The position numbers and the translations under genes are program-made. From Streptomyces sp. ICC1 (GTDB lineage Bacteria > Actinomycetota > Actinomycetes > Streptomycetales > Streptomycetaceae), in the NCBI RefSeq assembly GCF_003287935.1, contig NZ_CP030287.1, positions 4,182,267-4,246,266 on the forward strand: 64,000 nucleotides of DNA. The letters are read 5' to 3'. Under the pieces are notes generated by a model. The model saw nothing but the letters and a program-made list of their open reading frames with translations. It did not search any database and was not told where the DNA came from. Shown here in pieces: positions 1-64,000 of this stretch; position 1 is the first letter of the stretch, and every line of letters starts with the position of its first letter.

Positions 1-759
1 GGTGGTGGCCGGGCCGGAGATGTCGTAGCCGTAGGAGGCGGCCATCGCCTTGAGCTCGGCGAGGGCGCGGACCTGCTCGGAGAGCTCCTCGCGCAGGCGG
101 ATCGTCTCCTCCAGCGAGCGGTTGCCCGCGGGGAGGGAGTTGATCTCCTCCTTCTCCTCCTTCTTGAAGGCGATGAGGCGGTCGACGCCGTAGAGGGCCA
201 CGCGGCGGTAGTCGCCGATGATGCGGCCGCGGCCGTACGCGTCCGGCAGGCCGGTCACGATGCCGGCCTTGCGGGCGGCGCGGATGTCGGGGGTGTACGC
301 GTCGAAGACACCGGCGTTGTGGGTCTTGCGGTACTCGGTGAAGACCTTCTCCAGGTCGTCCGAGACCGGGTAGCCGTAGGTCTCCAGGGCGCCGGCGACC
401 ATGCGCCAGCCGCCGTACGGCATGATCGCGCGCTTGAGCGGGGCGTCCGTCTGGAGGCCGACGATCAGGTCCTTGTCGCGGTCGATGTAGCCGGGGGCGT
501 GCGCGGTGATCGACGACGGGATGTCGTACGCGACGTCGTAGACGCCCTTCTCGCGCTCCTCGGGGAACTTGTCCGTGATCGCCTTCCACACGGCGGTGGT
601 GCGCTCGGTGGGGCCGGCGAGGAAGGTGTCGTCACCCTCGTACGGCGTGTAGTTCTGCTGGATGAAGTCGCGGACGTCGATGGCGTCACGCCACAGACCG
701 CCCTTGAAGCCGTTCCAGGCCTCGCCGTTCTTCGTGGTTTCCGCAGGGGTGGCAGTCAT
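1..759 (-). CDS. pflB: Formate acetyltransferase (pyruvate formate-lyase), N-terminal part
   Basis: A glycyl-radical enzyme that cleaves pyruvate with CoA to acetyl-CoA and formate in anaerobic metabolism. The 253 visible residues match the PflB N-terminus closely: VRDFIQQNYTPYEGDDTFLAG, IVGLQTDAPLKRA, EYRKTHNAGVFDAYTPDI, TGLPDAYGRGRIIGDYRRVA and a final YGYDISGPAT. The gene runs off the left edge, so the active-site cysteines and the C-terminal glycine-radical site are not visible, nor is any activating enzyme. The ATG start is preceded by GGAAGG. Upstream lie a Rex-type palindrome and two DosR-like boxes, so redox and hypoxia control is likely. Pfl is unexpected in a mainly aerobic genus. 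Identity is secure; regulation is inferred. Confidence 0.95.
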   Translation of the reverse strand, partial: MTATPAETTKNGEAWNGFKGGLWRDAIDVRDFIQQNYTPYEGDDTFLAGPTERTTAVWKAITDKFPEEREKGVYDVAYDIPSSITAHAPGYIDRDKDLIVGLQTDAPLKRAIMPYGGWRMVAGALETYGYPVSDDLEKVFTEYRKTHNAGVFDAYTPDIRAARKAGIVTGLPDAYGRGRIIGDYRRVALYGVDRLIAFKKEEKEEINSLPAGNRSLEETIRLREELSEQVRALAELKAMAASYGYDISGPATT

Positions 760-844
760 CGCCCGCACCTTCCGAGTCGCCTCATTGCTTGTATCCATTG
801 CACGCCTTTTGATCGATCATTTGGCGCCGCGTTGGTCCTGAGCT

Positions 845-926
845 GGGGCCCGAAAGTCCCCTCATCCCCGACCCCAAGGGTCCCCCATCCCCGTTGACCT
901 GGCACTTTGAGCAGGCCAAAGGTCCC
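845..926 (-). promoter_or_regulatory. Two DosR/OsdR-like hypoxia boxes upstream of pflB
   Basis: Read on the minus strand, 845-861 gives GGGGACTTTCGGGCCCC and 914-926 gives GGGACCTTTGGCC. Both resemble the GGGACTTTNGNCCC-type boxes bound by DosR/DevR and its Streptomyces counterpart OsdR. They lie between the Rex palindrome and the pflB start. The match is by eye and binding has not been shown. Confidence 0.5.
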
Positions 927-933
927 TAGTGCG

Positions 934-953
934 CTTGTGAAAGCTTTCACAAG
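934..953. promoter_or_regulatory. Rex-type redox operator upstream of pflB
   Basis: CTTGTGAAAGCTTTCACAAG is a perfect 20-base palindrome. It contains the Rex consensus TTGTGAANNNNTTCACAA exactly. Rex is the NADH-sensing repressor of Streptomyces respiratory and fermentative genes. The site lies about 175 bases upstream of the pflB start and 47 bases beyond the 3' end of the dcu remnant, so pflB is the only plausible target. Binding is inferred from sequence. Confidence 0.8.
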
Positions 954-1000
954 AATCTCGGGGAGGACCGCGCACGACCCCTACGGGAGGGCCCGACCGG

Positions 1001-1974
1001 TCAGACAATCTGAACCAGGGCGAAGCCTGTGGATACCGCGACGCACGTCGTGACCAGGCCCGGCAGCATGAAGGATTGGTTGACGACGAAGCGGCCGACC
1101 CGGGTGGTGCCGGTCCTGTCGAAGTTGATCGCCGCGATGAAGGTGCCGTAGGTGGGGAGGAGGAAGTAGCCGTTCACGGCGGGCCACATCGCGATGAGGA
1201 GCGGGGCCGGGATACCGAGGGCGAGCCCGAGGGGCATCAGCGCCTTGGTGGTCGTGGCCTGGCTGAACAGCAGCGCGGAAAGGAGCAGCAGCATGATGGC
1301 GAAGAACCAGGGGTGGTCCTGCGCGACCCCGCCGAGCGCGCCGGTGATCCGGGCCTCGTTGGCGCCGATGAAGGACAGTCCGAGCCACGACAGCCCGAAG
1401 ACGCCGATGACGGCGACGAGCCCTGACTTGGCCACGTCCGTGCCCGGTATCCGCTTGGCGTCGACCTTGCACAGCAGCAGGATCAGCGCGGCCACGGCCA
1501 TCATCAGGATCTCGATGGTGGCGGGCATCGACAGGGGCCCCTTGGCGGTCTCGGGCCGCAGCGCCGGGCAGAGACCGCTGAGGACGACGGCGACGGTCCC
1601 GCCGAGGAAGAGGTACGCCGACCAGCGCGCCCGCGGCCGCAGCGGCGGGGCGGCTTCGGCCGGGGCGGGGGCCTCGATCTCACCGGCGGCCAGGCGCCGC
1701 AGGTACTCGGCGTCCTGCCCGAGCTCCTTGCCGACGCGGGACTGCACGGTGGCGGCGACGAGCACGCCGAGCAGCGTGGCCGGCACGGCGACGGCCATGA
1801 TCCTCGGCAGGTCCCAGCCGTCGCCGTCGAACATCACGATCATGGCGGCCATGGCGGCGGAGACGGGCGAGGCGGTGATACCGAAGGTGGCCGCGATGGA
1901 GGAGACGGCGATGGGCCGCTCCGGGCGGATGCCGCCTTCGCGGGCCACGTCGTGGATCACGGGGAGCAGGGGTT
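1001..1974 (-). pseudogene. Truncated anaerobic C4-dicarboxylate transporter (DcuA/DcuB family)
   Basis: The open frame matches the C-terminal three-quarters of Dcu transporters: LLPVIHDVAREGG followed by ITASPVSAAMAAM, then LICKVDAKRIPGT, DHPWFFAIMLLLLSALLFSQA, TKALMPLGLALGI and FDRTGTTRVGRFVVNQSF. Dcu proteins exchange fumarate or other C4-dicarboxylates for succinate during anaerobic growth. Roughly the first 120 residues are missing. Homology stops at LLPV, exactly where the IS605-type right end begins, and no Dcu N-terminus appears beyond the element. The gene is therefore broken by insertion plus deletion. The nearest in-frame starts would leave out several membrane segments, so function is unlikely. 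Confidence 0.85.
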
Positions 1975-2010
1975 GAAGTGCTCTCCCGGCTGGAGCCGGG
2001 AGATTCCTGC
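1975..2010 (-). repeat. IS605-family right end with hairpin; possible reRNA 3' end
   Basis: A perfect 10-base inverted repeat with a 2-base loop (TCTCCCGGCT/AGCCGGGAGA, 1982-2003) lies just past the tnpB stop. This is the position of the right-end hairpin in IS200/IS605 elements. In TnpB systems the transcript continues through such an end into flanking DNA, which supplies the guide; here that flank is dcu sequence below 1975. The element boundary is read from where dcu homology stops. Confidence 0.5.
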
Positions 2011-3291
2011 TTACCTTGCGGCAGCGGGCTTGACGCGTTTGGCGCGCCTGACGACTGCCCTCCCGGCAGCCGGGATGAGCGCGAGGCCCATCCGGTACAG
2101 GTACAAGACGTTGCGAGCCGCGTTCCAGTCGGCGTTACCCGACCAGCCGCAGTCCGGGTTCTTGCACACGAACACGGCCTGGGACTCCCGGCTGCCGGGC
2201 GTGGTGAAGCCGCACGCCGAGCAGCGCAGGCTGGTGCCGGGAGCGGGGACCTTGTGCAGGGCGCCGCCGTACTGGGCGGTCTTGTACGCCAGCATGGCGA
2301 CCGTCCGGCCCCACGCTTCCCCGCTGATGGAGCGGTTCAGCCCAGACTTCTGGGCGACGTTCCTCCCCGGCGCCTCGACAGTTCCCTTGGCCGACTTGAC
2401 CATGTTCGTGATGGTGAGTGCTTCGACCACGACCGTGCCGTACGCGCGGGCGATGACGGTCGTCGTCAGGTGCTGCCAGTTCAGGGCCCGGCGCTTGGCT
2501 TTCGCGCGGAGTCCTGCGATCTGGTCGTAGGTGCGGTGCAGCCTGCCGCTGGTGCGCTCGCCGGGCTTGCGGTGCTGCTTACGTCGCGCGGCACGCTGCT
2601 CCAGGCGCAGGAGCTTCACCTGCTCCTTGCCGGTCAGCCACTCACCGTGCCCGTACGTCTCACCGTCAGAGAGAGCGATGGGCACGGTGATGCCCACGTC
2701 GATGCCGACGTCTGGCCCCTGGTGGGGCTGGGGCTTGCCCTCCAATGTCTGGACGCGGAAGGCGATGTGCCAGCCGAGCGCGTCCCTGATCAGCCGCGCC
2801 CCGGTGATCCGGTTCTCCGCGTTGGCGCGCTTACCCACGGGCAGGTCTTTGGTCCAACGGAAACGGACCCGGCCGATCTTCGGCAGGTTGGCCATGCCCC
2901 AGCGGCGGTGCACCCGGGTGATGTTCAGGTCCCGGCCCTGCGGGACATCCACGGACATCACCGTACGCAGCCGGCCCTTGAAGTTCGGGGCGTCGGCGCG
3001 GCCGTCCCAGCAGTTCCTCCACGCCTGGAAATAGGTCTTCAACACCGCTTGCGCGGCCTGCGCGGGAAGAACAGCGAGAAAGTCGATGTCCTCGCGGGCC
3101 TGCCGGATCGCGGCGTCCGCATGTCCGAGAGTCCGCTCTTCCTTCGGCATCATCTGCCACCAGGCGTGCAGCAGGTTCCACATGGTGCGGGCCGCATGCG
3201 CCTGATCATCCGCCTTGCGAACCCCGGCAGGCGACAGCGCGAGCCGGGCCCGGTGCCCGAACTGCCGCTTTGTCAGGGCGTCTTGACTCAC
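2011..3291 (-). CDS. tnpB: IS605-family TnpB RNA-guided nuclease
   Basis: A 426-residue TnpB with all expected parts. An N-terminal helical/WED-like region (NFKGRLRTVMSVDVPQGRDL) is followed by the RuvC-I aspartate in VGIDVGITVPIALSDG and the RuvC-II glutamate in GTVVVEALTITNMVKS. A zinc ribbon has CSACG and CKNPDCGWSGNADWNAARN, which also supplies the RuvC-III aspartate. The catalytic triad is therefore intact, and the length is usual for TnpB. TnpB proteins cut DNA next to a short TAM under guidance of an element-derived RNA and help the element persist. The partner tnpA is only a fragment, so the element probably cannot move by itself. Confidence 0.95.
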   Translation of the reverse strand: MSQDALTKRQFGHRARLALSPAGVRKADDQAHAARTMWNLLHAWWQMMPKEERTLGHADAAIRQAREDIDFLAVLPAQAAQAVLKTYFQAWRNCWDGRADAPNFKGRLRTVMSVDVPQGRDLNITRVHRRWGMANLPKIGRVRFRWTKDLPVGKRANAENRITGARLIRDALGWHIAFRVQTLEGKPQPHQGPDVGIDVGITVPIALSDGETYGHGEWLTGKEQVKLLRLEQRAARRKQHRKPGERTSGRLHRTYDQIAGLRAKAKRRALNWQHLTTTVIARAYGTVVVEALTITNMVKSAKGTVEAPGRNVAQKSGLNRSISGEAWGRTVAMLAYKTAQYGGALHKVPAPGTSLRCSACGFTTPGSRESQAVFVCKNPDCGWSGNADWNAARNVLYLYRMGLALIPAAGRAVVRRAKRVKPAAAR

Positions 3292-3314
3292 AATCCGGAA
3301 CCTAGCAGGGGTTT

Positions 3315-3416
3315 ATGTCACCGCGCTGGAACCCTCATCCTGATGTACGGACCAGACGTCATGTTGTCCACAAGCTGCACGTTCACTTGGTTTTCGTCAC
3401 CAAGTACCAGCGGAAG
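3315..3416 (+). pseudogene. tnpA: Fragment of IS200-type Y1 transposase TnpA
   Basis: The first 34 codons read like an IS200/IS605 TnpA N-terminus, with RRHVVHKLHVHLVFVTKYQRK containing the HxH metal site of HUH enzymes. Homology then stops; the rest of the frame (to 3515) is unrelated and the catalytic tyrosine is absent. It is divergent from tnpB, as in IS605. The left end of the element and the 3' part of tnpA have been deleted. Confidence 0.75.
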
Positions 3417-3496
3417 CTGAGCGAACTGACTGCGGGAACCTCGCAGGACCGGCGCTTCTCGGAGCTGCTGGCTGTTCTGGAGGCGGACCCCACTCC

Positions 3497-3625
3497 TCAC
3501 CGCAGTGACGCCTGACGGGAGACGGCGGTCAAGGGACTGGCCAGGCGGGGTTCGCAGAAGGTGCCGTCGCGGAGCATCGCGAAGAGGACATCCAGTCTGT
3601 GCGGTGTTCCAGTGCGGCGCGCCAC
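3497..3625 (-). pseudogene. C-terminal remnant of an IS110-type transposase
   Basis: The minus strand reads RRTGTPHRLDVLFAMLRDGT followed by FCEPR. This resembles the extreme C-terminus of IS110-family transposases (pattern LDVLFAMLRDGTFYEP). No other part of the transposase is present. It is probably a relic of an earlier insertion next to the IS605-type element. The family assignment is from memory of the motif only. Confidence 0.45.
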
Positions 3626-3632
3626 CAGCAAT

Positions 3633-3693
3633 CCAGCCCCTCCGGCGTTTGAGGAGCGGGGGTCCGGGGGCTGGCCCCGGCAACGGCGCCGCA
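3633..3693. repeat. Dispersed GC-rich intergenic repeat (copy 1)
   Basis: The segment starts CAGCCCCTCCGGCGTTTGAG and ends CCCCGGCAACGGCGCCGC. The first part is a dispersed intergenic sequence familiar from Streptomyces chromosomes. The last part recurs at 10421-10438. The remaining gap to the narK stop at 3812 is GC-rich, with short inverted repeats that could terminate narK, and no coding signal. Confidence 0.5.
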
Positions 3694-3811
3694 GGGGGTC
3701 ACAGGCCCGGGCCGGAGTCCGGGGCCGGACCCCGGGAAGCCCGGGCGCAGGCGGGCGCCGCTCGCGCAGCGGCCCCGCACCACACCCGGGCTGACCAGCC
3801 GGGAGCACCGG

Positions 3812-5233
3812 TTAGCTGGGCGCTTCCGCGCCGGGGCGGGCGTAGAACCACCAGGCCACGACGACGCAGCTGGCGTAGAAGCCGACGAAGCCCCACATCG
3901 CGCTGGTCACGGCGAAGTTCGCGAACATCGCCGGAATGAAGAAGAAGCCGTAGGCGGCGATGGCCGCGGTGAAACCGGTCACCGCGCCCGACTCGATCTC
4001 GGCCTGCTTCAGCGCCTTCGCGTACTGCGGGGTGCCCTCCGTCAGGCCCTTGAGGTGCTGGCCGCGGAAGATGACCGGGATCTGGCGGAAGGTCGAGCCG
4101 TTGCCGATGCCCGAGAAGAAGAACGCCGACAGGAAGCAGAGGAAGAAGCCCTGGAAAGAGCCCTGGTCGGAACCGGCTGGGAGGAAGGTGATGACACCGA
4201 TGATCGAGGCAGCCATGCCCACGAAGGACAGGATCGTCACCCGCGCTCCGCCGAACTTGTCGGCGATCCAGCCGCCGGCCCAGCGGGCCAGCGCGCCGAG
4301 GGCCGGGCCCATCCAGGCATAGGTGGCCACGGAGTACGCCGGGAAGGTGGTCTTGATCAGCAGCGGGAGCGCCGCGGCGAAGCCGATGAAGGAGCCGAAG
4401 GTGCCGACGTAGAGCCAGGTCATCACCCAGTTGTGCTTGCGCTTGAAGATGATCTTCTGCTGGCTGAAGGGGGTGGAGGCGACCTTCAGGTCGTTCTGGC
4501 CGAACCACGCGACGGCGGCGAGGACGATCAGGACCGGGACCCAGACGAAGGCCGCGTTCTGGAGGTAGATCTCCGAGCCGTTCGCCTTCTTCTGGCCCGC
4601 GCCGATCGCCAGGACCGAGGTCGTGATCAGGATCGGGGTGAGCAGCTGCACCACCGAGACGCCCAGGTTGCCGAGGCCGCCGTTGATGCCGGTCGCGTTG
4701 CCCTTCTCCTGCTTCGGGTAGAAGAAGCCGATGTTGGCCAGCGAGGAGGAGAAGTTCGCGCCGCCGATGCCGCAGAGCGCGGCGATGGCGACCATCGTGC
4801 CGTAGGAGGTGTCCGGGTTCTGCACCGCGAAGCCCAGCCACAGCAGCGGAACGATCAGCACGACGGTGGAGACCGCCGTGAAGCGGCGCTGGCCGATCAT
4901 CGGGCCGATGAAGGTGTAGACGATGCGGGCGCTGCCGCCCGTGATGCCGGGGACGGCCGTCAGCCAGAACAGCTGCGACTGGGAGAAGCCGAAGCCGACG
5001 TCCTTGAGGTTGGTCGCCGTGATGCTCCAGACCTGCCAGACCACGAAGGCCACCAGCAGGGCCGGAACCGCGATCCACAGGTTGCGGGTGGCGACCTTCT
5101 TTCCGGTCGACTGCCAGAAGGACGGGTCCTCCGGCGTCCACTCCGTGATCGTGCGGCCGGGGCGGTACTGCGCCGGATCGGGCGCCTGCACGCGCCCGCT
5201 TGCCGCGCGCACGTCCTGTTGGGCGGAACTCAT
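3812..5233 (-). CDS. narK: Nitrate/nitrite transporter, MFS family (NarK type)
   Basis: A 473-residue protein with about 12 membrane segments in the NarK subfamily. It has the nitrate-signature stretches GIGGANFSSSLANIGFFYPK and GINGGLGNLGVSVVQLL, and the paired FARWAGG/DKFGGAR-type loops seen here as ARWAGGWIADKFGGA. A soluble N-terminus of about 40 residues precedes the first helix. NarK proteins import nitrate and/or export nitrite across the cell membrane. The next gene upstream on the same strand is the nitrite reductase nirBD, separated by a strong terminator, so narK probably has its own promoter around 5240-5310. Direction of transport cannot be told from sequence. Confidence 0.92.
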   Translation of the reverse strand: MSSAQQDVRAASGRVQAPDPAQYRPGRTITEWTPEDPSFWQSTGKKVATRNLWIAVPALLVAFVVWQVWSITATNLKDVGFGFSQSQLFWLTAVPGITGGSARIVYTFIGPMIGQRRFTAVSTVVLIVPLLWLGFAVQNPDTSYGTMVAIAALCGIGGANFSSSLANIGFFYPKQEKGNATGINGGLGNLGVSVVQLLTPILITTSVLAIGAGQKKANGSEIYLQNAAFVWVPVLIVLAAVAWFGQNDLKVASTPFSQQKIIFKRKHNWVMTWLYVGTFGSFIGFAAALPLLIKTTFPAYSVATYAWMGPALGALARWAGGWIADKFGGARVTILSFVGMAASIIGVITFLPAGSDQGSFQGFFLCFLSAFFFSGIGNGSTFRQIPVIFRGQHLKGLTEGTPQYAKALKQAEIESGAVTGFTAAIAAYGFFFIPAMFANFAVTSAMWGFVGFYASCVVVAWWFYARPGAEAPS

Positions 5234-5312
5234 GGCGTGTCCTGAACGTTGGGATCTTCTGCTGATGGTCCTGACCTATTCAGCGTCCGCTTCCGCCGCC
5301 CCGCGCATCAGA

Positions 5313-5367
5313 GGCCAACGCACTGTGGGCGACGGGACAAGGTCCCGTCGCCCACAGTGCGTTGGCC
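5313..5367 (-). terminator. Strong hairpin terminator of nirBD
   Basis: A perfect 26-base inverted repeat (5313-5338 and 5342-5367) with a 3-base loop, 16 bases beyond the nirBD stop. There is no U-tract, as is usual in this GC range. It separates nirBD from narK. Confidence 0.85.
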
Positions 5368-5383
5368 ATGCGCCCGCAGGGCC

Positions 5384-8167
5384 CTACGGCCGGAGCTCCA
5401 CCAGCGGCAGGGACACCTCGGGGTCGTCCAGGCAGATGCCGGTGCGCAGGTCGAAGACCTGCTTGTGCATCGGCGAGGCCACGACGGGCACCCCGCCCCG
5501 CGAGCCCATGATCCCGTTGGCGATGACGTCGGCGCCCGAGAAGGGGTCCCGGTTGCCGACCGCGTAGACCTCGCCCGCGCGGTCCTTGAAGACCGCGGCC
5601 TGCGTGCCGTCCGCCAGCACCGCGGTGCGCCCGCGGCCCGGCTCCAGCGCGTCCGCCGCGGCCGCTCCCGCCGCCGTCCCGAAGTCCACGGTTCCGAAGC
5701 GCTCCAGCGCCGCCGGGTCCTCCAGGACCGCGGCCCACTCGTCCTCGTAGGCGCCCACGTGGCGTTCCATCTGCGCCTCCAGCTCGGCGCAGATGCCGAG
5801 CGAGTCCTCGATCAGGACCTCCTTGAGGTGCTCCAGCCCGGCCGCGCTCCCGCCGAGCCGCTCGAGCCAGGCCGCCGTGCGCTCCAGGCGCTCGCCGGTG
5901 CGGACGTAGTACATGAGGAACCGGTCGATCAGCGCGAACAGTTCGGCCGTGTCCAGATCCGAGGCCAGCAGGTCGGCGTGGCGCGGAGTGGCTCCGCCGT
6001 TGCCGCCGACGTAGAGGTTCCAGCCGTTGGCGGTGGCGATGACGCCGATGTCCTTGCCCCGCGCCTCCGCGCACTCGCGCAGGCACCCGGAGACGCCGCC
6101 CTTGAACTTGTGCGGGGTGCGCAGGCCCCGGTAGCGCAGCTCCAGATCGATGGCCAGCTGGATCGAGTCGCCCTGCCCGAAGCGGCAGAAGCGCGCTCCC
6201 ACGCACGACTTCACCGCGCGCAGGGACTTCCCGTACGCCTGCCCGGACTCGAATCCGGCGCCGCCGAGCCGCCGCCAGATGTCGGGCAGCTGCTCCTTCC
6301 TGACGCCGAAGAGCCCGATCCGCTGCGCCCCGGTGATCTTCGTGTAGAGGCCGTAGTCCCGGGCCACCTCGCCCAGCGCGATGACCTGCTCGGGCGTGAT
6401 CTCGCCGCCCGCGACCCGCGGGACGACCGAATAGCTGCCGTCCCTCTGGAGGTTGGCGAGGAAGAGGTCGTTGGAGTCCTGCAGGGCCGCCTGCTCGCCC
6501 GACAGGATGTGCCCGATGCCGAGGTCCGGGGCCAGGGTGCCCAGCACGTTGGCGACGACCGGCTTGCAGACGGCGCAGCCCTCGCCGCCCTCCCCGTAGG
6601 TCTCCAGGAGCTCGCTGAAGCCGCGGATGCGCTCGGTGCGGATCTTCTCGTAGATCTCCGCCCGGGTCAGGGTGAAGTGCTCGCACAGCCCGCGCGGCTT
6701 CTCGATGCCCGCCGCGGACAGTTCGGCGTCCAGCACCGCCTGCAGCGTGCCGATGCAGCCGCCGCAGCCCGTACCCGCCTTGGTGCACTTCTTGACGCCG
6801 CCGATGTCGGTGAGGGACTCCGCGACCACCGCGTCGCGCACCTGCCCCTTGGTGACGTTGTGGCAGCTGCACACCACCGCGTCGTCGGGCAGCGCGTCCG
6901 CGCCGGGCAGTGCCACGCCTTCGGTCGACGGCAGGATGAAGGCCTCCGGCGGGGCGGGCAGCTGCCGGCCGGCGTGCGGCTTCAAGGAGCCGTACGCCTC
7001 CGCGTCGCCGACCAGGATGCCGCCGAGCAGCGCGCCGTCGGGGCCGAGCAGGAGCTTCTTGTAGACGCCCTCGCGGGCATCGGAGAAGACGACCGAGACG
7101 GCCCCGTCACGGCCCTCGGGCGCGAAGGGGTCGCCGAAGGAGGCCACGTCGGCGCCCATCAGCTTGAGCTTGGTGGAGGTGTCGGCCCCGGTGAAGGTCA
7201 GCTCGCCGGAGCCCGCGAGGGCCTCGGCGACGGTCTCGGCCATTTGGTAGCCGGGCGCGACCAGCCCGTACACCTTGCCGTCGACGGTCTGCGCGCACTC
7301 GCCGATCGCGTAGACGTACGGGTCGCTGGTGCGGCAGTGGGCGTCCACGACGACGCCGCCGCGGTCGCCCACGGCCAGGCCGCACTCGCGGGCCAGGCGG
7401 TCGCGCGGACGTACGCCGGCCGAGAAGACGACGACGTCCGAGCCGATCTCCTCGCCGTTGGTCAGCCGCAGCGCCTGCGCCCGCCCGTCGGGGTGGATCT
7501 GCACGCCGGCCGCGCCGACGCCCGTGTGCACGGCCACGCCCATGGACTCGATGGTGGCCCGCAGGGCGGCCGCGCCGCCGTCGTCCACCTGCAGGGGCAT
7601 CAGCCGGGGCGCGAACTCCACGACGTGCGTGGTCAGTCCGAGCGTGCGCAGCGCGCCCGCCGCCTCCAGGCCGAGGAGTCCGCCGCCGATGACGACACCG
7701 GTGCGGGAGCCTTCCTCCGCGGCGTAGGCGGTCAGCGCCGCGACGTCGTCCAGCGTGCGGTAGGTGAAGCAGCCCTCCGCGTCGGCGCCGTCGATCGGCG
7801 GCACGAAGGGGTAGGAGCCGGTCGCCAGCACCAGCGCGTCGTAGCGCAGCACGTCGCCGGAGCGGGCGGTGACGGTACGGGCGGCGGTGTCGACCAGTTC
7901 GGCCGGGTCGCCGAGCCGCAGGTCGATGCCGTGCCGCTCCAGGAACCCGGGAGCGACCAGGGACAGCTCCTCGCCGGTGGAGCCGGTGAAGGCCGCGGAC
8001 AGGTGCACGCGGTCGTAGGCCGGGCGGTCCTCCTCCGCGAGGACGGTGACCTGCCAGCCGCCGCGCTCGGGGCGGGCCGGGTCGGCGAGTGCGTCGCGTT
8101 CGGCGAGCGCCTCCAGCAGGCGGTGTCCCACCATGCCGTGGCCGATGACAACCAGCGTCTGCCCCAT
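5384..8167 (-). CDS. nirBD: Assimilatory nitrite reductase, NirB-NirD fusion
   Basis: A 927-residue NADH-dependent nitrite reductase reducing nitrite to ammonium. In order: an FAD/NAD pyridine-nucleotide reductase (from VVIGHGMVGHR, about 1-290); two BFD-like [2Fe-2S] segments (VVCSCHNVTKGQV with GTGCGGCIG at about 430-485, and GCAVCKPV near 540); and the sirohaem/[4Fe-4S] half with SCVGARFC near 654 and SGCLRECAEA near 697. The last 90 residues are a NirD-like Rieske-fold domain (VYAVGNRDPFSGADV, PVVASPMHKQVFDLRTG, CLDDPEVSLP). NirD is normally a separate small subunit; here it is fused after a linker and has lost its first 15 or so residues. The start at 8167 is chosen because MGQTLVVIGHG begins the Rossmann fold; the upstream open frame is spurious. 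Confidence 0.93.
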   Translation of the reverse strand: MGQTLVVIGHGMVGHRLLEALAERDALADPARPERGGWQVTVLAEEDRPAYDRVHLSAAFTGSTGEELSLVAPGFLERHGIDLRLGDPAELVDTAARTVTARSGDVLRYDALVLATGSYPFVPPIDGADAEGCFTYRTLDDVAALTAYAAEEGSRTGVVIGGGLLGLEAAGALRTLGLTTHVVEFAPRLMPLQVDDGGAAALRATIESMGVAVHTGVGAAGVQIHPDGRAQALRLTNGEEIGSDVVVFSAGVRPRDRLARECGLAVGDRGGVVVDAHCRTSDPYVYAIGECAQTVDGKVYGLVAPGYQMAETVAEALAGSGELTFTGADTSTKLKLMGADVASFGDPFAPEGRDGAVSVVFSDAREGVYKKLLLGPDGALLGGILVGDAEAYGSLKPHAGRQLPAPPEAFILPSTEGVALPGADALPDDAVVCSCHNVTKGQVRDAVVAESLTDIGGVKKCTKAGTGCGGCIGTLQAVLDAELSAAGIEKPRGLCEHFTLTRAEIYEKIRTERIRGFSELLETYGEGGEGCAVCKPVVANVLGTLAPDLGIGHILSGEQAALQDSNDLFLANLQRDGSYSVVPRVAGGEITPEQVIALGEVARDYGLYTKITGAQRIGLFGVRKEQLPDIWRRLGGAGFESGQAYGKSLRAVKSCVGARFCRFGQGDSIQLAIDLELRYRGLRTPHKFKGGVSGCLRECAEARGKDIGVIATANGWNLYVGGNGGATPRHADLLASDLDTAELFALIDRFLMYYVRTGERLERTAAWLERLGGSAAGLEHLKEVLIEDSLGICAELEAQMERHVGAYEDEWAAVLEDPAALERFGTVDFGTAAGAAAADALEPGRGRTAVLADGTQAAVFKDRAGEVYAVGNRDPFSGADVIANGIMGSRGGVPVVASPMHKQVFDLRTGICLDDPEVSLPLVELRP

Positions 8168-8342
8168 GGATCTCACTCCGTGTGTCCCTAGAGCCGCGCG
8201 GGTCGCCGGGGGCCGGGACGGCCGGGGGACCTCACGCGTGCTTGTATTCCGACCTTTCGACGGTAGGTCCGCTCCACAGCCCCGGACGTCCGAAAAGGGC
8301 CCCTCGGTCCGGGGAGAGCGGCCTCTTCCGCACAGGACCTCT

Positions 8343-8359
8343 GACCTGCGACGCAGGTC
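8343..8359. promoter_or_regulatory. Inverted repeat in the nirBD/chelatase divergent promoter region
   Basis: GACCTGCG-A-CGCAGGTC is a perfect 8-base inverted repeat around one central base, flanked by further AGGACCT and AGGTCCT half-sites. It lies in the 271-base gap between the divergent nirBD and chelatase starts, so it could be an operator for both. It does not fit a consensus I can name. GGACC-type half-sites nearby loosely recall the DosR-like boxes at pflB. Confidence 0.35.
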
Positions 8360-8438
8360 CTTGGCCGGGCTCCCCCCGGCCCCCGGCGGGCCTAGCGTGG
8401 GAGGAGGACACCCGGGCGGGACCAGGGAGGCAGACCAC

Positions 8439-9158
8439 ATGCTCGTACTCGCCGTCCACGGCAGCGCGGCCCCGGCCGCCGCCGCGACCTCTCGCCGCCT
8501 GACCGCCGCGATCGAGGCCCTCAGCGGGGTCCACGCGCTCGTCGGCCACCTCGACGTGCAGCGCCCCTCGCTGGCCGAGGTCGTACGGGAGCACCCGCGC
8601 TCGGTGGTCGTCCCGCTGCTCCTGGGCGACGGCTACCACCGCCGCGTCGACATCCCCGCCGTCCTGGAGGGCACCGGCTGCGTGCTCACGGAGGGCCTCA
8701 GCGGCGAGCGCGACATCGCCGTCGCCCTGCTCGGCCGGCTGCGCGAGGCCGAGCGCCGCCGCGGCCCCTACACCCGGGCCGACGCGGTGGTCGTGGCCGG
8801 CGCGGGCTCCTCGCGCCCCGGCGGGAACGCCGGCACCCGGACCTGCGCCGCCCAGCTGGCCGCCCTGCTGGAGCACGAGGGCCCCGAGCCCGTCCCGGTG
8901 CTCCCCGCCTACCTCACCTCCGCCGGGCCGACCGTCCCCGAGGCGCTGGCCTCCCTCCAGGCCGCCGGGTACCGCCGGATCGCGGTGGCCGCGCACCTGC
9001 TGGCCCCCGGACGCTTCACGCACGCCCTGAACGGCTCGGCCGCCTGGACGGTCTCGGAGCCGCTGGCCGACCATCCGCGCCTGGCCCGGCTCGTCATCGG
9101 GAGGTACGAGTCCGCCCGGGGCACACGGGCCCTGAGGGCCGCGCGCCTCGCCTGCTGA
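8439..9158 (+). CDS. Sirohydrochlorin chelatase-like protein (CbiX family)
   Basis: A 239-residue two-lobed chelatase-like protein. The N-terminal lobe starts MLVLAVHGSAAP, carrying the metal-binding histidine of the HGS motif. The second lobe has AYLTSAGPTVPEALASLQAAG and AVAAHLLAPGRF. This family inserts iron or cobalt into sirohydrochlorin; iron insertion gives sirohaem, the NirB cofactor. Divergence from nirBD strongly suggests that role here. The ATG at 8439 is preceded by GGGAGG at good spacing. Metal specificity is inferred from context. Confidence 0.85.
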   Translation: MLVLAVHGSAAPAAAATSRRLTAAIEALSGVHALVGHLDVQRPSLAEVVREHPRSVVVPLLLGDGYHRRVDIPAVLEGTGCVLTEGLSGERDIAVALLGRLREAERRRGPYTRADAVVVAGAGSSRPGGNAGTRTCAAQLAALLEHEGPEPVPVLPAYLTSAGPTVPEALASLQAAGYRRIAVAAHLLAPGRFTHALNGSAAWTVSEPLADHPRLARLVIGRYESARGTRALRAARLAC

Positions 9159-9186
9159 GCCCCGCGGGACTGCTGTCCTGGACGGC

Positions 9187-10398
9187 ATGGCTCTGGCTTA
9201 CGTACCCATGACCGCCCGCAGCCGGGACGAGGGCCACCGCGCCGCGACCCCGCTGGAACTCTTCTTCGACCTCTGCTTCGTCGTCGCGATCGCGCAGGCG
9301 GGCGCCGCCCTCGTGCACGCCCTGGCCGAAGGCCATCCCGGCACCGGCGTGGTCAGCTACTTCTTCGTCTTCTTCGGCGTGTGGTGGGCGTGGATGAACT
9401 TCACGTGGTTCGCCTCCGCCTACGACTGCGACGACGTGCCCTACCGGATCGCCACGCTCGTCCAGATCGCCGGCGTGCTCGTCTACGCGGCGGGCGTGAG
9501 CCGAGCCTTCGACCAGGACGACTGGACGACGGCCGTCATCGGCTACCTGATCATGCGCGTCGCGCTCACCGCCCAGTGGCTGCGGGCCGCCGCCGGCGAG
9601 CGCGGCGCGGCCCGGGCGGCGGCCCTGAAGTACGCGGCCGGGCTGGTCGTCTGCCAGGCCGGCTGGGTGGCGCTGCTGTTCGCCCCGGACGGCGCCAAAC
9701 GCTGGCTGTTCCTGATCCTGGTCGTCGCGGAACTGCTGGTCCCCGTGGTGGCCGAGCACGGTCACCAGACGCCGTGGCACGCCCACCACATCGTGGAGCG
9801 GTACGGCCTGTTCACGATCATCGTGCTGGGCGAGACGATCTCGGCGAGCACGGTGGCCGTGAAGTCGGCGCTCGACGAGCACGAGGCCCTGGGCGAACTG
9901 CTGCCCATCGCCGGCGGCGGGCTGCTGATCGTCTTCGCCGCCTGGTGGATCTACTTCGCGGTGCCGATGCACGAGCACCTGACCTCCAACCGGGAGGCGA
10001 TCCCGTGGGGTTACGGGCACTTTCTGATCTTCGCCTCGGGCGCGGCGATCGGCGCGGGCATCGAGGTCGCGGTCGAGCACGCGGTCGGCCTGGGGGTCCC
10101 CCCGGACGGAGTCTGGGGGATGCACATCTCACAGCTCGCCGCGAACGCCTCCGTCACCGTCGCCACGGCGGTCTTCCTGCTGATGGTCTGGCTGCTGCAC
10201 TCCCGCCACTTCAAGCGGGGCCCCGCCCAGCAGCTGACCCTGCCCCTCTCCGCCCTCGCGGTGCTCGCCTGCACCTGGGCGGGCCCGTACGCCGTCCTGT
10301 ACGCGGGCCTGGTCGCGGCGGCGACGGTCGTGGTCGGCACGGTCCTGGCCGCCCACACCCCGCCCGGTCCCGCCGAATCCGGCCCCGCCGGCGGGTGA
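9187..10398 (+). CDS. ltrA: Low temperature requirement protein A (LtrA) family membrane protein
   Basis: A 403-residue multi-spanning membrane protein with the LtrA signature RAATPLELFFDLCFVVAI near the N-terminus, WWAWMNFTWFASAYD in the second segment, and HIVERYGLFTIIVLGETI in the middle. LtrA was named in Listeria for growth at low temperature; the molecular function is unknown. The start may be 9187 or the ATG at 9208, since the conserved part begins after residue 14. It follows the chelatase gene by 28 bases and could be co-transcribed with it. Confidence 0.85.
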   Translation: MALAYVPMTARSRDEGHRAATPLELFFDLCFVVAIAQAGAALVHALAEGHPGTGVVSYFFVFFGVWWAWMNFTWFASAYDCDDVPYRIATLVQIAGVLVYAAGVSRAFDQDDWTTAVIGYLIMRVALTAQWLRAAAGERGAARAAALKYAAGLVVCQAGWVALLFAPDGAKRWLFLILVVAELLVPVVAEHGHQTPWHAHHIVERYGLFTIIVLGETISASTVAVKSALDEHEALGELLPIAGGGLLIVFAAWWIYFAVPMHEHLTSNREAIPWGYGHFLIFASGAAIGAGIEVAVEHAVGLGVPPDGVWGMHISQLAANASVTVATAVFLLMVWLLHSRHFKRGPAQQLTLPLSALAVLACTWAGPYAVLYAGLVAAATVVVGTVLAAHTPPGPAESGPAGG

Positions 10399-10438
10399 GG
10401 CGCGGGGTCCGGGTCGGAGCCCCGGCAACGGCGCCGCG
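10399..10438. repeat. Dispersed GC-rich intergenic repeat (copy 2)
   Basis: GGGTCCGGGTCGGAGCCCCG and the following CAACGGCGCCGC match the 3' part of the repeat at 3633-3693. It sits directly after the ltrA stop and could act as its terminator. Confidence 0.4.
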
Positions 10439-10510
10439 CCGGACCGTCACTCCGGCGCCGCCCCCGCCGTTCTCCAGCGCAGGAAGACGCGTCGCAACTG
10501 GAGGCAGGCC

Positions 10511-11764
10511 ATGACACTCCCGGCACAACGGCACGGCGCGGGCGGCGACCCCGGCGGGGAACTGGCCGATCCCGCCTTCTGGCAGGCGCCGCCCGCCCAC
10601 CGGCTGGCCGCCTTCGCCCGCCTGCGGGCCCTGGACGCCCCCGTGTTCGTCCCCGAGGGGGCCGGGCACTGGGCCCTCGTACGGCACGCGGACGTCCAGG
10701 AGGCGAGCCGGCTCCCCAAGGTGTTCGCCAGCGCGCCCGGGGTGACCACGCCCGAGCCGGCCCGGTGGGTGCGGGCGCTGTTCGGGGACTCGATGGTCAA
10801 TCTGGACGGCCCCGATCACGCGCAGCTGCGCAAGATCGTGCAGCGGGCCTTCACGCCCCGGCTGCTGGCGGCGGCCGAGGAGGACATCCACGCGGTGGCG
10901 GCGCGCATCGTGGACGACGTACTGGACGCGCGGCCGGACGAGTTCGTCTCGGCGGTGGCCTCGCGGCTGCCCCTGGAGGTCATCTGCAACATGATGGGCA
11001 TCCCGGAGCGCCACCGCGCCGAGATCGCCGACCGCGTCAACCACGCCTCCGAGCACATCGGCGTGGAGCGGGGCCTGGCGGCCCGGCTGCGGATGCCCGG
11101 GCGCGGGCTGCGGGCCCTGGCCAGGATGCAGCGGATGGTGGCGGGCATCGGGCGCGAGCGGCGCAAGAACCCGACGGACGACCTGATCTCGGCGCTGGTC
11201 ACCGCGAACGTGGACGGACAGGCCCTGGGAGCCCGCCAGCTCGGCGCCTTCTTCTCGCTGCTGATGGTGGCCGGGGTGGAGACCACCCGCAACGCCATCA
11301 CCCACGGCCTGACCCTGCTGACCGACAACCCGGACCAACGCGACCTGCTGCTCGAAGACTTCGAGGCGCACGCGGACGGCGCGGTGGACGAGATGATCCG
11401 CCACTCCACGCCGATCATCCAGTTCCGTCGGACGGTCGTCGCCGAACACACCCTGGGCGGGCACCTGTTCGCTCCCGGCGACAAGGTGGTGCTGTACTAC
11501 GCCTCCGCCAATCGCGACGAGGCGGTCTTCCCCGACCCGGACGCCTTCGACATCACCCGCTCCCCCAACCCCCACCTGGGGTTCGGCGGCGGCGGACCGC
11601 ACTTCTGCCTGGGCGCGCACCTGGCCCGGGTGGAGATGAAGGCGCTCTTCCGCGAGCTGCTGACCCGCCCGGTCGGCCTGCGGGCGGTCGGCCTGCCCGA
11701 TCTCGCGGGATCCAGCTTCGACAACCGGGTCCGCTCGCTGCGCTTCGCGTTCGAGCAGCCTTAG
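10511..11764 (+). CDS. Cytochrome P450
   Basis: A 417-residue bacterial P450. The I-helix reads VAGVETTRNAITHGLTLL, the K-helix ExxR is EMIR, and the haem loop is FGGGGPHFCLGAHLARVE with the cysteine ligand. The I-helix form ETTRN is typical of CYP124/125/142-like enzymes, which hydroxylate terminal carbons of steroids and branched lipids. This suggests, but does not show, a lipid or terpenoid substrate. GGAGG precedes the ATG. No ferredoxin gene is adjacent; the one at 57 kb is of the 7Fe type. It is convergent with the kinase gene, 28 bases apart. Confidence 0.93.
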   Translation: MTLPAQRHGAGGDPGGELADPAFWQAPPAHRLAAFARLRALDAPVFVPEGAGHWALVRHADVQEASRLPKVFASAPGVTTPEPARWVRALFGDSMVNLDGPDHAQLRKIVQRAFTPRLLAAAEEDIHAVAARIVDDVLDARPDEFVSAVASRLPLEVICNMMGIPERHRAEIADRVNHASEHIGVERGLAARLRMPGRGLRALARMQRMVAGIGRERRKNPTDDLISALVTANVDGQALGARQLGAFFSLLMVAGVETTRNAITHGLTLLTDNPDQRDLLLEDFEAHADGAVDEMIRHSTPIIQFRRTVVAEHTLGGHLFAPGDKVVLYYASANRDEAVFPDPDAFDITRSPNPHLGFGGGGPHFCLGAHLARVEMKALFRELLTRPVGLRAVGLPDLAGSSFDNRVRSLRFAFEQP

Positions 11765-11792
11765 GCCGAAGGCGAAGTCCCCGCGCGGACCC

Positions 11793-13775
11793 TCAAGGGA
11801 CGTCCCAGAGGCGGACGGTGCCGGTGTCGAGTCCCGCCGCGAGGGTCTTGCCGTCGGGGCTGAACGCCACCGCCTCGATGGTGTCGTCGCTGGTGAATTC
11901 CGCGGTGGTCGATCCCGAGGCCGTGTCCCACAGGAAGGCCTTCCCGTCCCGGTCCGCGCTGGCCAGGATCCGGCCGCCCGGGTGGAACGCGAGGGCCAGG
12001 ATCACGGACCGGTGGCGGTCCAGGGCGGCGATGTCCTGCTGGGAAGCGGCGTTCCACAGCCGCACCGTGTAGTCCCTCTGCGCGACGGCCAGGATCTGGC
12101 CGTCCGGGCTGAACGCCGCGAACTCCGCGACATCGTTCGGCTCGCCGGCGAGCGCGGCCACGGTCTGGCCGCCGGGCATCCGCCGCACCTGGACGGGGGC
12201 GCCGGCGGCCAGCAGGCCGCCGTCCGGGCCGAACGCCGTCGGCCCCCGCTTCACACCGTCGCGCACGTCGTGGGCGCGGCCCGAGGCCACGTCCCACACG
12301 TACACCCCCTTGCCGCTGCTCCCGGCCAGCGTGCTGCCGTCCGGGCTGAGGGCGACGGAGGCGAAGAAGCCCTCCTGGAGGTCGTACGACGTGGCCCCGG
12401 TGAAGGTGCCCGCGCTACGACCGGTGGCCACGTCCCACAGCTGGATCCGGTTCTCCTCCGCTCTCGCGAGGAGTCTGAGGTCCCGGCTGAACGCGTTGGC
12501 CTGGACGTAGTGGGCGATCTCGATGCGGGTGACCGTGCTGCGCCGGCTGGGCATGTCCCACCGCCAGATCGTTCCGTCCGGGCTGGCGGCGGCCAGCGTC
12601 CCGCCGTCGGGGCTGAACGCGAGCGCACGCATGCCGGAGGGGCCCTCGAGGGAGCTGTCGTCCCGGCTCAGGTAGAGCGGTACGCCGACCGCCGCGGCCG
12701 CGGCGACGACCCCGAGGCCGCCGAACACCAGCGTGCGCCGCGACACCCGGGCCGCGGCCGGCCCGGGGGCGGACGGCGCGGGGGCGGACAGCCCGGGGGC
12801 CACGGGCGTCGCGGGCGTCGCCGGGGCGAGACCCGTGCGCGTGGCGGCGTACGGATCCGCCCGCGCGGCCGGATCCTTCACCGTCGCGGCCTGCGTCGGG
12901 GGCGGAGTCGCGGCGGAGGCGGGGGCCGTCGCCGGAACCGCCGGCCGGGTCTGGCCCGCGGCCGCCCCGCTCTCGGGGGCTCCCGCGAACCGGGCGGGGA
13001 GGTCCGGGACGCGGGGCCGGTCGTCCGGGTCCTTGGCGAGGCAGGCGTCCAGGAGGAGCCGGAGCTCCCCGTCGAGGGCGTCGAGCGCGGGCGGCTCGTC
13101 CAGGATCCGCTGGACCACCGTCAGGAGGGTGGGCGCGCCGAAGGGGCTGTGGCCGGTGGCGGCGAAGCCGAGGACCGAGCCGAGCGCGAACACGTCACTC
13201 GCGGGACCGGCCCGGTCGGCACGGATCTGCTCGGGCGACATGTAGGCGTACGTACCGATGACCGACCCGGTGGCGGTGAGTGAACTGGCGTCCACGGCGC
13301 GCGCGATGCCGAAGTCGATGATGCGCGGGCCGTCCTCGGCGAGGATCACGTTGCCGGGCTTCAGGTCACGGTGGACCAGGCCGCAGCGGTGGATCGCGTC
13401 GAGCCCCTCCGCCAGACCGGCACCGAGCCGCAGAACCGCATCGGCGCCGAGCGGACCGCCCCGGGCGACGACCTGCTGCAGGGTCGGCCCCGGTATGTAC
13501 GCGGTGGCCAGCCAGGGAGCGGCCGCCTCGGGATCCGCGTCCACCACCTGGGCCGTGTGGAACCCGCCGACCTGGCGGGCGGCGTCCACTTCACGGGCGA
13601 ACCGGACGCGGAACTGCGGGGTCGCGGCCAGCTCGGGCCGGATGAGCTTCACGGCGACGTTGCGGCCCCCCGGCGAGGTGGCGAGGTAGACCACGCCCAT
13701 ACCGCCCGCACCCAGCCTCCCCTCCAGCCGGTAGGGACCCACCCAGGGGGGATCGCCGGGCAACAACGCGTCCAT
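11793..13775 (-). CDS. Ser/Thr protein kinase with extracellular WD40 repeats
   Basis: A 660-residue membrane kinase. The Hanks-type kinase domain (1-270) has the glycine loop GAGGMG at 22-27, K43 in VAVKLI, HRDLKPGN at 135-142, DFG at 154-156 and YMSPEQI, so it looks active. A proline/alanine-rich linker (about 275-345) leads to one membrane segment (TLVFGGLGVVAAAAAVGVPL, about 347-370). A C-terminal WD40 propeller follows, with repeated FSPDGxxLA and VRLWD units, predicted outside the cell. Such proteins couple an external signal to cytoplasmic phosphorylation; the ligand is unknown. The next gene upstream on the same strand is a kinase-less paralogue. Confidence 0.93.
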   Translation of the reverse strand: MDALLPGDPPWVGPYRLEGRLGAGGMGVVYLATSPGGRNVAVKLIRPELAATPQFRVRFAREVDAARQVGGFHTAQVVDADPEAAAPWLATAYIPGPTLQQVVARGGPLGADAVLRLGAGLAEGLDAIHRCGLVHRDLKPGNVILAEDGPRIIDFGIARAVDASSLTATGSVIGTYAYMSPEQIRADRAGPASDVFALGSVLGFAATGHSPFGAPTLLTVVQRILDEPPALDALDGELRLLLDACLAKDPDDRPRVPDLPARFAGAPESGAAAGQTRPAVPATAPASAATPPPTQAATVKDPAARADPYAATRTGLAPATPATPVAPGLSAPAPSAPGPAAARVSRRTLVFGGLGVVAAAAAVGVPLYLSRDDSSLEGPSGMRALAFSPDGGTLAAASPDGTIWRWDMPSRRSTVTRIEIAHYVQANAFSRDLRLLARAEENRIQLWDVATGRSAGTFTGATSYDLQEGFFASVALSPDGSTLAGSSGKGVYVWDVASGRAHDVRDGVKRGPTAFGPDGGLLAAGAPVQVRRMPGGQTVAALAGEPNDVAEFAAFSPDGQILAVAQRDYTVRLWNAASQQDIAALDRHRSVILALAFHPGGRILASADRDGKAFLWDTASGSTTAEFTSDDTIEAVAFSPDGKTLAAGLDTGTVRLWDVP

Positions 13776-13847
13776 GGATGCCTTCCGTCGGAGAGGCCGG
13801 GTCCCCGGTCGAGCCGGGGAGCGGCGAGGGCTGGTGCGGCGACCGCA

Positions 13848-15071
13848 CTAGGAGAGCTTCCAGAGCTGGACCGAGTGGCCCGACTCGTCGGAGCTGGCGA
13901 CCTGGTTGAGGCTCGCCGCCAGAGTCTTGCCGTCCGGGCTGAAGGCCACCGCCGAGATGTAGGTGTCGCCCAGGGAGTTGGGCATGATGCCCGTCAGGGT
14001 CCTGGTGACGCTCCCGGTGGACACGTCCCAGAGGCTGACGGTCTTGCCGGTCTGGTCGTCCGTGTTGGGCTCGCGCGCGCCTCCGGCCCCCGCGATCACC
14101 GCGCTGCCCGGGTGGTACGCCGCCGTGGAGACGTACGGATGGGGGTCGGTGAGGGTGGCCGTGAGGCGCTCGGTGGCCAGGTCCCACACCTGGACCCCGG
14201 GACCCGCGCCCGCGACGGTCTTGCCGTCCGGACTGAACTGCACCGAGTTGAAGTGGTCCTTGGTCTCGCCGGTGAGGGTCCCCAGCCGGCGGCCGGTGTC
14301 GGTGGCCCAGAGCCAGATCTTGGCGCCCGTCTCGGAAGCCACGCTGCCGAGGATCTTGCCGTCCGGGCTGAACGCGATGTCGTTGACGCTGCCGCCGTGC
14401 CCGGTGAGGGTGGCGAAGGCGCGACCGGTGGAAACCGTCACGAGCTCGGCCCTGGCCCCGACGCCCACGGCGAGCGTCGCACCGTCCGGGCTCACAGCCA
14501 GGGAGCCGACGTAGTCGTACTCCCCGTCGTACGAGGCGACGACGCTCATCGGCCTGCCGGTGCGCAGGTCCCAGCGCCGCAGGGTCTTGTCGGAGCCGCC
14601 GGAGTACAGCGTGTGACCGTCCGGGCTGAAGGCCAGGGACATGACGTTGTCGGTGTGTCCCCGGTACGTAGTGATCGTGCGGCCGGTGGCCACGTCCCAC
14701 AGCCGCACCGTGTCGTCGTCGCTGCCGCTGGCCAGGGTCTTGCCGTCCGGGCCGAAGGCGAGGCAGGCGACCTCGTTGGCGTGGCCCGCGAGGCGCGCCA
14801 CGGGCTTGCCGGGATCCGGGTCCGTGCCCGGCCTCCGCCACAGGAAGTACGCGGGGACGGCGGCGGCCGTCGCACCGGCGGCCAGCCCGCCGAAGAGCAG
14901 CGTGCGCCGGGGCAGGGTCCTGGCGGAGGCCTCGGCGACGACGGGCGAGGTGGTGGGCGAGGCCCCGGGTGCGGCGGCGGGCGGGGCGGCGGGCCCGGAA
15001 CCCGGTGCGGTGGGGGACTTCGGGGGTCTGCTCGTGCACCCGGAGACCGTATCCCGCCCGCCGCCCGTCAC
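13848..15071 (-). CDS. Membrane-anchored WD40 repeat protein, kinase-less paralogue
   Basis: A 407-residue protein with a proline/alanine-rich N-terminus, a membrane segment beginning TLLFGGLAAGATAAAVPAYF, and then a seven-bladed WD40 propeller with repeated FSPDGKTLA and VRLWDVATGR units. The membrane segment and propeller align with the downstream kinase (TLVFGGLG...), so this is a duplicate without a kinase domain, or a derived partner. The GTG at 15071 is the annotated start, with no clear ribosome-binding site; the true start is uncertain. The 72-base spacing to the kinase gene suggests an operon. Confidence 0.85.
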   Translation of the reverse strand: MTGGGRDTVSGCTSRPPKSPTAPGSGPAAPPAAAPGASPTTSPVVAEASARTLPRRTLLFGGLAAGATAAAVPAYFLWRRPGTDPDPGKPVARLAGHANEVACLAFGPDGKTLASGSDDDTVRLWDVATGRTITTYRGHTDNVMSLAFSPDGHTLYSGGSDKTLRRWDLRTGRPMSVVASYDGEYDYVGSLAVSPDGATLAVGVGARAELVTVSTGRAFATLTGHGGSVNDIAFSPDGKILGSVASETGAKIWLWATDTGRRLGTLTGETKDHFNSVQFSPDGKTVAGAGPGVQVWDLATERLTATLTDPHPYVSTAAYHPGSAVIAGAGGAREPNTDDQTGKTVSLWDVSTGSVTRTLTGIMPNSLGDTYISAVAFSPDGKTLAASLNQVASSDESGHSVQLWKLS

Positions 15072-15154
15072 CCCATATGGCCGGTTCGTCGCGGCTGTCC
15101 GTAGATCCGCCTTCGCTTGACCTCACGTTCTCCGGCATTCCTACTTTCGGTTTT

Positions 15155-16375
15155 GTGGATGTGAGGATCTTGAAAAGCAGTTTCGCGGTGGTGGAGAGAC
15201 GGGCCGAGCACGCGGTCAAGTTCTTCTACTCCCACCTCTTCTGGCACAACCCCGGAGTCCGTGAGCTCTTCCCGGCCTCCTTCGAGGACATGGAGCGGCA
15301 GCGGGACCGGCTCTTCGCGGCGCTCACCCATGTGATCGCCCACCTGGAGGACGAGACGCTCGTCCCCTATCTCCGCGACCTCGGGCGCGACCACCGCAAG
15401 TTCCTGGCGGGCCCCGAGCACTACGCGGCGGTCGGCTCCAGCCTGCTCGCCGCGCTCGCCGAGACCTCCGGCGAGGCGTGGACCCCGGCGGTGGAGAAGG
15501 CCTGGGCCGAGGCCTACCAGGTGATCGCCGACGCGATGACGGCCGGCGCCGCCGACAGCGAGGACCCGCCCTGGTGGGACGCGGAGGTCGTGCGCCACCT
15601 GCTGTACGGCGAGGACATAGCCGTCCTGACCCTGCGCCCGCACGCGCCCTTCCCCCATCAGCCCGGCCAGTACGCGAGCGTGAGCAGCGACCGCGTCGCG
15701 ACGACCTGGCGCACCTACTCGATCGGGAACGCGCCCCGCCCCGACGGGACGGTCGACCTGCACGTCAGCCGGATCGAGGACGGGCGCCTGAGCACCTCCC
15801 TGGTCCGCGAGGCGCAGCCCGGGGACGTGCTCAGGCTCGGCGCGGCCGGCGGGCAGATGACGTTCCGGCGCGAGGACCGCCCGGTCAGCTTCATAGCCGC
15901 CGGCACCGGCTGGGCGCCGGTCCGCGCCATGCTGGAGGACCTGGCGGAGCATCCTCCCGATCAGGACGTGCGGCTCTTCGTGGTCGCGCGGGACGCCGCG
16001 CACCTCTACGACCGCCCGCTCGTCGACGCGTACGCGGCCGCCTTCCGCTGGCTGAGCGTCACCTACATCACGCCCGCGCCCGGGCAGCACCGCAACCAGG
16101 CCACCGACCGGCTGGCGACCGCGCTCAGCAACCGCGGGCTCTGGCCCGACCAGGACGTCTACCTGAGCGGTCCGCCGCAGTTCATCGAGGAGATCTCGTA
16201 CCTCCTGGAGGAGCTCGGCGCCCGGCCCGCCCGGATGTTCCACGACTCCGTCCCGGCCAGTGGCGGGGGCCACGGCCGGCCAGGACGGCCGACGGGGTTC
16301 GGGGAGTGGTTCCTGAACCGCCCCGACCCGCACTGGCACAACCCGTCGGGCCGCGCGCCCCGTCCGTACCGGTAG
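15155..16375 (+). CDS. Flavohaemoprotein (globin plus FAD/NAD reductase)
   Basis: A roughly 406-residue nitric-oxide-dioxygenase-type protein. The globin half has the B10-type tyrosine in FFYSHLFWHNP and a proximal histidine in LGRDHRKFLAG. The reductase half has the FAD motif RTYSIGN, the NAD motif GTGWAPVRAML and the C-terminal SGPPQFIEE. It would oxidise NO to nitrate or act as an NO/O2 sensor, fitting the neighbouring nitrate and nitrite genes. The start is unclear: GTG at 15155 or 15161 begins the conserved part, and no good ribosome-binding site is visible, so a leaderless transcript is possible. About 30 residues follow the NAD domain and match nothing I know. Confidence 0.88.
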   Translation: MDVRILKSSFAVVERRAEHAVKFFYSHLFWHNPGVRELFPASFEDMERQRDRLFAALTHVIAHLEDETLVPYLRDLGRDHRKFLAGPEHYAAVGSSLLAALAETSGEAWTPAVEKAWAEAYQVIADAMTAGAADSEDPPWWDAEVVRHLLYGEDIAVLTLRPHAPFPHQPGQYASVSSDRVATTWRTYSIGNAPRPDGTVDLHVSRIEDGRLSTSLVREAQPGDVLRLGAAGGQMTFRREDRPVSFIAAGTGWAPVRAMLEDLAEHPPDQDVRLFVVARDAAHLYDRPLVDAYAAAFRWLSVTYITPAPGQHRNQATDRLATALSNRGLWPDQDVYLSGPPQFIEEISYLLEELGARPARMFHDSVPASGGGHGRPGRPTGFGEWFLNRPDPHWHNPSGRAPRPYR

Positions 16376-16411
16376 GGGAACCGCCGCCCGTACGGGAACC
16401 GCCGCCGACGG

Positions 16412-17401
16412 CTACCCGCCGACGCCCTCGGCCGCACGGATCGCCTCCCGGTAGACCCGGGCCGCCGCGCGCAGCGCGGTCTCGGGGTCGGTCCCCGCCG
16501 CATCGGCGCGTGCCGCCAGCTCCAGCAGTTCGTACCCGACGCCCGCACCGCGGGGCAGCGGCGCGGGCACCGCCCCCGCACGGGCGCGGCCCGCCAGCTT
16601 GGCCGCGAGGGCCAGGGCCGGCTGGGCGAGCGGGACCCCGTCGGTCACGGACTCCCGCTGCTTCTCCACCTGCTTGGTGCGCTGCCAGTGCGCGTTGACG
16701 TCCTGCGCGGTCTGCGCCGTCTCGTCGCCGAAGACGTGCGGGTGGCGGTGGATCAGCTTCTCGACGAGCGCTCCGGCCACGTCGTCGATGGAGAACGGCT
16801 CGTCCTCCTCGCCCGGGCCGCCCTCCTGCGCGATCCGCGCGTGGAAGACCACCTGGAGCAGGACGTCGCCGAGCTCCTCGCGCAGTTCGTCCCGGTCCCC
16901 GGCCTCGATGGCCTCGACGAGCTCGTACGCCTCCTCGATCGCGTACTTCGCCAGTCCCTCGTGCGTCTGCTCCGAGGTCCAGGGGCATTCGCGGCGGACC
17001 CGGTCCATCACCTGGACGAGGTCGAGCAGCCGCGCGCCCGGCAGGTCGTACGAGCCGGGCAGCAGTTCCAGGTCCGGCATGGCGATCCGGCCCGAGCCGG
17101 CGAAGCGGGCCAGGCCGTCGGTGAGCCGCCGGTCGCCCTCGCCGCTGAGCAGGACCACGACCGTGCGCCCACCGGCGCACTCCTCGATCAGCGCCTGCGC
17201 GTCCGGGGCCTCGTGGGCGACGGCGACGCCCGCCTCGCGCAGGTAGGGCAGCTGTACGTGCCCGGGGTCGGCGCACAGCACCCGGTCCGCGGCGTGCAGG
17301 GTCTGCCAGGCGGGCCAGGACAGCACGCCGGGGGCGACCCGGTGGCTGGTGGTCAGCAGGACGATGCGGCCGGTGGGCTCGGAGGGTACGTCGTCAGTCA
17401 C
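16412..17401 (-). CDS. mazG: Nucleoside triphosphate pyrophosphohydrolase MazG
   Basis: A 329-residue MazG with an N-terminal region of about 115 residues (TGRIVLLTTSHRVAPG) that resembles a degenerate methyltransferase-type domain, as in other actinobacterial MazG. The MazG fold follows: CPWTSEQTHEGLAKYAIEEAYELVEAI and EELGDVLLQVVFHA carry the EExxE and ExxD metal-binding residues. A second helical segment has HPHVFGD and W...K residues. It hydrolyses non-canonical or excess NTPs to NMP and pyrophosphate in the cytoplasm. The lipoprotein gene lies 29 bases upstream on the same strand. Confidence 0.92.
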   Translation of the reverse strand: MTDDVPSEPTGRIVLLTTSHRVAPGVLSWPAWQTLHAADRVLCADPGHVQLPYLREAGVAVAHEAPDAQALIEECAGGRTVVVLLSGEGDRRLTDGLARFAGSGRIAMPDLELLPGSYDLPGARLLDLVQVMDRVRRECPWTSEQTHEGLAKYAIEEAYELVEAIEAGDRDELREELGDVLLQVVFHARIAQEGGPGEEDEPFSIDDVAGALVEKLIHRHPHVFGDETAQTAQDVNAHWQRTKQVEKQRESVTDGVPLAQPALALAAKLAGRARAGAVPAPLPRGAGVGYELLELAARADAAGTDPETALRAAARVYREAIRAAEGVGG

Positions 17402-17430
17402 CCTCCGAACCTACCTCCCCGCCGTCTTGT

Positions 17431-18051
17431 CTAGGCCCCGGCGGGGGGCTGCTCGGGCCGGGTGACCTGGGTGATCCAGGGGGTCGCGCCGTCTCCGAGG
17501 GTGACCCGCTGGGCGTCCCAGGCGCCGTAGCGCGGATTGACCTCGATGCCGAGCTTGCCGGCGGCCTTCGCGGCGGGCTCGGCGAGCTTGCCCTCGCCGT
17601 ACTTGGCGTTGAGCTTGGTGAAGAGCACCTGGTCCCGGACCCACCGCTCGATCTGGTCGGGGGCCATGGCGGCCTTCTGCAGGACCGCGGCCTCGAAGGC
17701 CTCGGCCCCGCCGTTGTTCTGGTCGTAGGCCTGGCGCTCCGTCTCCAGCTCCTTGGTCGTGACGGTGATCCCGGCGTCCGAGGCCATCCGGTCCAGGATG
17801 CGGCTCTGGAGCATCGCGCTGAGCTTGACCCGGTCCAGCTGCGGGACGGCCGCGATCAGCTCGGCGGGGTGTTCGGAGCGGTTCTGGGCGGTGCGGACGT
17901 CGTTCACCTGGGCCTGGACCGCGGAGGTGGTGATCCGTTCGCCGCCGATGACGGCCGCGGTGCCGGGGCGGGCTTCGCCCGAGCACGCGGACAGCAGTGG
18001 GGCCGCCACGAGCAGGGCGGCGGAGACGGAGAGCGCTGTGCGACGGTGCAA
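17431..18051 (-). CDS. SurA-like lipoprotein
   Basis: A 206-residue secreted protein with a signal peptide and lipobox LLSAC (Cys about 23), then a SurA N-terminal-like helical chaperone domain (AAVIGGERITTSAVQAQVND, ILDRMASDAGITVT). No complete PpiC prolyl isomerase domain is present. It probably assists folding of exported proteins at the outer face of the membrane. The start codon is TTG at 18051, supported by GGAGG seven bases upstream. It appears to form an operon with mazG. Confidence 0.85.
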   Translation of the reverse strand: MHRRTALSVSAALLVAAPLLSACSGEARPGTAAVIGGERITTSAVQAQVNDVRTAQNRSEHPAELIAAVPQLDRVKLSAMLQSRILDRMASDAGITVTTKELETERQAYDQNNGGAEAFEAAVLQKAAMAPDQIERWVRDQVLFTKLNAKYGEGKLAEPAAKAAGKLGIEVNPRYGAWDAQRVTLGDGATPWITQVTRPEQPPAGA

Positions 18052-18243
18052 AGGAGCCTCCAGGGCCGGGAGATTGTGCGTCGGTGCACAAGGGCCGTGC
18101 GATGATCGATGTTATGCAGTCAGGGTGACCAGAGCCACCGGTTCGACCAACGATTCCGGGGGTGTTGGGGTGCTGTGCTGTTCGTGTCGGCGCCACCCGG
18201 CGGCCACCCGGTGGACCGGCGGCACTGCCAGGGTCGGCCCACC

Positions 18244-20631
18244 ATGTCGACACCGCACCGCTCCGCGCGCCGCCCCAGTCTGCTCGGCTCGGCATTCGCC
18301 GCCCTGATCACGGCGGTGGCCGTGTGCGCCGGGGACCGCGTCGCCCGCGTCTTCCCGTACGGGCCGCGCCACCGCAGCGTCAACGACCTCGGCAACCAGT
18401 TCGTGCCCTTCCACGCCCGTCTGTGGGACCTGCTGCACGGGCGCGCCGAGGGCGGACTGCTGCTGAACTGGCAGTCCGGCTACGGGACCAGCTTCCTGCC
18501 CGACTTCGGGACGTACCTGACCAGCCCGTTCGCGATGCTGGTGGCGCTCTTCCCGCGCCAGGACATCGACCTCGCGGTGTACGTGGTCACCGTGCTCAAG
18601 ACCGCGGCCGCCGCGGCGGCGATGGCCTGGCTGCTGCGCACGCAGCGGCGCGGCCCGTGGTGGGCGGCGGGCCTGCTCGGGGCCTCGTACGCGCTGTGCG
18701 GCTGGTCGGTGATCGAGGCCTCCTACAACCCGATGTGGCTGGACGGGCTGATCGCCTTTCCGCTCCTGTGTCTGACGGGTGAGTGGGCGCTGCGCTCGCG
18801 CCGGCCGGCGGCGGCCGTGCTGGTGGCGGCCCTGTGCTGGACGGCGAACTTCTACACCGCCTACATGGCGACCCTCGGCGCGGTCCTGGTGCTGCTGGTG
18901 CGGGTGCTCCTCGCCCGGGAGGGGGCGGGGCCGCGGGTACGCGTCCTCGTGCGGGCGGCGGTGACGACCGCGCTGGGCATCGCCCTGTCGGCGCCGGTCC
19001 TCGTCCCCCTCTTCCTCAGCTCGAAGCAGGCCTACCCGGGGTGGTTCAAGCCGTTCCAGCCGGTACCGGCGCAGGACCTGCTCGCCCGGCTGATGCCCGC
19101 CACGTACTCCTTCTCCTCCCCCGCCCTGTTCGTGGGCACCGGCACCCTGCTGCTGGTGGCGGCCCTGCCGTTCCACCGGGCCGTCGCGGGGCGGACCCGG
19201 CTGTGCTGGGCGGGGCTGGCGGCGGCGGTGCTGCTGTCCTTCCAGTGGGAGCCGACGCACCTGGCCTGGCACCTGTTCGCGACGCCGAACGGAAGCCCGT
19301 ACCGGCAGACCTTCGTGCTGGCCGGGATCGTGGTGATCGCCGCCTGGGCCGCCGTGGCCCAGGGCCTGCCGGGGCCCCGGGCGCTCGCGGGCGGGGCCGC
19401 GCTGCTGGCGGCCGCCGCGTCGGCGGCGCGCGGCAGCGCCCTGGCGACGGGGTGGGGCCTCGCGCTCTTCGGCGCCGGCCTGGCCCTGTCCGGTGCGGCC
19501 TGGTGGGCGCTGCGCCACCGGCGCCTGGCCCTCCCGGCGGCGGGCGTGCTGACGCTGGTCCTGCTCGCGCAGGCGGCGGCGACGACGGCTTACGGGGAGA
19601 AGGGCAAGCTGGCGGGCCTGGACGACTACCCCTCCTGGGGCGCGGCGCACTCCGCGCGCTCCGGGGCGCTGGCGGGCGCCGGGGGCTGGCCGGCGTACCG
19701 CACGGACGCGGGGCGGCCGGCGCTGACGGGCAACGACCCGATGCTGCTGGGCGGCGAGGGCGGCGCGTACTACAGCAGCCACACCCCGGACGTGTTCACC
19801 CGGACCATGGTGGCGCTGGGGGCGGGCTGGACCTCGCGCGGGCGCAATGTGCAGAGCCTCGACAATCCGGTGACGGACGCCGTGTTCGCCGTCGGGGCCC
19901 GGCTGCGGCCGGACGGCACGATCGCCCGGGCCGAGGTCCCGCCTCTGGTCACGGTCCGCCCGTCGGGACCTGAGCCCGGCTATGGTGCTTCGCCCTTCGC
20001 CAACCAGGAACTCCTGCTGGGCGCGCGGGTCTACGAGGAGCCGCTCTCCCCCGGCGTCTGCCGCGCGGGCACGGAGGCCTTCCTGTGGGCCCCGGAGTAC
20101 AACGCGACGGCGCGGCTCGCGGACGGCCCGGCCTTCCGGCTGAACGCGAATCCGCCGCGCAACCGGGCCGCCCTGCAGCCCATGGGGCCCTCGCACGGGC
20201 CGGCCTCGCGGCTGGTCTTCGACCAGGGCGCCCCGGCGCGGTGGGAGCTGTCCTGCCTGGACCGGCCCCGCCTGACGGCCGCGGTCGCCGCCCTGCGGGC
20301 TTCGGCGGCCTCGTCCGTGCGGGTCGGCTCCTCGGGCATCCGCGCGACCTTCCCCGCGGGCACCACGGGCACGGCGGTCCTGGCCGCCCCCGCCATCGCC
20401 GGCTGGAGCTGCGGCGGCCGCCCGGCCTCCGCCCACCTGGGGCTGGTCGCGGCCCCCTTGGACGGCCGCGCCACCACCCTCGCCTGCGAGTTCCGTCCCC
20501 CGGGCCTCTCCGCGGGCCTGGCGGTCGCGGGCGCGGCCCTGCTGGGTCTGCTGGCGCTTCTCCTGCACGCGAAAAGGGACCGGGCCGGCCGCGGTGCGGC
20601 CGGCCCGGTCCCCACGCCGGGTCTTACTTGA
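18244..20631 (+). CDS. YfhO-family multi-spanning membrane protein
   Basis: A 795-residue membrane protein with about a dozen transmembrane helices in the first 430 residues and one near the C-terminus. Conserved YfhO features include the early loop LGNQFVPFHARLWDLLHG and NWQSGYGTSFLPDFGTYL, then ASYNPMWLDGLIAFP. A large external domain lies between about 440 and 770. Family members are GT-C-fold-like and contribute to glycosylation of wall polymers in Gram-positive bacteria. The ATG at 18244 (MSTPHRS) is chosen over the upstream open frame, which has no membrane or signal character. Its last bases overlap the convergent LppU-like gene. Confidence 0.85.
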   Translation: MSTPHRSARRPSLLGSAFAALITAVAVCAGDRVARVFPYGPRHRSVNDLGNQFVPFHARLWDLLHGRAEGGLLLNWQSGYGTSFLPDFGTYLTSPFAMLVALFPRQDIDLAVYVVTVLKTAAAAAAMAWLLRTQRRGPWWAAGLLGASYALCGWSVIEASYNPMWLDGLIAFPLLCLTGEWALRSRRPAAAVLVAALCWTANFYTAYMATLGAVLVLLVRVLLAREGAGPRVRVLVRAAVTTALGIALSAPVLVPLFLSSKQAYPGWFKPFQPVPAQDLLARLMPATYSFSSPALFVGTGTLLLVAALPFHRAVAGRTRLCWAGLAAAVLLSFQWEPTHLAWHLFATPNGSPYRQTFVLAGIVVIAAWAAVAQGLPGPRALAGGAALLAAAASAARGSALATGWGLALFGAGLALSGAAWWALRHRRLALPAAGVLTLVLLAQAAATTAYGEKGKLAGLDDYPSWGAAHSARSGALAGAGGWPAYRTDAGRPALTGNDPMLLGGEGGAYYSSHTPDVFTRTMVALGAGWTSRGRNVQSLDNPVTDAVFAVGARLRPDGTIARAEVPPLVTVRPSGPEPGYGASPFANQELLLGARVYEEPLSPGVCRAGTEAFLWAPEYNATARLADGPAFRLNANPPRNRAALQPMGPSHGPASRLVFDQGAPARWELSCLDRPRLTAAVAALRASAASSVRVGSSGIRATFPAGTTGTAVLAAPAIAGWSCGGRPASAHLGLVAAPLDGRATTLACEFRPPGLSAGLAVAGAALLGLLALLLHAKRDRAGRGAAGPVPTPGLT
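20577..20611 (+). terminator. Hairpin terminator inside the 3' end of the YfhO gene
   Basis: A perfect 16-base inverted repeat (20577-20592 / 20596-20611) with a GGT loop lies within the last codons of the YfhO gene, just before the convergent, overlapping stop codons. It can serve both convergent transcripts. Confidence 0.75.
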
Positions 20632-21040
20632 CCAGCGATTCCATGCAGAGGACGAACTTGTCCGAGCCCAGCTGCTGCGCGAGGGCGACGTCACCGGTGC
20701 CGGCGCAGGCCTCGACGTCGAAGGTGTCGTCGACGACCTTGACGACCTTGTAGTTGGCGTCCTTGTCGGTGCAGTCCTTGGTCGACACCTTGGGGTCGGT
20801 GTCGCTGCCGGTCACCTGGACGCAGTCGCCGGACTTGGCGTGCACGACCTCGTCCGAGAGGAAGGTGGAGAAGCCCACCTTGACCACGACGAGGACGACG
20901 ATCAGCGCGAGCACCCGCAGGACCTGCTTGCCCTTGCCGCCCTTCTTCTCCGGCGCGACGGAGACGATGGGCTCGACGGGCTCGGCGTGCGGCGGGACCT
21001 GCTGAGGGTCGACAGGGTGCGACGGAGGCGGGGTTGCCAT
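20624..21040 (-). CDS. LppU/SCO3897-like membrane-anchored protein
   Basis: A 138-residue protein with a proline-rich cytoplasmic N-terminus, one membrane segment (VLRVLALIVVLVVVKVGFST) and an external domain with four cysteines (KSGDCVQVTG, VSTKDCTDKDANYKVVKVVD, EACAG, FVLCMESLVK). This pattern is common in actinobacteria (LppU, or small SCO3897-like proteins) and the function is unknown. The ATG at 21040 is preferred to the TTG at 21115, which would add a residue run without character. The stop overlaps that of the YfhO gene by 8 bases. Confidence 0.7.
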   Translation of the reverse strand: MATPPPSHPVDPQQVPPHAEPVEPIVSVAPEKKGGKGKQVLRVLALIVVLVVVKVGFSTFLSDEVVHAKSGDCVQVTGSDTDPKVSTKDCTDKDANYKVVKVVDDTFDVEACAGTGDVALAQQLGSDKFVLCMESLVK

Positions 21041-21175
21041 GGGGCTGTCCTCTGAGACGATTGAGTGATCGAACGCGCGTACGCTACACGGCGCGAAATA
21101 CCCAAACCGGACCAACGCCTTCCGTTCTCCGATGAGATGCGGAGTCGTGATCCTGCCGTCTCCGACGGACCCCTC

Positions 21176-22687
21176 TCAGCGCACTTGGCCCAGCCACTGG
21201 AGGGTGCGCCGGACCTCCGCGGAGAAGGGGTGCACGGGTCCGTGCAGGCGCTCCGCGTCGAAGAGGAGACGGGAGAGGGTCTCGTGGGCCGCCGGGCGGT
21301 CGCCGAGGGACAGCAGCAGGTGCGCTATCCGGCGGCGGACCTCCAGCGGGAGGCCCGGGTCCGGGTTCGCGTAGTGGTTCTCGAACAGCGGCAGCAGCGA
21401 GCGGTACTCGGCGAGGGCGGCGGCGGGTTCGCCGAGCTGCTCCAGGCACTGGGCCGCGTCGTAGCGGAAGCGCAGGGACCGCGGGTCGCCGGCCGGGAAC
21501 TCCTCCGCGAGGCGCCGCAGCTCGGGCATGGCCCGGCGGTACTGGCCGTCGTCCATCAGCGTGGCCGCGTACTGCTTGCGCAGGGAGCGGACCACCGTCG
21601 AGTGCTCGCCGTGCTGCTCGGCGGCCGCCGGGAGGATCCCGCCGAGGATGTCCACGGCCTGGGCGAGCCGGCCCTGGTCCAGGAGCTTCTTCGCCTCCTC
21701 CACGGCCGCCGGGACGTCAGGCCGCGGCGGCGAGGCGGGCGGGTTGGCCGGCCTCGGCGGGATCACGGAGGCCCGGTCGGGCCAGGGGGCCTGCGGGCGC
21801 AGGAAGGGGCGGGTCGGGTCGAGCGCGCCGGCGGGGGATCCCGAGCCGCGGTGCGGCAGCAGCGGCGCGAGGGCCGCGTACACCGCCTGCGCGGAGGCCG
21901 GCCGGTCCCGCGGGTCCTTCGCCAGGAGGTGCAGGAGTACGGCTTCCAGCTGCTGCGGCACCTCGGGGCGCAACTGGCGCACCGGGACCGGGGCTTCGTA
22001 CAGGTGGCGGTGGAGCACCCCGAGCGCGGTGGATCCGGCGAAGGGGACGTTGCCGGACAGCAGCTCGTACAGCACGACGCCGAGCGCGTAGAGGTCGGTG
22101 TGCGGGCCGACGGCCCCGCCCATGGCCTGCTCGGGCGCCATGTACGCGGGGCTGCCGATCGGCGAACCGGTACTGGTGAGGCGGGTGGTGTCGGTGTCCA
22201 TCACCGAGGCGACACCGAGGTCCAGGACCAGCACGGTCCCGTCGGGGCGGACCATCACGTTGCGCGGCTTCATGTCCCGGTGCACGATCGGCACCGCGTG
22301 CACGGCCGACAGCACCGAGCACAGCTGCGCGATCACCGAGACCGCCCACGGCCACGGGTACGGGGTGTGCTCGGCCAGGTGGTCGGCGAGGTCGGCGCCC
22401 TCCACGTACTGCATGACGAGGTAGAGCTCGTCGCCGTCGCTGCCCGCGTCGTGCACGGTGACCAGCCCGGGGTGGTCCACCTGCGCCGTGACCCGGCATT
22501 CGCGCACGAAGCGGCGGCGCAGCTCGTCGGCGACCGAGCCGGGGCCCGCCACCTTGTCGGGGCGCAGCAGCTTGACCGCCACGCGGCGGTCCAGCCGCTG
22601 GTCGTACGCCGTCCAGACCTGGCCCATGCCGCCCTGGCCCAGGATGGAGGCGAGCCGGTAGCGGTCTCCGATGAGCCGGTCCGTCAC
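21176..22687 (-). CDS. Ser/Thr protein kinase with C-terminal TPR-like repeats
   Basis: A 503-residue soluble protein. The kinase domain (1-265) has GQGGMGQVW at 18-26, K39 in VAVKLL, HRDMKPRNVM near 138 and YMAPEQAMGG. The metal-binding triad is DLG rather than DFG (VLVLDLGVAS), seen in some active bacterial kinases. A proline-rich linker leads to a helical repeat region (about 330-503) of TPR type, with MPELRRLAEEFPAG and LGEPAAALAEYRSLLPLFE. There is no membrane segment. The GTG start overlaps the stop of the upstream membrane-protein gene (GTGA), so the two are translationally coupled and probably work together. Confidence 0.9.
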   Translation of the reverse strand: MTDRLIGDRYRLASILGQGGMGQVWTAYDQRLDRRVAVKLLRPDKVAGPGSVADELRRRFVRECRVTAQVDHPGLVTVHDAGSDGDELYLVMQYVEGADLADHLAEHTPYPWPWAVSVIAQLCSVLSAVHAVPIVHRDMKPRNVMVRPDGTVLVLDLGVASVMDTDTTRLTSTGSPIGSPAYMAPEQAMGGAVGPHTDLYALGVVLYELLSGNVPFAGSTALGVLHRHLYEAPVPVRQLRPEVPQQLEAVLLHLLAKDPRDRPASAQAVYAALAPLLPHRGSGSPAGALDPTRPFLRPQAPWPDRASVIPPRPANPPASPPRPDVPAAVEEAKKLLDQGRLAQAVDILGGILPAAAEQHGEHSTVVRSLRKQYAATLMDDGQYRRAMPELRRLAEEFPAGDPRSLRFRYDAAQCLEQLGEPAAALAEYRSLLPLFENHYANPDPGLPLEVRRRIAHLLLSLGDRPAAHETLSRLLFDAERLHGPVHPFSAEVRRTLQWLGQVR

Positions 22688-23316
22688 GGGCGCGGGCCCT
22701 CGTTGTGGGGGCCGTCGTGGTGCGGGGGCTGGTTGCGCAGGAGTTCGCTGAGCTCGTCGAGCTCGGCGCGGACCTGCCCGATCCGCGGGGGCTGCGTCGG
22801 CGCGGGCGCGGGCTCGGGGGCCCGCCGGGGCGGCTGCTGGGGCAGCTGCTGGGGCGCCTGGCGCGGGACGGCCGGCGGGTAGCCGTAGGAGGGGCGGGTC
22901 TCGTGCCCCTGCGGGAGGGGCGCACCGTACGGCGAGGCGGGCTGCGGGTACCACCCGCCGGCGGCCCGGGCCTTCCGCGCCTCGTGGTGGCGGATGTCGG
23001 CGACGAGGAAGTACACGGCGACCGAGAGGCCGGTCACGATCGTGCCCATGCCGCCGGTGTTGGCCTGCCAGCCGGAGTTGTCGGCGGTCGGGTCGAGCCC
23101 CGACAGCACCATCCAGATCACCGAGGCCGCCGCGGACACCCCGAGCAGCCACCAGTCCCGGGGTTTGCGGGTGACCAGCGCGAGCCGCAGCATCGTCCCC
23201 CAGGCGAGGAGCCCGCAGCTCAGGATGGGCAGCAGCGCGAACAGCACGCGAAGGGCCACCACGCCCCCGTTGCTGGGCTGGTGACCGTGGGGCGGCGGGG
23301 TGCCGGGGCCGTGCAT
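22684..23316 (-). CDS. Small membrane protein coupled to the kinase
   Basis: A 210-residue protein of unknown family. Four hydrophobic segments lie in the first 115 residues (VLFALLPILSCGLLAWGTML, LLGVSAAASVIWMVLSGLDP, IVTGLSVAVYFLVAD). A proline/glutamine-rich cytoplasmic tail follows, with YPPAVPRQAPQQLPQQPP and an acidic helix AELDELSELLRNQ. The start at 23316 begins MHGPGTPPPHG. It overlaps the kinase start by four bases; the proline-rich tail could be a kinase target or scaffold. This role is inferred from coupling only. Confidence 0.75.
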   Translation of the reverse strand: MHGPGTPPPHGHQPSNGGVVALRVLFALLPILSCGLLAWGTMLRLALVTRKPRDWWLLGVSAAASVIWMVLSGLDPTADNSGWQANTGGMGTIVTGLSVAVYFLVADIRHHEARKARAAGGWYPQPASPYGAPLPQGHETRPSYGYPPAVPRQAPQQLPQQPPRRAPEPAPAPTQPPRIGQVRAELDELSELLRNQPPHHDGPHNEGPRP

Positions 23317-23524
23317 CGCTGCTCCTGACGGGCCGGGGAAGGCGAGTTTCGGGTCTGAGCGTATACAGCGTTTCCGGCCGGGGGTGAGGGGATGCCCCCA
23401 ACCGTTGCAGGGTCGCAGCGCGGCAGCGCCCGCGGGCGGGGAACAGCAGGTGGGAGGCTTCCCCGAGCGAATCACCCAAAACGCGCGTAGCGTCGCAAAC
23501 GGGATTACGGAAGGAGCCCGTGAC

Positions 23525-23698
23525 ATGGGGATCTTTGACCGGTTCAGGGACCAGGCGAAGGACAAGGGAAAGCAGATCTCGGACAACCTCGAACAAGAGG
23601 CCAACGAGAAGACCGGCAACAAGTACGCGGATCAGATCGACAGGGCCCAGCAGCAGGCGGAAGAGCGCCTCGGCATCGACGACGACCCGAAGAAGTAG
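23525..23698 (+). CDS. Small MT0933-like 'antitoxin' family protein
   Basis: A 57-residue hydrophilic, highly charged protein: MGIFDRFRDQAKDKGKQISD at the start and a helical GNKYADQIDRAQQQAEER near the end. It matches the small actinobacterial family named after mycobacterial MT0933/Rv0909 antitoxin. No toxin gene lies beside it, and orphan copies are widespread in Streptomyces, so a toxin-antitoxin role is doubtful here. GGAAGGAG precedes the ATG. Confidence 0.75.
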   Translation: MGIFDRFRDQAKDKGKQISDNLEQEANEKTGNKYADQIDRAQQQAEERLGIDDDPKK

Positions 23699-23719
23699 CC
23701 TTCGCCCACCAGCCTCCGC

Positions 23720-23782
23720 GGGAACGCGACCGGCCGCGGCCGGGGACCGGAAAGGTTCCCCGCCGCGGCCGTCGCCGTTCCC
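23720..23782. terminator. Bidirectional terminator between the small protein gene and mfd
   Basis: A long imperfect inverted repeat begins GGGAACG and ends CGTTCCC, with a CCGCGGCC-rich stem and a GGAAA-type loop. It lies between two convergent genes, 21 bases after the plus-strand stop. Confidence 0.65.
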
Positions 23783-23855
23783 AAGGGCCTCCGCCCAAGG
23801 CCTCCACCCGAGAGGGCCTCGGCCTGGGAAAGTCTCGGCCTGGGAGAGCCTCGGC

Positions 23856-27401
<3,546 letters not shown>

Positions 27402-27627
27402 GAAGGCGGCTTTCCGTCCGGTGAGGTGCGGCGAGTTCCCGCGAGGCGGCAACGCGAAGGGCCCGACACGTCGAACGGGCCGGGGGTTCCCACCCTACGA
27501 CGCGGGTCCGACACCCGCGCGTGGGGTTCGGCCCCCCGCAGGGGTGACGGAGTCGGCGCGCGAGGGAAGCGGCCCGACGATGCCGAGCGGCTTGTCCACG
27601 TCTACGACGTGCCCGTCATGGCCATGT
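27402..27627. other. Intergenic region upstream of mfd
   Basis: No convincing gene. It must hold the mfd promoter, but no clear -35/-10 pair stands out. Short open frames across it have no family resemblance. Confidence 0.4.
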
Positions 27628-27680
27628 GAACGACCCCGGCCCCGCCCCACCCGAACGGGTGAGGCGGGGCCGGGGCGTTC
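27628..27680 (-). terminator. Terminator of the ABC permease gene
   Basis: A 25-base near-perfect inverted repeat (27628-27653 / 27656-27680) with an AA loop, about 20 bases past the permease stop. One base is unpaired near the foot. Confidence 0.8.
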
Positions 27681-27700
27681 CCCCGTACGACCACCGGCGA

Positions 27701-30274
27701 TTACTCGCTGGCGATCGCGTTCAGGATGTTCATCCGGCCCGCCCGGAAGGCCGGGAAGAGCGCGGCGAGCAAGCCGACCAGGGCGGAGCCGGCGAAGACT
27801 CCGAGGATCGTCGGCCAGGGGATTTCCAGGATCTTCATGCCCTGGAGCGCGAGGAGCTGGTGGGCGGTGGCGCCCCAGCCCATGCCCAGGCCGAGGCCGA
27901 GCAGGGCGCCGAAGAGCGCGATGACCACCGACTCCAGGCGGATCATGCGGCGCAGCTGGCGGCGGGAGAGGCCGATGGCGCGCATCAGGCCGATCTCGCG
28001 GGTCCGCTCGACCACCGAGAGGGCCAGCGTGTTCACCACGCCCAGGATCGCGACGATGATCGCGAGCGCGAGGAGTGCGTAGACCACGTTCAGCAGCTGG
28101 CCGACCTGGTCCTTCAGCGCCTGCTTGTAGTCGGTCTGGTTGAGCACCTGGTACTGCGGGTACTCGGCCAGCGCCGCCTTGACCGCCTTGTACGCGGCGG
28201 CCTCCTGGCCGTCCTTGGCGGTGCCCAGCAGCATGAAGGGGCGGGGCAGCTTGTCGGCCGGCACGTTCGCCTCGGCGACGGCGGTGCTGACGTACTTCAT
28301 GCCCTTGTCGAGGTTGCCGTCGTCGCTGGTGATCGCCGCGACCTTCAGCTTGACCGTCTTGCCGCCCGTGAAGGCGACCGTCAGCTCGTCCCCGAGCTTG
28401 ACCTGGTGCTTGGCCGCGTACTCCGAGCCGACCGACATCGAGTTCGGCCCGTACGCCGCGGCGTGCTCGCCGGCGGTCGTCTTGCGCCGGACGTCCTGGG
28501 CGTACGTCGGGTCCTGTGCCCCGACGCCGTCCGCCTCGGTGGTGCCGTCCGGGGCGGTGATCTTGGCGTCGAGCTCGCGGTAGGCCGTGACGTGCGCCAG
28601 GCCCTGCGTCTTGCGCAGCGCCTCCTCGGCCTGCGGTACGACGGGCTGCCCGGTCATCGACTGGACGATGTAGTCCGCGCCGACCGACTTGTCGAGCTCG
28701 TCGGTGGCGGAGGCCACCATCGAGGAGCCGACCACCGACAGGCAGGCGACCAGCGCGAGGCCGATCATCAGCGCGGCGGCGGTGGCGCCGGTGCGGCGCG
28801 GGTTGCGCAGCGCGTTGCGCTCGGCGAGCCGGCCGATGGATCCGAAGGGCCTCAGCACCGGGGCGGACAGTGCCCGCACCACGACGCCGGCGAGCAGCGG
28901 GCCGATCACGATGAAGCCGATCAGGGTGAACAGGATGCCCGCGCCCAGCCACAGGGCGCCGGGGCCGGCCTTGTCCGACGTCGCGGCGAGGAACAGGCCC
29001 GCGGTGCCGATGCCCGTGAGGACCAGGCCGATGGCGGCGCGGATCCGGCCGGCCTTCTTGTCGCCGGGGGCGCCGACCTCGCGCAGGGCGGCCATCGGGG
29101 AGACCTTGCCGGCCCGGCGGGCCGGTATGTAGGCGGAGACGACGGTCACGACGATGCCGAGGAAGACACCGATGGCCGGGGTGGTCCAGGCGATCGTCAG
29201 ATCGTCGGTGGACAGGCTCATGCCCAGCTGGCCCATCAGCTTCATCAGGCCGACGGCCAGTCCGATGCCCGCTCCGACACCGAGGATCGAGCCGAAGACA
29301 CCGAGCAGGAAGGCCTCGACCACGACCGACTTGAGCACCTGGCCGCTGTCGGCTCCGATGGCCCGCATCAGGCCGATCTCGCGGGTGCGCTGGGCGACCA
29401 GCATCGAGAAGGTGTTGAAGATCAGGAAGATGCCGACGAGGAAGGCGATGAGGGCGAAGCCGAGCATCACCCACTTCATGATGTCCAGGAAGGACATGTC
29501 CTTGCGGTTGGCGTCCGCGGCTTCCTTCGCGGTCTGCAGCTTGTAGGTGTCCGCGCCGACCGCGGTGGCGACATTCGCCTTGAGCTGCGCGTCGCTCACG
29601 CCTTCCTTGGCGGTGACGTTGAGGTGCGTGAAGACGTCCGGGGCGCCGAGCAGCTTCTGCTGCGCGGTGGCCGTGTCGAAGTAGACGACGGTCGCGCCCG
29701 GGTTGGTCACGGTGAAGGCGGCGATGCCGGTGATCTTGGAGCGGATGTCGCCGGTGACGGCGATGGTGCGGATGTCGTCACCGAGTGCGAGGTGGTGCTT
29801 CTTCGCGGTGTCACCGTCGATCATCACCTCGGTCGGGCCGCGCGGGGCCTGACCCTCGATGATCTTCATCGACCTGAGCTCGTTCTCCGTCCAGTTGCCC
29901 GCGAAGGTCGGGGCTCCCGTGGTCGAGCCGAGGTTCTCGTTCTTGGAGTTGACGACCGTGACGGCCATCGACGCGACGCCGCCCTCGACGGCCTTCACGC
30001 CCTCGGCCCGCTTGACCCGCTCGATGACCGAGGCGGCCAGCGCCTCGGGCTTGCCGGTGTCGGGGGTCTCCCCGGCGCTCTCGACCTGCTTCGGGGTGAC
30101 CGTGACGGAGGAGTTGGTGACCGCGAACAGCTTGTCGAAGGTCGTGTTCATGGTGTCGGTGAACACCAGGGTGCCGCAGACGAAGGCGACGGAGAGCATG
30201 ACGGCGACGGCGGAGAGCGCCATGCGCCCCTTGTGCGCGACGAAGTTGCGACGCGCGGTCTTCATGACGGTCAT
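27701..30274 (-). CDS. ABC transporter permease, FtsX/MacB type
   Basis: An 857-residue permease with two FtsX-like units. An N-terminal helix (HKGRMALSAVAVMLSVAFVC) and a large MacB-type external domain are followed by three helices (MLGFALIAFLVGIFLIFNTF). The RTREIGLMRAIGADSGQV cytoplasmic motif is repeated as RTREIGLMRAIGLSRRQLRR in the second half. Such pairs export peptides or lipoproteins, or act in envelope stress signalling. The ATG at 30274 overlaps the ATPase stop (ATGA), so the two are co-translated. An upstream-of-mfd position is the usual Streptomyces arrangement. Confidence 0.92.
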   Translation of the reverse strand: MTVMKTARRNFVAHKGRMALSAVAVMLSVAFVCGTLVFTDTMNTTFDKLFAVTNSSVTVTPKQVESAGETPDTGKPEALAASVIERVKRAEGVKAVEGGVASMAVTVVNSKNENLGSTTGAPTFAGNWTENELRSMKIIEGQAPRGPTEVMIDGDTAKKHHLALGDDIRTIAVTGDIRSKITGIAAFTVTNPGATVVYFDTATAQQKLLGAPDVFTHLNVTAKEGVSDAQLKANVATAVGADTYKLQTAKEAADANRKDMSFLDIMKWVMLGFALIAFLVGIFLIFNTFSMLVAQRTREIGLMRAIGADSGQVLKSVVVEAFLLGVFGSILGVGAGIGLAVGLMKLMGQLGMSLSTDDLTIAWTTPAIGVFLGIVVTVVSAYIPARRAGKVSPMAALREVGAPGDKKAGRIRAAIGLVLTGIGTAGLFLAATSDKAGPGALWLGAGILFTLIGFIVIGPLLAGVVVRALSAPVLRPFGSIGRLAERNALRNPRRTGATAAALMIGLALVACLSVVGSSMVASATDELDKSVGADYIVQSMTGQPVVPQAEEALRKTQGLAHVTAYRELDAKITAPDGTTEADGVGAQDPTYAQDVRRKTTAGEHAAAYGPNSMSVGSEYAAKHQVKLGDELTVAFTGGKTVKLKVAAITSDDGNLDKGMKYVSTAVAEANVPADKLPRPFMLLGTAKDGQEAAAYKAVKAALAEYPQYQVLNQTDYKQALKDQVGQLLNVVYALLALAIIVAILGVVNTLALSVVERTREIGLMRAIGLSRRQLRRMIRLESVVIALFGALLGLGLGMGWGATAHQLLALQGMKILEIPWPTILGVFAGSALVGLLAALFPAFRAGRMNILNAIASE

Positions 30275-31059
30275 GACGTCCGCCCGCGCGCGTCGAAGTC
30301 CTTCATCCGGTCCAGGACCTGATCGGCGGTGGGCCCGTGCATCTCGTCCACGATCCGGCCGTCGGCCAGGAAGATGACGCGGTCCGCATACGAGGCGGCG
30401 ACCGGGTCGTGGGTGACCATGACGATCGTCTGCCCCAGCTCGTCCACCGAGCGGCGCAGGAAGCCGAGCACCTCGGCGCCGGCCCGGGAGTCGAGGTTTC
30501 CGGTCGGCTCGTCGCCGAAGATGATCGCGGGACGGGCGGCCAGCGCGCGGGCGACCGCCACACGCTGCTGCTGGCCGCCGGAGAGCTCGGTGGGCCGGTG
30601 CTTGAGGCGGCCCGCCAGGCCCACCGTCTCCACGACCCGGTTCAGCCACTCCGCATCGGGCTTGCGGCCCGCGATGTCCATCGGGAGCGTGATGTTCTCC
30701 AGGGCGTTCAGCGTCGGCAGCAGGTTGAACGCCTGGAAGATGAAGCCGATCCGGTCCCGGCGCAGCTGCGTCAGCTTCTTGTCCTTCAGACCGGTGATCT
30801 CGGTCTCGTCCAGGAAGATCTGGCCACTGCTCACCGTGTCCAGGCCGGCCAGGCAGTGCATCAGCGTGGACTTGCCGGAGCCCGACGGGCCCATGATCGC
30901 GGTGAACTGCCCGCGATGGATGTCCACGTCGACCGAGTCGAGGGCGACGACGCGCGTCTCCCCGGAGCCGTAGGCCTTGACGACCTGCCGCGCTCGCGCC
31001 GCGACGGCTCCATGCCCTCCAGTACCCCCGTGCCTGGTTTCGGTCATAGCCGTTGTCAC
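30271..31059 (-). CDS. ABC transporter ATP-binding protein, MacB/LolD type
   Basis: A 262-residue ATPase with Walker A GPSGSGKST, Q-loop FIFQAFNLLPTLNALENI, signature LSGGQQQRVAVARAL, Walker B IIFGDEPTGNLD and switch VTHDP, all intact. The LLPTLNALENITLP stretch and EPTGNLDS mark the MacB/LolD/FtsE group that pairs with FtsX-type permeases such as its overlapping neighbour. The GTG at 31059 has GAGGGG upstream; an ATG at 31047 is the alternative. Confidence 0.92.
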   Translation of the reverse strand: MTTAMTETRHGGTGGHGAVAARARQVVKAYGSGETRVVALDSVDVDIHRGQFTAIMGPSGSGKSTLMHCLAGLDTVSSGQIFLDETEITGLKDKKLTQLRRDRIGFIFQAFNLLPTLNALENITLPMDIAGRKPDAEWLNRVVETVGLAGRLKHRPTELSGGQQQRVAVARALAARPAIIFGDEPTGNLDSRAGAEVLGFLRRSVDELGQTIVMVTHDPVAASYADRVIFLADGRIVDEMHGPTADQVLDRMKDFDARGRTS

Positions 31060-31379
31060 GGTGTTTCCCCTCGCTCGTTTCGTACGGTCCGTCGGTTCAC
31101 TCGAAGTCTCTTGGGCGGGGGGCTTCGGCGCGCTGGTGCCAAGCGCCGTATCCATACGGGTGCTAGCCCTACCCCCCGGCTTCCCGCCCTGTAGTAACCA
31201 GTTAAGGACCGCTCCGGCCGGACTTCCTCCTCCGCCGGGACGAAGCGTCCCTGGATCCTTGTGAGGAGCAACCCCTAGGGGATCTCGGCCCTACGGACGA
31301 GGCGTTCTCAGGGGTTACCTTCCCGTGACGCGGCGGTGAGAGGGTGTTCGCGCAGGTAGGCGCGGGGGAAAGGCAGTTC

Positions 31380-33023
31380 ATGGACTCAGGGGACAGCCCG
31401 GGCACGAGCACCGGCACCGGAGGCGGCTCCAGCACCGGATCCGGCGACGGCCCGGGCACCGGCGACGGCTCCGCGGGCACACCCGGCGGCATACCCGCCG
31501 CCGGCTCCCCGGCGGGCGGCGCGGCCCCGCCCGGGCGGCCCCGTACCGCCGTCGTCGCCGCGCTGATGCTGACCATGGGGCTCGTCTCGCTCGACGCGGC
31601 CATCGTCTCCACCGCCGTGCCGCAGATCGTCGGAGACCTCGGCGGCTTCGCCGTCTTCTCCTGGATCTTCTCCGGCTACATCCTGGCCGGAACCGTCACC
31701 CTGCCCGTCTACGGCAAGCTCTCCGACACCTACGGCCGAAAACCCGTCCTGCTCCTCGGCATCAGCCTCTTCCTGCTCGGCTCCCTGCTGTGCGCGGCCG
31801 CCTGGAACATGGCCGCCCTCATCGCCTTCCGGATCCTCCAGGGCCTCGGCGGCGGCGCCCTCCAGGGCACCGTCCAGACCCTGGCCGCCGACCTCTACCC
31901 CCTCAAGGAACGGCCGCGCATCCAGGCCCGGATGTCCGTGGTGTGGGCCACCTCGGCACTGGCCGGCCCCGCGCTCGGCGGGCTGATCGCCTCGTACGCC
32001 GACTGGCGCTGGGTCTTCCTGCTCAACCTGCCGCTCGCCTCCGGCGCCCTGTGGATCATCAACCGCCACCTGGTCGAGCCCACCCGGCCCCCCGGCCGCA
32101 GCGGCCCCGTCGACTGGGCGGGAGCACTCGCCGTCTTCGCCTGCGGCGGACTGCTCCTCTTCGCGCTGGTCGAAGGCGGGGTCGCCTGGCCCTGGCTGTC
32201 CGCGCCCTCGCTGGGCCTGCTGGCCACCAGCGCGGCACTGGCCGCGCTGGTCGTCCGCATCGAACGCCGCGCCGCACAGCCGATCCTGCCCGGCTGGGTG
32301 TGGCGCCGGCGCACCATCGCCGCCGTCAACCTCGCCATGGCCGCACTCGGCCTGCTGATGGTCGCCCCGATGGTGTTCATGCCCATGTACGCCCAGACCG
32401 TGCTCGGACTCGGCCCCACCGGAGCCGGGCTGGTCACCTCCGCGATGACCCTGAGCTGGCCCATCTCCGCGGCCCTCGCCCAGCACGTCTACCGGCGCAT
32501 CGGCTTCCGCAACACCGCCGCCACCGGGGTCTCGCTGGCCGCCGTGATCCTGTGCTCCTTCACCCTGCTCCCCTACCCCGCCGCGCCCTGGCAGCCCGCG
32601 GTGATCATGCTGCTGCTCGGTGCGGCCCTCGGCCTGTTCCAACTGCCGCTGATCGTCGGGGTCCAGTCCACGGTGGGCTGGGCGGAGCGCGGCACCACCA
32701 CCGCCTCCGTACTGTTCTGCCGCAACGTCGGCCAGAGCATCGGAGCCGCACTGCTCGGGGCCGTGGCCAACGCCACCATCGCCGGCCGGCTGGCGGACGC
32801 CCCCGTGCCCGGACTGCCGACCCGCCTGGACGACGTGTCCCAGGCCCTGGACCAGCCGCACCTGCTGTCACCGGCCGCCGCCGAGTACCTGCGCCAGGCG
32901 GTGGCCGCCGCCGGGGACCACATCTTCGCCGGCGCCACGGTGGCGGCGGTGGCGGCCGCGCTGGTGCTGCTGCTGGTGGCGCCGCGACGGTTCCCCGTAC
33001 TGCCGGAGCAGCGCGAACCGTGA
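31380..33023 (+). CDS. MFS drug/metabolite exporter, DHA2 (14-helix) type
   Basis: A 547-residue efflux pump. A low-complexity glycine/serine/threonine-rich tail of about 50 residues (STGTGGGSSTGSGDG) precedes the first helix. The membrane part has SLDAAIVSTAVPQIVGDLGG, the motif-A loop GKLSDTYGRKPVLLLG and ILQGLGGGALQGTVQTLAAD, as in QacA/EmrB-type pumps. Fourteen helices are expected from the length. GGGGGAAAGG precedes the ATG at 31380. The substrate is unknown; no regulator lies beside it. Confidence 0.9.
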   Translation: MDSGDSPGTSTGTGGGSSTGSGDGPGTGDGSAGTPGGIPAAGSPAGGAAPPGRPRTAVVAALMLTMGLVSLDAAIVSTAVPQIVGDLGGFAVFSWIFSGYILAGTVTLPVYGKLSDTYGRKPVLLLGISLFLLGSLLCAAAWNMAALIAFRILQGLGGGALQGTVQTLAADLYPLKERPRIQARMSVVWATSALAGPALGGLIASYADWRWVFLLNLPLASGALWIINRHLVEPTRPPGRSGPVDWAGALAVFACGGLLLFALVEGGVAWPWLSAPSLGLLATSAALAALVVRIERRAAQPILPGWVWRRRTIAAVNLAMAALGLLMVAPMVFMPMYAQTVLGLGPTGAGLVTSAMTLSWPISAALAQHVYRRIGFRNTAATGVSLAAVILCSFTLLPYPAAPWQPAVIMLLLGAALGLFQLPLIVGVQSTVGWAERGTTTASVLFCRNVGQSIGAALLGAVANATIAGRLADAPVPGLPTRLDDVSQALDQPHLLSPAAAEYLRQAVAAAGDHIFAGATVAAVAAALVLLLVAPRRFPVLPEQREP

Positions 33024-33156
33024 GGACGGGAACCGTGGGGCCAGGAACGGCGGGGACGGCAACGGCGGGGACGGGAACGGCGGTGGCCGGGCGGCGACTT
33101 GTCATGCCCGGACCCAAGCGGTAACTCTCTGCGGAGACACGATCCCGGGGGGACCC

Positions 33157-33963
33157 ATGCTTTCCGCACTCTGCGCACTCGCCTTACTCGCCGCGCTGGC
33201 CGGCCCCATCACCCTGCGCCTCATGCGCCACCCAGGCTTCGTCACCGGCCGCGACGGACGCCTCTCCACCTCGACCACCCTGGCCCTGGCCTGGACGGTC
33301 ATCCTCATCTGGCTGCTGCTCACCACCCTGGCCTACGGGCTCACCGCCGGCGGCGGCACCGGCTGGTTCCAGGGCTCCGACGGCCCCCTGTCCAACCTGA
33401 CCACCGTCTACCTCCCGCTCCTCGGCGGCCCCTACGCCGCCCTGATCGCGGCGAAGACCGTGGTCGGCATGCGCGTGGAGAACGGCACCATGGCCAAACC
33501 CGCGCCCAAGGGCACCAAGCGGCGCCCGCTGCGCGACCTGATCGCCAACGACGGCGGCCGCACGGACCTGGTCGACCTCCAGTACGTCGCACTCAGCGCG
33601 GTCACGATGCTGTACGTGGTGGCGTTCTTCGTCGCGGACGTCGGCGGCGGCCTCCCGAGGATTCCCACCGAGATGTGGGCGCTGACCGGGGCGCCGGCCG
33701 GCGCCTACCTGCTCAACAAGATGGCGACACGGGCCACTCCGGTCATCACGCGCGTCTCCGTGAACGAGGGGCTGCTGACCGTCGAGGGCGGCGGCTTCGG
33801 CGACCACCCGCGGATCGAGGTCGACGGCACCGTTCTGGCGACCGCCGCCACCGCGACGGGAGCCGCCGCGCCGCTCCCGGCCACGGCGCCGCCCGCCTTC
33901 AGCGTGGTGGTCACCACCCGGGGCCTGCGCAGCGACCCGGCCCGGTACGCCCCCACGAGCTGA
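33157..33963 (+). CDS. Membrane protein of unknown function with a TTA codon
   Basis: A 268-residue protein I do not recognise. It has membrane segments at 1-20, about 43-65 (STTLALAWTVILIWLLLTTL), about 90 and about 150-170, then a predicted beta-rich C-terminal domain (VNEGLLTVEGGGFGDHPRIE) resembling an IPT-like binding fold. Codon 10 (33184-33186) is TTA, the rare leucine codon read by the bldA tRNA, so expression is probably tied to development. It is followed by GC-rich repeats and a possible terminator (33964-34079). Confidence 0.75.
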   Translation: MLSALCALALLAALAGPITLRLMRHPGFVTGRDGRLSTSTTLALAWTVILIWLLLTTLAYGLTAGGGTGWFQGSDGPLSNLTTVYLPLLGGPYAALIAAKTVVGMRVENGTMAKPAPKGTKRRPLRDLIANDGGRTDLVDLQYVALSAVTMLYVVAFFVADVGGGLPRIPTEMWALTGAPAGAYLLNKMATRATPVITRVSVNEGLLTVEGGGFGDHPRIEVDGTVLATAATATGAAAPLPATAPPAFSVVVTTRGLRSDPARYAPTS

Positions 33964-34079
33964 CCGCCGGCGGGGCCGCGCCCCGACCCCGGCGGGGCCG
34001 CAAGACCCGGCCCCGCCGCCGGTCAGCCCTCGGAGGTCAGCCCTCCGCTGTCGGCCCGCCTGAGGTCGGCCCGCCGCGG
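33964..34079. other. Convergent intergenic region with short repeats
   Basis: The gap holds an inverted GGCGGGGCC/GGCCCCGCC pair that could terminate either gene, and a degenerate repeat of GGTCAGCCCTC units (about 34020-34090). No gene is visible. Confidence 0.45.
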
Positions 34080-34952
34080 TCAGCCCTCCGCCGGGGCCCG
34101 GCCCGTCAGGGCGGCCAGGCTCGAGCGGACGTGGTTCATGTGCGCCCGCATCTCGTCCTGGGACTCCGTGTGCTCGCGCAGGATCCGGTCCGTCTCCCGG
34201 CCGAGCCGCTCCTCCGTCACCCGCGCCTCCGCGATCAGCTCCGCGCCCCGCGCCTCCGCGTCCTCCTGGCCGTGCCGCGCCGCCTCCTGCGTCTGCGCGA
34301 ACCCCCGCTTCGCCTCCGCCAGCCGGGATTCCGCGTACCGCTCCAACTCGGCGTGCCGGGCCTCCAGCTCCGCCTCCCGCGCCGCCAGCTCCCGCTCCGC
34401 CGCGTCCCAGCGCTCCGCGTGCTCCTGCTCGCGCTCCGCGAGCAGCGCCTCGGCCCGGCGCGCCATCTCCGCCAGCCCTGCCTGCGCCTCCGCCCGCCAC
34501 GCCTCCGCGTCGTCGCGCGCCTCGGTCCGCGCGTCGTCCGCCTCCCGGCCCGCCCGCAACAGCCCCTGCCGGGCCCGGACCTCGGTCTGCTCGCGCACCG
34601 CGTCCGCGTCGGTCCGCGCCAGCTGCGCCACCCGGTCGGCGTGCGCCTCGGCGGCGCCCGTCGCCGCCAGCGCGTCCGCCCGCGCGTCCGCCCGCAGCGT
34701 GTCGACCTCCTCCTCGGCCAGCAGCAGGATCCGCCGGGCCCGCTCGCTCAGCTCGTCGTACCGCTGCGGGGCCAGCCCCGAGACCTCCGCCCGCAGCCGC
34801 TCCGCCTCCGCTTCCATCCGCTTGGCCAGCACGGTCAGCCGGGCCACCCGCTCCCAGGCCTCGTCCCGGCTCCCCGACAGCCGCGCGAGATACCGGTCCA
34901 CCTCTTCCATCCGGTAGCCGCGGCCGCGCACGGTCGTAAAGGGTGCACTCAT
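34080..34952 (-). CDS. DivIVA-like coiled-coil protein
   Basis: A 290-residue protein. The first 35 residues look like a DivIVA membrane-binding N-domain (TTVRGRGYRMEEVDRYLARL). The rest is almost wholly alanine/glutamate/arginine-rich coiled coil (RILLLAEEEVDTLRADARAD, AELEARHAELERYAESRLAE). Related Streptomyces proteins are often annotated as cellulose-binding proteins and resemble the Scy/FilP polarity group. A role in polar growth or cytoskeletal scaffolding is likely by resemblance only. It stands alone, followed upstream by the SUKH genes. Confidence 0.8.
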   Translation of the reverse strand: MSAPFTTVRGRGYRMEEVDRYLARLSGSRDEAWERVARLTVLAKRMEAEAERLRAEVSGLAPQRYDELSERARRILLLAEEEVDTLRADARADALAATGAAEAHADRVAQLARTDADAVREQTEVRARQGLLRAGREADDARTEARDDAEAWRAEAQAGLAEMARRAEALLAEREQEHAERWDAAERELAAREAELEARHAELERYAESRLAEAKRGFAQTQEAARHGQEDAEARGAELIAEARVTEERLGRETDRILREHTESQDEMRAHMNHVRSSLAALTGRAPAEG

Positions 34953-35062
34953 GCTGGAAGCGCCTCTCTCGCGGGGATCCCTGCCAAGGATGCGTCATTT
35001 GCTCCCAGAAGCCCGAATGGCCGGGCCGGAACCCCGTTCGAGGGTCCCAACCCGGCCACGCG

Positions 35063-35105
35063 CGACGAGCGACGAGCGACGAGCGACTGATCGCAGACCG
35101 ATCAG
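35063..35105. repeat. Short tandem repeat in an intergenic gap
   Basis: Several copies of a GACGAGC/GCGACGA unit are followed by a GATCGCAGACCGATC inverted pair, in the gap between the SUKH-4 gene stop and the DivIVA-like gene start. It may include the terminator of the SUKH-4 gene. Confidence 0.45.
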
Positions 35106-35112
35106 CGACCGG

Positions 35113-37644
35113 TCACAGCAGTCCGTCCCACATCTGCTCCAGCAGCACCGACCACCAGTTCTCCGGCGACGCCAGCGCCGCACTGTCCAGCCCCGCCAGA
35201 TTCGCCTGGAAATCGCCGGTCCAGCGGCCCGCCTGCTCCGGCGTCAGATGCTGGCGCAGCCGCCACATGTGGCCCAGCAACGCCAGCGACCGCACGAACT
35301 GCGGCAGCGAGGAGTTCACGAACTGCGGGGGCACCGGAGCACCGCCCGGACCGGCCTCCACCGGCACCGCCACGATGTGCGCCGTCCCGTACTGCACGCA
35401 CAGCGCCTTGCCGAAGTCGCTGCCCACCACCAGGTACGAGCCCGCGTCCGACGCCGGCTGCACCTGCCGCTGCGCCGCCAGCTCGGCCAGCGTCGGCAGC
35501 GGAGCACCCGGCACCGCCTGCGCCCAGAAGAACGGCCCGAAATCGACCGGCAGACCCGACCACATCAGCGTCTGCGCCACGATCTCCGGCACGCCCTGCC
35601 GCGACACCGCACGCTGCTCGAACCGGAACACGCCCTGCGGGCCGAACGCCCCCGCCAGCTCCTGCGCGATCGCGTCCAGCGGGATCGCCGGCTGCAGCGG
35701 CACCTGCGGCAGCGGCGCACGCACCGGCGCGGGGCGCGCCGGACCGTCCGCCACCTGATGCAGCTCGCCCTGATGGGTCAGCAGGTGCCGCATGCCCTGC
35801 TGCCGGCCCGCGTGGTCCGTCCCGTACGGGGCCACGCTCGTGATCCGCACCTGCGGCCAGGTCTCCCGGATCATGCGGGCGCAGTAGCCGCCGGGCAGCT
35901 CGCAGGAGGCCAGCTCGGTGTGCAGCTCCAGCACCTGCTGCGGCGGCACGTTCATCGCCCGCAGCTCGTACAGGATCTGCCACTCCGGGTGCGGAGTACC
36001 GGGCGCGGAGCGGCGGATGAGCTGCTGCTCCGAGCCGTCGGGCGCGCGGTAGCGCAGCACCGCCTGGTAGCCGGGTCCCACCGTGGGCACGCCCGGGGCC
36101 TGCGGCACGGGTACGGGTGCCTGCGGCGCCGGACCGGGCGGACCGGGAGGCGCGGGCCGCCCCACCACGGCCGGACCGGCCAGCATCGTCGCGGCGTGGT
36201 CCAGCCCGGCTCCGGGCGCGCCCGGAGCCCCGGGCGGACCGGGCGGCTGCGGTACGCCGGGACCCGCGAGCATGGTGGCCGCGTGGTGCGCGCCGGCGCC
36301 GGGGGCGCCGGGCGGACCGGGAGGCGCGGGCTGCTGCCCGGCGCCCGGAACCCCGGGAGGGCCCGGCGGCGCGGGCTGCTGCGGTCCACCGGGGCTCGCC
36401 AGCATGGTGGCGGCGTAAGCGGCTCCGCTCCCGCCGGACGAACCGGACGAGCCGGGCGCCCCCGGCGGGCCGGGAGGCGCGGGCGGCTGCCCGGTGACGG
36501 ACGGACCGGCCAGCATCGTCGCCGCGTGGTCCAGTCCGCCGCCCGGCGCGCCGGGGGCGCGGGGCGGACCCGGAGGAGCCGGCTGCTGCGGCCCGCCGGG
36601 GCTCGCCAGCATGGTGGCCGCGTAGGACGGGGACTCCGCACCGGAGCCGCCGGATCCACCCGGAGCACCCGGGGCACCGGGCGGACCCGGCGGCGTCACG
36701 GACCCGGAGCCCGGCCGGTTGACCCGGGCCTTGCTCGTCGGCGCGTCGGCGATGTCACCCGAGGCCGAACCCGGCCCGGAAGCCCGTGCGGACCCCGCGG
36801 AGCCCGCGTTCGGGTCCAGCGCGGGCACGACGGCCGTCTTCGGCAGCGCGCTGCCCCTCGGCATCAGCGTCGTGCGCGCCTCCGGACCCGGCCCGGACGG
36901 CGCCGGGGCGTCGTCCACGTCCGACCCGGACAGCGGCGGCGCGAACACCGTCGCCGGCAGCGGCACGGACACCGAGTCCGCGCCGGGGTTCACATCGGTG
37001 CCGGCCCACGGCGTGGCCCCGACCGGGACCCCGTCGTTGGCGGTCGGCTCGTACGGCACCTCGCCCCCGCGCCGCAACGGCACGGGCTGCGGCTGCGACT
37101 CGGCAGCCGCTGGCTCGGACGCGACCGGGGCAGCCGGGGCGGAAGAGGCGGAAGACCCTGAAGAGGCCGAAGAGGCGGAAGCAGGAACGGCAGAACCCAC
37201 CGGATCGGCGGGCACGACCGGTGATGCGACCGGTGTGACCGGTGCAACCGGTGCGGCCGGCGTCGCCGGCGGAATCCCCGCCCGGTCCGCCGCCTCCTGC
37301 AGCCACTCCGGCGGACTCAGCATGAAGGAGGTCTGCTCCGAGTCGATCCGCGGCACCGGGACCGAAGCCTCGGCCGGCGCGGCCGAAGCCCCGTACTCCT
37401 CCTCGTACCGGCGGATCACCTCACCCACCGGCAGCCCCGGCCACAGCGTCACCTCACCGCTGTCCCGCGCGATGACCAGCCGCTGGCGGCCCGCACCGGA
37501 CACCGGCCCGGCCGCGCGGTCCTCGGCCCACACCACGAAACCGAGTCCGAACTCCCGTACCCGCACCTCGCGGTGCTGGTACGCGGGCACGTCCCCGTTG
37601 ATCCATTCCTCGGCGCGCTCCTGCGCCTGCGCAAACGTCACCAT
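35113..37644 (-). CDS. Imm35-like / collagen-like repeat / deaminase-like / SUKH-4-like multidomain protein
   Basis: An 843-residue mosaic. Residues 1-90 resemble the YrhB/Imm35 immunity fold (MVTFAQAQERAEEWINGDVP, GLGFVVWAED, GEVTLWPGLPVGEVIRRYEE). Residues 130-515 are low complexity, with five YAATMLASP or HAATMLAGP units separated by PPGPPGAPG stretches. Residues about 525-640 look like a nucleic-acid deaminase domain of the type found in bacterial toxins, with HPEW and ELASCELPGGYCARM as candidate zinc ligands. Residues about 660-843 fit SUKH-4 (FFWAQAV, SDFGKALCVQYGTAHIVAVP, FVNSSLPQFVRSLALL). No signal peptide is present. Start at 37644 is chosen because MVTFAQAQ begins the Imm35-like fold. 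It follows the WHH-nuclease gene by 7 bases. Domain names are from memory of the families; activity is unknown. Confidence 0.75.
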   Translation of the reverse strand: MVTFAQAQERAEEWINGDVPAYQHREVRVREFGLGFVVWAEDRAAGPVSGAGRQRLVIARDSGEVTLWPGLPVGEVIRRYEEEYGASAAPAEASVPVPRIDSEQTSFMLSPPEWLQEAADRAGIPPATPAAPVAPVTPVASPVVPADPVGSAVPASASSASSGSSASSAPAAPVASEPAAAESQPQPVPLRRGGEVPYEPTANDGVPVGATPWAGTDVNPGADSVSVPLPATVFAPPLSGSDVDDAPAPSGPGPEARTTLMPRGSALPKTAVVPALDPNAGSAGSARASGPGSASGDIADAPTSKARVNRPGSGSVTPPGPPGAPGAPGGSGGSGAESPSYAATMLASPGGPQQPAPPGPPRAPGAPGGGLDHAATMLAGPSVTGQPPAPPGPPGAPGSSGSSGGSGAAYAATMLASPGGPQQPAPPGPPGVPGAGQQPAPPGPPGAPGAGAHHAATMLAGPGVPQPPGPPGAPGAPGAGLDHAATMLAGPAVVGRPAPPGPPGPAPQAPVPVPQAPGVPTVGPGYQAVLRYRAPDGSEQQLIRRSAPGTPHPEWQILYELRAMNVPPQQVLELHTELASCELPGGYCARMIRETWPQVRITSVAPYGTDHAGRQQGMRHLLTHQGELHQVADGPARPAPVRAPLPQVPLQPAIPLDAIAQELAGAFGPQGVFRFEQRAVSRQGVPEIVAQTLMWSGLPVDFGPFFWAQAVPGAPLPTLAELAAQRQVQPASDAGSYLVVGSDFGKALCVQYGTAHIVAVPVEAGPGGAPVPPQFVNSSLPQFVRSLALLGHMWRLRQHLTPEQAGRWTGDFQANLAGLDSAALASPENWWSVLLEQMWDGLL

Positions 37645-37651
37645 CGAGCCG

Positions 37652-38659
37652 TCACCCCTCCACCGGCGCCGAAGCCGACGCACCGCCCGCCACGGGAACC
37701 GCGCGCGCGAATCCGCCGTCCACCATCAGACCGGCCACCGTTTCCAGCTCCGGCGGATTGCCCGCCAGCCGCTCCAGGAAGGCATCGAAATCCGTACCGC
37801 ACGGCAGCAGCAGCCGCTCCACGCGCTCCTGGACCGACCAGCCGTCCTGGTCGCGCGCGTCGTCGTACGGAGAGAACCAGACCGAGCCGAGCGCGTCGCC
37901 GCGCACCTTCACCGCGACGAGCCCGCCCTGCGCGAAGGCCACGCACAGATAGTCCTTCGTCAGGTGGTCCCGCAGACACTTGTTCACGTAGACGAGGTCG
38001 TTGACCGCCGCCTCCTCGCGCACCGTGAAGAACGGCTGGTCCACCAGCAGGCCCAGCGCCACGTCCAGCCCGGCGCCCACCGGCGCGCAGCCGCCCGCCG
38101 CCTTCAGGAACGAGCGGTACGCCTCCGGCAGCCGGTAGCCGAGGTCCTCCTCGACCCCCTGCACCTGCGCCTCGGACACCGAGACCACCGACTTCGGCAG
38201 CCCCAGGTGCACCGGGCGCACCTCCTGCAACGTCCGCGTCCCGCGCTTCTCGTGGTCCACCGCCGCCGTCACCAGACCGGCGTGGTGCCGCAGCAGCGCC
38301 TTCACCTCGACCGGGACCAGCTCCATCCGGCGCGTGCCCGCCACGTGGTGCCAGGTCCAGCCGTGCGGGGTCGCCACCGGGCCGACCGTGTCCCACAGTT
38401 CGTGACCGGTCGCCCGCATGGCGGCGTTCGCGGACACGCAGTCCGTCAGCCGCAGCTCGTCCACGCCGAAGCCCTCCGGCGGTTCGGCGATCTCCACCGC
38501 CGCCCGCGCGTAGGGCGCGAAGTCGGGATGCCCGTTCGCGTCGATGCGGACCCCGTGGGGATGGCGCGCGGCCCGGACGGGGTCCGGGAAATGCACGACC
38601 TGCCCCGAATAAGCGGCGTTGGGTGGCGCGGCCTGCTGCCCGAGCCGACCTGTCGTCAT
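37652..38659 (-). CDS. WHH-type HNH nuclease domain fused to SUKH (SMI1/KNR4)
   Basis: A 335-residue protein. The N-terminal 130 residues follow the pattern of the HNH/EndoVII 'WHH' nucleases of polymorphic toxins: GVRIDANGHPDFAPYARAAV, LTDCVSANAAM, GWTWHHVAGTRRMELVPVEV with W103-H104-H105, and LLRHHAG with H125-H126. Residues 160-335 form a SUKH domain (VEEDLGYRLPEAYRSFLKAA, LGSVWFSPYDD), the fold usually found in immunity proteins against such nucleases. Toxin-like and immunity-like halves are thus in one chain, without secretion signals. It is the first gene of a pair with the deaminase/SUKH-4 protein. Similar pairs occur in many Streptomyces; no function is established as far as I know. 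Confidence 0.8.
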   Translation of the reverse strand: MTTGRLGQQAAPPNAAYSGQVVHFPDPVRAARHPHGVRIDANGHPDFAPYARAAVEIAEPPEGFGVDELRLTDCVSANAAMRATGHELWDTVGPVATPHGWTWHHVAGTRRMELVPVEVKALLRHHAGLVTAAVDHEKRGTRTLQEVRPVHLGLPKSVVSVSEAQVQGVEEDLGYRLPEAYRSFLKAAGGCAPVGAGLDVALGLLVDQPFFTVREEAAVNDLVYVNKCLRDHLTKDYLCVAFAQGGLVAVKVRGDALGSVWFSPYDDARDQDGWSVQERVERLLLPCGTDFDAFLERLAGNPPELETVAGLMVDGGFARAVPVAGGASASAPVEG

Positions 38660-38890
38660 GGCGGTAGCCCCCTGCTGGATCTGGCTGGTTCACCACAGCC
38701 TATGTGCTCCGGCAAGGGCCTCACCCGCTCTCGAGCGGGGCACCCGCGCGACAGCCGGGAAGATCCGAATTGATACGAATATTCGACCCCGCTTCCACAT
38801 GTCAGGGGACATTTGACAGGCTGTCCCCGCAGCACGGGGGCGTGCGCGACAGCGGTTCACCACCGCAGCCACGGGAGGGAGAGCGCAACC

Positions 38891-40525
38891 ATGCAGAACA
38901 CGGCTACGCGAGCGGAACCGGCCGACGCCGCGTCAGGACCCCTGGGATCCCACGGACCGGCGGGCACCGCCGGCACCACCGGCCCCGGGGGGACCGCCAC
39001 CCCGGCGACCGTCCCGGCACAGGGCCACGCCCAGGGCCAAGCGCCCGGCAACGCGCCCGGCCACCCCGCGGGCCTGGCTCTTATACACAACTCCGAGCCC
39101 AGCGTCAGATGTGTATAGGAGACACCCCCCGGGCTGCGCTCCCGCTGGACCGCCCTCGGGGTGCTGTCCACCGGCGTGCTGATGACCGTCCTCGACGGCA
39201 GCATCGTCACCGTCGCGATGCCCGCCATCCAGAAAGACCTGGGCTTCACGCCCGCCGGACTCAGCTGGGTCGTCAACGCCTACCTGATCGCCTTCGGCAG
39301 CCTGCTGCTCCTCGCCGGCCGGCTCGGCGACCTGATCGGCCGCAAGCGGATGTTCCTGGCCGGGACCGGCGTCTTCACCGGGGCCTCGCTGCTCGCCGGA
39401 TTCGCCGGCTCGGCCGAGGTGCTGATCGCCGCCCGCTTCCTGCAGGGCCTCGGCAGCGCCATGGCCGCGGCCGTCAGCCTCGGCATCCTGATCACGCTGT
39501 TCACCGAACCCCGCGAGCGGGCCAAGGCCATCGCCGTCTTCTCCTTCACCGGCGCGGCCGGGGCCTCCCTGGGGCAGGTGCTCGGCGGGGTCCTGACCGA
39601 CGCCCTCGACTGGCACTGGATCTTCTTCATCAACCTGCCGATAGGCCTCGCCGCCCTCGCGCTGGCCCTGCCGGCGCTCCCCTCCACCCGGGGTCCGGGC
39701 CTGCGCGCCGGAGCCGACGTCCTCGGCGCCGGCCTGGTCACCGCCGGCCTGATGCTCGGCATCTACACCGTGGTCGAAGTCGAGCGGTACGGCTGGCTCT
39801 CGGCGCACACCCTCGGCCTCGGCGCCCTCTCCCTGGCCCTGCTCGCCGGCTTCGCGGTCCGCCAGGCCAAGGCCCGCACCCCCCTCGTACCGCTGCGGAT
39901 CTTCCGCTCCCGCACCGTGGCCGGCGCCAACCTGGTCCAGATGCTGATGGTGGCCGCGCTGTTCTCCTTCCAGGTCCTGGTCGCCCTCCACCTCCAGAAC
40001 GTGCTCGGCTACGGGGCCGCCGAGACCGGGCTCGCGATGCTCCCGGCGGCCGTGGTCATCGGCGGGGTCTCGCTCTTCGCCTCCGCCCCCCTGAACGCCC
40101 GCTTCGGCGAACGCCGCGTGCTCCTGGCCGGACTCGCCCTGCTCGTGGCCGCCCTCGGCTGGCTGACCCGGCTCCCGGTCCAGGCCGACTACGTCCGCGA
40201 CCTGCTCCCCGTGATGCTGCTCGCCGCCGGCTTCGGCCTGGCCCTGCCCGCCCTGACCGCGCTCGGCATGTCCGGCGCCGACGAGCGTGACGCCGGCCTC
40301 GCCTCGGGCCTGTTCAACACCACCCAGCAGATCGGCATGGCCCTGGGCGTCGCGGTCCTGTCCACCCTGGCCGCCTCCCGCACCGACTCCCTGCTCGCCG
40401 CGGGACAGAGCCGCGCCGAGGCCCTGACCTCCGGCTACCACCTGGCCTTCGGGATCGGCGCCGGGCTGCTGGTCACGGCGCTCGTGGTGGCCGCGGCCCT
40501 GCTGCGGCCCGCCCGCCGCGCCTGA
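38891..40525 (+). CDS. MFS exporter, DHA2 type, interrupted by adapter sequence
   Basis: A 14-helix drug/metabolite exporter. A low-complexity alanine/glycine/proline-rich tail (from MQNTATRAEPADAA) leads to SRWTALGVLSTGVLMTVLDG, then AGRLGDLIGRKRMFLAG and RFLQGLGSAMAAAVSLGI. The frame before and after the adapter insertion (39074-39124) is the same, and the insertion is 51 bases (17 codons). It introduces a TAG at 39116-39118, which splits the open frame. The stop is therefore almost certainly a sequencing/assembly artefact and the real gene is probably intact. GGAGAGCGCAACC precedes the ATG. Confidence 0.85.
39074..39124. other. Illumina Nextera adapter contamination in the assembly
   Basis: 39074-39100 reads as the Tn5 mosaic-end/Read-2 adapter (CTCTTATACACA, then CTCCGAGCCC). 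39101-39124 reads as the opposite Read-1 adapter (AGCGTCAGATGTGTATA, then GGAGACA). Each has one to a few mismatches from the standard oligonucleotides. Two opposing adapters back to back have no biological explanation. Confidence 0.93.
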
Positions 40526-40539
40526 CGGCGCCGGCCGGA

Positions 40540-40587
40540 CACGGCTGTGGGCCGCTCCGCACCCGCGGAGCGGCCCACAGCCGCGTG
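40540..40587 (+). terminator. Terminator of the MFS gene
   Basis: A 21-base inverted repeat (40540-40560 / 40565-40587, two extra bases at the foot) with a 4-base loop, 14 bases after the stop. Confidence 0.8.
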
Positions 40588-40617
40588 CGCGCCCGCGCCC
40601 ACCAGGCGCCGGCGCCT

Positions 40618-40659
40618 ACTTCACTTCACTTCACTTCAATGCACTGCACTTCACTTCAC
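40618..40659. repeat. ACTTC pentanucleotide tandem repeat
   Basis: Seven or so ACTTC units, slightly degenerate in the middle (AATGCACTGC), run into the stop codon of the downstream minus-strand gene, whose last codons (VK-stop) they encode. Confidence 0.85.
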
Positions 40660-41469
40660 GAACAGCCCGTTGAGCGTCCCGTAGTCGAGCGAAGCCCCGA
40701 GAGCCCCGTAGGTGCCCTGCCCCAGCAGTTCCTCGGCGGCGGCGCGGGCCGCCGAGTACGCCGCCTGCGCCACCGCGGTGCCGACGCTGACCCGGCGCAC
40801 CCCGGCCGCCGCCAGCTCGGCGACCGACGGACCGCCCGGGCCCGCCATGGCGTTGACCGGCAGCGGCCCCCGCGCGATCTCGGCCAGGGCCGCCAGGTCC
40901 AGCAGGCCGGGCACGAAGATCCCGTCGGCGCCGGCCGCCGCGTACGCCTCCACGCGCGCGAGCACGTCCGCCAGCCGGCCCGGCTCCTCACCGATCCCGA
41001 ACAGGAACACGTCGGTACGGGCGTTGACCACCAGCTCCGGCAGCCCGGCCGCGGCGGCCGCCTCGCGGGCGGCGCGGATCCGCCCGGCCTGCTCCGCGGC
41101 CGTGTACAGCGTGCCGTCGGACGCCTTGGAGTCCTCCAGGTTGATGCCGACGGCGCCCACCGCCACGACCTCGCGCACGGTCTGCCCGACGTCCTCGTAA
41201 CCGCCCTCGACATCCACGGTGACCGGCAGGTCCACGGCCGCCACGATGCGCGCGGCAGCCTCCAGCATCCGCGCGCGCGGGGCGTGCTGGCCGTCGCCGC
41301 GGCCGATCCCCCAGGCCACGCCGCCGCTGGTCGTGGCGATCGCCGACGCGCCGGCCGCCTCGATCACCGCCGCGCTGGCCGCGTCCCAGGCGTTGGGCAG
41401 CACCAGGAGACCCTCGCCCAACGCCCGCAGCCGCAGGGCCTTCTCGGTGCTCTTCGCATCGACCGTCAT
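40651..41469 (-). CDS. Isocitrate lyase / PEP mutase family protein
   Basis: A 272-residue alpha/beta-barrel of the PEP-mutase/2-methylisocitrate-lyase superfamily, without the extra ICL domains. Features are LVLPNAWDAASAAVIEAAGA at the start, ATTSGGVAWGIG, the metal-site region TVDVEGGYED, and GINLEDSK followed by VVNARTDVFL. The lyase active-site cysteine motif (KKCGH) is absent, so this is the PEP mutase-like subgroup that cleaves or rearranges oxaloacetate-like C-C bonds; the substrate is unknown. GGAG precedes the ATG at 41469. It is divergent from ispH and probably outside the cluster. Confidence 0.85.
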   Translation of the reverse strand: MTVDAKSTEKALRLRALGEGLLVLPNAWDAASAAVIEAAGASAIATTSGGVAWGIGRGDGQHAPRARMLEAAARIVAAVDLPVTVDVEGGYEDVGQTVREVVAVGAVGINLEDSKASDGTLYTAAEQAGRIRAAREAAAAAGLPELVVNARTDVFLFGIGEEPGRLADVLARVEAYAAAGADGIFVPGLLDLAALAEIARGPLPVNAMAGPGGPSVAELAAAGVRRVSVGTAVAQAAYSAARAAAEELLGQGTYGALGASLDYGTLNGLFVK

Positions 41470-41795
41470 TCGAAGTCTCCTCAAGCCGAACCTTGTTGAG
41501 TGGCCGCCACATCGCTCCACCGTCAGGACTCTAACCACCCGCCCCCGGGGCGCATCACGGCCCCTCCCGGCCGGATCTCCCGACCCGGATGACAGGCGTA
41601 TGACAAGGCGGCGCCGGACCGGGGCGGGTGGGGTGGCAGACGGACCGGCGGCGACGGCGGGCGTGGCAGCGAACGGGCGGAATTTCGACCCCATGGCTCC
41701 GGGGACGGCCGCCCGGGCCGGTATTCGTTGACTGGTTTCTGCGGTTGTCGGCAATCTCGAGTTCACCGCGACCGACCGAAACGGGAGAACACCAG
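41470..41795. promoter_or_regulatory. Divergent region upstream of ispH with a candidate promoter
   Basis: A 326-base gap without a gene. TTGACT (41728-41733) and CAATCT (41752-41757) are 18 bases apart and 38 bases before the ispH start, a plausible vegetative-type promoter on the plus strand for the ispH operon. GGGAGA is the ribosome-binding site. The half nearest the PEP-mutase gene is GC-rich with no obvious sites. Confidence 0.4.
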
Positions 41796-42746
41796 ATGTC
41801 AGAAACCAGAGCTCCGAAAAAGGTGATTCTGGCGGAGCCGCGTGGATTCTGCGCCGGTGTGCGCCGAGCGATACAGATCGTCGAGGAGGCCCTGAACAAG
41901 TACGGAGCACCCGTATACGTCCGCAAGGAAATCGTCCACAACCACTACGTCGTCCGCTCCCTGGAGCAGCGCGGCGCGATCTTCGTGGACTCCGAGGAGG
42001 AAGTGCCGGAGGGCTCGGTCTGCGTGTTCTCCGCCCACGGGGTCTCGCCGGCCGTCCGCACCAACGCGGCGCACCGCGAGCTCGACGTCATCGACGCAAC
42101 CTGCCCGCTGGTCTCCAAGGTGCACCAGGAGGCCATCCGCTACGCACGGGACGGCAAGACGATCCTCCTGATCGGCCACAGCGACCACGAAGAGGTCGAG
42201 GGCACCTACGGAGAGGCCCCCGCCTCGACCATCATCGTCGAGGACGTCGAAGCGGTGGCCGCGCTGGACCTGCCTTCGGACGCGGACGTGGCCTACCTGT
42301 CGCAGACCACGCTGTCGCTGGACGAGACCTCCGGCGTCATCGACGCCCTCCGGGAGAAGTTCCCGGCGCTCGAGGGCAAGGGCGACATCTGCTACGCCAG
42401 CCAGAACCGGCAGAACGCCGTGAAGGCGATCGCCCACCGCAGCGACCTGGTGCTCGTGGTCGGCTCGGTCAACTCCAGCAACTCGATCCGGATGGTCGAG
42501 GTGGCCCGCGACCTGGGCACCGCCGCGTACCTGGTGCCCGAGGTGGGCGACCTGCGCACCGAGTGGCTCGACGGGGTCTCCTCCGTCGGCGTGAGCGCCG
42601 GGGCGAGCGCGCCCGAGATCCTGATCGACCAGCTCCTCGAGCGGCTGGCGACGCTCGGCTACGTCGATCTCGAACTCGAGCAGACCGCCATCGAAAACGT
42701 GGTCTTCAGCCTTCCGGCAAGCCTCACCGGGGCATCGGTTCGGTGA
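41796..42746 (+). CDS. ispH: 4-hydroxy-3-methylbut-2-enyl diphosphate reductase
   Basis: A 316-residue IspH (LytB), the last MEP-pathway enzyme, making IPP and DMAPP from HMBPP. The three [4Fe-4S] cysteines are present: C19 in PRGFCAGV, C103 in DATCPLVSKVH and C199 in DICYASQNRQ. So are the substrate residues HNHYVV, AHGVSP, QTTLS and SSNSIR. The wording (RGFCAGVRRAIQIVEEALNK, GAPVYVRKEIVHNHYVVRSL) is closer to proteobacterial-type IspH than to the housekeeping Streptomyces form. This supports a dedicated second copy. It begins the isoprenoid cluster, 62 bases before the prenyl synthase gene. Confidence 0.95.
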   Translation: MSETRAPKKVILAEPRGFCAGVRRAIQIVEEALNKYGAPVYVRKEIVHNHYVVRSLEQRGAIFVDSEEEVPEGSVCVFSAHGVSPAVRTNAAHRELDVIDATCPLVSKVHQEAIRYARDGKTILLIGHSDHEEVEGTYGEAPASTIIVEDVEAVAALDLPSDADVAYLSQTTLSLDETSGVIDALREKFPALEGKGDICYASQNRQNAVKAIAHRSDLVLVVGSVNSSNSIRMVEVARDLGTAAYLVPEVGDLRTEWLDGVSSVGVSAGASAPEILIDQLLERLATLGYVDLELEQTAIENVVFSLPASLTGASVR

Positions 42747-42808
42747 TCTATCCCGAAATCTTCACACGGTTTCGCGCACATTCCGATTTCATCTCAGAGA
42801 AGGCTGCC

Positions 42809-43858
42809 ATGACGACCGTCGTTACCGATATTCAGCAACTCCGGGCCGGATTGCTCGACCAGGTGGAGCAGCGGCTCGAGCAGTTCGTCGAGCGCCAGCG
42901 CGCGTACTGGTACGGGATCAACCCCCGGGCCGCCCAGCCGGTGGACGCGATCTCCTCGCTGGTCGCCAGCGGCGGCAAGCGGCTGCGCCCCGTGTTCGCC
43001 CTCAGCGGCTTCCTGGCCGCCGGCGGCAACCCGTCCGACTCGGTCGCCATCGACGCCTCCGCGGCCCTCGAACTGCTCCAGGCGTTCGCGCTGATCCACG
43101 ACGACGTCGTGGACAACTCCTCGCTGCGCCGCGGCTCCCCCACCGTCCACCGGCTGCACGAGGCCGAGCACCAGATCAACGGCTGGCAGGGCGAGTCCCG
43201 CCGCTTCGGCGAGGGCGTCGCGGTCCTCGCCGGCGACCTGGCCCTCATCTACGCCGACCAGCTCACCACCCGCTTCCCCGCCCCGGCCCGCGCCGTCTGG
43301 GACGAACTGCGCGCCGAGATGGTCATCGGCCAGCACCTGGACGTGGCGGTCGCCGCGGAGGGCGTGGTCGACCCCTCGCTGTCCCGCTGGATCGCGGTGT
43401 GCAAGTCGGGCCGCTACACCATCCACCGCCCGCTGGTGCTCGGCGCCACCCTGGCCGGACGCCCCGACCTGGCCTCGGCGTTCGAGACGTACGGGCTCGC
43501 CCTGGGCGAGGCCTTCCAGCTCCGCGACGACCTGATCGACGCCTTCGGCACCACCGAGGACGCCGGCAAGCCGACCGGCCTGGACTTCGCCGAGCACAAG
43601 ATGACCCTCCTGCTGGCGCTGGCCGCCGAACAGGACGCCCGGGTGCGCTCGCTCCTGGACCGCAAGGACGGCGCCCCCTGGGACGTCGAGCTGCTGCGCA
43701 AGGTCCTGGAGGAGACCGGGGTCCGCGCCACCGTGGAGCGCACCATCGCCGGACTCGTGGACAAGGCCTGCGAGTCGATCGCCCGTTCGGGGCTGGACGA
43801 GTCCTGGTGCGAGGAGTTCTCCCGGCTGGCTACCCGGGTCGCCTACCGAAGCCACTGA
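42809..43858 (+). CDS. Polyprenyl diphosphate synthase
   Basis: A 349-residue trans-type prenyl synthase condensing IPP onto allylic diphosphates. Both aspartate-rich motifs are present: FARM DDVVD at 98-102 (LIHDDVVDNSSLRRGSPTVH) and the second motif in FQLRDDLIDAFG near 238. GGKRLRP and GKPTGLDFAEHK are also conserved. The phenylalanine five residues before the FARM (FALIHDD) may limit chain length, but the product (C15, C20 or longer) cannot be told by eye. It probably uses IPP/DMAPP from the neighbouring MEP genes. It is 25 bases upstream of the first dehydrogenase gene. Confidence 0.93.
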   Translation: MTTVVTDIQQLRAGLLDQVEQRLEQFVERQRAYWYGINPRAAQPVDAISSLVASGGKRLRPVFALSGFLAAGGNPSDSVAIDASAALELLQAFALIHDDVVDNSSLRRGSPTVHRLHEAEHQINGWQGESRRFGEGVAVLAGDLALIYADQLTTRFPAPARAVWDELRAEMVIGQHLDVAVAAEGVVDPSLSRWIAVCKSGRYTIHRPLVLGATLAGRPDLASAFETYGLALGEAFQLRDDLIDAFGTTEDAGKPTGLDFAEHKMTLLLALAAEQDARVRSLLDRKDGAPWDVELLRKVLEETGVRATVERTIAGLVDKACESIARSGLDESWCEEFSRLATRVAYRSH

Positions 43859-43883
43859 CCTCGAGAGCCAACGGGAGTGAATC

Positions 43884-44921
43884 ATGCCCAGAACACTGAT
43901 CGTAGGCTTCGGCCGGGCCGGTCACGGGCTCCATTGGACCGTCCTGGAGCGGCTGCGCCGCACCGAGCGCGGCGCCGCCCTCATCTCCGGCCTCCCGCCC
44001 GTGGTCTACGACTTCAACCCGCACACCCCGCAGCTCACCGACGCCGAGGTGATCTCCGTACCGGAGCTCGCCAAGGCCGCTGAGCTCCTCGATCCCAAGG
44101 ACACCGTCGTCCACCTGTGCACGCCGCCCACGCACCGGCTGGAGCCGCTGCGGGAGCTGGCGGAGCTGGGGTTCGACCGGATCCTCGTGGAGAAGCCGCT
44201 GGTGGCCGACACCGAGGAACTGGCGGCCATCGACGCCCTGCGGGCCGGTCACGGCCTGAAGGTCATGGTGGTGGCGCACTGGCTGCAGAGCGCCCTGACC
44301 ACCCGGCTGCGGTCCCTGGTGCAGGGCGGCAAGCTCGGCACGCTGGAGACCATCTTCGTGGCGCAGCGCAAGCCGCGCCTGGTGCGCACCCTGCAGACCG
44401 AGGGCCACCCGACGGCCTTCGACGTGGAGCTGCCGCACTCGGTGGGGGTGGCGCTCAAGCTGGCCGGCGAGGGCCGGACGGCCGGGGCCGAACTGCACGA
44501 CATGCACGTCGGCGACAGGGTCATCCCCGAGATGGGGGCGGCCCGGCTGCTGCTGGACCACGACGGCGGCGTCCAGACGGAGATCTTCTCCGACCTGGCC
44601 TCGCCGATCCGGGAACGGGTGATCCGCCTCGGGTTCAGCGACGGGTGGGCCGTGGGCCACTACCCGATCAGCGAGAGCGACGACTACGCGCACCTGCACA
44701 CCTCCGCCGACGGGAAGAACGTCCGCTCGGTCTTCCGGGACGACTCCCTGGCCCGGTTCCTGCTCCACGCGTACGAGCAGTTCACCACGGACGCGGACCT
44801 GGAAGCCGACTTCCGGCTCAACTCCCGGGTGACGACCGTGCTCGCGGAAGCCAAGGAACTGGCCAGGATCGCCCGTCTCGAAGAGGCGCTCCAGGAAGAG
44901 GCACTGCCCCATGCTTCCTGA
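43884..44921 (+). CDS. Gfo/Idh/MocA-family oxidoreductase (first)
   Basis: A 345-residue NAD(P)-dependent dehydrogenase. The Rossmann start is LIVGFGRAGHGLHW and the family motif is ILVEKPLVADTEEL. A C-terminal alpha/beta domain has HDMHVGDRVIPEMGAARLLL. Members oxidise or reduce ring hydroxyls of sugars, inositols or related polyols. The substrate is unknown. It overlaps the next gene by 11 bases, so the two are co-translated. Confidence 0.88.
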   Translation: MPRTLIVGFGRAGHGLHWTVLERLRRTERGAALISGLPPVVYDFNPHTPQLTDAEVISVPELAKAAELLDPKDTVVHLCTPPTHRLEPLRELAELGFDRILVEKPLVADTEELAAIDALRAGHGLKVMVVAHWLQSALTTRLRSLVQGGKLGTLETIFVAQRKPRLVRTLQTEGHPTAFDVELPHSVGVALKLAGEGRTAGAELHDMHVGDRVIPEMGAARLLLDHDGGVQTEIFSDLASPIRERVIRLGFSDGWAVGHYPISESDDYAHLHTSADGKNVRSVFRDDSLARFLLHAYEQFTTDADLEADFRLNSRVTTVLAEAKELARIARLEEALQEEALPHAS

Positions 44922-45870
44922 CCTGCGGAGCGTCGCGCGGCACGCGCCGAGGGGCGAGGCAGCCCCCGGGATCCTCTACGCGGGGATCGGCGACGAGGCC
45001 GGGCGCACTCTGGAGCAGCAGGTCCGCGCGGTCTCCGGACTGGGCTGGCAGCTGATCGAGATGCGCAGCGTGGGCGGGGTCGCGATCGCGGACCTGGACG
45101 ACGCGGCCTTCGGCGCCTGCCTGCGGGCGCTGGGGGAAGCGGGGCTGGGCACCGCGTGCGTGGACTCGCGGATCGCGGACTGGTCGAGGCCGATCAGCCA
45201 GGGCGTCGAGCAGGACCTGGCCGAGCTGAACCGGCTCGCCGAGCGGTGCGCCGCCCTCGGCACCCGCTACGTGCGGGTCATGTCCTACCCCAACGACGGG
45301 TGGGACGAGGCCGAGTGGGGCACCGAGGTGATCCGCCGGATGCGGCTGCTGGCCGCCCGGGCGAACGCCTCGGGCCTGGTCCTCCTGCACGAGAACTGTG
45401 CGGGCTGGGCCGGGCGCAGCGCGGAGCGGATGCTGCGGCTGCTGGCGGAGGTGGACAGCCCGGCGCTGCGGCTGCTGTTCGACACCGGCAACGGGGCGGC
45501 GTACGGGTACGAGGCCTACGGGGTGCTGGAGCGGCTGATGAGCCAGTGCCCCGAGGCGGTCGCCCACGTCCACGTGAAGGACGCGGTCGGCAGCGGGACG
45601 GCCGCGGCCTACACGCTGCCCGGCCGGGGCGAGAGCCAGGTGGCCCGGTGTCTGCGGCTGCTGCTGGAGCACGGGTACACCGGCGCCTGGTCGATCGAAC
45701 CGCACCTGGCGCTGCGGCCGCACGAGAGCCGCACCGAGCTGGGCGAGGACGGGCCCGACCTGTTCGTGGAGTACGGGCGGCACCTGGAACACCTGGTCGC
45801 CACCGAGGTCGTGGCATCGGCCACTGACGAGACGAGAGAGGAGAACGCACGTGCCGGCATCGACCACTGA
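44911..45870 (+). CDS. TIM-barrel sugar phosphate isomerase/epimerase-like protein
   Basis: A 319-residue AP-endonuclease-2-type barrel (IolE/xylose-isomerase-like). Metal-site residues appear in LVLLHENCAGWAGRS, RLLFDTGNGAAYG, VAHVHVKDAV and WSIEPHLAL. Members isomerise or dehydrate keto-sugars and inososes, and often pair with Gfo/Idh dehydrogenases as here. It overlaps both neighbours (11 and 20 bases). Confidence 0.87.
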   Translation: MLPDLRSVARHAPRGEAAPGILYAGIGDEAGRTLEQQVRAVSGLGWQLIEMRSVGGVAIADLDDAAFGACLRALGEAGLGTACVDSRIADWSRPISQGVEQDLAELNRLAERCAALGTRYVRVMSYPNDGWDEAEWGTEVIRRMRLLAARANASGLVLLHENCAGWAGRSAERMLRLLAEVDSPALRLLFDTGNGAAYGYEAYGVLERLMSQCPEAVAHVHVKDAVGSGTAAAYTLPGRGESQVARCLRLLLEHGYTGAWSIEPHLALRPHESRTELGEDGPDLFVEYGRHLEHLVATEVVASATDETREENARAGIDH

Positions 45871-47194
45871 GCCGCGGACCGCGCCGCTGCGGACCGCGCC
45901 GCTCACCGCCGGGGACGACGCGCTGCTGCTGCGGCTGCTGTCCCTGCCGACCGCCGGTCCGCTGGAGACCGGGGCGGGCGGCGAGGTCCGGCTGTGGGAG
46001 GCCCAGCTGGCCTACGCCGAGGCGGCCCGGGAGCTCGGTTTCACCGTCGAGTGGCACGGCACCGCCGACGCCGACGAGCTGGCCGACGAGCAGGTCCCGG
46101 CGGTCGTGCGGTGGGCGGTGCGGGACGGCGGGGAGTTCCTGGCCTCGCAGCCCAGCCTGGTGCTGCGGCTCGGGCCGCCGCTGCCGCGGTCGCGGACCGT
46201 GATGTTCAACATCCACGTGGACACGGTCGCCGGGGTGCAGCCGGTGTCGCTGGCCGACGGCCGCTTCCACGGCCGGGGCGCCATCGACGCCAAGGGCCCC
46301 GCGGTGGCCCTGCTGGCCGGAATCCGGGCGGCGCTCGACGCGGAGCCCGCCGTCGGCCGCGAGATTGGTGTCCTGATCCAGCTGGTGTCCGGCGAGGAGG
46401 GCGGCGCCATGGGGGTCTACGGCACCCGGCCGCTGATCGAGCGTGGGTACACGGGCCGGTTGAACATCTTCTGCGAGCCGACGGGGCGGCGGCTGCTGAC
46501 CCGCTCCACGGCCGCGATGACGGCCCGGGTGCGGGTGGCGGGCGACGACTCCATCGACGACGCCCCGGCCGCCGGGCACAACGCGACGGTCCTGCTGGGG
46601 CACGTGGCCGGCCACCTGGCCGACACCCTGCCGCGGTACGCGACCAGCGGCCAGGTGTGCGTGGCCGGCCTGCAGACCGGACCGCTGCACAACAAGGTCT
46701 ACGGGACGGGCCAGTTGCTGCTGAACCTGTCCTACGGCTCCGGCGCCGACGGCATCGCACTGGAGGAGGCCGTAGGCCACGAGCTGCGCCTGGCGCTGGC
46801 CGGCTTCCGCCACCGCTTCGCCGGCAGCGAGCTGATCGGGCGGACCGCCGCGGACGCGGAGGAGATCACCACCCTGGACTGGCTCAAACGCGGACTGCCC
46901 GCCCTGGAGTCCCGCGACGCGTGGGCGGAGCGGCTGCTGACCGAGGAGGCCGGGCTGGAGCGCTGGCCGGCCGACGAGGCCGCCTTCACCTGCGACGCCA
47001 TCTGGGCCGACGGGCTGCCGGACGGGTTCACGGCCGTGTTCGGCCCCGGGGACCTGCAGCGCAACAACGCCCACGCCGAGGGCGAGTTCGCCGACCGGGA
47101 GGAACTCGAACTGTTCGCCGGGGACATCGCCCGGCTACTGATCGCCTTCGCCACCAACGACCTGCCGTCGACGACGTCGACGTCGACGACGTGA
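45851..47194 (+). CDS. M20-family metallohydrolase (ArgE/DapE/LysK type)
   Basis: A 447-residue zinc amidohydrolase. Metal and catalytic residues: HVDTVAG (H, D), GRGAIDAKGPAVALLAG (D), VSGEEGG (general-base E), FCEPTG (E) and a C-terminal NNAHAEGEFAD (H). Family members remove acyl groups from amino acids or cleave small amides. In this cluster it could deprotect an N-acylated intermediate, but that is inference. The GTG start at 45851 overlaps the previous gene. The C-terminus ends in a short TSTSTT run from a GTCGAC repeat. Confidence 0.87.
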   Translation: MPASTTEPRTAPLRTAPLTAGDDALLLRLLSLPTAGPLETGAGGEVRLWEAQLAYAEAARELGFTVEWHGTADADELADEQVPAVVRWAVRDGGEFLASQPSLVLRLGPPLPRSRTVMFNIHVDTVAGVQPVSLADGRFHGRGAIDAKGPAVALLAGIRAALDAEPAVGREIGVLIQLVSGEEGGAMGVYGTRPLIERGYTGRLNIFCEPTGRRLLTRSTAAMTARVRVAGDDSIDDAPAAGHNATVLLGHVAGHLADTLPRYATSGQVCVAGLQTGPLHNKVYGTGQLLLNLSYGSGADGIALEEAVGHELRLALAGFRHRFAGSELIGRTAADAEEITTLDWLKRGLPALESRDAWAERLLTEEAGLERWPADEAAFTCDAIWADGLPDGFTAVFGPGDLQRNNAHAEGEFADREELELFAGDIARLLIAFATNDLPSTTSTSTT

Positions 47195-47205
47195 TGAGGA
47201 AGCAC

Positions 47206-48339
47206 ATGACCACCGCCACAGCCACCGCCGAGCGGTCCCGCACCGTCCGGCTCGACCACGGCGAGCTCGTCGGCTTCACCGCCGAGGTGTTCGTCCGCCG
47301 GGGCCTGGCCGAGGACCGGGCACGGGCCGCCGCCGAGGCGCTGGTGTACGGGGACCTGACCGGGGTCAGCTCCCACGGCCTGGCCAACCTGACCCGCCAG
47401 TACCTGCCCCTGTTCGACGAGGGGCGCGCCGACCCCGAGGCCAATCTGGAGATCGTCGCCGATCGGGGCGCGGCGGTCCTGGTGGACTCGCACCGGGCGC
47501 TGGGCCTGTGGTCGGCGGGCGCGGCGATGGAGCTGGCCGCCGAGCGGGCCCGGACCCACGGGATCGGCCTGGTCTCCCTGTACAACGGCACCCACTTCGG
47601 GTGCGCCGGGTACTTCACGGGCAAGCTGGCCCAGCAGGGCCAGATCGGCCTGCTGGCCGGCAACTGCGGCGGGCAGCGCATCATCCGCCCGCCGGGCGGA
47701 GCCGCCGCGATGCTCGGCACCAACCCGTTCAGCCTGGCCGTACCGGCCGGCGAACACCCCCCGTACGTCCTGGACATGAGCACCACGGTGGTCCCCACGG
47801 GCCGGGTGCGGGCGGCCGAGCGGGCCGGGAAGCGGATCCCCGAGGGCTGGCTCGCCGACGACGCGGGCACCCCGGTCACCGACCCCGGAGCCTTCGACCG
47901 CGGCGAGGCGCACCTGCAGTGGCTGGGCGGGCGCCCGGAGACCGGCGCCTACAAGGGGTACGGGCTGAGCCTGCTGGTGGAGACGCTGGCGGCGCTGCTG
48001 CCCGGCGCGAACCTCGGTCCGACCGGGGAGCTCGGCGGGGCCCGCCCCAACGGCCGCGACGACAACATCGGCTTCCTCGCCCTGGCGATCGCACCGGGCA
48101 CGCTGCGCCCCGAGGGCGAGTTCCTGGCGCAGGCCGACGATCTGTTCGCCTCCCTGCTGGGGGCCCCGGCGATCGATCCCGCCCGGCCGGTGAGCTACCC
48201 CGGCTGGCCCGAGGACCGGCACGCGCGCCAGGCGCGCGAACACGGCGTACCGCTGGCCGCCGCCCTCCACGGCGAGCTGCTGGCAGTCGCCGAGCAGTAC
48301 TCCCTCGTCCCGCCCGCTCCCCTTGGAGGAGAACGATGA
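47206..48339 (+). CDS. Ldh-family (malate/L-lactate dehydrogenase type) oxidoreductase
   Basis: A 377-residue member of the YlbC/ComC/MDH2 family, which reduces 2-keto acids (or oxidises 2-hydroxy acids) with NAD(P)H. Conserved: GDLTGVSSHGLANLTRQYL with the catalytic histidine, NGTHFGCAGYFTGKLA, AAMLGTNPFSLAVPAG and YKGYGLSLLVETLAALLPG. Substrates range over malate, lactate, ureidoglycolate and diketogulonate; the one here is unknown. Its stop overlaps the start of the next gene (ATGA). Confidence 0.9.
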   Translation: MTTATATAERSRTVRLDHGELVGFTAEVFVRRGLAEDRARAAAEALVYGDLTGVSSHGLANLTRQYLPLFDEGRADPEANLEIVADRGAAVLVDSHRALGLWSAGAAMELAAERARTHGIGLVSLYNGTHFGCAGYFTGKLAQQGQIGLLAGNCGGQRIIRPPGGAAAMLGTNPFSLAVPAGEHPPYVLDMSTTVVPTGRVRAAERAGKRIPEGWLADDAGTPVTDPGAFDRGEAHLQWLGGRPETGAYKGYGLSLLVETLAALLPGANLGPTGELGGARPNGRDDNIGFLALAIAPGTLRPEGEFLAQADDLFASLLGAPAIDPARPVSYPGWPEDRHARQAREHGVPLAAALHGELLAVAEQYSLVPPAPLGGER

Positions 48340-49262
48340 GCAAGATCCGTATCGGCATCGTGGGGCTGGGAGTGATCTCCCGCTTCTACCTGGAGGCGCT
48401 CGAGGGCCTCCCGGGCCTGGAACTGGCCGCCGTGTGCGACCTCAACGAAGAGGTGCTGGCCCCCTTCGAGGGGAAGATCCCCACCTACCGCGACCACCGC
48501 GAACTGCTGGCCGGCACGGAGCTCGACGCGGTCGTCGTCAACGTCCCCAACGACGTGCACTTCGCGGTCGTCCGGGACGCCCTGAGCGCCGGACGCGCGG
48601 TCTGCGTCGAGAAGCCCCTCGCGATCACCGTGGAGGAGGGCCGGACGCTGCGGGCACTGGCCTCCGTCCGCAAGGTGGCGCTGTTCACCGCGTACCACCG
48701 CCGCTACAACACCAACGTCCTCGCCCTGCGGGACGGCCTGCCGGACGGTGTCCCCGTCGAGAAGCTGACGGTGCGCTACTGGGAGAAGATCGAGGAGCAC
48801 GTCGGCCGCGACCAGTGGTACCTGAACCCGGAGCGGTGCGGCGGCGGCGCGGTCGCCGACAACGGCCCCAACGCCATCGACGTGGTGCACCTGCTCCTCG
48901 GCGAGGTCTCGCTGACCGGCGCGGACGTCACCCGCGACGAGAACGGCGTGGACCAGCAGGCCGTGATCCGGCTGACCTCGGCCGACGGGACCGAGGCCGT
49001 CGTGGACCTGGACTGGGCCTACGGCCACGGGGAGCTCAAGGACGTCGAGGTCGTGCTCGGCGACGGGCGCCGGTTCTCCGCCGACATGCTGGGCGGCTAC
49101 CCGGGCTTCAAGAGCTCGCTGGGCCACGAGTACGTGGGCGTCCTCGAGGAGTTCGCCGAGGTGCTGCGCGGCGAGCGCGCCACCTGGCCGGACGGCCTGG
49201 CCACCCTCGAACTCGTCCACCAGGTCTACCGGTCCGAGCGCACGGCCGTCACCGCCGGCTGA
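48336..49262 (+). CDS. Gfo/Idh/MocA-family oxidoreductase (second)
   Basis: A 308-residue NAD(P)-dependent dehydrogenase: Rossmann start IGIVGLGVISRFYLEAL, motif CVEKPLAITVEEGRTL, and ERCGGGAVADNGPNAIDVVH in the substrate domain with the usual catalytic D-x3-H pattern. It is shorter than, and distinct from, the first Gfo/Idh protein of this block. GGAGGAGAACG precedes the ATG, and the start overlaps the ldh-type gene by four bases. It ends the tightly coupled tailoring block. Confidence 0.9.
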   Translation: MSKIRIGIVGLGVISRFYLEALEGLPGLELAAVCDLNEEVLAPFEGKIPTYRDHRELLAGTELDAVVVNVPNDVHFAVVRDALSAGRAVCVEKPLAITVEEGRTLRALASVRKVALFTAYHRRYNTNVLALRDGLPDGVPVEKLTVRYWEKIEEHVGRDQWYLNPERCGGGAVADNGPNAIDVVHLLLGEVSLTGADVTRDENGVDQQAVIRLTSADGTEAVVDLDWAYGHGELKDVEVVLGDGRRFSADMLGGYPGFKSSLGHEYVGVLEEFAEVLRGERATWPDGLATLELVHQVYRSERTAVTAG

Positions 49263-49293
49263 CCGGGGCCTTCCCGCACGCATCGCACCGCAG

Positions 49294-49314
49294 GCATCGC
49301 ATCGCATCGCATCG
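49294..49314. repeat. GCATC pentanucleotide tandem repeat
   Basis: Four GCATC units just upstream of the dxs fusion gene, with further degenerate copies before them (from 49277). Confidence 0.8.
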
Positions 49315-49346
49315 ATCCAGCACCACACCAAGGGAGTTGAACTGTC

Positions 49347-51689
49347 ATGGCACACCCGGAGAACGGTCGGAAGAAGAGCGTCAACGGCGTTGTCGTCAAG
49401 GTGCTCAAGCACCGCCGAGACGACCGCGGCATGGTCCTGGAGCCGTACACGAGCCGCTGCGTGCGGGAGGGCGAGATCCACGAGCTGGTGACCACCGACC
49501 AGGTCACCACCCAGCCGGGCGGCACCGTCGACCGGGTGGCGTTCCTCGGCTTCGTCGAGCTCACCAACGGCGGGGTCCTGGACCGCGGCGACGAGGTCTG
49601 GTCCGGTGAGCAGCGCGTCGGCACCGTCCTCGGCTACGACGCCTGCCACTTCCCCAACCACTACAACGTCCTGATCTCCACCGACACCCCGAAGACCGGC
49701 CCGGAGATCGGCCTGGAGCCGTCCACGGAGATCCGCTTCGTGCCGGCCGAGGGCCACCGCGACCGCGCCGAGGGCGTCGGCCGGCTGCTGCGGGCCGTGC
49801 GCACCCCGCAGGACCTGCGCTCGATGAACCACGAGCAGCTGAACCAGCTGGCGGGGGAGATCCGCCAGACCCTGGTGGAGAAGGTCTCCAAGACCGGCGG
49901 CCACCTCGGCCCCAACCTCGGTGTCGTCGAGCTGACCATCGCCCTGCACCGGGTGTTCCGCTCCCCGCACGACTCGATCGTCTGGGACACCGGCCACCAG
50001 ACCTACGTCCACAAGATGCTGACGGGCCGCGCCGACCAGTTCGACAAGCTGCGCCAGGCCGACGGCCTCTCGGGCTACCCCTCGCGGGCCGAGTCGGTCC
50101 ACGACCTGGTGGAGAACTCCCACGCGACCACCGCCCTGTCCTACGCGGACGGCCTGGCCAAGGCGTACAAGCTCAAGGGCCAGAAGGACCGCTTCGCGGT
50201 CGCGGTCATCGGCGACGGCGCCATGACCGGCGGCATGTGCTGGGAGGCCATCAACAACATCGCGGCCGACAAGGAGCTGCCGGTCGTCATCGTCGTCAAC
50301 GACAACGGCCGCTCGTACGCGCCGACCATCGGCGGCCTGGCCGAGCAGCTGACCAAGCTGCGCACCTCGCACAAGTACGGCCGGGTGCTGGAATGGGGCA
50401 AGCTGGTCGCCAAGGCCCCGGTGCTGGGCAGCGGACTGTACGACGTCCTGCACGGCGCGAAGAAGGGCCTCAAGGACACCGTCGCCCCGCAGAACCTCTT
50501 CGACGGGCTCGGCCTGAAGTACATCGGCCCGGTCGACGGCCACGACACGGTGGCGCTGGAGAAGGCCCTGACGCGGGCCCGCCACTTCGGCGGCCCGGTC
50601 CTCGTCCACGTCATCACCACCAAGGGCAACGGCTACGCCCCGGCGGAGAACCACGAGCTGGACCGCTTCCACGCCACGGCCGCCTTCGACATCAGCACCG
50701 GCCGGGCGAAGGCCCCCGCGACCCCGGCCCCGCGCAGCTGGACCTCGGTGTTCAGCGAGGAGATCGTCAAGGCCGGACACCGCCGCGAGGACCTGGTGGC
50801 GATCACGGCGGCGATGCTGGAGCCGACCGGGCTGCGGGACTTCTCGCTGGCCTTCCCGGAGCGCACCTTCGACGTCGGCATCGCCGAGCAGCACGCGGTG
50901 ACCTCGGCGGCGGGCCTGGCCATGGGCGGCATGCACCCGGTCGTGGCGATGTACGCGACCTTCCTGAACCGCGCGTTCGACCAGGCGCTGATGGACGTGG
51001 CCCTGCACAAGCAGCCGGTCACCTTCGTCCTGGACCGGGCCGGTGTGACGGGTGACGACGGCGCCAGCCACAACGGCATGTGGGACCTGTCGATCCTGAA
51101 CGTGGTGCCGGGGATGCGGATCGCCGCCCCGCGCGACGGCCGCCGGCTGGGCGAGCTGTTCCAGGAGGCCATCGAGGTCAAGGACGGGCCCACCGCGGTG
51201 CGCTTCCCCAAGGGGCCGGTGCAGTCCGACATCGACACGGTGGACAGGGTCGGCGGCATAGACGTCCTGCACCGCGGCGAGAGCGCGGACATCCTCCTCG
51301 TCGCCGTCGGCAGCATGGCGCAGACCTGCCTGGACGCGGCCTCCCTGCTGGAGGCCGACGGGATCGGCTGCACCGTGGTCGACCCCCGCTGGATCAAGCC
51401 GGTCGACCCGGCCCTGATCCCGCTGGCCGCGCGCCACCGCCTGGTGGCGACCGTCGAGGACAACGGCCTGTCCGGCGGCGCCGGTTCGGCCGTGGCGATG
51501 GCCCTGCGCGCCGCGGGCGTGGACACCCCGACCCGCGAGTTCGGCATCGCCCAGGAGTTCCTCGACCACGCCAAGCGCGCCGACATCCTCAAGGCGCTCG
51601 GCCTGACGCCGGGCGACATCGCCCTCAAGCTCTCCGGGGCCCTGCAGCGGCAGCCCGCCGCCCAGCTGCCCGCCGAGCAGCTGGTCTGA
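49347..51689 (+). CDS. dxs: 1-deoxy-D-xylulose-5-phosphate synthase with an extra N-terminal domain
   Basis: A 780-residue protein. Residues from about 140 on are a complete DXS, the first MEP enzyme (pyruvate + glyceraldehyde 3-phosphate to DXP): [15 protein letters not shown], the thiamine-diphosphate motif GDGAMTGGM...[23 protein letters not shown] with the catalytic glutamate, and [16 protein letters not shown]. The first 135 residues are a separate beta-rich domain ([50 protein letters not shown]) that normal DXS lacks; I believe it belongs to a domain of unknown function (possibly DUF6917), not verified. GGGAG precedes the ATG. Length exceeds the family's usual ~640 by this domain. Confidence 0.92.
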
Positions 51690-51696
51690 CCGGCGC

Positions 51697-51780
51697 GACG
51701 TACCCGACGTACCCGAAGGACCCGACGTACCTGCTGGACCCGACGTACCTGCTGGACCTGACGTACCTGCTGGACCTGCT
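51697..51780 (+). repeat. Tandem repeats between dxs and ispG
   Basis: Six GACGTACC units; the last three form an 18-base repeat GACGTACCTGCTGGACCY. They fill the 140-base gap after the dxs stop and could fold into weak hairpins. They stay open in the ispG frame, but no start codon and ribosome-binding site support translation. Confidence 0.85.
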
Positions 51781-51829
51781 GTGTCCGCCCTTGCCCGTTC
51801 TTGCGAAGTCTCCCGAAGGGACCCCCGTC

Positions 51830-52993
51830 ATGACCGTTCTGCTCGGCTCGCCCACCCTGCCGCCCAAGTCCGTCGCCCCGCGCCGCCACACCCGCCAGAT
51901 CATGGTCGGCAACGTCGCCGTCGGAGGCGGTGCCCCCGTCTCGGTGCAGTCCATGACCACGACGCTCACCTCCGACGTGAACGCCACGCTCCAGCAGATC
52001 GCCCAGCTCACCACGGCCGGCTGCCAGATGGTCCGCGTCGCGGTGCCCTCGCAGGACGATGCGGACGCCCTGTCGGAGATCGCCCGCAAGTCGCAGATCC
52101 CGGTCATCGCCGACATCCACTTCCAGCCCAAGTACGTGTTCGCCGCCATCGACGCCGGCTGCGCCGCGGTCCGCGTCAACCCAGGCAACATCATCCAGTT
52201 CGACGACAAGGTCAAGGAGATCGCCCGGGCCGCCTCCGGCGCCGGCGTCCCGATCCGGATCGGCGTCAACGCCGGCTCCCTCGACAAGCGGCTCCTGAAG
52301 AAGTACGGCAAGGCCACGCCCGAGGCGCTGGTCGAGTCGGCCCTGTGGGAGTGCTCGCTGTTCGAGGAGCACGGCTTCCAGGACATCAAGATCTCCGTCA
52401 AGCACAACGACCCGGTCGTCATGATCGAGGCGTACCGGCAGCTGGCCGCGCAGTGCGACTACCCGCTGCACCTCGGCGTCACCGAGGCGGGCCCGGCCTT
52501 CCAGGGCACCATCAAGTCGGCGGTCGCCTTCGGCGCGCTGCTCGGCGAGGGCATCGGCGACACGATCCGGGTGTCGCTCTCCACTCCCCCGGTGGAGGAG
52601 ATCAAGGTCGGCCTGCAGATCCTCGAGGCCCTGAACCTGAAGAAGCGCGGCCTGGAGATCGTCTCCTGCCCCGGCTGCGGCCGCGCCCAGGTCGACGTGT
52701 GGAAGCTGGCGGACCAGGTCACGGCCGGCCTGGAGGGCCTGGACGCCCCGCTGCGGGTCGCGGTCATGGGCTGCGTCGTCAACGGTCCGGGCGAGGCCCG
52801 CGAGGCCGACCTCGGTGTCGCCTCGGGCAACGGCAAGGGCCAGATCTTCGTGAAGGGCGAGGTCATCAAGACCGTCCCCGAGTCCAAGATCGTGGAGACC
52901 CTCATCGAGGAGGCGCTCAAGCTGGTCGAGGCGATGCCGGCGGAGGAGCGGTCCTCCCGGGCCGGCGACGCGACCAGCGTCAAGGTGCTGTGA
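51830..52993 (+). CDS. ispG: 4-hydroxy-3-methylbut-2-enyl diphosphate synthase
   Basis: A 387-residue IspG (GcpE), the sixth MEP enzyme, converting MEcPP to HMBPP. The TIM barrel carries [39 protein letters not shown] and VRVNPGNI. The C-terminal [4Fe-4S] domain has cysteines in [11 protein letters not shown] (near 280) and [11 protein letters not shown]. It needs reduced ferredoxin or flavodoxin, which the 7Fe ferredoxin of this cluster could supply. GAAGGGAC precedes the ATG at 51830. Confidence 0.95.
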
Positions 52994-53085
52994 CGAGAGG
53001 TCCCCGCGGAGCTCCGCCGCGGCCCGCCGGACACTCCTCGGTGTGCCGGGGCCACCCCGCCCCGCCCACGCGCGGCCCACCAGGC

Positions 53086-53122
53086 AGCGGCCCCGCCCTT
53101 CGCAGTGAAGGGCGGGGCCGCT
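53086..53122. terminator. Bidirectional terminator between ispG and the ligase-like gene
   Basis: A perfect 16-base inverted repeat (53086-53101 / 53107-53122) with a GCAGT loop between convergent genes. Confidence 0.85.
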
Positions 53123-53130
53123 GTACGCCG

Positions 53131-53164
53131 AGACGCGCCGGGACGCGCCGGGACGCGCCGGGAC
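53131..53164. repeat. GGACGCGCC-type tandem repeat
   Basis: Three 10-base units (GACGCGCCGG) followed by two copies of GGGAGGTCAGTCC, which run into the stop of the minus-strand ligase-like gene. Confidence 0.8.
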
Positions 53165-53188
53165 GACCAGGGAGGTCAGTCCGGGAGG

Positions 53189-54790
53189 TCAGTCCGGGGA
53201 CGGGCCCGCGGCCAGGGCCGCGCGGCGGGTGAGCATCGCGCGCAGCCGGCGGCGGTCCGGTGCGCCGGACCCGGCGCGGGGCAGGGCGCCCACCAGCTCC
53301 AGCCGGGCCGGCAGATGGGCCTCGGCGGTGCCCAGCCCCAGCAGGTGCTCGCACAGCTCCGGCAGGCTCGGCGGATCCCCGTCCGGGACCACCACGGCGC
53401 AGGCCAGCTCCCCGTGCAGGGGGTCCACGTAGGCCACCACGGCGGCCTCCGCGATCCGGGGATGGGCCGCCAGCCGCTCCTCGATCTCGGTCACGGGCAG
53501 CAGGAAGACCCCGCCGACCTCCTCGGGGGCCGCCGCCCCGGCGACCCCGGCCGCGGTGCCCGGTGCGGCCTCGCCGGTGTGCTCCCAGGTCGGCCTGAGC
53601 CCGCCGGCCCCGCGCTGCCACCGGGCCAGCCGGGTGGCGGGCCCGGGCCCCTCGGGGTCCTGCCCGCCGGACGGATCCGCGCCCGCCGTCAGCGGCACCC
53701 GCCAGCTCTCGCGCATCTCCCGGACCAGCCCGGCGGAGGTGCCGGCCGCGTCGGAGGACAGTGCCCGGCGCAGGGTGCTCAGGTCCCGGGGCTTCTCCGC
53801 CTGCGCGGCCAGCAGTTCCGACCACTGGGCGGGGGTGGCGAAGGCCAGGCCCGCACCGGTGCGGGCCAGCAGGTCCAGCGCGGTCTCCGGGTCCCACACG
53901 TCTTGCAGTACGGCCGTGCCGCCGCGCGAGAGGGGGCCGAGCACCGAGTGCAGCAGCGAGGGCAGCACCGCGAGCGGCAGGGCCGAGAACCCCGCCTCGC
54001 CCGGATGCGGGGCACCGGCGCCCCCGAGCCCGGCGTACAGGGAGTTGGGGGTGTGCATGTCCATGGTGTGGGTCTCCCGCAGCCCCACCGAGTTGACGTT
54101 CAGGCAGATCCGGTCGGCGAGGTCCGCGGGCATCGGCAGCCAGCCGGTGCGGTGGTAGCGCTCGTGGGGGGTGCGGACGAAGTGCCGGGTGAAGTCGAGG
54201 GCGCCGGTGGACTCGGCGTCGCCGAGCACGATGCGGTGGCGCAGCCAGGGCAGCGAGGACGCCAGGTCGGCGAGGGTCTCGGCGGGCGCGGCGCCCTCCC
54301 ACAGGTCCGGCACCACGCACAGGCGGGGCTGGGCGGCGGTCAGTACCGCTTCCAGGTCCTGCGCGCCGTAGCCGGGCATCACCGGCACCGCCACGGCACC
54401 GGTCCGCAGGCAGGCCAGGAACAGGGCGCAGCTCTCCCACCAGTTGGGCAGCTGGAAGGCGACGGGGTCGCCGGGGCGGATGCCGAGGGCGGCCAGCGCG
54501 TGCGCGAACCGGTCGACGAGCGCGACGAGCTGCCCGTACGAGATCCGGGCGATCCGGGTCCCGGCGGGCTGGTGGGCGCGGTGCGCGGTGATCGCGGTGC
54601 GGTGCGGGTGGGCGGCCCCGGCCCGGTACAGGTCGTGCAGGACGGTGGCCCGGCGCCATCGGCCCCGGCGGACGAACTCCTCGGCGAGGGCGGCCGGCGG
54701 GCGCAGCGCGGCGAGCAGGTCGGCGAGCGGCACCCCGCCGTCGGCGGGGTCCGCCGCGGTGCGGGGCGCGGGCTGCCGCGGTGCGGCCAT
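53189..54790 (-). CDS. Eroded acyl-adenylate (AMP-forming) ligase-like protein
   Basis: A 533-residue relative of acyl-CoA/cyclohexanecarboxylate-CoA ligases. The N-terminal fold is clear (ISYGQLVALVDRFAHALAAL, GDPVAFQLPNWWESCALFLA, FSALPLAVLPSLLHSVLGPL, GTAVLQDVWDPETALDLLAR). The ATP-binding motif YTSGTTGxPKG is replaced by NSVGLRETHTMD, although MHTPNSLYAG after it is kept. The GxTE, TGD and GGENI motifs of the C-terminal half are missing, with about 100 residues lost before VTEIEERLAAHPRIAEAAVV. Adenylation is therefore unlikely; it could be a sensor or binding partner. Its start overlaps the LuxR stop (TGATG), so the two are co-translated. Confidence 0.8.
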   Translation of the reverse strand: MAAPRQPAPRTAADPADGGVPLADLLAALRPPAALAEEFVRRGRWRRATVLHDLYRAGAAHPHRTAITAHRAHQPAGTRIARISYGQLVALVDRFAHALAALGIRPGDPVAFQLPNWWESCALFLACLRTGAVAVPVMPGYGAQDLEAVLTAAQPRLCVVPDLWEGAAPAETLADLASSLPWLRHRIVLGDAESTGALDFTRHFVRTPHERYHRTGWLPMPADLADRICLNVNSVGLRETHTMDMHTPNSLYAGLGGAGAPHPGEAGFSALPLAVLPSLLHSVLGPLSRGGTAVLQDVWDPETALDLLARTGAGLAFATPAQWSELLAAQAEKPRDLSTLRRALSSDAAGTSAGLVREMRESWRVPLTAGADPSGGQDPEGPGPATRLARWQRGAGGLRPTWEHTGEAAPGTAAGVAGAAAPEEVGGVFLLPVTEIEERLAAHPRIAEAAVVAYVDPLHGELACAVVVPDGDPPSLPELCEHLLGLGTAEAHLPARLELVGALPRAGSGAPDRRRLRAMLTRRAALAAGPSPD

Positions 54791-57126
54791 CAGTTCCTCC
54801 TGCCGACGGCCCAGGCCACCTGGACGCGCGAGTTGCAGCCCAGCTTGCGCATGACGTGCCGGACGTGGTTGACGACGGTCCACTCCGCGATCTCCAGCCG
54901 CCCGGCGATCTGGCGGTTGGTGAGCCCCTCGGCGACCAGCAGGGCCACTTGGAGCTGGCGCGGGGTCAGGACGGCGGCCTCGCCGCGGTCCTCGTGGCGG
55001 CCGGTTCCGACGGCGGCCAGGGCCTCGCCGGCCATGGCCTCCGGGCGCAGCCGCAGCCCCTCCACCCAGGCGGTGGCGAAGACGGTCCAGCCGAGCTGGC
55101 GGCGCAGTCCGGTGACAGCCTCCTGGACCCGGTCCCAGTGGTCGTCGGGGACCTTGGCACCGGTACGCCGGCGCAGCGATTCGGCGGCGGCGAGCAGCCG
55201 GGTGGCCCGCTGGGGCTGGCCGGCGGCGCTCTGGATGAGCAGGGCGAACTCCTCCAGGGCGGCGGGGAGTTCGGTGCGCTCGTCGACGGAGTCGAACAGT
55301 CGCAGGCTTTCGCGCAGCGCGCTCCGCGCGGCCTCCTCGTCGTTCTCGCGCAGCGCGGCGCGGGCGACGGCGAGCAGGGTGCGGGCCAGGTCGCGCACCT
55401 CCCCGCTCTGGCGGTGGATGCGTACGGCCCGGTCCAGGAGCGCCCGTACCTCCTCGGCGGGTCCGGCGGCGAGGGCTTCGGCGAGGGCGGTGGCGGCCTC
55501 GGCGGAGCCGGCGGTGTCGCCCTGCGCCTCCAGGGTGGCGCGGGCGGCGGACAGCAGGGACTGGCCCACGGCCCGGTCCCCGCAGTGGAAGTAGGCCAGG
55601 CCCATGCGGGCGGAGGCGCGGGCGCCCTGCCGGGGGTCGCGCAGCTGCTTGTAGAGGGCGACCGCACGGCGGTGCCGGTGGGAGGCGCCGTCGTGGTCGC
55701 CGAGGGCGGCGGCGAGGCAGCCGGCCCCGTCGTGCAGCCGGGCGCGCATCCGCAGCAGCTCCTCGTCCTGCGCGTCCTGCGCGTTCTGCGTCTTCTGCTC
55801 CTCCTGGAGGGCCTGGGCGGTGGTGTCGAACCAGCGCAGCCCCTCCTTGAGTTCGCCGCGCACCAGCCAGGGCCGCAGGCTGGCGGCGGCGAGCGCCGCC
55901 CGCCCCCGCAGGTCGCCCTCGTCCCGCAGGTGGGCGAGGGCGGCCAGCACGTTCTCGTGCTCCACGGCGGCGGCCCGCAGCCAGCGGCGCTGCTCGGAGC
56001 CGTTGAACCGGCCGTCGAGGGTGTGCAGGAGCCCCTGGTAGTGGCGGGCGTGGGCCTGGCGCGCGGAGCGCTCCGCGCCGGAGTCCGCGAGGAGCGCGAG
56101 CCCGTACGTGCGGATGGTGCGCGACATCGTCAGGCGGCTGTCGGCGCGCGGGTGTTCGGTCAGGGAGAGCAGGTTGCGGTCGAGGAGCGCCTCGATGGCC
56201 TCGGCGCTCTCGCCGGGCGCCAGCGGGGTGACCTTCTCGGCCGTGGCGAGGGTGGCGCCGCCCTCGAAGACGGCCAGGTGCCCGAGCAGGGTGCGCTGCC
56301 GCTCGCTCAGGCCCCGGCAGCTCCACTCGGCCATGGCCAGTACGGAGCGCTGGCGCGCGGGCGCGTCGACGGGGCCGGACAGGTGGCTGTCGCCGCCCCG
56401 GACCAGCCAGGCGTGCAGTTCGCGCAGCGGGAACAGGCGCAGCCGCCAGGCGGCCAGCTCCAGTACCAGCGGCACGCCTTCGAGGAGGTTGCAGACGGCG
56501 ACGACCGATTCGACGTTCTCCGCGGTGAGCGTGAACTCGGGGTTCACCTCGTGGGCGCGCCGGGTGAAGAGCTGGACGGCCGGGTTCTCCTGGACGTCGG
56601 CGACCTCGGGCTCCGCGAGCGGTCCGGGCGGGGCCAGCGGTGCCACGGGGACCACGCGCTCCCCGTAGATGCGCAGGGCCTGCTGCCCGGTGGCCAGCAC
56701 GGTCAACGCGGGCTGTGCGGCGAGGTGTTCGGCGACGGCGGGTGCGAGGACGCCGGTCAGGTGCTCGACCCCGTCGAGGATCAGCAGGAACCGCAGCGGG
56801 TCCGCGCCGCCGGGATGCGACTGGGCTCTGGCGACGGCCGCGGCGGCCGCGGCGGCGCCCGCGGCGACGGCCCCGGCGACCGCTTCGACGGCCGCGTCCG
56901 GCGACGCGCAGGCGGGCAGGTCCACGGAGCGGACGCCGCCGGGGAACTCGGCGGCGAGGCCGTGCGCGGCCTCGGCGGCCAGTCTGCTCTTGCCGACGCC
57001 GGCGGGGCCGGTGAGCGTGGCGAGCCGGACGGCCCGGTCCTGGAGCCTCCCTTGGATTCCCATCAGATCGAGTTCCCTGCCCACCAGTCCGGCGGACAGC
57101 TGAGGCGTCCCGAGATCGATCGACAT
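54790..57126 (-). CDS. Large LuxR-family transcriptional regulator (LAL/AfsR-like)
   Basis: A 778-residue regulator. An N-terminal NTPase has Walker A GPAGVGKSRLAAEAA at 40-54 and a Walker B-like LLILDGVEHL. A TPR-like helical middle follows, and a C-terminal LuxR helix-turn-helix (LTPRQLQVALLVAEGLTNRQ, IAGRLEIAEWTVVNHVRHVM). It is probably the pathway-specific activator of the isoprenoid cluster. It is divergent from the ferredoxin-dxr genes and translationally coupled to the eroded ligase. The ATG at 57126 follows GGGGGAAAA directly. Confidence 0.92.
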   Translation of the reverse strand: MSIDLGTPQLSAGLVGRELDLMGIQGRLQDRAVRLATLTGPAGVGKSRLAAEAAHGLAAEFPGGVRSVDLPACASPDAAVEAVAGAVAAGAAAAAAAVARAQSHPGGADPLRFLLILDGVEHLTGVLAPAVAEHLAAQPALTVLATGQQALRIYGERVVPVAPLAPPGPLAEPEVADVQENPAVQLFTRRAHEVNPEFTLTAENVESVVAVCNLLEGVPLVLELAAWRLRLFPLRELHAWLVRGGDSHLSGPVDAPARQRSVLAMAEWSCRGLSERQRTLLGHLAVFEGGATLATAEKVTPLAPGESAEAIEALLDRNLLSLTEHPRADSRLTMSRTIRTYGLALLADSGAERSARQAHARHYQGLLHTLDGRFNGSEQRRWLRAAAVEHENVLAALAHLRDEGDLRGRAALAAASLRPWLVRGELKEGLRWFDTTAQALQEEQKTQNAQDAQDEELLRMRARLHDGAGCLAAALGDHDGASHRHRRAVALYKQLRDPRQGARASARMGLAYFHCGDRAVGQSLLSAARATLEAQGDTAGSAEAATALAEALAAGPAEEVRALLDRAVRIHRQSGEVRDLARTLLAVARAALRENDEEAARSALRESLRLFDSVDERTELPAALEEFALLIQSAAGQPQRATRLLAAAESLRRRTGAKVPDDHWDRVQEAVTGLRRQLGWTVFATAWVEGLRLRPEAMAGEALAAVGTGRHEDRGEAAVLTPRQLQVALLVAEGLTNRQIAGRLEIAEWTVVNHVRHVMRKLGCNSRVQVAWAVGRRN

Positions 57127-57383
57127 TTTTCCCCCATGTCTTGATGCCCGGTGGCTGGCTTTCGGAACTGAACGGGGGGACGAAAGGTGTCCCACCGTGC
57201 GGTTCCGGAAGCTAGTCAGCGGGCCTTAAGGGGCTCTGAAGGCGAGGCCCGCGCGGTCACGGCGACGGGGCCGAGGGCGCCTTTAGCCCGTCACAAGCCC
57301 TTCTGGTTCGAATGCGGGGCGAGCTGGACAGCTCGCGCCGGCAACGACACCAGGAACGTTTCCGCCACCCCGAGGAGCCACCC
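57127..57383. promoter_or_regulatory. Divergent promoter region luxR / ferredoxin-dxr
   Basis: A 257-base gap between divergent starts. It holds a CCTTAAGG palindrome (57224-57231) and GCGCCTTTAGC (57277-57287). The core GCCTTTAGC also occurs, on the minus strand, at 59394-59402 upstream of the carrier-protein gene. These are candidate binding sites for the LuxR regulator or promoter elements; neither fits a consensus I can name. Confidence 0.3.
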
Positions 57384-57710
57384 GTGACGTACGTCATCGC
57401 TCAGCCTTGCGTCGACGTGAAGGACAAGGCCTGCATCGACGAATGCCCCGTGGACTGCATCTACGAGGGCCCGCGCATGCTGTACGTCCAGCCCGACGAA
57501 TGCGTCGACTGCGGGGCGTGCGAACCGGTCTGCCCCGTCGAGGCGATCTTCTTCGAGGACGACGTGCCGGAGGAGTGGGCCGGGTTCGGACCGGCGAACA
57601 TCGAGATCTTCGAGACCGTCGGCTCCCCGGGCGGCGCGAGCAACGCGGACCCGCTGGCGGCCGACCACCCGTTCGTGGCCGCCCTTCCCCTGGCCGCCGC
57701 CCATGTCTGA
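57384..57710 (+). CDS. 7Fe (3Fe-4S/4Fe-4S) ferredoxin
   Basis: A 108-residue FdxA-type ferredoxin. Cysteines 9, 17, 21, 25, 40, 43, 46 and 50 give the pattern of a 7Fe protein ([37 protein letters not shown]). Both IspG and IspH need low-potential electrons, so a dedicated donor within an MEP cluster makes sense. The GTG at 57384 has GAGGAG upstream. Its stop overlaps the dxr start by 8 bases. Confidence 0.93.
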
Positions 57711-58944
57711 GCTCCTGACGGCCGCCGCCGCACCGCTCGCCGACCCACGCGTGGCCCAGCCGATCGCCTCCGGCCCGCGCAGCGTGGTCATCCTCGGCTC
57801 CACCGGCTCGATCGGCACGCAGGCCGTCGACGTGATCCGCCGCTCGCCCGGCCGGTTCCGCGTGCTCGGCCTGGCCGCGGGCGGCGGCCGCCTGGAGCTG
57901 CTGGCCGAGCAGGCCCTCCTCCTCGGTGTGGAGTACGTGGCGGTGTCGGACGCCGACGCCCTGCCGGCCCTGCGCGGGCTGCTCGCGGCACGGGCCGCCG
58001 GCCGCGCGCTGCCGAAGCTGCTGGGCGGACCCGACGCGGCCACCGAGCTGGCGGGCCTGGAGTGCGACGTGGTGCTCAACGGCATCACCGGATCCATTGG
58101 CCTGGCCCCGACGCTGGCCGCCCTGGAAGCCGGCACCGTGCTCGCGCTGGCCAACAAGGAGTCCCTGGTCGCGGGCGGTCCGCTGGTGAAGCGGCTGGCA
58201 CGACCGGGGCAGATCGTGCCCGTCGACTCCGAGCACTCGGCGCTGTACCAGTGCCTGACCGGCGGCCGCGACACGGAGGTGCGCCGCCTGGTCCTCACGG
58301 CCAGCGGCGGGCCGTTCCGCGGCCGGGCCCGGGCCGATCTGGAGAACGTCACCCCGCAGCAGGCGCTGGCCCACCCGACCTGGGACATGGGCCCGATGGT
58401 GTCGGTGAACTCGGCCACGCTGATGAACAAGGGGCTCGAGGTCATCGAGGCCCACCTGCTCTTCGACATCCCCTTCGACCGCATCGACGTGGTGGTCCAC
58501 CCCCAGTCGGTCGTGCACTCCATGGTCGAGTTCACCGACGGTTCCACGCTGGCCCAGGTCAGCCCGCCGGACATGCGGATCCCCATCGCGCTCGGACTGG
58601 GCTGGCCGGACCGGGTGCCGGACGCCGCCCCCGGATGCGACTGGACCACGGCGACGGCCTGGACCTTCTTCCCGCTGGACCACGAGGCCTTCCCCGCCGT
58701 CGGCCTCGCGCAGCACGCGGGCCGCGCGGGCGGTGTGGCGCCCGCCGTCTTCAACGCCGCCAACGAGGAGGCCGTGGGCGCCTTCCTCGCCGGCCGGCTG
58801 CCGTTCACCGGCATCGTGAGCACCGTGCAGCGGGTGGTGGACGAGCAACTGGACGCCACCCCGAGCGCCGCCGCTCTGACCCTGTCCGACGTGCTCGACG
58901 CCGAGAAGCGGGCCCGGGTCCGCGCGCGCGAGCTGGCCGGCTGA
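57703..58944 (+). CDS. dxr: 1-deoxy-D-xylulose 5-phosphate reductoisomerase
   Basis: A 413-residue DXR (IspC), the second MEP enzyme, making MEP with NADPH. Conserved: [75 protein letters not shown] and [13 protein letters not shown]. Length is usual for the family. It is co-translated with the ferredoxin. This is the dedicated copy; a housekeeping dxr is expected elsewhere in the genome. Confidence 0.96.
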
Positions 58945-58958
58945 ACCGGCCCGAGAGA

Positions 58959-59003
58959 CGCGTAGATCCCCCGTCCGGCCGTGCCGGGCGGGGGATCTAC
59001 GCG
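58959..59003 (+). terminator. Terminator of dxr
   Basis: A 21-base inverted repeat with one G-U-type mismatch (58959-58979 / 58983-59003) and a CGT loop, 14 bases after the stop. It runs into GCGTACGG tandem units (to about 59045). Confidence 0.85.
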
Positions 59004-59049
59004 TACGGGGCGTACGGGGCGTACGGAGTCTGCGGGCGTACGGGGCCGG

Positions 59050-59325
59050 TCAGCGGCCGACGGGGGCCGCCGTCAGCACCGACAGGTACGCGACCAGCGC
59101 GTCGATCGTCGGGTGGTCGTAGACCAGGGTCGAGGGGACGATCAGGCCCCGCTCGTCCTCCAGGTCACCGCACAGGGTCAGGGCGCAGACCGAGTCCATG
59201 CCGTAGACGGCGAGCGGGGTCCGGGGGTCGAGGCTGCCGACCGGCCGGCCGAGGTGGAGCGCGAGGCGTTCGGTCAGCCAGCCGCGCAGCTCTCCGGCCA
59301 CCGGCGGGGCTCCGGGGGTGGTCAT
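59050..59325 (-). CDS. Phosphopantetheine-dependent carrier protein (ACP/PCP)
   Basis: A 91-residue single carrier domain. The phosphopantetheine serine is S45 in VYGMDSVCALTLCGDLED; helix 3 region HPTIDALVAYLSVL is typical. It would tether an acyl or aminoacyl intermediate as a thioester. No active adenylation or ketosynthase gene is near; the coupled ligase-like protein looks inactive, so the loading enzyme is unknown. A minus-strand GGAGGACC precedes the start. Confidence 0.88.
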   Translation of the reverse strand: MTTPGAPPVAGELRGWLTERLALHLGRPVGSLDPRTPLAVYGMDSVCALTLCGDLEDERGLIVPSTLVYDHPTIDALVAYLSVLTAAPVGR

Positions 59326-59446
59326 GGCTGGTCCTCCTGTACGCGAGGTCGTCGCGGCCCGTGGGCCGCCGCCTCAGGATGGTCACCGCGCCCGCTAAAG
59401 GCACGGCTGGGGCTGTGGCTGTGGCTCGTGATGGCGCGCGGTGCGG

Positions 59447-59494
59447 GAGGACGGCCGCGGCAACCCCCGGTCGGGGGCTGCCGCGGCCGTCCTC
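59447..59494 (-). terminator. Terminator beyond ahcY
   Basis: A 16-base perfect inverted repeat (59447-59462 / 59479-59494) with a further CCCCC/GGGGG stem inside, 33 bases past the ahcY stop. Confidence 0.8.
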
Positions 59495-59527
59495 CTCGCG
59501 CGGCGGGCTCGGGCGGCCCGCCCGGCC

Positions 59528-60976
<1,449 letters not shown>

Positions 60977-61008
60977 TCGAATTCCTCCGTGCGGGGTGAT
61001 GGTCGGGG

Positions 61009-61947
61009 TCAGGCGACCGCTGCGCGGGCCGACAGGCGGGCCCGGGCCAGTCCCAGGTTCTGGTGGATCTCCAGGGCGGCCGTGGAACGGTTGAGGGTGA
61101 TGTAGTGCAGGCCGGGCGCCCCCTCGGCGAGGAGCCGTTCGGCCATGTCCGTCGCGTGCCCGACGCCGATCCGGTGTCCTTCGGCGCGGTCGTCACGGGC
61201 CGCCTCCAGCCTCTGGGCCAGGGCGTCGGGGAAGGAGGCGTTGCTGAGTTCGGCGAACCGCCGGATCTGGCGGACGTCGGTGGCGGGCATGATCTCCGGG
61301 ATGATCGGGATGTCGCAGCCGGCCGCCGCGACCCGGTCGCGCAGCCGCAGGTAGTCCTCGACCCGGAAGAACATCTGGGTGATGGCGTAGTCCGCGCCGG
61401 CCCGGCACTTGGCCACGAAGTGGCCGATGTCGCTCTCCCAGTCCGCGGAGCGCGGATGGCGTTCGGGGAAGGCGGCGACGCCCACGCCGAAGCGGCCGAC
61501 CTCCTTGACGAGGGTCACGAGCTCATCGGCGTGGGTCAGTCCCTCCGGGTGCGGGATCCAGGGGCCGTTCGGATCGCCCGGCGGGTCCCCGCGCAGCGCG
61601 AGGACGTCGTGGATCCCGGCATCGGCGTACTGGCCCATGATCTGGCGCAGTTCCGCCACGGAGTGCCCGACCGCGGTCAGGTGCGCGACGGCGCGCAGGG
61701 TGGTCTGGGTGGCGATCTTGTGGGTGGTCGCGATGGTGCGGGTACGGGAGGAGCCGCCGGCCCCGTAGGTCACCGAGACGAAGGTCGGGGCGACGGCCTC
61801 GACCCGGCGGATCGCGTGCCACAGGCGGCGCTCCCCGGCCTCGTCCTTCGCGGGGAAGAACTCGAAGGAGTAGGAGCGCTCGCCGTCGGCGGGAAGCAGG
61901 GCCGGGCGGTATCGGCCGCGCTCGGCGGAGCGCTGCGGACCTGACAT
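61009..61947 (-). CDS. metF: 5,10-methylenetetrahydrofolate reductase
   Basis: A 312-residue FAD-dependent MetF producing 5-methyl-THF for MetH. Conserved: [69 protein letters not shown] and [20 protein letters not shown]. The start MSGPQRS at 61947 follows GGAAGGAACCTCC. It sits 32 bases downstream of the metH remnant and before ahcY. Confidence 0.95.
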
Positions 61948-61979
61948 GGAGGTTCCTTCCGGACGTACGGGGGCGCGCG

Positions 61980-63040
61980 TCAGCGGGCGTTGAAGTACTT
62001 GGCTTCGGGGTGGTGGATGACGATCGCGTCGGTCGACTGCTCCGGGTGCAGCTGGAACTCCTCGGAGAGGTGGACGCCGATCCGCTCGGGCCGCAGGAGG
62101 TCGGCGATCTTGGCGCGGTCTTCGAGGTCGGGGCAGGCGCCGTAGCCGAGGGAGAAGCGGGCGCCGCGGTACTTCAGGTCGAACATCTCTTGGACCTGTG
62201 CCGGGTCCTCGCCGCCGAAGCCGAGCTCGGCGCGGACGCGGGCGTGCCAGTACTCGGCCATGGCCTCCGCGAGCTGGACGGACAGGCCGTGCAGCTCCAT
62301 GTACTCGCGGTACGCGTTCCCGGCGAACAGGCGGGCGGTCTCCTCGCCGATCTTCGAGCCGACGGTGACCACCTGGAGGCCGATCACATCGGTCTCCCCC
62401 GACTCCTCGGGCCGGAAGAAGTCGGCCAGGCAGAGCCGGCGGCCGCGGCGCTGGCGCGGGAAGGTGAAACGGGTCCGCTCGGACCCCGTCTCGTCGAGGA
62501 TCACCAGGTCGTCGCCCTTGGACACGCAGGGGAAGTACCCGTAGACCACGGCCGCTTCGAGCAGGTTGCCGGTGTGCAGGCGGTCCAGGAGCCCGCGCAG
62601 GCGGGGCCGCCCCTCGCCGGCCACCAGCTCCTCGTACGAGGGCCCGCCGCGGGCCTGCTTGAGGCCCCACTGGCCCTTGAACAGGGCGCCCTCGTCCAGC
62701 CAGGAGGCGTAGTCCTTCAGCGGGATGCCCTTGACCACGCGGGTGCCCCAGAACGGCGGGGCGGGGACCGGGTTGTCGATGCGGACGTCCGAGCGGACGG
62801 ATCCCTCGTCCTCGGGGCGCTCCTCGACGATGACGGGCGCGTCCCGCTTGGCGACGCGGCGCTTCTTGAGCTCGGGAAGAGCGGCTCCGGGGACTCCGCG
62901 TTTGACTCCCATGAGGGCGTCCATGAGGCGCAGGCCTTCGAAGGCGTCGCGGGCGTAGCGGACTTCGCCTTCGTAGATTTCGTGGAGGTCTTGTTCGACG
63001 TAGGCGCGGGTCAGGGCGGCGCCGCCGAGGATGACGGGGT
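61980..63040 (-). pseudogene. metH: C-terminal fragment of cobalamin-dependent methionine synthase
   Basis: About 350 residues match the end of MetH: the tail of the B12-binding domain ([40 protein letters not shown]) and the SAM-binding activation domain ([62 protein letters not shown]). The homocysteine- and folate-binding modules and the cobalamin histidine motif, about 800 residues, are missing. Homology ends at VILGG and passes directly into ABC-ATPase sequence. This is either a real truncation or a misjoined assembly; the location next to metF favours an originally intact metH. Confidence 0.85.
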
Positions 63041-63277
63041 CCGGGCGGCGCGGCGCAGCGGGCCTCACTGACCCGCGCCCGTGTGCGCAGGCCCGGTGTG
63101 CTGCTGCTGGACGCGCCGTTCGGGGCGCTGGCCGCCCTGACCCGGATCAAGGCCCAGCAGCTCGTCGCCGATCTGTGGAAGCCGCGCGGCTGCGCGGTGC
63201 TGCTGGTCACCCACAACGTCGCCGGGGCGCTGCTGCTGACCGACCGCGTGCTGGTCATGGACGACGGCCGCTCCAGC
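63034..63277 (+). pseudogene. Decayed ABC-ATPase fragment, inverted copy of the adjacent gene
   Basis: The plus strand encodes an SsuB-like ATPase from the signature motif on: a frameshifted SGG, then [46 protein letters not shown] and LVMDDGRS. It is highly similar to the minus-strand gene next to it (63305-63512), but catalytic residues are changed: [12 protein letters not shown] became [12 protein letters not shown] and THD became THN. It has neither N-terminus nor start. Confidence 0.8.
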
Positions 63278-63918
63278 CCCACCTCGGTGTCGTAGGCGAT
63301 GCGGCCCTCGTCCATGACGAGCACGCGGTCGGCCAGCAGCAGCGCCTCGTCGACGTCGTGGGTGACCAGCAGCACCGCGCAGCCGCGCCGCTGCCACAGT
63401 TCGGCGACGAGCTGCTGGGCCTTGATCCGGGTCAGGGCGTCCAGCGCACCGAACGGCTCGTCCAGCAGCAGCAGATCGGGCTCGCGCACCAGGGCGCGGG
63501 CCAGTGAGGCCCGCTGCGCCTCGCCGCCGGACAGGGTCTTGGGCCAGGCGTCGGTGCGGTGTTCCAGCCCGACCTCCGCCAAGGCCCGTTCCGCGACCTC
63601 GCGTTCGGGGCGGCCGGGCAGACCGAGCAGCACGTTGCGCCACACCCGCTTCCACGGCATCAGCCGGGGCGCCTGGAAGGCCACCGCCCGGCGCTCGGGG
63701 ACGAGCACCCGGCCCTCGATCTCCCGGTCCAGCCCGGCCAGTACCCGCAGCAGCGTGGACTTGCCGCAGCCGCTGCGGCCCAGCAGCGCGGTGAACTCCC
63801 CGGCCCGCAGGGTCAGATCGAGCCCGTCGATGACGGGCCGTCCGTCGAAGGCCCGGGTGAGCCCCGCGACCGTGACGGCGGTGTCCGGGATCACTTCCCG
63901 GTGAAGGTCGGTCGCCAT
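63278..63918 (-). CDS. ABC transporter ATP-binding protein, SsuB/TauB type, C-terminus lost
   Basis: An ATPase of the nitrate/sulfonate/taurine group: Walker [14 protein letters not shown]-loop [20 protein letters not shown], signature [15 protein letters not shown], Walker [13 protein letters not shown] and switch VTHDVDEAL are all intact. After GRIAYDTEV the frame runs into the inverted copy, so the last 30-40 residues are missing or replaced. It overlaps the upstream permease gene by 28 bases. The substrate is probably an aliphatic sulfonate or similar anion. Confidence 0.85.
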
Positions 63919-64000
63919 TGCAGCAGCAGCCTTTCGAGAGCGCGGACGACGAGGTCGGCGGTGAGGCCGAGGAAGGCGTAGACGACGAGGCACACGACGA
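63891..64000 (-). CDS. ABC transporter permease, SsuC type, C-terminal end
   Basis: Only the last 35 codons are in the window: [20 protein letters not shown], then [15 protein letters not shown] and stop. This is the usual end of SsuC/TauC-type permeases (a last helix followed by LERRLLxWR). The rest lies beyond the right edge. Confidence 0.75.

Follow-up and report, generated by a model that had tools for sequence, protein, structure and literature searches.

Two distant loci of Streptomyces sp. ICC1 as the likely halves of one gene cluster for a meroterpenoid with an amino head group of carbohydrate origin

Gene content of the window

The window, a stretch of 64,000 nucleotides of the Streptomyces sp. 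ICC1 genome, carries the following genes and features. Gene starts rest on simple ORF calling and should be read as approximate.

39161..40525, plus strand: MFS transporter (Pfam MFS_1, 172.7 bits), left edge of the block common to Streptomyces sp. ISL-43
40651..41499, minus strand: PEP mutase/isocitrate-lyase family enzyme (Pfam PEP_mutase, 249 bits), adjoining ispH in ISL-43 too
41796..42746, plus strand: ispH, second genomic copy (Pfam/NCBIfam; 58% identity to the other copy)
42806..43858, plus strand: polyprenyl diphosphate synthase (Pfam; NCBIfam models all below cut-off)
43884..44921, plus strand: Gfo/Idh oxidoreductase 1, cassette gene 1 (Pfam)
44911..45870, plus strand: IolE-like TIM-barrel isomerase/epimerase, cassette gene 2 (Pfam/NCBIfam)
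45851..47194, plus strand: M20 deacylase/hydrolase, cassette gene 3 (Pfam/NCBIfam)
47194..48339 (start approximate), plus strand: Ldh2-family dehydrogenase, cassette gene 4 (Pfam Ldh_2, 322 bits)
48323..49262, plus strand: Gfo/Idh oxidoreductase 2, cassette gene 5 (Pfam)
49347..51689, plus strand: DUF6917 (~49347-49760) fused in frame to Dxs (~49779-51689) (Pfam/NCBIfam)
51698..52993 (start approximate), plus strand: ispG/gcpE, second genomic copy (85% identity to the other copy)
53189..54790, minus strand: AMP-dependent acyl ligase (Pfam AMP-binding, 123 bits)
54790..57195, minus strand: large ATPase/TPR/LuxR regulator (Pfam; orthologues in ISL-43, 83%, and S. canus, 67%)
57312..57710 (start approximate), plus strand: ferredoxin (Pfam; orthologues in ISL-43, 91%, and S. 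canus, 74%)
57703..58944, plus strand: dxr, second genomic copy (70% identity to the other copy)
59050..59325, minus strand: acyl carrier protein (Pfam PP-binding, 50.8 bits), adjoining the partner half in ISL-43
59528..60976, minus strand: ahcY, second genomic copy (Pfam; accessory SAM recycling)
61009..61944, minus strand: metF (Pfam MTHFR, 316 bits)
61980..63068, minus strand: C-terminal fragment of metH (reactivation domain and end of the B12 domain)
63044-63271 and 63301-63528: inverted repeat, two arms of 228 nt with 91% identity, next to the break

The block shared with ISL-43 begins at window position 39130 (90% nucleotide identity), and the inverted repeat derives from the neighbouring ABC ATPase gene. 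An earlier note, made from the letters alone, had placed ispH, the polyprenyl synthase, dxs, ispG, the ferredoxin, dxr, the carrier protein, the large regulator, ahcY and metF, and Pfam and NCBIfam matches confirmed all of these; at dxs it had missed the N-terminal DUF6917 domain. Its tailoring block is real, and its members could be assigned as Gfo/Idh, IolE-like TIM barrel, M20, Ldh2 and Gfo/Idh, together with the minus-strand AMP ligase. The best NCBIfam match of this ligase, cyclohexanecarboxylate-CoA ligase, reached 181.5 bits, below the cut-off of the model, and for the two Gfo/Idh proteins no PDB relatives were found by sequence at cut-offs of 1e-3 and 1e-8.

In the genome, ispH, ispG, dxr and ahcY are each present in two copies, and dxs gave two strong and two weak matches; the other dxr and ispG lie together at 3.744-3.748 Mb. 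The IspH of the window shows 67-97% identity to six cluster IspHs versus 58% to the second genomic copy, whereas Dxs and IspG show no clear preference for cluster copies from other species over their own second genomic copies. It had been proposed that these MEP genes serve a prenyl-containing metabolite in particular, provided that they were not the only ones of the genome. Since second copies of all four genes exist, the MEP genes of the window are not those of primary metabolism, and the proposal of a supply dedicated to a secondary metabolite is supported.

The DUF6917 cassette in related genomes

At the centre of the region lies a cassette conserved in actinomycetes, Gfo/Idh–TIM barrel–M20–Ldh2–Gfo/Idh–DUF6917, which in relatives adjoins two DegT aminotransferases, often together with a UDP-sugar dehydrogenase (UGDH) and a UbiA prenyltransferase. 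DUF6917 was detected in 51 of 392 Streptomyces genomes and also, among others, in Saccharothrix, Lentzea, Amycolatopsis, Kitasatospora and Saccharopolyspora. Neighbouring genes were surveyed at the loci of the best 80 of 245 relatives, a sample skewed to close relatives, and the counts are lower bounds because flanks spanned at most 10 kb and many loci met contig ends. Among these 80 loci, Gfo/Idh 1 and the TIM barrel were each found in at least 75, M20 in at least 77, Ldh2 in at least 78 and both DegTs in at least 66; UGDH (at least 44), UbiA (at least 43) and MEP genes (at least 13) were less frequent, and prenylation and MEP supply are therefore not universal beside the cassette. The window copy of Gfo/Idh 2 exceeded the tblastn cut-off in only 8 of the 80, and an ORF family (cluster c2) occupies its position in 57. 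Within the 13 MEP-type loci, Dxs and DUF6917 are fused in L004, L005 and L007, separate in nine, and in L006 the frame is interrupted. DegT was missing from 11 of the 80 stretches; eight of these (all except L013, L024 and L069) were checked genome-wide and all eight have DegT1, two of them repeating genomes of the 51 (G392 equals G208 and G398 equals G337, with the same coordinates and scores).

A probable partner half at 3.37 Mb

The earlier note had recorded prenyltransferase and cyclase as absent and had suggested that further genes may lie to the right. Neither gene is present in the window, but both were found in the same genome at C1:3.375-3.388 Mb, within a partner half that spans C1:3.369-3.398 Mb, on the other side of the window and 0.82-0.88 Mb from its genes; the 38 kb to the right (L087/L088) held no partner gene by gene calling and inspection by eye.

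C1:3375692-3376648: UbiA prenyltransferase (PF01040, 61.9-63.3 bits, cut-off 34.2)
C1:3387206-3388027: Pyr4-like transmembrane terpene cyclase (Pyr4-TMTC PF25129, 105.9 bits, cut-off 27)

The combination of Pyr4-like cyclase and UbiA that marks Pyr4-type clusters thus lies entirely in the partner half. This half also contains two DegTs, the UGDH with an adjoining SDR epimerase, two AMP ligases, a methyltransferase (orthologues Methyltransf_11), a predicted FAD epoxidase-like enzyme (FAD_binding_3, 35.2 bits), an oxidase, an MMPL exporter, an AfsA-type butyrolactone gene and metK. In the PDB, DegT1 and DegT2 are nearest to sugar aminotransferases (DesV-, QdtB- and WbpE-like). WbpE chains scored 235-238 bits with DegT1 and 207-209 bits with DegT2, and WbpE does not stand out, because a DesV-type transaminase (268 bits) and QdtB (210 bits) came first among the PDB matches. 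The UGDH is nearest to UDP-ManNAc-type dehydrogenases, with 409 bits for the nucleotide-sugar dehydrogenase subfamily versus a cut-off of 189.8; the specific UDP-ManNAc dehydrogenase models stayed below theirs.

DegT1 was found in 44 of 51 DUF6917-positive Streptomyces genomes and in none of 19 DUF6917-negative ones (Fisher p ~1e-11), the latter being the first names on the list of 341 negatives. The distance between DUF6917 and DegT1 was at most 22 kb in 43 of the 44 genomes with both and 859 kb only in ICC1. In S. canus V4I20 the two halves lie within ~39 kb, in the order DegT1-DegT2-MT-UbiA-ligase-UGDH-FADep-MMPL-ligase for the first part and ACP-fd-LuxR-AMPlig-Dxs/DUF6917-Gfo2-Ldh2-M20-TIM-Gfo1 for the second; ispH, the prenyl synthase, ispG and dxr were each without a match in the 60 kb examined there. 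In ISL-43 both halves occupy 162-210 kb of one contig, with matching blocks at 90-96% DNA identity and the carrier-protein gene adjoining the other half where the window has its SAM genes. ISL-43 lacks a large portion of the partner half, carries a second DegT/UbiA/oxidase/ligase set between the halves, and has flanks that match neither of the two ICC1 places. Pyr4 was matched in only one of the best 80 loci (L008), and at the cut-off used the stretches of S. canus and ISL-43 gave no match to it, so that cyclisation may be limited to few strains. That the window set is coherent by itself, as previously taken, is not supported; it is incomplete, its probable UbiA/DegT/cyclase half lying elsewhere in the genome.

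The broken metH gene and SAM recycling

Of the SAM recycling genes named earlier, ahcY and metF are real, and "metH" is just a C-terminal fragment. Its ~350 residues form the end of an enzyme of ~1180 residues and align with positions 829-1176 of PDB chain 8g3h_A; the homocysteine- and folate-binding domains are missing. The N-terminal part lies at C1:3396592-~3398120, adjoining metK; residues 42-528 match, after which the frame continues open into glycogen-debranching-like sequence, and ~300 residues are in neither piece. A metH gene is broken at the split, with one piece on each side, and a 1.08-kb copy of its end, 89.5% identical, is present at 7.95 Mb. Intact ahcY, metF, metH and metK do not occur together, metH being in incomplete pieces and metK at the other place.

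ahcY, metF and the metH end were found at none of the best 80 of 245 related loci, where flanks of 10 kb would hardly extend that far, and they are likewise missing from 80 kb surrounding the ISL-43 cluster and from 60 kb of S. canus, where they would be detectable. We therefore take the SAM genes, from their distribution, to be accessory and not core. A methylated product, as had been suggested, is nonetheless plausible because the methyltransferase and metK lie in the partner half. Apart from metH and the absence of prenyltransferase and cyclase, the earlier overall interpretation was largely right.

Proposed pathway and alternative readings

Our best reading, which we consider likely when taken as a whole, is that the two loci are halves of a single cluster, separated by rearrangement, for a meroterpenoid whose amino head group derives from a carbohydrate. 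The product is probably a terpene coupled to a nitrogen-containing unit that comes from a sugar. The substrates, order of reactions and product class that we infer are as follows. The prenyl chain would be supplied by Dxs, Dxr, IspG, IspH, the ferredoxin and the prenyl synthase of the window. The head group would be started by the predicted UDP-HexNAc-type 6-dehydrogenase and the two nucleotide-sugar aminotransferases of the partner half, and five or six carbohydrate-to-head-group steps would be contributed by the window (Gfo/Idh, TIM isomerase, M20 deacylase, Ldh2, Gfo/Idh, DUF6917), which would further add an AMP ligase, the carrier protein and the regulator. UbiA would couple chain and head group, its action on a sugar-derived unit being presumed, and the FAD epoxidase-like enzyme and Pyr4-like cyclase would fold the chain. 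Two AMP ligases, the methyltransferase, oxidase, MMPL exporter, AfsA-type butyrolactone gene and metK would complete the partner half's contribution. What divided the cluster would have been a rearrangement of the chromosome; the simplest case is a ~847-kb inversion that had one of its ends within a metH gene.

Phenalinolactone-type diterpene clusters also carry extra MEP genes, as in ICC1; they are not known to follow the UbiA/Pyr4/DUF6917 logic. WbpA, WbpB and WbpE form a pathway to diaminouronic nucleotide sugars from a 6-dehydrogenase, Gfo/Idh and DegT aminotransferase, a combination with putative counterparts in ICC1, whereas ICC1 has two aminotransferases, M20, Ldh2, a TIM barrel and DUF6917, and a link to prenylation. 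Congocidine biosynthesis involves no prenylation, and Ldh2, TIM barrel, M20 and DUF6917 are not known among its features. Its 4-acetamidopyrrole-2-carboxylate is of "sweet origin" (cited in PMC4047045), and a sugar-derived N-heterocyclic carboxylate as building block would be its likeness to ICC1. By analogy with this pyrrole carboxylate, an amino (hetero)cyclic carboxylic acid is the most likely head group in ICC1. The zigralone zig cluster is a bacterial Pyr4-type meroterpenoid cluster, with XiaH, TylF and GroF named alongside it, and, as proposed for ICC1, brings together in a single pathway a prenyl synthase, UbiA, methyltransferases, a ferredoxin and a Pyr4-like cyclase (PMC13307353). The zig head group is a quinolone derived from indole, for which a TPP enzyme and P450s are used, in contrast to the predicted nucleotide-sugar pathway with DUF6917 in ICC1. 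No match for the head group or product was found in the open-access literature searched.

An activated aminouronic sugar could instead be attached to the terpene glycosidically, with UbiA prenylating another acceptor. The resemblance of DegT1, DegT2 and UGDH to nucleotide-sugar enzymes, the SDR epimerase beside UGDH and the presence of UbiA in only 43 of the best 80 loci fit this; no glycosyltransferase was seen among the Pfam-scanned proteins of both halves (a subset of ORFs), however, and M20, Ldh2, the AMP ligases and the carrier protein suit a free acid, which makes glycosidic attachment unlikely. We regard it as less probable still that the split arose in assembly and that the real chromosome has the cluster in one piece. 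There is one assembly only, and the break falls at the broken, partly copied metH beside an inverted repeat, but the assembly is a single 9.03-Mb contig, and a simple misjoin does not account for the split because the metH frame continues and ~300 residues are missing; an artefact would leave the functional reading unchanged. Two separate clusters of shared ancestry, the window being a complete terpenoid cluster, would agree with the 859-kb distance, AMP ligases at both loci and the additional DegT/UbiA set of ISL-43. This is very improbable given the close linkage in 43 of 44 genomes, the lack of DegT1 in all 19 tested genomes without DUF6917, the single stretches of S. canus and ISL-43, and the pieces of one kind of gene, metH, ending at both places. 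That the MEP genes are housekeeping copies in an incidental neighbourhood can practically be dismissed: the indifferent similarities of Dxs and IspG would allow it, but the second copies of all four genes, the pairing of the other dxr and ispG, and the IspH identities argue against it.

Implications

Within the divided meroterpenoid cluster that we favour, the cassette, the two DegTs and the UDP-sugar dehydrogenase might form an undescribed route from an aminouronic nucleotide sugar to a new nitrogen-containing, UbiA-prenylated ring, with DUF6917 as an enzyme, possibly ring-forming, and with two actinomycete flavours, of which the first, that of ICC1, brings MEP genes along and the second has a calcium-binding protein of the calerythrin family; we put this forward tentatively, as a proposal that may well fail. 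Calerythrin, a protein whose structure has been studied but which is not known to have been given a role, would thereby come to stand beside a defined pathway. The locus also illustrates that a reading of one neighbourhood can make a cluster seem incomplete when rearrangement has moved key enzymes by 0.86 Mb. Finally, DUF6917 is widespread in actinomycetes while the word is absent from the 5.39 million open-access papers searched, and a widespread pathway of these bacteria may therefore be undescribed.

Gene content of the window and of a partner region at 3.37 Mb

The genome of Streptomyces sp. ICC1 is a single contig (C1, NZ_CP030287.1) of 9,034,319 bases, in which the window spans C1:4182267-4246266. 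Window genes were called from codon-position GC content and assigned with Pfam and NCBIfam profiles. The cluster in the window is real and richer than the earlier note described, yet it is half of a cluster. Two corrections apply to the gene list of that note, which is otherwise right: its metH is a fragment, and it overlooked DUF6917, seen with the same profiles. The order from left to right, with minus-strand genes marked (-), is:

MFS transporter, PEP-mutase-like protein, ispH, polyprenyl synthase, Gfo/Idh 1, IolE-like TIM barrel, M20, Ldh2, Gfo/Idh 2
then DUF6917-Dxs fusion, ispG, AMP ligase (-), ATPase/TPR/LuxR regulator (-), ferredoxin, dxr
then carrier protein (-), ahcY (-), metF (-), end of metH (-)

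Elsewhere in the window, at 37652-38659, lies a protein that combines a WHH/colicin-type nuclease domain with an SMI1/KNR4 domain in a toxin/immunity-like arrangement. To the right of the window, a gene call at 82454-83602 (window numbering) gives a protein whose sequence appears to resemble a bacterial nitric oxide synthase.

Searches with a relative's DegT proteins and for the UbiA family pointed to C1:3372528-3376648, and the DNA around this stretch makes up the partner half. Its order is:

AIR-synthase-like and AfsA homologues (-), DegT1, DegT2, methyltransferase, UbiA, AMP ligase 1, UDP-HexNAc-type dehydrogenase (UGDH), SDR epimerase
then FAD epoxidase-like protein, alpha/beta hydrolase, MMPL exporter, AMP ligase 2, Pyr4-like terpene cyclase, FAD amine oxidase
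then TetR, FAD/NAD(P)-binding protein (-), metK, N-terminal part of metH

The AfsA-type butyrolactone gene (C1:3370155-3371264, minus strand; 86.6 bits) adjoins DegT1, and signalling control of the cluster is possible.

The two halves as one probable cluster

DUF6917 occurs once in this genome and is present in 51 of 392 Streptomyces genomes. DegT1 (E ≤ 1e-90) was found in 44 of the 51 DUF6917-positive genomes versus none of 19 DUF6917-negative ones, and the seven positive genomes without it (G072, G223, G251, G290, G317, G319 and G374) are those with the seven weakest DUF6917 matches among the 51. The distance between DUF6917 and DegT1 was at most 22 kb in 43 of the 44 genomes (at most 10 kb in 41) and 859,103 bases in this genome; for one genome, G208, the 18-kb distance was measured to a second DegT, the nearest DegT1 relative (94%) lying 32 kb off on the same contig. 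In Streptomyces canus V4I20 both halves fit within about 39 kb, and the 60 kb examined there gave no match to ispH, prenyl synthase, ispG or dxr. Streptomyces sp. ISL-43 carries them in about 47 kb, with blocks matching window 39130-58944 and C1:3369082-3394275 at 90-96%. The window half and the partner half are most likely one cluster.

The ISL-43 match skips the stretches expected to carry the methyltransferase, UbiA, most of ligase 1, the epimerase, most of the epoxidase-like gene, ligase 2, Pyr4, the oxidase and TetR. Between its carrier gene and dxr, ISL-43 has a second set of DegT1, DegT2, UbiA, ligase and oxidase, 42-49% alike. The prenylation/cyclisation module that belongs to the shared cluster thus seems to have been lost from ISL-43, with a diverged one present beside the cluster, as in module exchange within one cluster.

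About 130 bases separate the carrier-protein region of ISL-43 (up to window 59401) from DNA matching C1:3394275. At the same junction in this genome stand SAM genes, with ahcY, metF and the end of metH on the window side and metK and the start of metH on the partner side. The start piece corresponds to residues 42-528 and the end piece to residues 829-1176 of PDB 8g3h_A, about 300 residues being missing from both. The open frame at C1:3396592-3400074 comprises the first ~510 MetH residues and continues in frame into glycogen-debranching-like sequence, and the end piece adjoins a 228-nt inverted repeat (91%). We read the split as an inversion spanning about 847 kb, one end of which fell in metH, and the orientation fits this; the direction of change is one that we infer, because the ISL-43 flanks match neither of the two places in this genome.

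The two metH pieces would once have been one gene. Only two Met_synt_B12 matches occur in the genome, at window 61980-63068 and C1:7945031-7945633, and because both are end-only the strain may be without an intact metH. The two are 89.5% identical over 1,079 bases and alike up to window 63040, so the window piece could alternatively derive from the 7.95-Mb copy.

Dedicated MEP genes

The claim of dedicated rather than housekeeping MEP genes held, in that ispH (C1:887788), ispG (C1:3744467), dxr (C1:3747555) and dxs (C1:1269430) each have a second copy elsewhere; ahcY also has one (C1:4972380). Identities between window and second copies are 58% for IspH, 85% for IspG, 70% for Dxr and 62% for the Dxs part. 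Window IspH is nearer to its counterparts in related clusters (67-97% at six loci) than to its second copy; such greater nearness is not clear-cut for Dxs, at 57-96% over 13 loci, or for IspG, at 78-97% over eight.

A conserved DUF6917 cassette, apparently in two flavours

DUF6917 relatives were sought by scanning contigs of 84,980 species genomes (by database description), and the best 80 of 245 were compared by tblastn (E ≤ 1e-10, identity at least 33%) with the proteins of both halves and one EF-hand protein, from the locus L055 of one relative. Among these best 80 of 245 loci, Ldh2 was found in 78, M20 in 77, Gfo/Idh 1 and the TIM barrel in 75 each, both DegTs in 66 and at least one in 69. 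Less frequent were the EF-hand protein (50), UGDH (44), UbiA (43), FAD amine oxidase (33), dxs and methyltransferase (13 each), ispG (8), prenyl synthase (7), ispH (6) and Pyr4 (1).

The fusion-size DUF6917 proteins (about 429-1365 residues, n = 70) tie the domain to the Gfo/Idh, Dxs and Ldh2 enzymes, since it is fused to Gfo/Idh in 55, Dxs in 10 and Ldh2 in 3; one carries SnoaL-like domains and one no other domain. In the 13 MEP-type loci DUF6917 is fused to Dxs in three, separate in nine and interrupted in frame in one. Residues invariant in 16 and in 40 sequences, including H22, R27, R37, H45, E46, D98, H101, N104 and H105, suggest a putative catalytic site.

The cassette appears to be one with two flavours, MEP-type and EF-hand-type, because the EF-hand protein is absent from all 13 MEP-type loci versus present in 50 of the 67 others (best 80 of 245; Fisher p = 3.8e-7), a count weakened by short contigs and 10-kb flanks. 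Judged by the copy at L059:12923-13441, another relative's locus, the EF-hand protein is a calerythrin-family member, scoring 201.9 bits against PDB 1nya and 50.9 against the next-best entry. Its neighbourhood in many actinomycetes suggests that this protein is involved in the cassette pathway.

Proposed pathway and relation to known systems

By family assignment, the MEP enzymes and prenyl synthase would supply a prenyl diphosphate, with the ferredoxin probably passing electrons to IspG and IspH; in S. canus and locus L006 a pyruvate-ferredoxin-type oxidoreductase pair adjoins the ferredoxin. UGDH would give a UDP-aminouronic acid, to which DegT1 and DegT2 with their Gfo/Idh partners may add amines. 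M20 would remove an acyl group, the TIM barrel and Ldh2 could isomerise and reduce, and DUF6917 may perform one further putative step in the head-group pathway. The AMP ligases would load an acid onto the carrier protein, UbiA would prenylate, the FAD enzyme and Pyr4-like protein may cyclise, the methyltransferase would decorate the product and MMPL would export it.

The terpene half shares the logic of Pyr4-type bacterial meroterpenoids (PMC13307353). Nearest in idea to the sugar half are the congocidine precursor (PMC4047045) and nucleotide-sugar enzymes. The open-access literature searched yielded no description of a terpene half and a sugar half combined in this way. The novelty is the head-group cassette, not the MEP genes.
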